Program-made: the position numbers and the translations under genes | The notes under the pieces: model-generated | What the model saw: only the letters and a program-made list of their open reading frames with translations | What the model was told of the DNA's origin: nothing | The model's database searches: none | Part shown: piece after piece, positions 1 to 64,000 of the stretch | Position numbering within the stretch: the stretch's first letter is position 1 | Layout: each line of letters opens with the position of its first letter | DNA from: Xestospongia bergquistia | Taxonomy: Eukaryota; Porifera; Demospongiae; Haplosclerida; Petrosiidae | Length of the DNA: 64,000 nt | Direction of reading: 5' to 3' | Assembly (NCBI GenBank): GCA_963965975.1 | Contig: OZ014414.1 | Span: 9,171,230-9,235,229 of the forward strand

Positions 1-107
1 GAAGTTAGTAGTTAATAGACTGTCACACCCACTTTTTTATTCATGCTAACAAGAAAAGTATCAAGGCCATTGCAGCAGCTGCTGAAACAAGATGATATAC
101 AAATTGT

Positions 108-340
108 CCATTTTATAAAGCTACCTTTTATGAAGAGAACTTGACCAGACACTTAATATTACCTAGAGGGATCTACCACTGTAAGTATATAAAAAGGGAA
201 ATCCAAAATAAATGATATTGTTGTCTTGTTTCATGTTTTATTTATACAATAACAACAGTTTATCACACTATATATGTCCACTGTATTAAAAATTAGTTTT
301 ATTGCTTCCTCTTCTGATGTAGGATAGTGACCATTTAATA
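108..340. pseudogene. Two degenerate KRIT1 exon relics in opposite orientations
   Basis: Bases 108-149 (plus) resemble the KRIT1 FERM exon that encodes RWPFYGATFYEGNLT at 30405-30509, but with changes that break the frame. Bases 294-340 (minus) resemble the exon encoding SGCYPTSEEEALELA at 30777-30854. The two pieces are in opposite orientations, although both exons lie on one strand in the intact gene, so an inversion or two insertions occurred. Not functional. The same pair recurs at 7421-7648. Confidence 0.6.
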
Positions 341-342
341 TG

Positions 343-391
343 GACATAAATCTGGTCCTATAATGGTCCATTATAGGACCAGATTTATGTC
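343..391. repeat. Perfect inverted repeat, 24-bp arms, 1-nt centre
   Basis: The arms starting GACATAAATCTGG and ending CCAGATTTATGTC are exact reverse complements around a single central base. It would extrude as a cruciform or fold as an RNA hairpin. It is kept unchanged at 7651-7699 and sits directly beside the KRIT1 relic, suggesting a foldback made during rearrangement. Confidence 0.85.
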
Positions 392-951
392 TTAATGGAT
401 GTATGGGTTAAAAGTGGGAGTGGCTTAGATGAAATGAGAGATAAATGGACAAGGAATTAGATGCCATTATTTTAACTATAGCAATTAATATTGTATGTAT
501 TATATAGATATACAAACTGATCATCTTGATATTACTAGGAGCACATGAGCATTGCAAAGCAACGCGAAGGAGCATCAAACTGCCATTTTATTTGTATTCT
601 AACCATTGTTGAAACACAGTCATGGATTATTCCATATAAGGAAAATACACTTAAGTAGCATAAGTACTGTTAAGTACGTGATGGAGCAATGAATATTATT
701 ACAATGGTGAAAAAAAATAAAAAAGAAAAGTTATGTACATCGAGAAACGTTTCAAAGAATTAGACTGGTAGGTTATGGAGGCTTTTGTCATTAAAGAGGT
801 GGAAACAGTTGAACAACATATATCTTTATTCACCTGTGTTATTAAAACCTCTTTATGCTATTAAGATTATTATCTGATATTATAACATTATTAATAGAAT
901 GAATAGTTACTACTTCTTTCGGTTTCATGGTTTACGTTTCAAATCATGTTT

Positions 952-1330
952 TTATATAAAGAGTTGTGCATTTCTATAGCCTCCATGGTGATGCCTCAGC
1001 TTGCCATGAACACTTCCTCTAGTTATTACTGCACCTCTGGCAATAGCATAGTTCAGTGATGATAATTGGCCTGAGGTGGTGTGCTTGACCTGACTAAAGA
1101 AAGTCTCAACTTCACTATCATTGAGACGTACTGGATATATTGTGTACCCAGGGTGAGCAGAAGTGAAATCAGCACATGAGTTCTTAAAGCCATAATACAT
1201 GAGCCTGAGTAAGTCCCAGGTTTGCCAACAGTAAGCCTGATATATCCCATTTGTTCAGCCATTCTTGGGTCCATTGACAGAGTCAGCCGCTGTTTTCGTG
1301 TAGCAGGGTCTTCAGAAGGTCCCTTCTCTT
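952..1330 (-). mobile_element. Transposase-like remnant (weak)
   Basis: A minus-strand frame of about 82 codons includes RLNDSEVETFFSQVK followed by SSLNYAIARGAV. The style resembles the C-terminal part of a DDE-type transposase, but no catalytic acidic triad can be placed and there are no clear terminal inverted repeats. An overlapping frame in the same region is also open. A nearly identical copy lies at 8279-8645, differing by one H to R change in the protein and one altered base at its end. Could equally be an unrecognised gene fragment. Confidence 0.35.
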
Positions 1331-1489
1331 AAATTTTATCTATTTAAACCACACCTAACTAAGAGGTTACAGCCCAGAAGCTATTAAAATGCAAAACACT
1401 TTGCAGTTATGTCCATATATGGACATATGTTCTAAGCCTTGATTCAACAACAGTCGGTTAAGGAAGTTTGACGGTTGCTTCACAACGCT

Positions 1490-1757
1490 CATGCACTCCT
1501 GATGTTACTGATGAAAATACTGTTATTATAAAATATACTACACAATCTAATTTCATTTTATTTTGGGTTCATCATGGTAGTTTGTTATCTACATCAACTA
1601 CTGACTGGAATAAATCATTTACTATTAATGTGACATGTTCTTAATGTCCAAATATATAATACAACAGGTAATGAGATATGTAGTAGTGTTTTTAATGTAA
1701 TAATTCTATTTATATATTTGGTAGTTAGAACAGCAGATAAAAGGTAACATTATCAAT
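1490..1757 (+). pseudogene. BDH2-like dehydrogenase fragment, truncated
   Basis: Contains the exon piece encoding VHHGSLLSTSTTDWNKSF and the following INVT, homologous to the central part of the SDR enzyme BDH2/DHRS6. A 4-bp deletion after INVT, relative to the copy at 8786-9658, shifts the frame. The fragment ends at about 1757, just after the codons for GNIINMA, where the sequence switches to receptor gene A flank. No catalytic Tyr/Lys exon remains. Pseudogene. Confidence 0.75.
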
Positions 1758-2002
1758 ATGGCCAATTTAGGCCACACCTACATACAATTCAGGCGCTAAG
1801 CTGGAGCAGCTGTCAGAGAGCAAAAAGTGCGACGTTAGAGAAGTAAGTGTCAAGCAAAACTGCTCTATTTTTATTGTCTACTAGTTTTGTTAGAGAAAGA
1901 AATTGTTAATAAAAGATGAGAAAATGAAGTTAAAAGAAATTTAAAGAGAAAATAAAAGTGAGTGAGAAGACAAATTAAGAATAAACAACAAACTACTTAC
2001 TA

Positions 2003-5000
2003 TTACCAGAACACAAGTCTGTCTTTAATAACTTGATAACTGTCTAACTTCATACAATACTCTTTATGTTGTCTTGATAAGTATAGTTTCCTTATTGTAG
2101 TATTTTTATTAAATGATGTACATATTGTCTTGATATCATCATTGTTTAGTGAAGTATAGTCAAGATCTAGTTCTGTCAATGATGTAGTTGTTTGTATTAG
2201 ATCTGCTATTGTATTGGTACTAACTGAAGTGATCTGATGATTACCTCCGATGTTCAACATAGTCAGTGTTTGGTTTTTAGTAAGTCCTTCACAGATATAT
2301 CGGACTCCATTATCAGTGATGTTACAGTAGGAGAGATCTAGTTCTTTTAAAGTTGTATTACTTGATAACATAGTAGATAAGTGAGTTATATCTTCATCTG
2401 TGATATCAGTAACATCAGACAACACTAACTGTTCAAGTGTTTTATTATTAAAGAGACTATCACTGACTTGTTTGATACCACCAGTAAGTGAAGAGGAGTA
2501 CAGATCTAGTATCTTTATTGTTTTATTAGTTTTTAGTATCTCTGATAATATCGATACACACTTACTGTCCAATGAAGTGTACCATATATTAAGTCTCCTC
2601 ACTGTACACTTATTAAGATTGTTTATAATAACTGCAGTACTTTCAGGAGATGATGAGGAGAGATGAATACTCCATTCTTTTCCTGTTTGTTGTTCTTTTA
2701 TTAATTTACTTATAACATCTTCACTTTGTAATATACTTGGACTAGTGAGCCATACACTATTGTCATCATCATTCCACTGAACACTTCCAGTGTCTCCTGT
2801 TATAAAACAGAGTTAGTATATAGTATAGTACACACATAGTAATATATACTATAACACACTACAATACACAGACAATACACTGAAGAAGAAAGGAAGCCAT
2901 TACTGTTTACTGATTACGATTACTGTAGCAACGAATTATAGGAGGCGTGGTTTACTGTTAAATTTGAGTATGTTCTACTATAGACAAAAAATCCTATCAT
3001 ACTAACAGAACACTACTATATAATGGACTTCTGGTATATCAACTTAGTCTGGCGAAGCTAATCCCTTTGCTTTGAGAGGAATTATCTGGTATCCTATGTC
3101 TCATGTCTGACAAATTTTTATAGTTGAGTGTGACTAAAAACTGCTTTGATCTAATACAGGATCTGTAAATGAGTTATTCTTTAGACATTTCCTGTTTGAA
3201 TATGAAGTGTTTGTCCTTTCTTAAGTCAGTGATAAAATATAAAAGCTAGCTCATGTTTAATGGAGTCCTGGAGTCTAATACAAGGATTTATCTAACCTGG
3301 GATTAATGTAAAGAGTTACACTGAGTTCACCTACTCAAATTTTAATACAATAGTACAGTTTAATCTACGGATTTAGTTGCTCTGTATTTTCTTTGTACTG
3401 GATTTTCAGGTGTTAAAACATAAACTAGTTGGTGTTGCTTACCTTGTTTAAATGTATGTAAGGAAAAGATTTGATAAAAGAGTTTTGAGCATGTCTGGAA
3501 AGTCCCATCAATGTAGATTGTATAATGTAATTAGGTAAGTATTAAAACTCTTTGTACATTTTATAACAATTATCAATGAAAATTTTTAAAATTTCTATTA
3601 ATTAGGATTATGGTATCTGTAGGCAAAACCGTACTATTGTATTAAAATTTGAGTAGACAAACTAAGCAAAACTCCTAATCCTATGATTGAACAATGGATG
3701 TGATTTAGGAATTATTATCAGATTGTTCTGTAATAATGAAGACTGAAGATTTATTAGTTAATTTAATTCATTGTTTTACAGTATTCTGACAATTCCAGTG
3801 TATGCCTGATATCTTTAAAATTAACAGTTAATTATCATTCATTTTGTGGTTTGAGATATGAATATAATTAATAGACATCACTGATAATCATTATCAGTAA
3901 TAACAGTGCAGTGATGAACAAAATCACATTAAAATACTTTAGATGATCACTTTACTATTAAAATAGTACTACTACTGAGCACTAGTGATTATCACTATAA
4001 ACCAGTTATTATTGTGATATAAGTGACCCAACCTTTTCAAGTATATCATCACATGTGGTTTAAGTTGTTAAAATATTGTACAATACTTATCATATACTCT
4101 ACATATGATAAGTATTGTATATCATATAATACTAATATTGAAGAACATTAACTTAATATATACTAAGTTATAATTATAATATAACCTACTTGGATGAGGT
4201 AAGGAACTCTCATCTTTATCATCAGCTGAATCCTTTAACTGATCTGTTAACTCTAATATAAATGAATGCTCTATATCAATAGTTATATCATTTCTATTAC
4301 TACCTGTAGTTTCACTGATAAATGGTGTGGGTTCTTGTTGACTAGACTTTGTAGGGGTTCCCTCTTGTTCTTGATCAGTTACTGGTTTATGAGCCTTTGA
4401 TATGAATGCTAGATCTAGTAACAATGTCATATAATGAGAAGTGACTAATATCAGTTACCTTTTAAGTTCTGCCTTAATGCCTCAAACTGTTTGTTTCTCT
4501 CTCTTAATCGTAACATCAATGATGCTGTCACTTCCTGTAGTGTCTCCAACTCTTTTTGTCTCTCTGCAGACACTGACAGTAACTCTTCCTTAATAACTAA
4601 ATAATTATTAATTATAATTATGTATTGATAAATCAGTAACACAGACTATGTTAGTGATAGCTATTGTATTAATAATACCTTCCTTCCATTTCAAATGTGA
4701 TGTCAAATCTTTGATTGTTTTTTCTTTCATTTGTTTTCTTTCTACATAGAAACATTGAATTTTAAATCAGATATATCATATAATAGACAGCTATTAAATA
4801 AACAGTGATTATTGACTACATGGACAAATACCTTCACTTTGTTGGACAACAGATGATATTTGTAAAGTCATCTTTTTACTGATGGTTTGTCGTAGTTCAA
4901 GTTGACTTCTTAAATCCTTTGTATTCTCTTCTACAATAGGTCTAACCTCCTACATATCAATAAACAACACATGTAGTAACTGTTGTCTAATACTATTCAT

Positions 5001-6452
5001 CTCTTACCTTGTCTCTTTGACGTTTGTCATAAATAGTGTTGTAGCTGAGAGTGAGTTTTATTAATCCCACCTCTTTTAATACATCAAGATTCTCTTCTGC
5101 TGTTACTAGTAGAATATCCATCATATAATGTGGTGCATAGCAGGTCACAATGATAGAGTTGCCTTTCTTTATAGCTCTAACTTGGACTGACTTTGCCATG
5201 TCTTTGAATGCCTTTGATAGGAGGCCTTCAATATGACTGAGGGTGCGTTCATTTATCTTCCACTCTACAACAAACTCAATAGTCTCACATATTAGGTGAT
5301 GAGATGTTGAATCTATTGCAAAGGTCTGGTCAATACATATGTCAGCTTTAATTTTTTTGCAGAATTCATCAACAGCTGTCTTGAAATCTATGATGTGTTG
5401 TTTAGCCTCAGTGATCTTGTAGTGATTAACAATGGCCTCCAGACAACAAACATTAATGATAGTACATGAATGTTGAACAACATCTATGACATCATCAAAT
5501 GATTCAGCATTAACCAGTTGAGGTTCTAGTTCTTCAAAACATCTTCGTAGATATCTTTTGAGCTCTTTTAATGAAGGAATACCAGCTTCAATGAGTGGTG
5601 ATATAGTCTCAATAAGATCTCCAAAAGTCACTCTCATTTGATCAAATTCATATTGATATGTTGGTTGTAGATTGACTCGAGGACGACAAGTCTGGTCTAT
5701 TTGAATACATAATAAAATAATAAATTGAAGAAACTTACTCACCATATTCCTTGAGTATATCTTGACCAATTAATACTGTTTGTTCAGACTTCATTAAGAC
5801 ACTAGCGAAGATTTTTAATTTGCCAGGATCTTCAGACACTGTAGTATGTAGTGCTCTCAATGGACCATCTCCTAGTACACCTCCTAATCTATTGACTTCA
5901 TCTAATGTCTCCTTAGAGATCACTCTCTCTGTATATAACATCTGAACAATCTCCACAGGAAGAGTAAGTGGTAAGATTCTATCAGAGTGTTTGTGTAGCA
6001 TTTGACAAGATGGAGTAGATAACTCATCTGTTAAAATGTAAAGAGACAATGTATTACAAAACTTAAGATCACTAGTTCTTACTAAATTCCTTTATTTGTT
6101 CAGCAGCGAAAACTTCTTCTATTGCCTTGAGAGCGTCAGCTAATGAGTTCCATGTAGGACTTCCACTTTCAGTCACCTTGTCAGCTTTACTCAACCACAG
6201 AGTTAAACATTCCTGAAGACAGCTCTCTGGATCATCTCGGTACTTGGTTCTAATGCTTGATAGAGTAGGTTGTAATAGACCCAGTTGTAGACCAAGAGGA
6301 GACCAACGATGGCTTGGGAAATAGCCTTGTTTCAAAGCTTTAATGATATCTTTCAAATTACTAACATCTATAATAACAATATAATAGAGAGAAACAACTT
6401 AAAGTGAATACAATCAAGTTAACTCACTCAGTTCACTTTGATTTGCTGTCAT
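2003..6452 (-). CDS. Receptor gene A: Death / CARD-like / unassigned module / coiled coil / LRR protein (873 aa)
   Basis: Exons (transcript order): 6428-6452, 6083-6367, 5743-6027, 5008-5696, 4832-4949, 4679-4741, 4459-4596, 4190-4414, 2003-2796; total 2622 nt, in frame. Residues ~10-103 form a Death domain (RWSPLGLQLGLL, then CLQECLTLWL). Residues ~104-198 are CARD-like (EIVQMLYTERVISKETLDEV). Residues ~199-428 are a module I cannot assign, containing NSIIVTCYAP. Residues ~428-535 are charged coiled coil, followed by a Ser/Thr-rich linker. Residues ~609-873 are ribonuclease-inhibitor-type LRRs. No P-loop GxxxxGK[ST] was seen, so this is not a classical NLR. No signal peptide or membrane segment, so probably cytosolic. 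Start chosen at the short exon shared with C and D. An innate-immune sensing role is inferred from family architecture. Confidence 0.85.
3889..3907. repeat. Short palindrome in the gene A intron
   Basis: The ACTGATAAT/ATTATCAGT palindrome is also present in the equivalent introns of C and, with one change, D. It shows that the 1.4 kb intron between linker and LRR exons was copied as a block. Confidence 0.6.
4079..4119. repeat. Conserved 17-bp-arm hairpin in the intron before the LRR exon (gene A)
   Basis: Arms TACAATACTTATCATAT and its exact reverse complement flank a 7-nt loop. The same hairpin occurs in gene C near 16148-16188 and gene D near 25819-25859, about 70 bp from the splice donor of the linker exon each time. 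Gene B, which lost this intron segment, lacks it. Confidence 0.8.
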
Positions 6453-6642
6453 AACTAAGGGCTTGGGAGTGTCTAGTACTAGTAAAGGCTTCATAACAAA
6501 TATTGTAATTATTAATTACTGATACTATAAATAACATTTCATGAGTCATTTGTGATATAAATAACACCTTTCCTTATTTGGTAAAATAAACTAATATTTT
6601 TGTTGTATACAGTTTTAGTAGTCATGTTCACATTATCTATTA
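6453..6642. promoter_or_regulatory. Upstream region of receptor gene A
   Basis: AT-rich non-coding sequence. The first ~30 bp upstream of the ATG (TGTCTAGTACTAGTAAA region) is shared with genes C (near 18520) and D (near 28515), so it probably includes the copied 5' UTR and core promoter. No TATA assignment is possible because AT-rich matches are everywhere. Confidence 0.4.
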
Positions 6643-7093
6643 CAGTGGAGTAGGAAGCTATTTCAGTTTGGGGGGGGGGACATAAAAATTACTATAATAC
6701 ATGCATGTCTGTGCTTTCAACTAGTTTGCCATAATTTTATTTTAAAAAATAAATCAGAAATTGAATCTCCAAAAAAAAACTTTTCTTCTGTCATTTCTTT
6801 CAATGAAATCTTGAGCTATCTCTGTAAACTCAAGTTTGTCAGTCTTGTCATGATGAATATGTAAAATCATGCAATGGTTCAAACGCTGCTGACTCATTGA
6901 ATTCTGTAAATATATCTTTATACGCTTCAGGGTGGAAAAACTTCTCAATGTATCACTTTATGGTTCACTGTGCAAATTAAATAATCATTATGTGCATTTG
7001 TGTAATTCACACATTTTACAGAATAACAATGAATCATACCAGAAATATTTATTGGGGGGGGGGGGGCAGGCTCCCTCTGTTCCTACTCCTATG
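6643..7093 (-). mobile_element. hAT-like transposon remnant (C-terminal dimerisation segment)
   Basis: The 451-bp stretch begins CAGTGGAGTAGGAA and ends with TTCCTACTCCTATG, which pair as imperfect terminal inverted repeats, and has G-runs just inside both ends. A minus-strand frame at 6754-6948 reads SFSTLKRIKIYLQNSMSQQR followed by LNHCMILHIH, matching the C-terminal dimerisation region typical of hAT transposases (usual pattern SFSxLKRIKxxLRxxMxxxRL). The rest of the transposase is missing. An 8-bp target duplication is not clear. Confidence 0.65.
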
Positions 7094-7650
7094 TATTAAG
7101 TTAAGACTCAACCGTATTTGTGTTCTATTTAATTACTTATTAATAACTCAAGTTTTTTCTTAAATAATATGGAGTAATTAAGATACTAACAATAAGTAAT
7201 GGAAGGATAATGAACATAGTAAGTCAACATAGTTACAAGGAGAAGAGATTAAAATAGTAACTAGTTCACTTTGTATGGATACTGTTAGCAGCTCATGATC
7301 TGAATATATCAAGGAAGTTAGTAGTTAAAAGACTGTCGCACCCACTTTTATATTCATGCTAACAAGAAAAGTATCAAGACCATTGCTGCAACTGCTGAAA
7401 CAAGATGATATACAAATTGTTCATTTTATGAAGCTACCTTTTATGAAGAGAACTTGACCAGACACTTAATATTACCTAGAGGCATCTACCAAGTATATAA
7501 TAAGGGAAATCCAAAATAAATGATATTGTTGTCTTGTTTGATGTTTTATTTATACAATAACAACAGTTTATCACACTATATATGTCCATTGTATTAAAAA
7601 TTAGTTTTATTGCTTCCTCTTCTGATGTAGGATAGTGACCATTTAATATG

Positions 7651-7699
7651 GACATAAATCTGGTCCTATAATGGTCCATTATAGGACCAGATTTATGTC
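7651..7699. repeat. Perfect inverted repeat (second copy)
   Basis: Identical to the 49-bp palindrome at 343-391, with 24-bp arms. No substitutions separate the two copies. Confidence 0.85.
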
Positions 7700-8278
7700 T
7701 TAATGGATGTATGGGTTAAAAGTGGGAGTGGCTTAGATGAAATGAGAGATAAATGGACAAGGAATTAGATGTCATTATTTTAACTATAGCAATTAATATT
7801 GTATGTGTTATATAGATATACAAACTGATCATCTTGATATTACTAGGAGCACATGAGCGTTGCAAAGCAACGCTAAGGAGCATCAAACTGCCATTTTATT
7901 TGTATTCTAACCATTGTTGAAACACAGTCATGGATTATTCCATATAAGGAAAATACACTTAAGTAGCATAAGTACTGTTAAGTACGTGATGGAGCAATGA
8001 ATATTATTACAATTATCAATGGTGAAAAAAAATAAAAAAGAAAAGTTATGTACATCGAGAAACGTTTCAAAGAATTAGACTGGTAGGTTATGGAGGCTTT
8101 TGTCATTAAAGAGGTGGAAACAGTTGAACAACATATATCTTTATTCACCTGTGTTATTAAAACCTCTTTATGCTATTAAGATTATTATCTGATATTATAA
8201 CATTATTAATAGAATGAATAGTTACTACTTCTTTCGGTTTCATGGTTTACGTTTCAAATCATGTTTTTATATAAAGAG

Positions 8279-8645
8279 TTATGCATTTCTATAGCCTCCA
8301 TGGTGACGCCTCAGCTTGCCATGAACACTTCCTCTAGTTATTACTGCACCTCTGGCAATAGCATAGTTCAGTGATGATAATTGGCCTGAGGTGGTGTGCT
8401 TGACCTGACTAAAGAAAGTCTCAACTTCACTATCATTGAGACGTACTGGATATATTGTGTACCCAGGGTGAGCAGAAGTGAAATCAGCACATGAGTTCTT
8501 AAAGCCATAATACATGAGCCTGAGTAAGTCCCAGGTTTGCCAACAGTAAGCCTGATATATCCCATTTGTTCAGCCATTCTTGGGTCCATTGACAGAGTCA
8601 GCCGCTGTTTTCGTGTAGCAGGGTCTTCAGAAGGTCCCTTCTCTT
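8279..8645 (-). mobile_element. Transposase-like remnant (second copy, weak)
   Basis: Near-identical to the minus-strand frame at 952-1330, with the same RLNDSEVETFFSQVK core. The identity of the family is not established; no ends or catalytic residues are seen. Confidence 0.35.
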
Positions 8646-8785
8646 AAATTTTAGTTATTTAAACCACACCTAACTAAGAGGTTACAGCCCAGAAGCTATT
8701 AAAATGCAAAACACTTTGCAATTATGTCCATATATGATTCAACAACAGTCGGTTAAGGAAGTTTGACGGTTGCTTCACAACGCTC

Positions 8786-9658
<873 letters not shown>

Positions 9659-10700
9659 GTCACCTGATACTACTGACAATGTGTTAAGACCAATCTATTA
9701 ATTTGTATTTTGTGGAATGTTTTCTTAATAATTATTATTATTATTGTTTAATTTTAAAATAGTTAATTAAACATAATAGATGTCATATAGTGAGAAATAT
9801 TAGTATTGTTAGAATAAAGTACCAGCTGCTGGTAATAATACTCAACTAATACAGAAAGATCCCCCAATGAAGAGTTACACTATCTCTTGTCCTCCACTCG
9901 ACTATAAACTCCACCTACGCTAGCAAAACCTCTCAAATGTTTATTTTGTGGATGAAAAATGTCCTTGAGAACATTAGAATGAAGAAGGTATGAGAAAGAT
10001 ATAGAGAAAGATGTATACAATATGATATTATATAATACATTTTCATAATATTTTCTCTACCACACAATATTCACACACAAAGTATATAAATATAGAAATT
10101 AAAGATACTAGAGAATAAAATAATTATCTTTGATCATTACAACTTACTTCATATAGTTTTCATCCTCTCACTTCCAATATACTGTATTCAGTTAAAGGTT
10201 TATATCAATATTTGAGTCTCCTTTATAATAATGTTATATACATTGTTCATAGAATATATAATATGTTCTATTAATATTATTATATTATTAGTTCTATGTC
10301 TCAGGTTTATCTACTGAACAAAAATATGACAAATAAAATAATCTCTTGTTTATCAACTGAACTAACATCAGTATAATTTAAACTGCCTTCTTTAAAAGAA
10401 TATGATGCTGACTGCTGTGACAAGGTCATTATTGAGTTACTATTGGTTAAAATTAGGCCACACCCACATAAAACTCGGGCACCAAGCTAAACAGCTAAAC
10501 AGCTATTAGAGAGCAAAAAAGTGCAACGTTAGAGAAGTAAGTGTCAAACAAAACTGCTCTATTTTTATTGTCTACTAGTTTTGTTAGAGAAATAAATTTT
10601 TAATAAATGAAGAGAAAGGAAGTCAAATTAAAAGAAATTTAAAGAGAAAATAAAAGTGAGTGAGAAGACAAATTAAGAATAAACAACAAACTACTTACTA
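9659..10700. other. Intergenic: BDH2 3' flank and receptor gene B 3' flank
   Basis: No gene seen. Bases ~9700-10450 align with 22727-23480, so this is the copied downstream flank of BDH2. Bases ~10440-10690 (from GGCCACACCCACATA through the AAAACTGCTCTATTTTTATT stretch) are a flank conserved downstream of all five receptor copies, near 1770, 13840, 23535 and, inverted, 61850-61975. That conserved block may include the 3' UTR. Confidence 0.7.
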
Positions 10701-13481
10701 TTACCAAAACTGAAGTCTGTCTTTAATAACTTGATAACTGTCTAACTTCTTACAATACTCTTCATGTTGTCTTGATAAGCGTAGTTCCCTTATTGTAGTA
10801 TTTTTAAGTGATGTACATATTGTCTTGATATCATTATTGTTCAGTGAAGTATTGTAGAGATATAGTTCTGTCAGTGACGTAGTTGTTTGTATTAGATCTG
10901 CTATTGTACTGGTACTAACTAAAGTGATCTGACGATTATGTCCGATGTTCAAAGAAATCAACGTTTGGTTTTTAGTAAGTCCTTCACAGATATATCGGAC
11001 TCCATTATCAGTGATGTTACAGTAGGGAAGACTTAGTTTTTTTAAAGTTGTATTACTTGATAACATAGTAGATAAGTGAGTTATATCTTCATCTGTGATA
11101 TCAGTAACATTATATAACACAAACTCTTCAAGTGTTTTATTATTAAAGAGACTATCACTGACTTGTTTGATGCCACTAGTAAGTGAAGAGGACACCAGCT
11201 CTAGTATCTTTATTGTTTTATTAGTTTTTAGTATCTCTGATAATATTGATACACACTTACTGTCCAATGAAATGTCCACTATATCAAGTCTCCTCACTGT
11301 ACACTTGTTAAGATTGTTTATAATAACTGCAGTACTTTCAGGAGATGATGAGATGAGACGAATACTCCATTTTTTTCCTGTTTGTTGTTCTTTTATTAAT
11401 TTACTTATAACATCTTCACTTTGTAATACACTTGGTCTAGTTAGTTCAACAATATTGATATCATTATACCACTCAACACTTCCAGTGTCTCCTATTATAA
11501 AACAGAGTTAGTATATAGTATAGTACACACATAGTAATATATACTATAACACACTACAATACACAGACAATACACTGAAGAGAAAGGAAGCCATTACTGT
11601 TTACTAACTACGGTTACTATTGCAACAAATTCCAGGATGCGTGGTTTAATGTTAAATTTGAGGTTGAGGAACAATTCTATTATACTAACAGAACACTACT
11701 ATATAATGGATTTCTGGTATTCATATATCAACTTAGTCTGGTGAGGCCAACCTAGTTGCTTTTTTAGAGAAATTGTCAGGTAGCCTATTAATCTTGTACC
11801 TGACAAACCACGTTGTTTTTATAGTTGAGTGTGACTATAAACTGCTTTATCTATTTATTAATTTGCAAATGAAGGATCTGCAAATGAAGATATTTCCTCT
11901 TTGAATATGGCCTGTTCATCCTGTTCTCATTGTATTTAAGTCAGTGATAAAATATAAAAGCTAGCTCATGTTTAATGGAGTCCTGGAGTCTAATACAAGG
12001 ATTTATCTAACCTGGGATTAATGTAAAGAGTTACACTGAGTTCACCTACTCAAATTTTAATACAATAGTACAGTTTAATCTACGGATTTAGTTGCTCAGT
12101 ATTTTCTTTGTACTGGATTTGCAGGTGTTAAAACATAAACTAGTGGGTGTTGCTTACCTTGTTTAAATGTATGTAATTAGAAAGATTTGATAAAAGAATT
12201 TTGAGCATGTCTGGAAAGTCCCATCAATGTAGATTGGATAATGTAATTAGGTAAGTATTAAAACTCTTTGTACATTTTATAACAATTATCGATGAAAATT
12301 TTTAAAATTTCTATTAATTAGGATTATGGTATCCGTAGACAAAACGGTACTATTGTATTAAAATTTGAGTAGACAAACTCAGCAAAACTCCTAATTCTAT
12401 GATTGAACAATGGATGTGATTTAGGAATTATTATAAGATTGTTCTGCAATAATGAAGACTGAAGATTTATTAATTAGATGAGACTAGAATACATAATATT
12501 TCTATAGCTATAGGTAGATAACAACAAAATTACTTTTAGTTAGATCAGTTAATACTATACTAAAGATACTATACATTGTGGATGTGGTTAAAGTGATGCC
12601 TCAATCATGGTCAAAATTATCTTCCAATCTCAGATATCTCAATACATATTAATACACACAATTTCTATAGTATTATGTGATATATAATAGACAATGTATT
12701 GTGTTACTACCTGTAGTTTCAGTGATAAGTGATGTCTCTTTCTGAGTGGACTGTGTTTGAGTCTCCTCAAGTCCTTGATCAGTTACTGGTTTACGAACCT
12801 TTGATATTAATGCTAGATCTAGTAACAATGTCATATAATGAGAAGTCACTAATATCAGTTACCTTTTACGTTCTGCCTTAATGCCTCAAACTGTTTGTTT
12901 CTCTCTCTTAATTGTAACATCAATGATGTTATCACTTCCTGTAGTGTCTCTAACTCTTTTTGTCTCTCTGTAGACACTGACAGTAACTCTTCCTTAATAA
13001 CTAAATAATTATTAATTATAATTATGTATTGATAAATCAGTAACACAGACTATGTTAGTGATAGCTATTGTATCAATAATACCTTCCTTCCATTTCAAAA
13101 GTGATGTCAAATCTTTGATTCTTTTTTCTTTCATTTGTTTTCTTTCTACATAGAAACATTGAATTTTAAATCAGATATATCATATAATAGACAGCTATTA
13201 ATAAATAAACAGTGATTATTGACTACATGGACAAATACCTTCACTTTGTTGGACAACAGATGATATTTGTAGAGACATCTTTTTACTGATGGTTTGTCGT
13301 AGTTCAAGTTGACTTCTCGATTCCTTTGTATTCTCTTCTACAATAGGTCTAACCTCCTATATATCAATAAACAACACATGTAGTAACTGTTGTCTAATAC
13401 TACTCATCTCTTACCTTGTCTCTTTGACGTTTGTCATAAATAATGTGGTAGCTGAGAGTGAGTTTTATTAATCCCATCTTG
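10701..13481 (-). pseudogene. Receptor gene B: 5'-truncated copy retaining coiled coil and LRR
   Basis: The LRR exon 10701-11491 is fully open. Exons matching gene A exons 5-8 are present (near 13253-13370, 13082-13144, 12863-13000 and ~12711-12814). The last of these stops at ETTG, where a GTAGT donor could splice in phase to the LRR exon. At about 13481, inside the exon for the unassigned module, sequence changes to BDH2 intron. Death, CARD-like and most of the unassigned module are absent, and no start codon or promoter of its own is evident. An LRR-only transcript is possible but unproven. Its LRR strand residues differ from the other copies. Confidence 0.8.
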
Positions 13482-13709
<228 letters not shown>

Positions 13710-14071
13710 GTCATCTGATACTATTGACAATCTAGCTAACACTGATTTATTAATTTGTATTTTGTGGAATGTTTTCTTAATAATTATTATAAATGATGTT
13801 CGTCATTTCTTGGAATCTCATCAGAGGGTTAAAATTTAGGCCACACCTAAAATTTAGGCAATTCAGGCGCTAAGCTGAGCAGCTGTCAGAGAGCAAAAAA
13901 GTGCGATGTTAGAGAAAGTAAGTGTCAAGCAAAACTGCTCTATTTTTATTGTCTACTAGTTTTGTTAGAGAAATAAATTGTTAATGAAAGATGAGAAAAT
14001 GAAGTTAAAAAAAATTTAAAGAGAAAATATAAGTGAGCGAGAAGACAAATTAAGAATAAACAACAAACTAC
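13710..14071. other. Intergenic: receptor gene C 3' flank
   Basis: Non-coding. Shares with the other receptor copies the block from GGCCACACC through AGCAAAACTGCTC and TTGTCTACTAGTTTTG. No additional gene seen. Confidence 0.6.
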
Positions 14072-17000
14072 TTAGAACATGGAGAATTTAAGTCTGTCTT
14101 TAATAACTTGATAACTGTCTAACTTCTTACAATACTCTTTATGTTGTCTTGATAAGTATAGTTTCCTTATTGTAGTATTTTTTTTAAGTGATGTACATAT
14201 TGTCTTGATATCATCATTGTTTAGTGAAGTATAGTCAAGATCTAGTCTTGTCAATGATGTAGTTGTTTGAATTAGATCTGCTATTGTATTGGTACTAACT
14301 GAAGTGATCTGATGATTACCTCCGATGTTCAACTTAGTCAATGTTTGGTTTTTAGTAAGTCCTTCACAGATATATCGGACTCCATTATCAGTGATGTTAC
14401 AGTTGTAGAGATCTACTTCTTTTAAAGTTGTATTACTTGATAACATAGTAGATAAGTGAGTTATATCTTCATCTGTGATACCAGTAATATAAGACAACCA
14501 TAACTGTTCAAGTCTTTTATTATTAAAGAGACTATCACTGACTTGTTTGATACCACCAGTAAGTGAAGAGGACTGCAGCTCTAGTATCTTTATTGTTTTA
14601 TTAGTTTTTAGTATCTCTGATAATATCGATACACACTTACTGTCCAATGAAGTGTTGTATATATAAAGATACCACACTGTACACTTATTAAGATTGTTTA
14701 TAATAACTGCAGTACTTTCAGGAGATGATGAGTTGAGACGAATATTCCATTCTTTTCCTGTTTGTTGTTCTTTTATTAATTTACTTATAACATCTTCACT
14801 TTGTAATACACTTGGACTGTAGAGTCTAACACTATTGTCATCATCATTCCACTGAACTCTTCCAGTGTCTCCTGTTATAAAACAGAGTTAGTATATAATA
14901 TAGTACACACATAGTAATATATACTATAACACACTACAATACACAGACAATACACTGAAGAAGAAAGGAAGCCATTACTGTTTACTGACTATGGTTACTA
15001 TGGTAACGAATTGCAGGAGGCGTGGTTTACTGTTAAATTTGTTGCTATAGACGAAAAATCCTATCATACTAACAGAACACTACTATATAATGGACTTCTG
15101 GTATATCAGCTTAATCTGGGAAAGCTAACCCCTTTGCTTTGAGAGGAATTATCTGGTAGCCTATGATCTCATGTCTGACAAATTATTTTATAGTTGAGTG
15201 TGACTAAAAACTGCTTTGATCTAATACAGGATCTGCAAATGAATTTTTCTTTAGACATTTCCTGTTTGAATATGAAATGTTTGTCCTTTCTTAAGTCATT
15301 GATAAATATAAAAGCTAGCTCATGTTTAATGGAGTTCTGGAGTCTAATACAAGGATTTATCTAACCTGGGATTAATGTAAAGAGTTACACTGAGTTCACC
15401 TACTCAAATTTTAATACAATAGTACAGTTTAACCTACGGATTTAGTTGCTCTGTATTTTCTTTGTACTGGATTTGCAGGTGTTAAAACATAAACTAGTGG
15501 GTGTTGATTACCTTGTTTAAATGTATGTAAGGAAAAGATTTGATAAAAGAATTTTGAGCATGTCTGGAAAGTCCCATCAATGTAGATTGGATAATAAAAT
15601 TAGGTAAGTATTAAAACTCTTTGTACATTTTATAACAATTATCAATGAAAATTTTTAAAATTTCTATTAATTAGGATTATGGTATCCGTAGACAAAACCG
15701 TACTATTGTATTAAAATTTGAGTAGACAAACTCATCAAAACTCCTAATCCTATGATTGAACAATGGATGTGATTTAGGAATTATTATAAGATTGTTCTGT
15801 AATAATGAAGACTGAAGATTTATTAGTTAATTTAATTCATTGTTTTACAGTATTCTGACAATTCCAGTGTATGCCTGACATCTTTAAAATTAACAGTTAA
15901 TTATCATTCATTTTGTGGTTTGTGATATGAATATAATTAATAGACATCACTGATAATCATTATCAGTAATAACAGTGCAGTGATGAACAAAATCACATTA
16001 AAATACTTTAGATGATCACTTTACTATTAAAATAGTACTACTACTGAGCACTAGTGATTATCACTATAAACCAGTTATTATTGTGATATAAGTGACCCAA
16101 CCTTTTCAAGTATATCATCACATGTGGTTTAAGTTGTTAAAATATTGTACAATACTTATCATATACTCTACATATGATAAGTATTGTATATCATATAATA
16201 CTAATATTGAATACTAAGTTATAATTATAATATAACCTACTTGGATAAGGTAAGGAACTCTCATCTTTATCATCAGCTGAATCCTTTAACTGATCTGTTA
16301 ACTCTGATATAAATGAAGGCTCTATATCAATAGTTATATCATTTCTATTACTACCTGTAGTTTCACTGATAAATGGTGTGGGTTCTTGTTGACTAGACTT
16401 TGTAGGGGTTCCCTCTTGTTCTTGATCAGTTACTGGTTTACGAGCCTTTGGTCTGAATGCTAGATCTACTAACAATATTATATAATGAGACGTCACTAAT
16501 ATCAGTTACCTTTTAAGTTCTGCCTTAATGCCTCAAACTGTTTGTTTCTCTCTCTTAATCGTAACATCAATGATGCCGTCACTTCCTGTAGTATCTCCAA
16601 CTCTTTTTGTCTCTCTGTAGACACTGACAGTAACTCTTCCTTAATAACTAAATAATTATTAATTATAATTATGTATTGATAAATCAGTAACACAGACTAT
16701 GTTAGTGATAGCTATTGTATTAATAATACCTTCCTTCCATTTCAAAAGTGATGTCAAATCTTTGATTGTTTTTTCTTTCATTTCATTTCTTTCTACATAG
16801 AAACATTGAATTTTAAATCAGATATATCATATAATAGACAGCTATTAAATGAACAGTGATTATTGACTACATGGACAAATACCTTCACTTTTTTGGATAA
16901 CAGATGATATTTGTAAAGTCATCTTTTTACTGATGGTTTGTCGTAGTTCAAGTTGACTTCTTAACTCCTTTGTATTCTCTTCTACAATAGGTCTAATCTC

Positions 17001-18506
17001 CTATATATCAATAAACAACACATGTAGTAACTGTTGTCTAATACTACTCATCTCTTACCTTGTCTATTTGACATTTGTCATAAATAGTGTGGTAGCCTAT
17101 TGTTACCCTGATCACACCCAACTGCTTCAACGAATCAAGATTTTCCTTTGCTGTCATCAACAAAAGGTCAATTAAACTTTGTGGAGCATAGCAGGTAACA
17201 GTGATGGAGTTTCCTTCATTTACTGCTTTAACTTGTACTGACTTTGCCATATCTTTGAATGCTTTTGACAACAATCCTCTTATGTCAATAAGAGTGTATT
17301 TGTCAGCTTCCCACTCCAGAACGAACACAATAGTCTCACGGGTAAGTTGATGAGAAGATGAAGAGATCGTGAAGCTTTGATTACAGCATACATCAGCTTT
17401 GATCTTCTCACAAAATTCATCAACTGATGTGTTGTAGTTTGTGATATGTAATTTAGCTTCAGTAATGTTAAATTGATTAACAATACCTTCCAAACAGCAA
17501 ATGTTAATAATGGTACATTTATCTTGTACAATCTCCATGACATTGTTAAAAGACTCAGCTATTTTTAACAGAGGTCTTAGCTCTCTGAAACACATCTGAA
17601 GATATGTTTTAAGGTCTTCCAGTGAAGGGATACCCTTAGCAATAAGAGGAGCAACAGTGAAAAAAAGTGTACCAAATTTCATTCTCATTTGATCAAAATC
17701 ATATTGAAAAGTGGGTTGGAGATTTATTTGGGAGGGAAAAGTTTGATCTATAAATAAAACATTATAACTTGTAGATATATATATAGTGGTACTTACCATA
17801 CTCTTTGAGTATATCTTTAGCAACAGGTACTGTTTGTTCAGATTTTAATAAGACACTTGCAAACAATTTTAGTTTGCCAGGATCTTCATACACTGTAGTA
17901 CTTAGTGCTCTTAATGGAGCATCTCCTAGTACACCTCCTAATCTATTGACTTCATCTAATGTCTCCTTAGAGATCACTCTCTCTGTATATAACATCTGAA
18001 CAATCTCCACAGGAAGAGTAAGTGGTAAGATTCTATCAGAGTGTTTCTGTAACATTTGACAAGCTGGAGTGGATAACTCATCTATTACAAGGTAAAAAGA
18101 CAATATATTATATAATGAAGATTATAAGTTCTCACTAAATTCCTTTATCTGTTCAGCAGCAAAAATTTCTTCCATTGTCTTGAGAGCGTCAGCTAATGAG
18201 TCCCATGTAGGACCTCCACTTTCAGTCACCTTGTCAGCTTTACTCAACCACAGAGTTAAACATTCCTGAAGACAGCTCTCTGGATCATCTTGGTACTTGG
18301 TTCTAATACTTGATAGAGTAGGTTGTAATAGACCCAGTTGTAGACCAAGAGGAGACCAACGATGGCTTGGGAAATAACCTTGTTTCAAAGCTTTAATGAT
18401 ATCTTTCAAATTACTAACATCTATAATAACAATGTAAAGAAATAGTAACAACTTAAAGTGAATACAATCAAGTTAACTCACTCAGTTCACTTTGATTTGC
18501 TGCCAT
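14072..18506 (-). CDS. Receptor gene C: Death / CARD-like / unassigned module / coiled coil / LRR protein (875 aa)
   Basis: Exons: 18482-18506, 18136-18420, 17797-18081, 17059-17747, 16883-17000, 16730-16792, 16510-16647, 16241-16465, 14072-14871; total 2628 nt, in frame. Same module order and intron phases as gene A; Death domain ~10-103, CARD-like ~104-198, unassigned module ~199-428, coiled coil ~428-535, LRR ~609-875. The module contains NSITVTCYAPQ and is more like that of gene D than of gene A. The CARD-like exon has two in-frame AG acceptors 18 nt apart (before DELSTP and before ACQML). LRR strand residues differ (for example LWLSYIT, VDLYNCN). Ends with an extra SMF. Intact and presumably functional. 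Confidence 0.85.
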
Positions 18507-18941
18507 AACTAAAAACTAAAAGTGTCTAGTACTAGTAAATGTTGGGGCAGGATACTAGAAATATAAACATTGTAAATGTTACTATAAATAGCATTTCACA
18601 GTTATTAGTGATATAAATAACATCTTTCCTTATTTGGTAAAATAAACTAACATTTTATATTATATATACTTTTTAGTAGTCATGGTAACATTAAAGTTTA
18701 AGACTCAAACTATATTTGTGTCCTATTTAATAACTTATTAATAACTTATGTTATCTCTAAATATAACATGGTGAGATGAATGGATGTATGAATGAATAGT
18801 ATGGATTAATGTCACATGACCAAACACATGATAGGGAATAGTATATTACCAGTTTATATATAAAGTTTGAATATAAATTAATTAATAGATATAATATAAA
18901 TAGATCATATTATGTAAATTATATAAATTATTATTTTGTAG
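18507..18941. other. Intergenic, start of ~4.2 kb duplicated block
   Basis: AT-rich. From about 18540 to 22727 it is nearly identical to 28540-33000. No gene seen except the terminal-exon copy that follows. Confidence 0.6.
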
Positions 18942-19135
18942 ATATTAGAAGATGATATTGTTGAAGTATATACACTTATAAAAACAATTAATACAACTTG
19001 TCAATCAAGAAATAAAAACCAGTTAACCAGTATGTATCTGATGATTATGTCATAAAGAGAGGACAGGTGGTTGTCAAGGAGATTAGTAGTCACACTGATA
19101 ATGGAGGTTATCATTTACTACTGATAAGTTATTAA
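18942..19135 (+). pseudogene. Orphan terminal exon, frameshifted copy
   Basis: Copy of 28932-29126 with one base missing in the run before the Tyr-Val-Ser-Asp codons (CAGTTAACCAG against CAGTTAAACCAA), which shifts the frame to an early stop. Upstream exons are not found nearby. Confidence 0.6.
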
Positions 19136-19754
19136 CAATATACTATAATAACAATAACATAATAGTATATTAATAACAACTCATATTATTAATAATATAT
19201 ATAGTTAATAAATACAATAGTTTATATAATGTCATGTTTTATTCTCTAACTGTTGTTTATTAAAACTAATTTTTACTGAATCTAACTCTTTCTTCATTTG
19301 AGTTGATAAACTATGTAATAATGGAGCCTTTGAATAAAAGAGAAAATTAAGTAAATAATTACCAAATATTATAATATAAAGTGAATTTATAGATCATGTA
19401 CATGAGGATACATGAGTTAAATGAAATAGATCTAAAATGACAATGTTAAAGTGAACATTATTGTAATATAGTATATCAATGATGTTAATAGTAAGACTTT
19501 AAAGAAATGCTACAATATAATGATATGTCATTCTCCTTTATTCAATGATATAATATATACTTTTCTCCTTCTCTAATAATACATTATATAGACTCATTAT
19601 AGACACACCCACACACATAATGTTATAATATAATATATTACTTGTTTAGTATGTATGGTCATTGACAGGTCACCATTTAATGTTTTAAGACAAAATAAAT
19701 GTTTTTCCTCTGACATGTCCCATTCCATTCCATCAAGTGTATGACTTTGTATTA

Positions 19755-19935
19755 AAACCTAATATAATATAATGTAATATAATATAATATAATATAATAT
19801 AATATAATATAATATAATATAATATAATATAATATAATATAATATAATATAATATAATAATATAATATAATATAATATAATATAATATAATATAATATAA
19901 TATAATATAATACAATATAATATAATATAATATAG
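19755..19935. repeat. (ATAAT)n pentanucleotide microsatellite
   Basis: About 180 bp of almost pure TAATA repeat inside a KRIT1-pseudogene intron, equivalent to 29750-30200 in the intact gene. Confidence 0.95.
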
Positions 19936-22569
19936 TACAATATATTATAGTAGCTATGATCACAATTACATATATTATTAACTTACATTAGTCTCTTTGT
20001 TAACAATATGAAATCCTAATGTATTAATTCCTATTCTTATAGGAAGTTTACGAACTGACTTGATAGAGGACTATAAAATAAAACAACAAACAAAACAACA
20101 ATATTATTAATTTTGAACTTTCCTTCTTTTATATACTTACAGTAGTAGTTGTTTGTTGATAGATTTTAGTAGTCAAGTTTCCTTCATAAAAGGTAGCTCC
20201 ATAAAATGGCCACCTTCTACATAACTCCAAGTACTTGTCATAAAGCTGTACAGTCATTATAATAATATTAAGTCTATAATATGATATAATACTTACCATT
20301 ATTGTATTGTCTTGTCTTTGAGAGAGGAGCTCATGTTTAACTAGTAATCTTTTCTCATATTGTAATCGTTTTTTACTCCTTAACATTGTAGATGGTAGTA
20401 AAGTAGGAAGACGATCTTTAATAAACTGATCATTATGAATAATCTCATTATAATCACCATATGATAACTAACAGACAGAGGACATGTGATATATTATAAT
20501 ATTATTATATACCTGCATTGTAATGGAGGCTAGTTCAAGTGCCTCTTCTTCTGATGTAGGATAGTAACCACTTAATACATGATTCTGAGCCTGTATAATA
20601 AATGAATGATTAGACTAATAAAGAGTGAGATACCACTTACATCATAATATAAATAACTCAGTGCTGTGGAGTTAGATATCTATAATATATAGACTATAAT
20701 AATACTTGTTAATATCATATTATAAAACTGACTATGTTTTCTCTGATACCAGCAAAAAACACATTCCTTCTCATAAAGAGACTTGGTGTCTCTGATGGAT
20801 TACCTCCAGAAAATCGCTTCATTAATTGTTGCCATTTTCCTATTAGTTTTAATGGTTTATCAGTATCTCCTAACTGTAGTGCTATAATATTAACACATTA
20901 TATTAACTTATTATTAATATCATGTTATATTATAATACCTAGACTTTTTGATACTATCCACAGTGCAAATACAAACTGGAACTCCAAGTCCAAATGAATT
21001 AATCCACATAGTTCCTGTATATATAGTAAATAATAAAATAATTAATTAATTATATTAATTACTTGTAATACATCTAAAGCTGATGTATTGTTTCCTTTAT
21101 AGAAGTGAGCTAATTGATGTTGTCCATTCATAAAATTAATACTCATTTTTGTAATAGATACTGGCTGTGAAATAAAATATTATTTCAACAATAAATACGA
21201 AAATCGATGACTTACTTTAGACTTCACTGAAGTATCTTTTGTGATGTCTGCTTGACTCCCTCGTTGATCGAGGTCATAATCATCTAATTGGTTATCATCA
21301 ACTGTAGATACCTCTTTATCATCATGATCTATTAGAGGTATCATGATAATTGGTTTTTTCAATGGTTTATAAGGAGTGTCCACCTAATATATCATATATT
21401 GATATAACATTCTATTCATCCATCCATTTATCTAGACCTGTTCTTAATAAGCTGCTCTAAGTAGTTGTTCAGTATCTCTCCAATCATTACTCTTATTTTC
21501 AAGACACACTGCTAAAGGAGACTTACCCTCTTCATCTAAAGCACCCTAACAAATGTATAACTAAATTAAGTACAGGTAATCAGATTAAAATTTTACAGCA
21601 TTAATTGCAGGATGTTGTAATAAATATGCAACAATGTGACGATGACCATTTCCAGCTGCTAAATGTAGTGGTGTTGAACCATTACTGTTTCTATGGATAC
21701 AAACAAACAAATATATCGTTTAATTAATAATATCATTACTGAATTCCAATATAAGCTAGACAATCTTCAACAACTGATTTAACAACATCAAGTTCACCAT
21801 ACCTGAGTATGATAAATGAACAGACCAGGTAGATGAATGGAGTCAATTACTTACCAACATGTATAATGAAGTGGTGACCAGCCATCAATATCAAGTTCAT
21901 TAGGATCTTGTCCTGTTAATATAGAGTTCTTTATTCCTCTAACATCACCTTCACAAGCAAACACATGAAGAGGATATTTGTCTAACCAATCTATATCACT
22001 ACAATAGAAACAATAAAATAAACTCTTTGTATTTACTGTCTATAATTGTTTAAAAATAATTGGGTCATGATATATTGTAATTTATTAGGTATATATTAAT
22101 TGAATGTAGTGATGTCATAGTGACGTCATAATCGTATCCATCAGGTATGTCTGCTTTCCATTGTGATACTTTTGTTCCTATAACTTGATAATCTGGTACA
22201 CCCAGTCCAAAATACTTGTTCACAATATGGACATCAGGCTATATCATAATAAAATGAGTTATTAATAGTTGTAGTGAGATACCTTGTCTTTGTATGTTAA
22301 ACCAGAACCAAAAAATGGATTACTGACATATTTATCAACTGGTATTTCTTTAGAGAACTTCTTTGATTTCATATACAAGTCACTATTAAAACAATAGACA
22401 GGATATTAGAATTGTATGTCTGTAAAACTGATATATATCTCCAAGTGTTGTTGATATACCTTAAGACTGAAGGTCCATATATGGGTGATATAGTCCTTTG
22501 CTCCAAAGAAAGAGAAAATAAGTTATTGAGTGCATTTGGTTGAGTGTGCTGTTCTCGGAGCCAACTAAG

Positions 22570-22727
22570 TGAGGAGAATATATCAATAGGAAGACAAATG
22601 GATGAATGGTAATGATTAATAGGTAGACAAATGGATGAATGGTAATGATCAATAGGTAGAAAAATGGATGAATGGTAATGATCATTGGTAGACAAATGGA
22701 TGAATGGTAATGATCATTGGTAGACAA
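22570..22727. repeat. ~31-bp tandem repeat at duplication breakpoint
   Basis: About four imperfect units containing ATGGATGAATGGTAATGATC. The same repeat is in the KRIT1 intron at 32840-32990. Homology between the duplicated blocks ends inside this array, so the repeat may have supported the recombination. Confidence 0.8.
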
Positions 22728-23757
22728 TTGTATTTTGTGGAATTAATTATTATTATTATTATTTAATTTTAAAATAGTTAATTAAACATAATAGATGTCA
22801 TATAATGAAAAGTATTAATATTGTTAGAGTAAAGTACCAGCTGCTGGTAATAATAATCAACTAATACAGGAACATCCCCCAACGAAGAGTTATACTCTCT
22901 TGTCCTCCACTCAACTCCACCTACATTGGCAAAACCTCTCAAATGCTTTTTCCTGGATGTAATATGTCTTTGAGAACACTAGAAAAATAAAGAGGACATT
23001 GATAAAGAGAGAGATATAATACAACTAATACCAGTGACCACATAATAATGTACAAGTTAATAGTTTGTAATAAATACATTTTGTCACTAAATACTTCAAT
23101 CCTGCCCATTGACTTAACATAAAATTTTCTCTTACCACACAATATTCACACACAAAGTATATAAATATAGAAATTAAAGATACTAGAGAATAAAATATCT
23201 TTGATCATTACAACTTACTTCATATAGTTTTCATCCTCTCACTTCCAATATACTGTATTCAGTTAAAGGTTTATATCAATATTTGAGTCTCCTTTATAAT
23301 AATGTCACATACATTGTTCATAGAATATAAAATATGTTAAGATCTATTAATATCATTCTATCATTAGATCTCTGTCTCAGGTTTATCTACTGAACTGACA
23401 TCAGTACAATCTCAGCTGCTTTCTCTTAAAGGCCATTACGATACTGACTGCTGTGACAAGGCCACTATTGAGTTACCAAAAGGATGTTTGTCATTTCTTT
23501 GTAATTGTGGGAGCTCATCAGAGGGTTAAAATGTTGGCCACACCCACATATAATGTCAGGAGCTAAGCTGTCAGAGAGCAAAAAAGTGCGACGTTAGAGA
23601 AGTGTCAAGCAAAACTTCTCTATTTTTATTGTCTACTAGTTTTGTTAGAGAAATAAATTGTTAATAAAAGGAAAGAAGAAAATGTCATGAGTAATTTAAA
23701 GAGAAAATAAAAGTGAGCGAGAAGACAAATTAAGAATAAACAACAAACTACTTACTA
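22728..23757. other. Intergenic: BDH2 3' flank plus receptor gene D 3' flank
   Basis: Bases 22728-23480 match 9710-10450, the region downstream of BDH2, but no BDH2 exon remains. Bases from ~23525 match the common receptor 3' flank. No other gene seen. Confidence 0.7.
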
Positions 23758-26700
23758 TTACACGAACACAAGTCTGTTTTTAATAACTTGATAACTGTCT
23801 AACTTCTTACAATACTCTTCATATCTTCTTGATAAGTGTAGTTTCCTTATTGTAGTATTTTTATTAATTGATGTACATATTGTCTTGATATCATCATTGT
23901 TCAGTGAAGTATTGTAGAGATATAGTTCTGTCAATGATTTAGTTGTTTGTATTAGATCTGCTATTGTACTGGTACTAACTGAAGTGATCTGATGATTACG
24001 TCCGATGTTCAAACTAGTCAATGTTTGGTTTTTAGTCAGTCCTTCACAGATATATCGGACTCCATTATCAGTGATGTTACAGTTGGAGAGATATAGTTCT
24101 TTTAAAGTTGTATTACTTGATAACATAGTAGATAAGTGAGTTATATCTTCATCTGTGATACCAGTAACATCAGACAACCATAACTTCTCAAGTGTTTTAT
24201 TATTAAAGAGACTATCACTGACTTGTTTGATACCACCAGTAAGTGAAGAGGATGACAGCTCTAGTATCTTTATTGTTTTATTAGTTTTTAGTATCTCTGA
24301 TAATATCAATACACACTTACTGTCCAATGAAGTGTACCTTATATAAAGAATCGACACTGTACACTTATTAAGATTGTTTATAATAACTGCAGTACTTTCA
24401 GGAGATGATGAGGAGAGATAAATACTCCATTCTTTTCCTGTTTGTTGTTCTTTTATTAATTTACTTATAACATCTTCACTTTGTAATACACTTGGACTAA
24501 TAAGTATAACACTATTGTCATCATCATTCCAATGAACACTTCCAGTGTCTCCTGTTATAAAAGTGAGTTAGTATATAGTATAGTACACACATAGTAATAT
24601 ATACTATAACATACTATAATACACAGACAATACACTGAAGAAGAAAGGAAGCCATTACTGTTTACGGTATATGGCTACTATGGCAACGAACTGCAGGAGG
24701 CGTGGTTTACTGTTATCTAGTATGTTCTACTGGTAGCAATCCTATCATACTAACAGAACACTACTATATAATGGACTTCTGGTATATCAACTTAGTCTGG
24801 CGAAGCTAACCCCTTTGCTTTGAGAGGAATTATCTGGTAGCCTATGATCTCATGTCTGACAAATTATTTTTATAATTGAATGTGACTAAAAACTGCTTTG
24901 ATCTAATACAGGATCTGTAAATGAATTATTCTTTAGACATTTCCTGTTTGAATATGAAATGTTTGTCCTTTCTTAAGTCAGTGATAAAATATAAAAGCTA
25001 GCTCATGTTTAATGGAGTCCTGGAGTCTAATACAAGGATTTATCTAACCTGTAAAGAGTTACACTGAGTTCACCTACTCAAATTTTAGTACAATAGTACA
25101 GTTTAATCTACGGATTTAGTTGCTCTGTATTTTCTTTGTACTGGATTTGCAGGTGTTAAAACATAAACTAGTGGGTGTTGCTTACCTTGTTTAAATGTAT
25201 GCAAGGAAAAGATTTGATAAAAGAGTTTTGAGCATGTCTGGAAAGTCCCATCAATGTAGATTGTATAATGAAATTAGGTAAGTATTAAAACTCTTTGTAC
25301 ATTTTATAACAATTATCAATGAAAATTTTTAAAATTTCTATTAATTAGGATTATGGTATCCTTAGACAAAACCGTACTATTGTATTAAAATTTGAGTAGA
25401 CAAACTCAGCAAAACTCCTAATCCTATGATTGAACAATGGATGTGATTTAGGAATTATTATAAGATTGTTCTGTAATAATGAAGACTGAAGATTATTAGT
25501 TAATTTAATTCATTGCTTTACAGTATTCTGACAATTCCAGTGTATGCCTGACATCTTTAAAATTAACAGTTAATTATCATTCGTTTTGTGATTTGAGATA
25601 TTATATAATTAATAGACATCACTGATAATTATTATCAGTAATAACAGTGCAGTGATGAACAAATCACATTAAAATACTTTAGATGATCACTTTACTATTA
25701 AAATAGTACTACTACTGAACACTAGTGATTATCACTATAAACCAGTTATTATTGTGATATTAGTGACCCAACCTTTTCAAGTATATCATCACATGTGGTT
25801 TAAGTTGTTAAAATATTGTACAATACTTATCATATACTCTACATATGATAAGTATTGTATATCATATAATACTAATATTGAAGAACATTAACTTAATATA
25901 TACTAAGTTATAATTATAATATAACCTACTTGGATAAGGTAAGGAACTCTCATCTTTATCATCAGCTGAATCCTTTAACTGATCTGTTAACTCTGATATA
26001 AATGAAGGCTCTATATCAATAGTTATATCATTTCTATTACTACCTGTAGTTTCACTGATAAATGGTGCGAGTTCTTGTTGACTAGACTTTGTAGGGGTTC
26101 CCTCTTGTTCTAGATCAGTTACTGGTTTATGAGCGTTTGGTCTGAATGCTAGATCTAGTAACAATGTCATATAATGAGAAGTGACTAATATCAGTTACCT
26201 TTTAAGTTCTGGTTTAATGCCTCAAACTGTTTGTTTCTCTCTCTTAATCGTAACATCAATGATACTGTCACTTCCTGTAGTATCTCCAACTCTTTTTGTC
26301 TCTCTGTAGACACTGACAGTAACTCTTCCTTAATAACTAAATAATTATTAATTATAATTATGTATTGATAAATCAGTAACACAGACTATGTTAGTGATAG
26401 CTATTGTATTAATAATACCTTCCTTCCATTTCAAAAGTGATGTCAAATCTTTGATTGTTTTTTCTTTCATTTGTTTTCTTTCTATATAGAAACATTGAAT
26501 TTTAAATCAGATATATCATATAATAGACAGCTATTAAATAAACAGTGATTATTGACTACATGGACAAATACCTTCACTTTGTTGGACAACAGATGACATT
26601 TGTAAAGTCATCTTTTTACTGATGGTTTGTCGTAGTTCAAGTTGACTTCTTAACTCCTTTGTGTTCTCTTCTACAATAGGTCTAACCTCCTATATATCAA

Positions 26701-28497
26701 TAAAAACATGCAGTAACTGTTGTCTAATACTACTCATCTCTTACCTTGTCTCTTTGACATTTGTCATAAATAGTGTGGTAGCCTATTGTTAACTTGATCA
26801 CACCCAAGTGCTTCAATGAATCAAGATTTTCCTTTGCTGTCATTAACAAAAGGTCAATTAAACTTTGTGGAGCATAGCAGGTAACAATGATGGAGTTGCC
26901 TTCATTTACTGTTCTAACTTGTACTTTCTTTGCCATATCTTTGAATGCTTTTGACAGTAATCCTCTAATTTCAAAGAGAGTGTATTTGTCAGCTTCCCAT
27001 TCCAGAATGAACACAATAGTTTCACAGGTGAGATGATGAGAAGATGTAGAGATTTTGATGTTTTGATTACAACATACATCAGCTTTGATCTTTTTACAAA
27101 ATTCATCAACTAATGTGTTGTAGTTTGTGATATGTGCTTTAGCTTCAGTAATGTTAAATTGATCAACAATTTCCTCTAAGCAGCAAATGTTAATAATGGT
27201 ACATTTATCTTGTACAAGATCCATAACATCATCAAGTGATTCAGCTGTTGCTAGCTGAGGTCTTAGTTCTCGGAAACATCTACGAAGATATGTTTTAAGT
27301 TCTTGCAGTGAAGGGATTCCCTTAGCAATAAGAGGAGCAACTGTGTAAAAAAGTTTACCAAATTTCATTCTCATTTGATCAAAATCATGTTGAAAAGTGG
27401 GTTGGAGATTTATTTGGGAGGGAAACATTTGATCTATAAATAAAACATTATAACTTGTAGATATATATATATAGTGGTACTTACCATACTCTTTGAGTAT
27501 ATCTTTAGCAACAGGTACTGTTTGTTCAGATTTTAATAAGACACTTGCAAACAATTTTAATTTGCTAGGATCTTCAGACACTGTAGTATGTAGTGCTTTC
27601 AATGGACCATCTCCTAGTACACCTCCTAATCTATTGACTTCATCTAATGTCTCCTTAGAGATCACTCTCTCTGTATATAACATCTGAACAATCTCCACAG
27701 GAAGAGTAAGTGGTGAGATCCTATCAGAGTGTTTCTGTAACATTTGACAAGCTGGAGTGGATAAAAATTAAAAATAAATAATAAATATTAATATTATAAT
27801 TATATGTACTACTAACATTAATTTATACCTATATCCAGATCAAGTTTTACACGTTTTTGTTCTAATTCCATTGTTTGAACATCTTGTTTTCTCTTTCTTG
27901 AACTTGGTATGTCTATTAATTATTTAGATCTAATGAACAAATTGTTCTAATTACCTCTAGTTAAGTGTTCCACAGGAAGAGTAAGTGGTAAAATCCTATC
28001 AGAGTGTTTCTGTAACATTTGACAAGCTGGAGTAGATAAGATTTCTATAAATAAGAAAAGAAATGATTCATTAATACAATTTTAACATATTAAATCATTT
28101 ATAATACTAGAATAAAAATTTCTTACTGAAAGTCTTTAATTTTTCAGCAACAAAATTTTCTTCTGTCGTCTTGAGAGCATTGACTAGTGAGTCCAATGTA
28201 GGACCTCCACTTTCAGTCACCTTGTCAGCTTTACTCAACCACAGAGTTAAACACTCCTGAAGACAACTCTCTGGATCATCACGGTACTTGGTTCTAATGC
28301 TTAACAGAGTAGGTTGTAATATACCCAGTTGTAGACCAAGAGGAGACCAACGATGATTTGGGAAATAGCTTTGTTTCAAAGCTTTAATGATATCTTTCAA
28401 ATTACTAACATCTATAATAACAATGTAAAGAAATAGTAACAACTTAAAGTGAATACAATCAAGTTAACTCACTCAGTTCACTTTGATTTGCTGCCAT
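23758..28497 (-). CDS. Receptor gene D: Death / partial CARD / CARD-like / unassigned module / coiled coil / LRR protein (925 aa)
   Basis: Exons: 28473-28497, 28127-28411, 27955-28044, 27829-27912, 27485-27751, 26745-27433, 26572-26689, 26419-26481, 26199-26336, 25930-26154, 23758-24551; total 2778 nt, in frame. Death domain ~10-103. Two extra exons follow: a 90-nt exon giving KILSTPACQMLQKHSDRILP then LTLPVEHLTRG, whose start is CARD-like and whose tail matches the end of gene E's Death exon, and an 84-nt basic exon (SRKRKQDVQTMELEQKR), also present in E. Then CARD-like ~161-250, unassigned module ~250-480, coiled coil ~480-586, LRR ~661-925. All added exons are phase 1, so the frame survives. 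Confidence 0.85.
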
Positions 28498-28931
28498 AAC
28501 TAAGGACTTGGGAGTGTCTAGTACTAGTAAAGGGTGGGGCTGCATACCAGGAATATGAATATTGTAAATTTTACTATAAATAATATTTCGCAGTCATTAG
28601 TGATATAAATAACATATTTCCTTATTTGGTAAAATAAACTAACATTTTATATTATATATACTTTTTAGTAGTCATGGTAACGTTAAAGTTTAAGACTCAA
28701 CTATATTGTGTTCTATTTAATAACTTATTAATAACTTATGTTATCTCTAAATACAACATGGTGAGATGAATGGATGTATGAATGAATAGTATGGATTAAT
28801 GTCACATGACCAAACACATGATAGGGAATAGTATATTACCAGTTTATATATAAAGTTTGAATATAAATTAATTAATAGATATAATATAAATAGATCATAT
28901 TATGTAAATTATATAAATTATTATTTTGTAG
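28498..28931. other. Intergenic between gene D and the KRIT1 3' side
   Basis: AT-rich sequence nearly identical to 18540-18941. Bases next to gene D share the putative receptor 5' flank. No additional exon recognised. Confidence 0.55.
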
Positions 28932-29126
28932 ATATTAGAAGATGATATTGTTGAAGTATATACACTTATAAAAACAATTAATACAACTCGTCAATCAAGA
29001 AATAAAAACCAGTTAAACCAATATGTATCTGATGATTATGTCATAAAGAGAGGACAGGTGGTTGTCAAGGAGATAGGTAGTCACACTGATAATGGAGGTT
29101 ATCATTTACTACTGATAAGTTATTAA
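28932..29126 (+). CDS. Orphan terminal exon of an unrecognised gene
   Basis: A pyrimidine-rich stretch and AG at 28930-28931 precede 65 open codons beginning ILEDDIVEVYTLIKT and ending GSHTDNGGYHLLLISY plus stop. The 5'-most codons carry no Met, so it looks like a last exon. No upstream partner exon is apparent back to gene D. It is tail-to-tail with KRIT1, whose stop is 97 bp away. The copy at 18942-19135 is frameshifted. I do not recognise the protein; it may be a remnant carried along by duplication. Confidence 0.4.
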   Translation: MLEDDIVEVYTLIKTINTTRQSRNKNQLNQYVSDDYVIKRGQVVVKEIGSHTDNGGYHLLLISY

Positions 29127-29222
29127 CAATATACTATAATAACAATAACATAATAGTATATTAATAACAACTTATATTATTAATAATATATATAGTTAAT
29201 AAATACAATAGTTTATAAAATG

Positions 29223-32200
29223 TCATGTTTTATTCTCTAACTGTTGTTTATTAAAACTAATTTTTACTGAATCTAACTCTTTCTTCATTTGAGTTGATAA
29301 ACTATGTAATAATGGAGCCTTTGAATAAAAGAGAAAATTAAGTAATAATTACCAAATATTATAATATAAAGTGAATTTACAGATCATGTACATGAGGATA
29401 CATGAGTTAAATGAAATAGATCTAAAATGACAATGTTAAAGTGAACATTATTGTAATATAGTATATCAATGATGTTAATAGTAAGACTTTAAAGAAATGC
29501 TACAATATAATGATATGTCATTCTCCTTTATTCAATGATATAATATATACTTTTCTCCTTCTCTCATAATACATTATATAGACTCATTATAGACACACCC
29601 ACACACATAATGTTATAATATAATATATTACTTGTTTAGTATGTATGGTCATTGACAGGTCACCATTTAATGTTTTAAGACAAAATAAATGTTTTTCCTC
29701 TGACATGTCCCATTCCATTCCATCAAGTGTATGACTTTGTATTAAAACCTAATATAATATAATATAATATAATATAATATAATATAATATAATATAATAT
29801 AATATAATATAATATAATATAATATAATATAATATAATATAATATAATATAATATAATATGTGACCATAAATACGAAAATGGTACCTAACGCGCAAACAA
29901 ATTTCGAGTGAACGCTTGCATATAAATTGTTGCTATGCAACCATCTTAAACAGGAAGCTATTAAAATTCATTATGTATCGAGATCAATGATTGGCCTTCA
30001 TGAATACCAAATAACATTGACTTCCTGCTCAAGATGGATGTGTAGCAACCGTTTCTAAACAAGCATTTGTTCAAAATTCACTTGCGCGTTAGGTACCATT
30101 TTCGTATTTATGGTCACATATAATATAATATAATATAATATAATATAATAAATATAATATAATATAATATAATATAATATAAATTATAATATAATATAAT
30201 ATAATATAATGTAATACAATATATTATAGTAGCTATGATCACAATTACATATTTTGTTAACTTACATTAGTCTCTTTGTTAACAATATGAAATCCTAATG
30301 TATTAATTCCTATTCTTATAGGAAGTTTACGAACTGACTTAATAGAGGACTAAACAACAAACAAATATTATTAATTTTGAACTTTCCTTCTTTTATATAC
30401 TTACAGTAGTAGTTGTTTGTTGATAGATTTTAGTAGTCAAGTTTCCTTCATAAAAGGTAGCTCCATAAAATGGCCACCTTCTACATAACTCCAAGTACTT
30501 GTCATAAAGCTTTACAGTCATTATAATAATATTAAGTCTATAATATGATGTAATACTTACCATTATTGTATTGTCTTGTCTTTGAGAGAGGAGCTCATGT
30601 TTAACTAGTAATCTTTTCTCATATTGTAATCGTTTTTTACTCCTTAACATTGTAGATGGTAGTAAAGTAGGAAGACGATCTTTAATAAACTGATCATTAT
30701 GGATAATCTCATTATAATCACCATATGATAACTAACAGACAGAGGAGATGTGATATATTATAATATTATTATATACCTGCATTGTAATGGAGGCTAGTTC
30801 AAGTGCCTCTTCTTCTGATGTAGGATAGCAACCACTTAATACATGATTCTGAGCCTGTATAATAAATGAATGATTAGACTAATAGAGTGAGATACCACTT
30901 ACATCATAATACAAATAGCTCAATGCTGTGGAGTTAGATATCTATAATATATAGACTATAATAATACTTGTTAATATCATATTATAAAACTGACTATGTT
31001 TTCTCTGATACCAGCAAAAAACACATTCCTTCTCATAAAGAGACTCGGTGTCTCTGATGGATTACCTCCAGAAAATCGCTTCATCAATTGTTTCCATTTT
31101 CCTATTAGTTTTAATGGTTTATCAGTATCTCCTAACTGTAGTGCTATAATATTAACACATTATATTAACTTATTATTAATATCATGTTATATTATAATAC
31201 CTAGACTTTTTGATACTATCCACAGTGCAAATACAAACTGGAACTCCAAGTCCAAATGAATTAATCCACATAGTTCCTGTATATATAGTAAATAATAAAA
31301 TAGTTAATTAATTATATTAATTACTTGTAATACATCTAAAGCTGATGTATTGTTTCCTTTATAGAAGTGAGCTAATTGATGTTGTCCATTCATAAAATTA
31401 ATACTCATTTTTGTAATAGACACTGGCTTTGAAATAAAATATTATTTCAACAATAAATACAAAAATGGATGACTTACTTTAGACTTAACTGAAGTATCTT
31501 TTGTGATGTCTGCTTGACTCCCTCTTTGATCGAGGTCATAATCATCTAATTGGTTATCATCAACTGTAGGTACGTCTTTATCATCATGAGCTATTAGAGG
31601 TATCATGACAATTGGTTTCTTCAATTGTTTATTATGAGTGTCCACCTAATATATCATATAATGATATAACATTCTATCCATCCATCCATTTATCTAGACC
31701 TGTTCTTGATAAGCTGTTCTAAGTAGTTGTTCAGTATCTCTCCAATCATTACTCTTATTTTCAAGACACACTGCTAAAGGAGACTTACCCTCTTCATCTA
31801 AAGCACCCTAACAAATGTATAACTAAATTAGGTACAGGTAATCAGATTAAAATTTTACAGCATTAATTGCAGGATGTTGTAATAAATATGCAACAATATC
31901 ACGATGACCATTTCCAGCTGCTAAATGTAGTGGTGTTGAACCATTACTGTTTCTATGGATACAAACAAACAAATATATCGTTTAATTAATAATATCATTA
32001 CTGAATTCCAATATAAGCTAGACAATCTTCAACAAGTGATTTAACAACATCAAGTTCACCATACCTGAGTATGATAAATGAACAGACCAGGTAGATGAAT
32101 GGAGTCAATTACTTACCAACATGCATAATGAAGTGGTGACCAGCCATCAATATCAAGTTCATTAGGATCTTGTCCTGTTAATATCGAGTTCTTTATTCCT

Positions 32201-33774
32201 CTCACATCACCTTCACAAGCAAACACATGAAGAGGATATTTGTCTAACCAATCTATATCACTACAATAGAAACAATAAAATAAACTCTTTATATTTACTG
32301 TCTAATATTGTTTATAATAATTGTGTCATGATATATATAATTTATTAGGTATATATTAATTGAATGTAGTGATGTCATAATCTTACCCATCAGGTATGTC
32401 TGCTTTCCATTGTGGTATTTTTGTTCCTATAACTTGATAATCTGGTACACCCAGTCCAAAATACTTGTTCACAATATGGACATCAGGCTATATATAATAA
32501 AATGAGTTATTTATAGTTGTAGTGAGATACCTTGTCTTTGTATGTTAAACCTGAACCAAAAAATGGATTACTGACATATTTATCAACTGGTATTTCTTCA
32601 GAGAACTTCTTTGATCTTATATACAAGTCACTATTAAAACAATAGACAGGATATTAGAATTGTATGTCTGTAAAACTGGTATATATCTCCAAGTGTTTTT
32701 GATATACCTTGAGACTGAAGGTCCATATATTGGATTTGTAATGGATGATATAGTCCTTTGCTCCAAAGAAAGAGAATATAAGTTATTGAGTGCATTTGGT
32801 TGAGTGTGCTGTTCTCGGAGCCAACTAAGTGAGGAGAATAGATCAATAGGAAGACAAATGGATGAATGGTAATGATCATTGGTAGACAAATGGATGAATG
32901 GTAATGATCATTGGTAGACAAATGGATGAATGGTAATGATCATTGGTAGACAAATGGATGAATGGTAATGATCATTGGTAGACAAATTGATTAATAGCTT
33001 ATTAGACTATATTGATCACTTACTTGTCTAAAGCTGCTAGCATTTCTCTAGTAGCTGGATGTAAACTAATGGAGTTATCATACATGTCATGAAGAACTTT
33101 CTCAAGTGAATGAAACTTTGGAAAAAGTGTTGAGTCAGCAGGATAACAGGAGACAACACTAGATCCTAAAAATGAGAACAATACTAAATACATTTATCTG
33201 CTGTCTCTTGATCTACTGACTTTCATTTGTGACAGGTATTATATAACTAATAAAAACACTGGGAGCTTCATTATCAGACCCTATTTCAATATTTCCAGAC
33301 CCTCCAGTAACAGTTAAAAAGACTGCCTTCAATCCTGTAAATTATACAATAAACCATCTGTCCATTTTGTCTATTCATGCATCCATTGATAATCCATCCA
33401 TCCATTTGTCATACCTTTAATACCAGTATGGTTAGGATGACCAGCTGTTTCTGCAAGTTTTTCTGACCAATCTCGACAGTTTTCTACTAAAATTATTTCA
33501 GGATTGGAATAGGCTGGTCCAGAAAATGCAGCCAAAGAATTGAGATAAGGTTCAGCTGGCCAATATCTCAACAGTACTTCATAATCAGTAGCTTGGTAAG
33601 GAATTATTTGATGATAAATTTGTTTTTCGCTTTTTGGTGTACGACGAAGAATCAAAGCAGCCAATTTTATTTGTTTTGAACTATATTGACTGAAAAACAA
33701 AAGAGAGAAGTTATAAAAAGTTTATTGTCTGCAGCCATTATATAATAGCGTCATATTTACCTTGCAAAAGCCAT
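29223..33774 (-). CDS. KRIT1: KRIT1/CCM1-like scaffold protein (818 aa)
   Basis: Twenty-two exons from 33761-33774 to 29223-29318, total 2457 nt in frame. Residues ~1-180 match the KRIT1 Nudix-fold N terminus (KQIKLAALILRRTP). Next come LALDNWLREQHTQPN-type sequence with the NPxY motif (TNPIY), then NPFFGSG and NKYFGLGVPDY, matching the three KRIT1 NPx[YF] sites, the third altered to NKYF. Ankyrin repeats include PLHVFACEGD and STPLHLAAGNGH. The FERM domain includes ALQLGDTDKPLKLIGKW, FMRRNVF and FYGATFYEGNLTTK. In vertebrates KRIT1 binds Rap1, ICAP1 and HEG1 and controls junctions. Human KRIT1 is 736 residues; this one is longer, mainly in linkers. It starts 129 bp from PDHA1 on the other strand. 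Intron 20 holds a MITE; the acceptor before LYDKYLEL is AAG here and CAG in the pseudogene. Confidence 0.92.
29750..30200. repeat. (ATAAT)n microsatellite split by a MITE
   Basis: Pentanucleotide repeat like 19755-19935, interrupted by the 259-bp element at 29860-30118. The duplicate lacks the insertion. Confidence 0.95.
29860..30118. mobile_element. Foldback MITE with perfect 37-bp terminal inverted repeats
   Basis: The ends TGTGACCATAAATACG and CGTATTTATGGTCACA are reverse complements and pairing is perfect for 37 bp, then continues imperfectly for roughly another 70 bp (both arms contain CATCTT...CAGGAAG). Flanks allow a TA target duplication, as in Tc1/mariner-type MITEs, but the flanking repeat is itself TA-rich. 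The empty site is preserved in the pseudogene intron at 19755-19935. GC content is higher than the flanks. No coding capacity. Confidence 0.92.
32840..32990. repeat. 32-bp tandem repeat in KRIT1 intron
   Basis: Four nearly perfect units built on GACAAATGGATGAATGGTAA. Same family as 22570-22727. Confidence 0.9.
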
Positions 33775-33903
33775 TGTCTTCTCGAACTGAGCCCCTCCTA
33801 ACAACAATGTTTTTAGCCGCGCCCATTGTTGATCACGCCCCCTAACTATGCGCAGTTACGCCCTTAAAATTAACGACCTGTCTAAAGTGATAGAAAAACG
33901 AGA
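33775..33903. promoter_or_regulatory. Bidirectional promoter KRIT1 / PDHA1
   Basis: Only 129 bp separate the two divergent start codons. The stretch is locally GC-rich (GCCCCTCC, CACGCCCCC, TGCGCAGTT, TACGCCC), in contrast to the AT-rich surroundings. TGCGCA resembles half of an NRF1 site, common upstream of nuclear mitochondrial genes; that reading is inference. Confidence 0.65.
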
Positions 33904-36079
33904 ATGAGCCATATATATAGAACATTGTCTGTTTTTAAACGCTCTCCATCTTTTTTGAGAGCTGGAGTAAGTCACTACACTAAATGATATATATTATATT
34001 AACTCTGTAATGCTATAACTACTTAGATCTTAGGACTGAGGTACCAATCTACATCAGCCGAGTACCAACTACCAGTATGCCCTTATTTGGTATTGTATCT
34101 TTTGAATTTGTCTATGTTTTTGTAGCCTTTCAAGCTACATAAATTGGAGTCAGGTCCTTCACAAACTGCATCCATTACAAGAGATGAGTTTCTTAATATA
34201 TACCGTGATATGGTTATGATACGAGAAATGGAGAACGAAGCTAGGAAGTTATATCAAACTAAAGTTATTCGTGGATTTTGCCATCTTTATATTGGACAGG
34301 TATGTTAAGAAAGCTTTAGAATAGGTCACTATTAAACTTTAGACTAGTGAACATCAGTACTTACCACAGTAACTTAGGATATCTACCATTAGTAAGTTCT
34401 AGACTAGTGAACATCAGTACTTACCACAGTGACCTAGGATAACTACCATTAGTAAGTTCTAGACTAGTGAACATCAGTACTTACCACAGTGACCTAGGAT
34501 AACTACCATTAGTAAGTTCTAGACTAGTGAACATCAGTACTTATCACAGTGACCTAGAATAACTACCATTAGTAAGTTCTAGACTATTGAACATCAGTAC
34601 TTACCACAGTGACCTAAGATAACTACCATTAGTAAGTTCTAGACTATTGAACATCAGTACTTACCACAGTGACCTAGGATAACTACCATTAGTAAGTTCT
34701 AGACTAGTAAACATCAGTACTTATCACAGTGACCTAGGATAGCTACCATTAGTAAGCTCTAGACTAGTGAACATCAGTAGTTACCATAGTGACCTAGGAT
34801 AACAACAAGTACTTACTATTATAGGAAGCCTGTGCTGTTGGTATGGAGTCTGTCATAACAAAAGATGATCCTGTTATCACTGCTTATCGTGCCCACGGCT
34901 GGACATATACTAGAGGTATACCTCCAAAAGAAGTATTGGCAGAATTGACAGGTAATGTCACTAATAATATGTCATGGTATCATATTATGTATTAGGTAAG
35001 AGCACTGGTTGTGCAAGAGGGAAAGGTGGTTCTATGCACATGTATGCACCAAACTTTTATGGTGGTAATGGCATAGTTGGGGCACAGGTAACACACTCAT
35101 TTGTCTGTCTAATGTTATTATTACTGATGTATCCTTTGATCATATTCAGGTTCCTGTAGGTGCTGGTATAGCATTGGAGTTACAATACAATGAAAAGAAA
35201 GACAATATATGTATATGTCTCTATGGTGACGGTGCAGCCAACCAAGGACAGGTACACATAGATTATCTATTTATTGCTCATTCATCTATACATCCATCTT
35301 TCAGTCTATCCATTTATCCATTCATCTATTCATTCATCCATTATAGGTATTTGAGGCTTTTAATATGTCTGCTCTATGGAAGTTACCCGTTTTATTTGTA
35401 TGTGAAAACAATCATTATGGTATGGGAACGTCAATAGATCGATCATCAGCGTCCACTGCCTACTATGCTAGAGGAGATTATATCCCTGGTATATATGTTG
35501 AAGGGCAGGATGTACTTGCTGTAAGAGAGGCTACTAAATGGGCAAAGCAGTACATTTTGGAAGGAAATGTAAAGATCTATGCATTAGTCCATTCCCATTC
35601 ATCCATTATTGATCTATTTGTCCATTTTTATGTTAATTTATCAATGTTTCTAGGGTCCTTTGGTAATGGAACTGGACACCTATCGTTACTATGGACACAG
35701 TATGAGTGACCCAGGAAAAAGGTGTGGCTTTGTCATTCATTATTTAGATATAATCAGTTCATACAGGGACTCTTTTATTTTTATTTAATACTTTAGTTAT
35801 CGTACTACTGAAGAAGTACAAACGTTTCGTAAAGAGAGGGACCCTATTAAAATGGCTTCTGGTTACATCACTGATAAAAATCTTGCTACTGAAGATGAAC
35901 TCAAAGCTATTCAAAAAGAAGTCAAAGAAGAAATCAAAGAAGCTGTTGTTTTTAGTACATCAGGTTCTGAGCTACCAGCTGATGAATTGTATTTTGATAT
36001 TTATACTAACACTCCAACTCATTCAGTCCGTGGGTGTGACCCCTTCACATGGGGTAACTCTCAACGTGCTGTACAATAA
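33904..36079 (+). CDS. PDHA1: Pyruvate dehydrogenase E1 component subunit alpha, mitochondrial (397 aa)
   Basis: Exons: 33904-33966, 34027-34089, 34126-34299, 34825-34951, 34996-35087, 35150-35251, 35347-35568, 35654-35721, 35797-36079; total 1194 nt in frame. The N terminus ([17 protein letters not shown]) is basic and Ser-rich, as a mitochondrial targeting peptide. The thiamine diphosphate motif is [10 protein letters not shown] ... [10 protein letters not shown]. The phosphorylation loop [17 protein letters not shown] keeps both regulatory serines of the human enzyme, implying control by PDH kinase. It decarboxylates pyruvate with PDHB in the matrix complex. Human protein is 390 residues. 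Intron 3 contains a 60-bp minisatellite. PDXK follows 140 bp downstream on the same strand. Confidence 0.97.
34320..34805 (+). repeat. 60-bp minisatellite, about 8 units, PDHA1 intron 3
   Basis: Units contain CTACCATTAGTAAG, TCTAGACTAGTGAACATCAG and TACTTACCACAGTGACCTAG. The same unit fills introns of MAN1A-2 (52905-55240) and, on the other strand, MFI (39572-39885). Confidence 0.95.
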
Positions 36080-36218
36080 TAAGAAAAATTGTTAATATGT
36101 TTTTAGTTTGCGAGATATAACTGTATTTTATTGGTTTTTAGCAGTAGTGCATAAAATTTGGAATTACAAAATGTAGGTGTGGCTAGCGTATCCACACTCA
36201 CCCACGTGTATTGACGAC
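36080..36218 (+). promoter_or_regulatory. PDXK upstream region with E-box
   Basis: 139 bp between the PDHA1 stop and PDXK start. CACGTG at 36203-36208 lies 11 bp before the ATG. The gap is short enough that the PDHA1 3' UTR and PDXK promoter probably overlap. Confidence 0.5.
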
Positions 36219-38815
36219 ATGGCAAAAGGTCAAGTGTTGTCGATACAGAGTCACGTCGTTCATGGCCACGTTGGTAACACGGCTGCTACTTTCCCGCTAC
36301 AGGTAAGACTCTAAGAACACTATACATATCTAATATTGCCACGTGTACTAGTTATTAGGTTATGAAGTAGACGTTATTAACAGTGTTCAATTCTCAAACC
36401 ATACTGGTAAGTCAGATCATAACTTCCTTATAAGGTAACTATATATTGTTAATACTGTGATATGTTGTACTAATAGTTGCTTACTGTTGTCTCTTATTAG
36501 GTTATGAACAATTTAAAGGACAGGTGTTAGAAGCAGCTGAATTAGATGTCTTAATTTCTGGACTACGTTTTAATAATTTATTAAAATATACTCATGTTTT
36601 AACAGGTTTATATTAGAGGAGGTGACATATCATGTAATGTTGTCTAATCACTCCAGGTTACATTGGGTCTACTTCATTTTTAAATCGAGTAATAGACTTG
36701 ATCTGTGAATTAAAACAACAGAATCCTCAACTTGTCTATGGTAATGTTATTAAGTAGCACAATAAATATAACTAACTGTATTATAATGGATTAGTCCCAT
36801 AATGTCTAATCCCAGAATGTCTAATCCCATAATGTCTAAGGAAATGTGGAAATGTCCCAAAATGTCTAATGCTTTGATCAATTAGCACCAGAGAGTTTTT
36901 GACAGGTACTCTCTGGGATAAAAGGTAGGGTTTGCCAGAACCCATTTCAAATATCAATCATGGATCTTATTACAAATCAGAAAGGAGGACAATCACTACT
37001 ATGGGATGACAGCAGATTCACTCTAAACAGAAAACTAGACAATGGAACCTGCTACTGGAGATGCCACAAGAGATCATGTGCTGCTAGAATCACTACACTT
37101 GGTACAGACATACTACAGCAAACAAATGGCCAGCAGTTTATGCCTTGCTACCATCCAAGATTCGAGCAGATTACAACAGGATGTTTACATACCTCAAGGA
37201 AGAATCATTTTTATCTAGTTTAAGCCATTGTGTAGTTTCTTTTGATTACTAACTTGTGCTAAACTCTTTATAGATACACTTGGATTAATTAACACTATGT
37301 TAACATTAAATTAACACTAGTTAGACATCTTTAGACATTATGGGATGAACCCATTATAATATTAGGATATATTGAGATGAGTTTAAAGTTAATGACATAC
37401 TTGTTTGTTTCATTTACTTCTCAATATATTGTTTGTATAACTTACCAAATTATAATTTACTAAACAAATTATTTTTTAAGCATTTGTCAAATTGTATTAC
37501 TTACCAACATGTCCTGTTACATGTGTTACCATGACAACTAAATCCATCTGTATTGTTTCCCATAGTGTGTGATCCAGTTATGGGAGACAATGGGAAAATG
37601 GTATGTAGATAAAAAAAACCATTATTACATTATGTTACATTAAATATAGTATGTAACTGATGAGCTCCTACCAATTTATTGTGAGAAATTAATTAAACTA
37701 GCTGATGTTATCACTCCTAATCAATATGAAGCAGAGTGAGTAATACCCCTAGTAATTAAGACTGTAATTATTTTAATATATCTTTTTTATTAAGGTTGAT
37801 ACTTGGGATGAGTATAAAGTCTGAAGCTGATGCACAGTTGGTATGAGTTTATGAAATATTTAGAATGAGTATGACTCTATTATAGGCTGTGGATAGACTA
37901 TTATCAAAGAGTGTTAAGTGTGTCATTATTACTAGTGTGGAATTTGTTGGAAGAGAAGATGAGCTAGTTCTATTTGCTGGCAATAATGAAGGTTATATAA
38001 TATTAATACATTATGTCATTATGAGTCATAGTTTTTGTTAATAAGGGTTATATAGTATTAATACATTATGTCATTATGAGTCATAGCTTTGGTTAACAAG
38101 GTTATTATAATCGTAATAAATTTTGTCATTATGAGTCATAGTTTTTGTTAATCATAATCACCGTTACTATTATGAAATAATAGATTGTATTGTAGTTACA
38201 CAAATGTGATGTGACTTGAAACAATTGTAAAATAATTCATTGTAATTAAGCCAACCTCTAATTAGTTACCATGTTATAATGTTACCTAATAAAATATAGG
38301 GTAGATGAAAGATAGGTACATAGAAAAGCAAAGGTATGTAACAACTCTCTCTTAACACTGATAGGAGAAAGAGTTCGACTAGCTTATCCCAAAATTCAAG
38401 CTCCATTTACTGGTACAGGTGACTTATTTACCGCAGTACTGTTAGGTTGGAGTGGACATGGACTACATGTAAACAACATTATTATATCTATTGTTATAAT
38501 ATTTGTTAATAGGTTGCCTGTAAGAAAGCTATCTTAACGATGCAAGCTGTACTGACTCGGACATTAAAGCATGCTCTTGGTAAGTTTGGAGAAAGAGAGA
38601 GAGAGAGAGGGGGGGGGGGGAGGGGAGGGGGGGGGGGAGACGATGTTGTTACTATTTTAATATCTCATGTAGAGTTGTCTGGTGGAGCTAAGCCAAGTCC
38701 AGAACAGATTGAATTACAATTAATACAAAGCAAACAAGATATAGAACACCCACCATCAATTAAGGAGATGGAACTCCAGTCTTCATCAGATAATATGAGC
38801 AATGGAATAAAATAA
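36219..38815 (+). CDS. PDXK: Pyridoxal kinase (304 aa)
   Basis: Exons: 36219-36302, 36352-36406, 36501-36605, 36657-36740, 37566-37600, 37650-37735, 37795-37840, 37886-37991, 38365-38468, 38513-38579, 38673-38815; total 915 nt in frame. Typical features: [20 protein letters not shown] at the N terminus, [41 protein letters not shown] and the catalytic [13 protein letters not shown] with the conserved Asp. It phosphorylates pyridoxal, pyridoxine and pyridoxamine to make PLP in the cytosol. Length is near the human 312. The C-terminal tail [18 protein letters not shown] matches the animal enzymes. Intron 4 holds a FLYWCH-bearing inverted-repeat element; intron 10 has GA/G runs that happen to be open in frame. 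Confidence 0.96.
36779..37361 (+). mobile_element. Inverted-repeat element carrying a FLYWCH zinc-finger frame
   Basis: About 30-bp terminal inverted repeats (TATTATAATGGATTAGTCCC at left; right end reads TATTATAATGGGTTCATCCC on the other strand) with internal CATAATGTCTAATCCC direct repeats. Inside, 36960-37223 encodes 87 codons: [20 protein letters not shown], then [15 protein letters not shown], the FLYWCH pattern (F/Y/W and the C...C...H...H zinc ligands, with the last part altered). FLYWCH domains are common in MULE-type transposons. The element lies within PDXK intron 4. Target duplication could be TA. Confidence 0.75.
37985..38165. repeat. ~56-bp tandem triplication in PDXK intron 8
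   Basis: Three imperfect copies containing TTTTGTCATTATGAGTCATAG or TTATGTCATTATGAGTCATAG, next to the splice donor at 37991. Confidence 0.8.
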
Positions 38816-38941
38816 ATTAATATTATTAATTATCTCTAATTCTGACAATAATTTTAATTAGAAAATTCATTTATTTATTAATAGAACGTTGTTATTTTGT
38901 TGACTTGTATGTCTCATGTCTTATAAACACACACATATTAG
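38816..38941. other. Convergent 3' ends of PDXK and MFI
   Basis: 126 bp separate two stop codons on opposite strands. AATAAA-like signals occur for both genes (AATAAAATAAATT across the PDXK stop). Transcript 3' ends probably overlap. Confidence 0.55.
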
Positions 38942-41900
38942 TTAACTCTCTATTTTTGTTGTTAGTTTTATTGTATAAGGGTCATCATGAACAGAACTAG
39001 TTCCTAAAGTCTGCCAATCTGATATGTACCTAAATGAAAATGAAAAACAGTCTAACCTCCTCCAGTACTAAGCAAAGGAAAATAGTTTTAATACTTCAAC
39101 GCTGAGAAAGTCATAGAAGTATCCATCTTAGTAATCCTTGCAGTTTAAAAGCTTTGTATAACAATTTTTATGAAATTCTATTGTTCTAAGATTTCCTACA
39201 GTCTTTTATAGTATTGCTATGTTAATATAATTGTATTAAGTTGATAAACTTACTGTTCAAAATCAAGTGTAGTGCTCCATTGTATTAAATCATCAATACT
39301 CTCTTCAATATCTTCAATCTTGTCTTCTTCCATTAGTTCTCGTTGATCTTGTTGTTCAGAATCTACTGGAGTTGTTTGAAGTGTTCCCTCTGTTCTCTGT
39401 TTGAAGTGTTCTCTACTGTTCTCTCTGTAACTGCATGAACAAATGGAATAATGTTGTATGTGTGTGTGTGAGAAATGAGTATACTAACAGTTTTATCATC
39501 CATTCTCTCTTTCTTTGTTTTCTTCTCTTGACAATATCTTCTTGTCTTTGACACTATTGTATGGTAAGTCATTGTAGTAAGTACTGATGTTCACTAGTCT
39601 AGAGCTTACTAATGGTAGCTATCCTAGGTCACTGTGGTAAGTACTGATGTTCACTAGTCTAGAACTTACTAATGGTAGCTATCCTAGGTCACTGTGGTAA
39701 GTACTGATGTTCACTAGTCTAGAGCTTACTAATGGTAGCTATCCTAAGTTACTGATGTAAGTACTGATGTTCACTAGTCTAGAGCTTACTAATGGTAGCT
39801 ATCCTAGGTCACTATGGTAAGTACTGATGTTCACTAGTCTAGAGCTTACTAATGGTAGCTATCCTAGGTTACTGATGTAAGTACTTAGTCTAAAGATAAC
39901 TACTGAGTTAGCTCTTAACTTACGTTCATGTGATGAAAAGGTACAGACTTTGTTAAACAACTTGTCATATATTGATCACTAGAGAACATTCTAGATGACT
40001 AAAGAGACCAAATATATAATTGATAATACATTAATTACTGATATAGGTCTCCAGCCATTATTCTCTTGTCTTCTATACCAGTTATCAGTATTTACAGGAA
40101 GTATGCGAGGATTAGTATTGTGTATATCTTGTCCTAGTTGTCTTCTTTCACTCATAGCTGTGTAATCTCGTGGACTAAATGTACACATGTCAACTATAGT
40201 ACGAGTAGTGAAGATTTTGTAGTAGATAGTTGGAGGAAACTTGTCCTATGAGAAGAAATGGATACATGAATGAATGGATGGATAGTTGAATGAATGGGTG
40301 GATAGGTGGTTCCACATACCCCTCCTAAACGAAATCTCACATAACCTCCTGACGCTTTATCAAGGAGCTGTGCCTAGTAATAAAATGGAGTCAATATAAT
40401 ATTATAATATTGTAGTATACCTCTAGTGGATTAATACACTTTAATAGTGAGGCTGGATTGCCTTTTCTGTGAAAGTTAATCAGTTCCTTATAATATTTGA
40501 ACACTTTATAATCCTATAATCAATAGATTAATGATGTAATTATATTATAATAATATTATAGTATATAGTATTATATATAATAATAATAGTTACATATATT
40601 ATGATAATACTATAGTATATAATCTTATAGTATATAGTATTATATAATAATAATAGTTACATATATTATGATAATACTATAGTATATAATCTTATAGTAT
40701 ATAGTATTATATAATAATAATAGTTACATATATTATGATAATACTATAGTATATAATCTTATAGTATATAGTATTATATAATAATAATAGTTACATATAT
40801 TATGATAATACTATAGTATATAATCTTATAGTATATAGTATTATATAATAATAATAGTTACATATATTATGATAATACTATAGTATATAATCTTATAGTA
40901 TATAGTATTATATAATAATAATAGTTACATATATTATGATAATACTATAGTATATAATCTTATAGTATATAGTATTATATAATAATAATAGTTACATATA
41001 TTATGATAATACTATAGTATATAATCTTATAGTATATAGTATTATATAATAATAATAGTTACAGATATTATGATAATATTATAGTATATAATGTTATAGT
41101 ATATAGTATTATATATAATAATAGTTACATATATTATGATAATACTATAGTATATAATCTTATAGTATATAGTATTATATAATAATAATAGTTACAGATA
41201 TTATGATAATATTATAGTATATAATGTTATAGTATATAGTATTATATATAATAATAGTTACATATATTATGATAATACTATAGTATATAATCTTATAGTA
41301 TATAGTATTATATAATAATAATAGTTACAGATATTATGATAATATTATAGTATATAATGTTATAGTATATAGTATTATATATAATAATAGTTACATATAT
41401 TATGATAATACTGGTTACTTACACTGTAGCCTCTCCATGTTTGTTGAATGGCTACAGCTGCTGTGTGTCTAGTCCAAACTTTGCGCTAAATAGATGAAAT
41501 GGACAGATGTAATGAATTGATGGATGAATAGGTTAATAAATGGATACATAATATTACTATTATGGATGAATAGGTTAATAAATGGATACATAATATTACT
41601 ATTATGGATGAATAGGTTAATAAATGGATACATAATATTACTATTATGGATGAATAGACAGGTAGATGGATGTATGGATAAATTACATATAGATCAACAG
41701 ACCTTAATAATTCCCTGTAAAGTCAATGAATCCTACAAGACATAATATAAAATCATGTTGCCCTTGTCATTATATACTAATTACCTGTGATTTAGTACTA
41801 GTACATGAAGACTGTGGTTTATGCAGACATAATATATCCTTTAATTTACTCCTTGTTCTATGACCACGCCATATCCTTTGTATCTCAATAACAGCTGCTA

Positions 41901-42222
41901 ATCTGGTTTGATCTTCATTCACTGATTCTTCTCTTTTCTTAATAATTTCCTGTAATATATCCAGTAAATATTGTAAAATATTGTAAAGTATATAGCTGTT
42001 CTTCATTCCTTTCTTTACTACATTATCTCTATCCATTCATCTATCCTAATGACAATGGATGGTACCTTTCTAATTGATGGGTCAGCGATAGCTAAAAGAT
42101 AGCTTTGATCATTATCACCTGTTGTATTTAAAATTTTAATTCATATTAAATATTTATATACTATTTTCTTTACCTGGAAACTTGACATTTATCAATAATG
42201 TTCTTACTTCATTCAATTCCAT
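38942..42222 (-). CDS. MFI: C11orf65/MFI-like IQ-motif protein
   Basis: Starts MELNEVRTLLINVKFPG at 42222. Two IQ-like calmodulin-binding motifs follow: AAVIEIQRIWRGHRTRSK (near 41845-41920) and AAVAIQQTWRGY (near 41430-41485). The core exons near 39990-40505 give LLKCINPLEAQLLDKASGG, VRFRLGGDKFPPTIYYKIFT and WYRRQENNGWRPIS, which match human C11orf65 closely. A later exon gives RQEDIVKRRKQRKREWM, and the tail WSTTLDFEQYISDWQTLGTS is also conserved. Human MFI is reported as an inhibitor of DRP1-dependent mitochondrial fission. Several introns are filled with tandem repeats. I did not verify every small exon, so exact length is open; the N-terminal exons are the least certain. Confidence 0.85.
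39572..39885 (-). repeat. 60-bp minisatellite, about 5 units, MFI intron
   Basis: Reverse complement of the PDHA1/MAN1A-2 minisatellite as read on the plus strand, hence the same orientation relative to its own transcript. Confidence 0.95.
40555..41412. repeat. 67-bp AT-rich satellite array in MFI intron
   Basis: About 13 units. GTTACATATATTATGATAAT recurs at 40589, 40656, 40723, 40790 and so on, exactly 67 bp apart. The right half alternates with a variant unit (GTTACAGATATTATGATAAT), giving a two-unit higher-order repeat. Confidence 0.95.
41521..41660. repeat. 42-bp tandem repeat, 3 units
   Basis: Units start TGGATGAATAGGTTAATAAA; in frame as 14 codons by chance, intronic to MFI. Confidence 0.9.
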
Positions 42223-42366
42223 ATCTCAAATTGATGCATCCACGTTGTTTAGTCTCCTAGCAACTACTATGTAGGCGTGGTTAATTAATTATTTTCATTA
42301 TTAAGTTTTTAGTATTATAGTGTATTATGTACTAAAACGAGAAAAGGGCGTGGTATTGGGGTGTGG
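42223..42366 (-). promoter_or_regulatory. MFI upstream region / CEP43 3' end
   Basis: 144 bp between the CEP43 stop and MFI start, both on the minus strand. AGGCGTGGTTAATTAATT contains a GGCGTGG (KLF/Sp-like) box, also found near other starts in the window. Confidence 0.45.
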
Positions 42367-43990
42367 TTATTGTATATGTTCTGTATAGTCAAAGTCACCA
42401 ACGGCTGAAGTACTTGTCTGAGAAAGAGAATGGTCTGTTGTGTCATACTATAAAAGATACAGTTACCATGACGATAATCAATGAAACAAACATCATACAT
42501 ACCTTAGCACTATGTAAAGCTGACAAGTCATCATCTGACTCCGCCCCTTCTCCACCCACATTTAATCCATTAGTTCCCCTACAAGACAAAGTAATGATGA
42601 TAATATATTACACATCTATGAGCTCCATAACTATAGCAACTGTAACTATGGCAACCATACCTTCTTAATGGATCAGTTTCAATTAAGTCTTTCTTCTTAT
42701 CTTTAGATTTTTCATTGGTTGTTGAAGGAAAAGGACCATCCCTACTTGAGCTTCCCTGAAGGATGCTCTCTAAAATGTCTCCACCTCTTCCAAGACTATC
42801 AGATGACTTCAAAAATTTACCATCTAAACTAAAATCATCACGACTGCCTTCTATAGTTTTCACAAGTGGATTAGTATCTAAGGAGATCATGGGTGTGTCC
42901 AGTGGGTGAGGTTTAGATGTAGTTACAGTATCCAGTGGGAGTGGTTTGGAAGTGGTCACAGCTGAGAATGAAAAAGAGGATGGTTGTCCTATAGAGGCTA
43001 CTGCAGTAGTTGGAGGGGGTGTGGTTAAAAAGGCTGGGATTATTGTGGATGCAGAGGTTGCCATGGTGAGAGAAGGTACAGTAAATGACGGTATTGTTAT
43101 GTTCTCTGAAATCTGCGGAGGTGAACTTTTAGCTTGTTTAAGTAAACCAAGCAACAATGGAGCATCAGACATTGGATTAAGACCTGCGTCATTAGCTAAC
43201 TGATCTCTGCCTTGATATGACTCAAGCTATTAAAGATAAATGGATAGATAAAGATATAAATGGACAAAATAGATAAGCAAATGGATACATAGACAAACAA
43301 ATGGATATACTGGATAGAAATGGATGGACATTAGGTCGGTTTATAATTAGTTGGGATAAATTGATGAAACAGAAATGAACGAATAAGACAAATAGACAGA
43401 TACCCATACCACATTGGTTTCAGGATCAAACACAGAACATGTGAAATCAAGTTCAAAAAACTCTAAAAATTCTTGTACAAGACCAGCAGTCATTTGACCT
43501 GGAATAACAAGCATATGTCATTTATTTACTAAATGTACTATATTATCCCTAGACTATATGTATTGTATGTGTATATGATATAATGTACCTACATGTATTT
43601 GTTACATATATTTACATGTACATGTACTTGATGTAAATATTTATATATACCTTCTTTGCTCTTTAAGAAGGTTTTGAGTTTATCGTTTCCAAGAGGATGT
43701 GGTTTCTATGGTAACAGGATAAATATTATGCAGCAAGAAAGTTTCTCTTACATCTTTTGATTCTTGTTCTTCTAATGCTAAAAAAACACTAGCTCTCAAC
43801 TGTGCCTGGAGGAGAGATTGTTGATAAGGGGTGTGGCTTGTAAAAGGTTAATTATCTAATTTATAGACTTTGTTTATTTTAAAATTTCTATATAAACTTA
43901 CTCGTATCTTTCCTAGTATGCCCTGAGTCTCTAAGGTCTGTGCTACTAAGTCTCGCAGTTCCACATCTTCTTGTTCTTCGCCCGCCATGT
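42367..43990 (-). CDS. CEP43: CEP43/FGFR1OP-like centrosomal protein (335 aa)
   Basis: Exons: 43904-43990, 43752-43805, 43651-43705, 43410-43498, 42661-43226, 42503-42578, 42367-42447; total 1008 nt in frame. The N terminus (EDVELRDLVAQTLETQG, AQLRASVFLALEEQE, TAGLVQEFLEFFELDFT) matches the FOP/TOF-LisH dimerisation region of FGFR1OP, which anchors CEP350 and CAP350-associated complexes at centrioles and acts in ciliogenesis. The centre is a low-complexity Ser/Thr/Pro-rich stretch, then acidic and Lys-rich segments. The tail ends FDYTEHIQ. Divergent with MAN1A-1, 190 bp apart. Confidence 0.93.
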
Positions 43991-44180
43991 TTCAAAATAT
44001 AATATGATCACGTGATCTTAAAGTAACTCTAGGCGTGGTTTATTTTAGTAGGGGCGTGCTCCACAGAAGTCCTCAGTTTATAATTGTATCCTATCATAAC
44101 CGTCCTCTTGATCTTTGTCTACATCAAGAAAGGCCCATTTTCAAGAGGGAAGAGGAAAAACTTCCTCTCTAGCAGCAGAT
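43991..44180. promoter_or_regulatory. Bidirectional promoter CEP43 / MAN1A-1
   Basis: Contains the palindrome GATCACGTGATC (E-box at 44011-44016), AGGCGTGG and GGGGCGTG boxes. Sequence from 44115 is in frame with MAN1A-1 and would add 22 residues if an upstream ATG were used. Confidence 0.6.
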
Positions 44181-50504
<6,324 letters not shown>

Positions 50505-50868
50505 TTAGAATATTGGAAGTATTAATAATTATTATTGATTTATTAATTATTTAATTGTGCTACTTAAATATTAATTAATTTTTATTGTAATTTCTAATTT
50601 CCTGCACATACGATCTCCAATGATGTCTGTTCTATGTACCTTTCTCAACAATTTAAAATAATATTATTTACTTATGGGAACTTATATTATAATATTGTAA
50701 ATTTATTTCAGCAAACTCTTCGTAACAAGAATAATAGTTTAAAATCATGACCGGTACGTACATACCACGTGGTCTCTGGGCCGACTGCGCGAACAAGGAA
50801 AATTAATTAACTATTTATCACAAGAAAAGGAATTTAACAGATGGTTCATCTTATTACTTAGACAAACG
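50505..50868 (+). promoter_or_regulatory. MAN1A-1 3' end and MAN1A-2 promoter
   Basis: 364 bp. The right part is less AT-rich and contains CACGTG at 50766-50771 and GACTGCGCG. No other gene seen. Confidence 0.5.
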
Positions 50869-57070
<6,202 letters not shown>

Positions 57071-57416
57071 ATATTATTTATAATTTATTAGTTGATTTTT
57101 TTTAATTTCTGTATTTCATATTCTATTTTAAATTCAATCAGTTGAGAATAAAAGGTATTTTTAATGAAAGTATAGTTGGAGAAGGCATTGACATTTGTCA
57201 TTTGATAAATAGTAACTTTAATATATACATATAAAAACTTATTGTATTACATGACTACACTAGAAGGGACTAGCAGTAGAAATCACATTGAATTTCTGTC
57301 AGTCATCAAATCCTTTGACTATTGTAGTCAAAGGATTTGATGATTGCACTTTTAGTGTTACAATATTCATATTTGATGGTATGTGACCACACCCTCTCTA
57401 GACTTCTACTATAACT
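57071..57416. promoter_or_regulatory. MAN1A-2 3' region and gene E upstream region, with perfect hairpin
   Basis: 346 bp without a gene. A perfect 19-bp-arm, 3-nt-loop hairpin lies at 57303-57343 (TCATCAAATCCTTTGACTA and its exact complement), between the two genes. CACACCCTCTCTAGAC near 57390 is just upstream of the gene E start. Confidence 0.55.
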
Positions 57417-60400
57417 ATGGAATCTCGTGAGATACAAGACTTTATAGAATTGTTTATTATTTAATTTATCTATTTCTCAGGTATTTCTCCTACTAAATAT
57501 GAACTACTCAATTTATTAGCTGATATTAATGATAAGTGGTATGAGATTGGTGGATCATTAAAGGTTTCTCAGAATCTTTTAAATGGTCTAACAAGTAGTC
57601 AGTTAAGTAATACTTACAAACTTGATCAAGTCATTGAGAACTGGTTAACTACTACTGAGTCACATCTTGTTACCTGGGAAACTGTGATCAATGCTATTAA
57701 GAGTCCTATTGTTAATAATAACAAGAAAGCTACTGAAATACATGAGTACTTAACTAGAGGTAATTAGAACATTGTGTTTATTAGATCTAATAAAATATAA
57801 ATAATTAATTAATAGAGGACATTGATATACCAAGTTTAAGAAAGAGAAAAAGAGATGTTCAAACAATGGAATTAGAACAAAAGCATGTAAAACATGATCT
57901 GAATACAGGTATAAATTAATATTAGTAGTACATATAATTATAATATTAATATTTATTATTTATTTTTAACTCTTATCCACTCCAGCTTGTCAAATGTTAC
58001 ATAAACACTCTGATAGGATTTTACCACTTACTCTTCCTGTGGAGATTGTTCAGATGTTATATACAGAGAGAGTGATCTCTAAGGAGACATTAGATGAAGT
58101 TAATAGATTGGGAGGTGTACTAGGAGATGGTCCATTGAGAGCACTACATACTACAGTGTCTGAAGATCCTAGCAAACTAAAATTGTTTGCAAGTATCTTA
58201 TTAAAATCTGAACAAACAGTATTAATTGGTCAAGATATACTCAAGGAGTTTGGTAAATAAATGTTTTATAATATTTAATATAATTACTGACTGTATTAAT
58301 AGATCAAACATTCCCTTCTCAAGTCAGTCTTCCCAGAACATATCAATATGATTTTGATCAAATGAAAGTGAGCCTTGGGAATCTCATTGAAACAGTTGAA
58401 CCACTCATTGGTAAAGCTATTCCTTCATTGAAGAAGCTCAAAAAATATCTTGGAAGATGTTTCCGAGAGTTAAAACCTCAATTACCATCAGCTGAATCAT
58501 TTGATGATGTCATGGAACTAGTAGAAGATAAATGTACCATTATTAACATCTGTTGTTTGGAGGCTATTGTTGATCACTACAATATAACAGAAGCTAAGAG
58601 ACATATCACAGAGTTCAAGACAACTGTAGATATGTTTTGTGAAAAGGTGAAAACTGACATATGTATTAACCAGGATTTCAAGGTCACTTCTTCACATCAT
58701 CTCACCTGTGAGACTATAGAGTTTGTATTGGAATGGAAAACAGATGAACATACTCTTAGTCACATTAAAGATTTGCTATCAAAAGCATTCAAAGATATGG
58801 CAAAGTCAGTCCAAGTTAGAGCTATAAAAGAAGGAAACTCTATCATTGTGACCTGCTATGCTCCACATTATATGATGGATATTTTACTTATAACAGCAGA
58901 GGAGAATGTTGACATTTTGAGAGAGATGGGAATGACAAAACTCACTCTTGGCTACTACACTATTTATGACAAACATCAAAGAGACAAGGTAAGAGATGAG
59001 TAGTATTAGACAACAGTTACTACATGTGTTGTTTATTGATATATAGGAGGTTAGAACTGTTGTAGAAGAGAATACAAAGGAGTTGAGAAGTCCTACTATA
59101 GAAGAGGAGTTGAGAAGTCAACTTGAACTACAACAAACCATCAGTAAAAAGATGACTTTACAAATATCATCTGTTGTCCAACAAAGTGAAGGTATTTGTC
59201 CATGTAGTCAATAATCACTGTTTATTTAATAGCTGTCTATTATATGATATATCTGATTTAAAATTCAATGTTTCTATGTAGAAAGAAAAGAAATGAAAGA
59301 AAAAACAATCAAAGATTTGAGATCACATTTGAAATGGAAGGAAGGTATTATTAATACAATAGCTATCACTAACATAGTCTGTGTTACTGATTTATCAATA
59401 CATAATTATAATTAATAATTATATTTAGTTATTAAGGAAAAGTTGCTGTTAGTGTCTGCAAAAAGACAAAAAGAGTTGGAGACACTACAGGAAAAGATAA
59501 TGTCATTGACATTACGATTAAGAGAAAGAGACCAACAGATTGAGAAGTTAAAACAGAGTTTGAAAGGTAACTGGTATTAGTGACTTCTCATTATATGATA
59601 TGGTTGGTTAGATCAGTTAAAAGGTTCAGCTGATAATAAAGATGAAACCACTCCTCCAAGTAAGTTTATATGATAATATTCTATCTCTTATAATCAATAA
59701 TCTTAATAATTATTAAATTTATAAGCCACAATAATTAAATTCATAATATATAAAAAATGAATTTCCATATTTACTATAGACTCCCTTAGTGTCAGTATAA
59801 TATGATAGAGTTATGATTATGATAAGATCTATAAAATGTTTATATTAAGTGTTATCATATTACACTATATACATGTACATGTTTAATATAAGTATCTTAT
59901 ATAGAGTCTCCAGTATTACATGATATATTAAAGGACTCTGATGATAATAAAGAGACAAAGGATGAAGAGTCAGACAAAAGAGGTAAGACTCAGAGAATGT
60001 TATATTAGTTTATTATAATTATAATATAATAAAATACACATACACTACAAGTATTGTTATATTTATAATGTAACTTTATTGACATGAATAGCAACTAAAT
60101 GGCTAAGTACTACATATATTGTTACTGACAAATATTAATACACTTGACTGTGTCTTAATTGACTCCACCTATAATGGACATAAGTAATAATGATGTCATT
60201 ATAACTATTCTTGTTATGAAAGAACTACCTTGTATATTATAATACCATGTATGGTCTGGTGAAGTTAGCCTTTGAGAGGAAGGATCTGGTAGCATATATT
60301 ACATTAGGAATTTAATTTTACTGTATGTGGTTAATTTTATTATATGTTAATATCATAGAGAAACATAATTAACTCAGCCCCTTTCTCTTGAGTTGGTTTA

Positions 60401-61820
60401 TAAGACTACAATATAATGTTTTTATTGTTTGTGAGACTACAATGAATATTTTTACAGAGTTAAATCAACATGACTAAATGAAAGATATTGTAATACAATA
60501 AAAGGACAAAGAAGTCAATATTTCAGAATGAAACATCTAATGATGTTTGTTTGTAGATCCTGCACTTTTAGATCAAAGCAGTTTTCAGCCACACCCACTA
60601 TAAAACAACGTGGTTTGTCAGGTACAAGTTCAATAGACTGTCGTTGTACCAAGAGTGCTAGTAAAAAGACAGCTGTACTATAGTATGGACTACCAAGCCT
60701 TTCCTCAAAGGGGCTGGCCATGCCAGATTATCCATTATTATAACTACAATAAATTCACAAATTAAAATGATGTAATATGTCAACATGACTTACTGTAGCT
60801 AGACCTTAAAACCAACTAAAAGTAAATTAATTTAAAAAGCATCTCAGTAAATTCAGGATAATAAGCCACACCTTCTATTAGCTCAATGCCATAGTAACCA
60901 TATTCAGTAAACAATAATGGCTTCCTTTCTTCTTTAGTGTGTTGTCTATGTATTGTAGTGTGTTATAGTATATATTACTATGTGTGTACTATATTATATA
61001 CTAACTCTGTTTTATAACAGGAGACACTGGAAGAGTTTGGTGGAATGATGATATCAATAGTGTTAGATTCTATTCACTAAGTGTATTACAAAGTGAAGAT
61101 GTTATAAGTAAATTAATAAAAGAACAACAAACAGGAAAAGAATGGAGTATTGATCTCTTCTCATCATCTCCTGAAAGTACTGCAGTTATTATAAACAATC
61201 TTAATAAGTGTACAGTGAGGAGACTTAACGTAGAGAACACTTCATTGGACAGTAAATGTGTATCGATATTATCAGAGATACTAAAAACTAATAAAATAAT
61301 AAAGAGACTAGAGCTATTGTCTTCTTCATTTACTGGTGGTATCAAACAAGTCAGTGATAGTCTCTTTAATAATAAAACACTTGAACAGTTATGGTTGTGG
61401 CATGTTACTGATATCACAGATGAAGATATAACTCACTTATCTACTATGTTATCAAGTAATACAACTTTAAAAGAACTATATCTCTTCAACTGTAACATCA
61501 CTGATAATGGAGTCCGATATATCTGTGAAGGACTTACTAAAAACCAAACGTTGTCTAAGTTGAACATCGGAGATAATCGTCAGATCACTTCAGTTAGTAC
61601 CAGTACAATTGCAGATCTAATACAAACAACTACATCATTGACAACACTATATCTCGACAATACTTCACTAAACAATGATGATATCAAGACAATATGTACA
61701 TCGCTTACTAAATATACCACAATAAGGAAACTATACTTATCAAGACAACATAAAGAGTATTGTGAAACGTTAGACAGTTATCAAGTTATTAAAGACAGAC
61801 TTAAATTCTTGTATTATTAA
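57417..61820 (+). CDS. Receptor gene E: alternative Death domain / CARD-like / unassigned module / coiled coil / LRR protein (868 aa)
   Basis: Exons: 57417-57426, 57481-57759, 57816-57908, 57986-58252, 58303-58988, 59047-59191, 59282-59344, 59429-59566, 59612-59659, 59905-59982, 61021-61820; total 2607 nt in frame. Residues ~4-96 are a Death domain unlike that of A, C and D (NDKWYEIGGSLKVSQNLLNG, then KLDQVIENWL and TWETVINAI). A basic linker exon (RKRKRDVQTMELEQKHVK) is shared with D. CARD-like ~127-216, unassigned module ~217-445, coiled coil ~446-560, short acidic linkers, LRR ~602-868. A 27-nt insertion in exon 6 repeats RSPTIEEEL-type sequence. Opposite orientation to A-D. The LRR strands carry LWLWHVT and LYLFNCN, different from all other copies. 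Confidence 0.85.
60252..60728. repeat. Foldback repeat in the gene E intron
   Basis: The left side (TCTGGTGAAGTTAGCCTTTG) and right side, read in reverse complement (TCTGGCATGGCCAGCCCCTT), are related inverted ends, each followed by GAGGAA and TGGTAG. Related sequence (TCTGGCGAAGCTAA, GAGAGGAATTATCTGGTA) is in the equivalent introns of A, C and D, usually only one end. Probably an old MITE present before the gene family expanded. Confidence 0.5.
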
Positions 61821-63091
61821 GTAGTTTGTTCAGTTGTTTATTCTTAATCTGTCTTCTCACTCACTTTTATTGTCTCATCTTTTCTTAACAATTTCTTTCT
61901 CTAACAAAACTAGTAGACAATAAAAATAGAGCAGTTTTGCTTGACACTTACTTCTCTAACGTCACACTTTTTTGAGATCAGTTCAATTGAATAATGAAAA
62001 TGGTCAACTGTTCGAGTACAACAATACATATTTCTGCTCACTCACATAGTAAATGATGAGATGATATTAATAGACAACTCCATTAGTCCTATACGCTACA
62101 ATGATATATTAATAATGTAGTTATCACTACAGAAAGGATTGGATACTATATTGAGAATATGAGACCTTTAACTGAATACAGTATACTCTGAATACAGAGG
62201 AACTAAACCTTTATACAGTATAATGGACATGAGATCACTGGATGTAGAGGTGGAATATTATGAGATGTAAGTTGAAGACAATAATTATCATCTCTCCTCT
62301 CTCTTATTAACTAGACTAGGTACAAAGGTCACCAGTTATACTAGATGTTATACAATCAACTGATCCTAATAATTATATTAAATATTATTGTTTTAAAATT
62401 GTAGGCTTATATTAGTAGGCAACAGTAATAAATCATTATAATAGTAAGTTCTCTTATTATAATTCTCAACATTATATTGTCTTGTGTTAATAGATCATTT
62501 TCCTCTTTTAATTGTCTTAATGAACAAAGTTTATTAAGTAATATTATTACATCATTTTAATGTATTCACAACACAAACAAGACAACAACAATAATATCAA
62601 TATATATAATATAAGATATACTCGTGTTAAGAAGACATGTAATATTGTTGTAGATGAAGTTTTTGAATAGAGGACAAGAGATGGTTAAATTTAGTATTTA
62701 TTGAGGTTTCTGTGATTGTTGATTCTTTTTACAGCTGCCATTAATTTTAATATTTCTATGCATCTCTGTCAACTAAAATTTAATGATATTTATATTAATA
62801 TTTAAAATTAAATAAATATTAATAATATTTAGCAAATATTACATAATTATGACATCATATGTACACATGATAATATAACAGTATTACATAGTGTTCAATT
62901 AAAGTTGACATTGTTGAAAAATCAAGTAACTTATAAACCTCATCAATTATTAATAATAATGAATTCAGTGACATTAATGAAAACAGTCTGTAATGAGAAA
63001 GAGAGAGTCAATATTTTCCATATATATATATACCTGTTGCTGACCTTAATATCATCATAATCACATATATACATTGATCTTATTATAAGTT
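61821..63091. other. Intergenic downstream of gene E
   Basis: The first ~155 bp (to ~61975) are the inverted form of the conserved receptor 3' flank, including ACAAAACTAGTAGACAATAA and TTGCTTGACACTTAC. The remainder to 63091 is AT-rich and I see no exon, repeat array or RNA gene in it. Confidence 0.6.
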
Positions 63092-63244
63092 CTACTGTAG
63101 TAATATGTGTGGTACTGGAGGACTTGATCGTTTACGAGTTTTTACTTTAATAGGTAGAGTAGAACTATAACTTGTATCATTTTTAACTCCTTTCTTATGA
63201 TTATTAGTAGGTTGTTTTTGTATGACCTCTGTAGATTCCTCTAT
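63092..63244 (-). CDS. Probable last exon of an unrecognised minus-strand gene
   Basis: A CT-rich tract and CAG precede 50 open codons: IEESTEVIQKQPTNNHKKG, later LPIKVKTRKRSSPPVPHILL, then a stop. It is basic and Pro/Ser-rich, as a disordered C terminus. Upstream exons should lie at higher coordinates; an open minus-strand frame near 63690-63880 (AYRLQRQSDCPENCKQRAY) could belong to it, but no start or splice pair was proven. Confidence 0.4.
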   Translation of the reverse strand: MEESTEVIQKQPTNNHKKGVKNDTSYSSTLPIKVKTRKRSSPPVPHILLQ

Positions 63245-63947
63245 CTGCTATGGAGAGAGAGAGAGAACTATGATAACATGATAAGGTGTTTAATACATTA
63301 ATTAATTGTTGTAATATTATTGTGTAGTAGTAATTATAGACTAATGTATGAATGGATAGATGGATGAATTAAATGGATCAATAGTATATGAATGTAATGT
63401 TGATAACATCTGTCCATTAGTTGACTATCTATCAATCCATTACAGACTATTGTATGATAACTAACGAACAGATGAATGTATGGATGACTTAATATGACCA
63501 TTTAAAAATGGATGTCTTCTTGATAAAGTGATGATGATGATTGGTTAATATAAAGTTAATATATTTTTAGGTCTAAGGTTCAAGGATTTAGATACATACA
63601 ATAATTAAATAAATTAGAGTACAATAAAAATTGATATAAGTACACAATAAGTTATAATTGTTACATGTACATGTATTGTCATGGATATAGTTTTATATGT
63701 AATATTTACATAAATAAGAGTACAATAAAACTTGAAGCAATTTTAATAACATAATTAATGATACAAGTAACAATATCTTATCTGTTATTAAATATGCTCT
63801 CTGTTTACAATTCTCAGGACAGTCAGATTGTCTCTGAAGTCTATAAGCAATAGTTGATACTACCCAGACTACACCACGCCTACAGATTAAGAGCTTTGGG
63901 TGTGGTGTTGTCTACTAACGCTGTGTGGGCGTGTCAGCAAAGAACCA

Positions 63948-64000
63948 ATGGCTACAAGAAACCTATCTTTCGAGGAGATTCTAGAAGAGAAACCAACACT
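63948..64000 (+). CDS. 5' end of a gene running off the window
   Basis: ATG at 63948 opens MATRNLSFEEILEEKPTL with no stop before the window ends. The upstream 60 bp are GC-richer (CTGTGTGGGCGTGTCAG), like the other promoters here. Too short to name. Confidence 0.5.
   Translation, partial: MATRNLSFEEILEEKPT

Follow-up and report, generated by a model that had tools for sequence, protein, structure and literature searches.

The LRR exons and their genes

The window, meaning the whole 64,000-nucleotide stretch of Xestospongia bergquistia DNA analysed here, contains five confirmed open frames encoding leucine-rich repeats (LRRs): A at 2003-2812 (-), B at 10701-11507 (-), C at 14072-14887 (-), D at 23758-24567 (-) and E at 61005-61820 (+). 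An earlier note had quoted variable motifs from four strands of these frames, every one of which was recovered, together with three framework words described as nearly invariant, of which two are identical in all five frames and the third, SLDSKCVSILSEILKTNKTI, carries a one-residue change in D and likewise in E. The 16 nt at the 5' end of the frames are intron (TACTAAC...TTTTATAACAG), and the LRR exon therefore begins GA|GACACTGG. The exons assigned in the window are as follows.

2006..2794 (-), gene A LRR coding exon; stop codon at 2003-2005; PF13516 LRR_6, E 4.2e-11
5008..5694 (-), gene A TRADD-N-like exon; 61.6% identity to gene C; itself without a Pfam match
5744..6025 (-), gene A second helical (CARD-like) exon; found by tblastn with the gene C exon; no Pfam match
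6084..6365 (-), gene A Death domain exon; PF00531, E 3.1e-6, above the Pfam cut-off
10704..11489 (-), gene B LRR coding exon
14072..14871 (-), gene C LRR exon (last exon, stop included); spliced gene model with consistent phases
16241..16465 (-), gene C linker exon; gene model
16510..17000 (-), gene C three coil-like exons (17000-16883, 16792-16730, 16647-16510); gene model, coiled coil read by eye from the sequence
17059..17747 (-), gene C TRADD-N-like exon; NCOA6_TRADD-N, E 0.0036, below cut-off
17797..18081 (-), gene C second helical (CARD-like) exon; gene model, no Pfam match
18136..18420 (-), gene C Death domain exon; gene model, PF00531, E 9.4e-7, above cut-off
23761..24549 (-), gene D LRR coding exon
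26730..27767 (-), gene D frame, open throughout the CARD-like and TRADD-N-like exons and the short intron between them
57973..58251 (+), gene E CARD-like exon; no Pfam match
58305..58988 (+), gene E TRADD-N-like exon; no Pfam match
61023..61817 (+), gene E LRR coding exon; stop codon at 61818-61820

In the spliced model of gene C the order is thus Death domain, helical domain, TRADD-N-like domain, coil and LRR, and gene B appears to be truncated at its N-terminus. The CARD-like homologue in gene D is predicted as helices with pLDDT mostly >90. The TRADD-N-like half of the structure model is of low confidence, with weak PDB matches (best E 0.034) that include ACT, PII and S6 folds, and comparison of the N-terminal domains with PDB structures gave no match with E <0.001. 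Matches to NCOA6_TRADD-N were found in exons of genes C and D (E 0.0036-0.058, below cut-off) and none in A and E, and a Death exon was found at most 4 kb away at three of 20 wide loci (genes A, C and L046).

Location of the variation in the LRR

A survey of the same genome for further paralogues yielded 144 matching rows of the LRR exon family, A-E included, and the same strand-restricted variability in 68 intact distinct copies. The latter set consists of 71 fetched copies minus L055 (one stop) and L015 and L069 (identical to L014 and L068); of the 73 rows outside the 71 copies, 16 are interrupted by an internal stop (17 such rows occur among all 144), and 20 (L091-L110) were fetched later, 18 of them being compared. 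Linkage, frequency spectrum, base patterns and the comparison with simulation rest on a 45-copy set, comprising A-E and L003-L076 without L015, L055, L069, six copies outside C4 8.43-9.64 Mb and one member from each of three near-identical pairs, with the less similar L077-L090 omitted.

The AlphaFold model of the LRR (pLDDT 94.5) resembles ribonuclease inhibitor. The best PDB sequence match is ribonuclease inhibitor 4per (E 3.9e-27), and Foldseek ranks the axonemal LRR chain 9fqr_MA first (TM 0.80), with the ribonuclease inhibitor chains among the matches shown at TM 0.76-0.80, except 1a4y_A at 0.58; the PF13516 match and this fold together place the exon among ribonuclease inhibitor (RI)-type LRRs. 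Entropy reaches 1.5 bits or more at 29 codons, 21 of them in model strands (Fisher 1.3e-11) with an in/out alternation, and mean entropy is 1.19 bits in strands versus 0.22 in helices. As the earlier note had proposed, the variable residues are those that face outward on the strands of an RI-type LRR, to judge by their strand phase in the predicted model, and variable positions mapping to buried residues were not found, burial being judged by that phase and not by computed solvent exposure.

Beyond the four strands quoted in the note, variation is also seen in the other seven strands of the model, at codons 10-14, 19-23, 47-52, 71-77, 214-216, 242-246 and 266-267.

Comparison of codon classes likewise bears out the concentration of differences at strand positions. 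In the five window copies, the 36 strand x codons (x in xLxLxx) have pS 0.149 and pN 0.332, a ratio of 2.23 (bootstrap 95% 1.41-4.53), against 0.56 (0.34-0.93) in the remaining 225 codons. The 68 copies give pS 0.133, pN 0.347 and a ratio of 2.62 (1.93-3.73) in the a priori strand x class, 0.20 (0.10-0.42) at the strand Leu/Ile codons, and pS 0.055, pN 0.041 and a ratio of 0.74 (0.55-1.03) at all non-x codons, strand Leu/Ile included. A lack of nonsynonymous excess at the strands, looked for because it would contradict the proposal, was thus not observed. In the distant clade (L091-L099) pN/pS is 1.02 in the strict strand class and 1.60 in the wide class, the contrast with the other codons thus recurring in the wide class but not in the strict one, and nine copies of intermediate identity have strand-class ratios of 1.30 and 1.25, with 0.50 in the rest. 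A FEL-type site test, run with our own MG94-type code (kappa fixed at 1.5) on a FastTree tree whose assumptions recombination violates, placed dN>dS at 18 of 261 codons (q<0.05); 15 of the 18 belong to the 36-codon a priori class (Fisher 4e-12), 12 lie in model strands and 0 in helices. The excess of dN expected by the note is therefore present in the strand x class and not in the rest.

The homogenised cassette and linkage within it

The LRR exon sits in a bounded cassette of ~1.1 kb, together with the end of the flanking intron and the greater part of the 3' UTR, which are about equally constant.

1843..2932 (-), gene A homogenised cassette; approximate, its extent carried over from an alignment of 29 loci
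13912..15007 (-), gene C homogenised cassette; approximate, spanning the last-intron end, the LRR exon and the 3' UTR past AATAAA

Across 29 loci, mean p-distance is 0.03-0.12 within the cassette and 0.27-0.57 beyond either border. An intron block of 116 nt, scored at 40 of 142 first-look candidates, shows 97-100% identity, and the 75 nt of cassette intron ending 16 nt before the exon have a divergence of 0.033. Exon by exon, among 20 wide loci that contain one identical pair (L044/L045), the LRR exon has dS 0.041 and dN 0.072 (20/20 loci), the coil exons have dS 0.16-0.35, and the CARD-like and TRADD-N-like exons reach dS 0.62 (11/20 loci) and 0.97 (16/20 loci), both with dN/dS <0.5; gene C's frame, applied to these loci, meets stops in the TRADD-N-like exon at one (L041) and in the linker exon at 10, the linker value being left unused. 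Because the cassette's intron end and the bulk of its UTR are about as constant as the LRR exon, while the other exons diverge, the constancy of the framework reflects homogenisation of a bounded cassette. The earlier note had attributed it to purifying selection or gene conversion, and it is homogenisation, not purifying selection, that fits. Since homogenisation resets the silent clock of the framework, site-model dN/dS is not a rate of adaptive substitution; the diversifying selection that the note placed on the recognition face thus retains pN>pS confined to the strand x class, but not a reading of dN/dS as an adaptive rate. Variation at strand-surface codons is kept or created while surrounding variation is erased.

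LRR surface positions tolerate change, and under relaxed constraint the strand-surface residues would drift freely. However, strand x pN (0.347) is several-fold greater than pS at the exon's other codons (0.055) and also exceeds the divergence of the cassette intron (0.033), and neutral variation at strand codons would be erased by homogenisation as elsewhere, making free drift highly improbable.

In the 45 copies, Tajima D is -2.51 in the framework, where 118 singletons occur among 178 segregating sites, and +2.09 at strand x positions. Linkage (r2) between hypervariable sites is 0.044 at 1-8 bp and 0.022-0.028 at longer distance, with 0.023 expected; the hypervariable codons are close to linkage equilibrium. 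Most variable nucleotides have two or three alleles, not four. The longest identical hypervariable runs, the five near-identical pairs aside, barely exceed those of permuted data, and tract sharing is therefore directly visible in few cases. Silent alternatives make up 60/1809 (3.3%) at hypervariable codons and 295/15320 at other codons; Leu/Ile codons 49, 51, 102, 186, 215, 243 and 245 are identical in 45/45 copies, with up to 6/45 differing elsewhere, and rare silent variants number 0.57-0.79 per site at most two codons from variable codons versus 0.41-0.42 farther off. Old polymorphism with ordinary linkage was rejected on the little silent variation of the Leu/Ile/Val codons between variable codons, which requires that linkage break within a few bp.

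The near-identical pairs are a biased sample in that they were picked via their similarity. Two of the five have no hypervariable change, two have one, and the fifth has a single block, an all-or-little pattern in which steady codon-by-codon change is not seen; in four of them pooled, 24 differences fall in the framework (2592 nt), and 2 of the 180 hypervariable codons compared are changed. Where two copies are separated by 10-12 framework differences, the mean number of changed hypervariable codons is 25.5 of 43. In L070/L075 a patch has been replaced, with 10 of 10 codon differences falling within codons 72-106, 0 synonymous, and 699 nt of upstream flank identical; the remaining copies of the 68-copy set include no exact donor, the nearest being 3 codons off. 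In two pairs, L059/L060 and L081/L084, the exon is more alike (difference 0.5-0.6%) than the aligned flank (3.7% and 2.6%; Fisher 2e-5 and 0.003). We infer that gene conversion caused both the patch replacement and the closer similarity of these exons.

These data could also reflect a recent burst, in which one cassette spread and its copies then point-mutated their strand residues under strong positive selection that has since slowed, no shuffling being needed. Such a history would account for the star-like framework with its negative Tajima D and many singletons, the near-independence of hypervariable codons, dN>dS at strand sites, and the near-fixed silent sites between hypervariable codons, by which the variants seem younger than an old linked pool. 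It agrees poorly with the 24 framework but 2 hypervariable codon differences of the four pairs (given their biased selection), with the many common codons that lie two or three steps off their site's commonest codon, and with the rarity of silent alternatives at hypervariable codons, though they are not rarer there than elsewhere; we regard a burst as somewhat unlikely.

Diversity-generating retroelements (DGRs) act on a C-terminal variable region with a constant framework and discrete variable codons. The cassette resembles their targets in these features, and a dedicated mechanism, either DGR-like template-directed mutation or targeted hypermutation, might change strand codons during cassette copying. 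Near-random assortment per codon, the little alteration of adjoining Leu/Ile codons, the all-or-nothing differences between pairs, the fixed cassette borders and the slight surplus of rare silent variants near and inside variable codons are all consistent with this, but most variable nucleotides lack a fourth allele, silent alternatives within variable codons stay rare, and near-identical pairs show no raised hypervariable change, one block excepted, so that a mechanism of this kind is very unlikely. The adenine-specific substitution of DGRs is not seen here: adenine-directed mutagenesis was rejected, as the framework, despite being 40% A, has changed little, and an A allele at 5% or more is missing from 12 of the 72 variable nucleotides.

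Origin of the diversity and likeness to known systems

The family is probably an inherited receptor repertoire, shuffled by conversion, whose diversity is kept by selection on the binding face. Its proteins would join N-terminal death-fold adaptor domains to a C-terminal RI-type LRR of ~nine repeats, whose concave face may bind a varied ligand, most likely a microbial or viral protein; the N-terminal domains, to judge by their names, might then recruit a cell-death or inflammatory pathway. The ~1.1 kb cassette (LRR exon, intron end and polyadenylation region) would pass from one member of the family to another through ectopic gene conversion, either complete or patchwise (the one patch seen measures 105 to about 225 nt), and its framework, intron and UTR would thereby stay uniform. 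The strand-surface codons would constitute a standing pool of variants assorted almost independently by recombination, and selection for rare or new binding faces, presumably of a balancing kind, would hold many of them at intermediate frequency. Compatible with this and the other readings, the proteins may serve self/non-self recognition between individuals rather than antimicrobial defence; self/non-self recognition is mentioned for ascidians, bryozoans, cnidarians and sponges (PMC8195603). Many germline copies, extreme diversity and a death-fold domain accord with such a role, though we think it unlikely.

Conversion with balancing selection was simulated in one closed 140-copy pool with tracts of 12, 50 and 150 nt, at few settings and one run per setting. 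Association of variable sites at most 9 bp apart had a mean z of 4.4-9.0 with tracts of 50 or 150 nt and 1.5 with 12 nt, against an observed 0.86. Framework singletons numbered 5-22 among 24-93 segregating sites, against 118/186 observed, with no tract length giving the observed excess, and about 40 of 45 variable codons differed between simulated copies (31.6 in the run without selection; observed 27.6). Conversion in this closed pool was therefore rejected as a sufficient account, only the 12 nt tract having approached the observed association and rare framework variants never being matched. The failure on linkage means that the favoured explanation of a conversion-shuffled repertoire needs a far larger mixing pool, presumably the population, or very short tracts, and the rare-variant excess of the framework is beyond what conversion alone explains. 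A rare-variant framework, near equilibrium between codons 6 bp apart and few hypervariable changes in most near-identical copies constrain the generating process, and because the simple conversion model does not reproduce this combination, population sequencing would be informative.

A literature search by titles and abstract openings found no description of this LRR cassette; the 2014 papers of Yuen and co-workers, reportedly on Amphimedon NLRs, lay outside that search. In Amphimedon, an expansion of NCOA6-clade TRADD-N comprises 357 proteins, mostly with 1-3 Death-like domains followed by TRADD-N and, after it, a variable C terminus, commonly ankyrin repeats or SH3 plus LRRs (PMC8195603). 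Gene C, with its Death domain, second helical domain, TRADD-N-like domain and LRR, is similar, and both an N-terminal Death domain (PF00531, genes A and C) and a variable LRR C terminus are present here; however, the TRADD-N match is below the Pfam cut-off, no SH3 match was seen in gene C, and the TRADD-N section of that account describes no homogenised LRR cassette, strand-restricted variation or exchange (PMC8195603). The bona fide NLRs of one demosponge also combine Death or CARD with LRRs in large families, but are defined by NACHT (PMC12909245), which is absent from the Pfam matches of gene C's known exons (its 5' exon was not found) and, with 0 of the 95 matches listed genome-wide, from the LRR cluster at C4 8.43-9.64 Mb; the family is accordingly not assigned to the NACHT-LRR proteins. 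Zebrafish NLR-B30.2 genes, hundreds in number and mostly on one chromosome, share large family size, exon-specific gene conversion and positive selection in the proposed recognition module (PMC4852459), but there the variable module is B30.2, the LRRs are not particularly variable and NACHT is present, whereas here the LRR varies. Plant hvNLRs likewise carry high-entropy residues on the LRR surface (PMC8226289), which here number 29. Since hvNLR variation is among alleles across individuals (PMC8226289), and that described here is among paralogues of one genome, without NB-ARC or NACHT, this is a likeness and not membership.

An early-branching animal, a sponge, in which a heritable set of receptors varies chiefly on the presumed ligand-binding face would offer a direct test of how specificity arises without lymphocytes. 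Lamprey variable lymphocyte receptors (VLRs) arise by somatic assembly and are either secreted or bound to the cell surface. The present family resembles them in its LRR scaffold, variable concave face and conversion-like diversification (PMC3900441), but its variants are separate loci of the genome assembly, where complete exons are present, and the gene also encodes a Death domain. There is a rather small chance that the cassette, with its fixed borders and terminal exon, moves between death-domain genes by programmed germline exchange, its binding-face codons being re-drawn from a pool codon- or patchwise; if so, it would constitute an inherited counterpart, in an early-branching animal, of lamprey VLR diversification.

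Location of variation and selection in the LRR exon

The five LRR exons that the earlier note placed in genes A to E were present in the window, and a search of the sponge's own genome (146 Mb, 21 contigs) returned at least 144 matching rows, at least 127 of them without an internal stop. At least 59 of these rows lie at 8.43-9.64 Mb of contig C4, the region surrounding the window, and the remainder fall in other parts of C4 or on different contigs; along the list, identity to gene C drops from 90% to about 50%. Those retrieved, 71 of the better copies and each at least 79% identical, comprise 30 from the genome search (A, C, D and E among them), 40 more, and B from the window; subtracting one with a stop and two duplicates of other copies left 68 for analysis. 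The identical exon pairs L014/L015 and L068/L069 (L numbers denote copies of the exon in the genome) are both spaced 73,989 bp on C4, L014/L015 being identical also across 3.8 kb upstream, and represent either a recent segmental duplication or a duplicated assembly.

The exon was modelled as a ribonuclease inhibitor (RI)-type LRR (pLDDT 94.5, pTM 0.90). Foldseek ranked an axonemal LRR chain first (TM 0.80), ribonuclease inhibitor chains scored TM 0.76-0.80 with one at 0.58, and the best sequence match was ribonuclease inhibitor 4per (E 3.9e-27). Strands average 1.19 bits of residue entropy, compared with 0.22 for helices and 0.41 for the remainder; of the 29 codons at or above 1.5 bits, 21 fall in model strands and 28 lie within a strand or at most three residues past one. 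Entropy alternates along the strands (codons 101-105: 1.92, 0.11, 2.49, 0.19, 3.39), a rule that holds also for the cap hairpin and the C-terminal strand, the exceptions being codons 72-73, both variable, and 246, constant though outward by phase. Fold and placement thus agree with the claim that paralogues of an RI-type LRR differ at outward strand positions.

The LxLxx repeat pattern defined a class of 36 strand x codons, some of which, 53 and 246 for instance, are constant. Across the 68 copies pN/pS was 2.62 (1.93-3.73) in this class, which follows the repeat pattern and was set after residue counts were in view, against 0.74 at all other codons, Leu/Ile included, and 0.20 at strand Leu/Ile codons; 34 disjoint nearest pairs gave 3.16 vs 0.67. 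Our own FEL-type test found dN>dS at 18 of 261 sites (q<0.05), 15 of them inside the class, and dN<dS at 13 of 261, so that the predicted nonsynonymous excess at strand positions was recovered. In a distant clade of nine copies, 65-67% identical to gene C, the wide class showed a contrast resembling that of the main clade (x codons pN 0.237, pS 0.148; rest pN 0.041, pS 0.067), while the strict strand class in the same nine copies showed no such contrast (ratio 1.02). Nine intermediate copies (70-77% identity) gave ratios of 1.25 (wide), 1.30 (strict) and 0.50 (rest). The nine distant-clade copies are all fixed at codons 52, 75 and 77, which vary in the main clade, indicating that the variants were not simply inherited from before the split.

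Among 45 copies of the main cluster, 178 of 636 framework sites segregate, 118 as singletons, with variants mostly rare (Tajima D -2.51), and strand x sites carry common variants (Tajima D +2.09). Variable codons in these copies are nearly independent beyond 8 bp and slightly more associated within 8 bp; in the 68 copies the mean association z was 1.1 for codons sharing a strand and 0.5-0.7 for codons of different strands. The longest shared runs match permuted data, except that runs of 7-12 codons are slightly overrepresented and five near-identical pairs stand out, and differing variable codons average 25-28 of 43 across framework differences of 7 to 60 nt.

A homogenised cassette and its generating process

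Cassette borders were drawn from 29 loci, each taken with 1.5 kb flanks. Starting about 90 nt 5' of the exon and continuing to about 160 nt past the stop, mean divergence stays at 0.03-0.12; it is 0.17-0.21 at both edges and reaches 0.27-0.57 farther out, where most pairs are barely alignable. The constant part contains a branch-point-like region and an AATAAA, but a 34-nt UTR patch (L001 alignment 2369-2402), bordered on either side by an almost invariant non-coding block, varies. At the 40 places scored, out of 142 first-look candidates, identity across a 116-nt intron block was 97-100%. Three copies of the 3' block, 97-100% identical and with no adjoining LRR exon listed, lie at C2:9314450, C4:5580174 and C4:6412166; these may be cassettes that went unscored or have degenerated.

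In 20 loci with 4 kb upstream, where missing exons may be further upstream, the TRADD-N-like exon was located in 16 (dS 0.97), the CARD-like exon in 11 (dS 0.62) and the Death exon in three (dS 0.12), each with dN/dS <0.5; the LRR exon was present in all 20 (dS 0.041). At least 1500 nt are alignable upstream of the cassette in 90 of 231 pairs from 22 genes. As the cassette is alike and most upstream exons are strongly diverged, it is the LRR cassette, not the gene, that is kept alike. The earlier note had attributed framework constancy to purifying selection or gene conversion; homogenisation is upheld, since the intron end and most of the UTR are about as constant as the exon, and purifying selection is not.

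Pairs of LRR exon copies
L003-L006: flanks 3.0% and 3.2%; framework 1.4%; 26/45 variable codons differ
C-D: upstream 4.4%; framework 2.9%; 24/45 variable codons differ
L054/L063: flank 1.0%; 9 framework differences; 0/45 variable codons
L077/L080: flank 0.6%; 8 framework differences; 0/45 variable codons
L059/L060: 3 framework differences; 1/45 variable codons
L081/L084: 4 framework differences; 1/45 variable codons
L070/L075: flank identical over 699 nt; all 10 codon differences within codons 72-106

Pairs chosen by similar flanks (L003-L006 and C-D) have numbers of differing variable codons close to the averages given above, and L014/L015, the sole pair with identical flanks in the flank comparison, is identical throughout. 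The five near-identical pairs were found through similarity and therefore prove that such cases exist, not how frequent they are. The exon is less diverged than the flank in L059/L060 (Fisher 2e-5) and L081/L084 (Fisher 0.003), a pattern that copying of the cassette subsequent to gene separation would produce. One patch and these two cases of cassette copying suggest that homogenisation works through conversion.

Homogenisation accounts for the constancy of framework, intron and UTR, and selection on the binding face is required for variation at the strand codons to survive. When conversion and balancing selection were simulated together inside a single genome, local association came out stronger, and rare framework variants fewer, than in the data; silent alternatives, moreover, are slightly commoner within variable codons and close to them than in other places, and both points leave the fit incomplete. 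Among three ways in which the gap could be closed, we rank a large mixing pool first, then a recent burst, and a special mechanism third. Our preferred reading remains an inherited receptor repertoire shuffled by conversion, its binding face kept diverse by selection.

Gene anatomy and neighbouring features

Features of the window
10701-13452 (-): gene B, LRR exon intact; 12704-13452 resembles gene C coil exons
21444-22039 (-): ankyrin ORFs upstream of gene C, KRIT1-like (Ank_KRIT1 E 1.4e-12, below its cut-off)
35069-35709 (+): dehydrogenase E1 component exons (PF00676, E 4.1e-30), which we take to be probably pyruvate dehydrogenase E1 alpha
44112-44738 and 50743-51438: open frames alike by eye, each with a hydrophobic stretch; no match in a Pfam search
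49128-49499 (+): glycosyl hydrolase family 47 exon (PF01532, E 7.6e-6)

A stretch upstream of gene D matches that upstream of gene C at 96% identity over 2.9 kb, so the KRIT1-like ankyrin ORF region may belong to the duplicated unit.

Eight exons of gene C splice in consistent phase to the stop, giving about 866 residues, with the 5' exon not located. The first encodes a Death domain (PF00531, E 9.4e-7, above cut-off) and is followed by a helical domain (about 94 residues) that gave no Pfam match and by a TRADD-N-like domain, which weakly resembles NCOA6_TRADD-N (E 0.0036, below cut-off); coil-like exons and a linker then lead to the LRR exon. The gene D counterpart of the helical domain is predicted as helices, with pLDDT mostly >90, and gene A repeats the domain order of gene C (Death domain E 3.1e-6). 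Gene B is probably N-terminally truncated; before gene C ends, it has no similarity to the Death exon, the CARD-like exon or nearly all of the TRADD-N-like exon. None of the 95 NACHT matches listed for the genome falls in C4 8.43-9.64 Mb, the closest among them being at C4 8.33 Mb. We infer function, ligand and signalling from the domains alone. An expansion of Death and TRADD-N proteins is reported in the sponge Amphimedon (PMC8195603), and the architecture of gene C agrees with it in the Death domain and the C-terminal LRR, with a TRADD-N likeness below cut-off between them.
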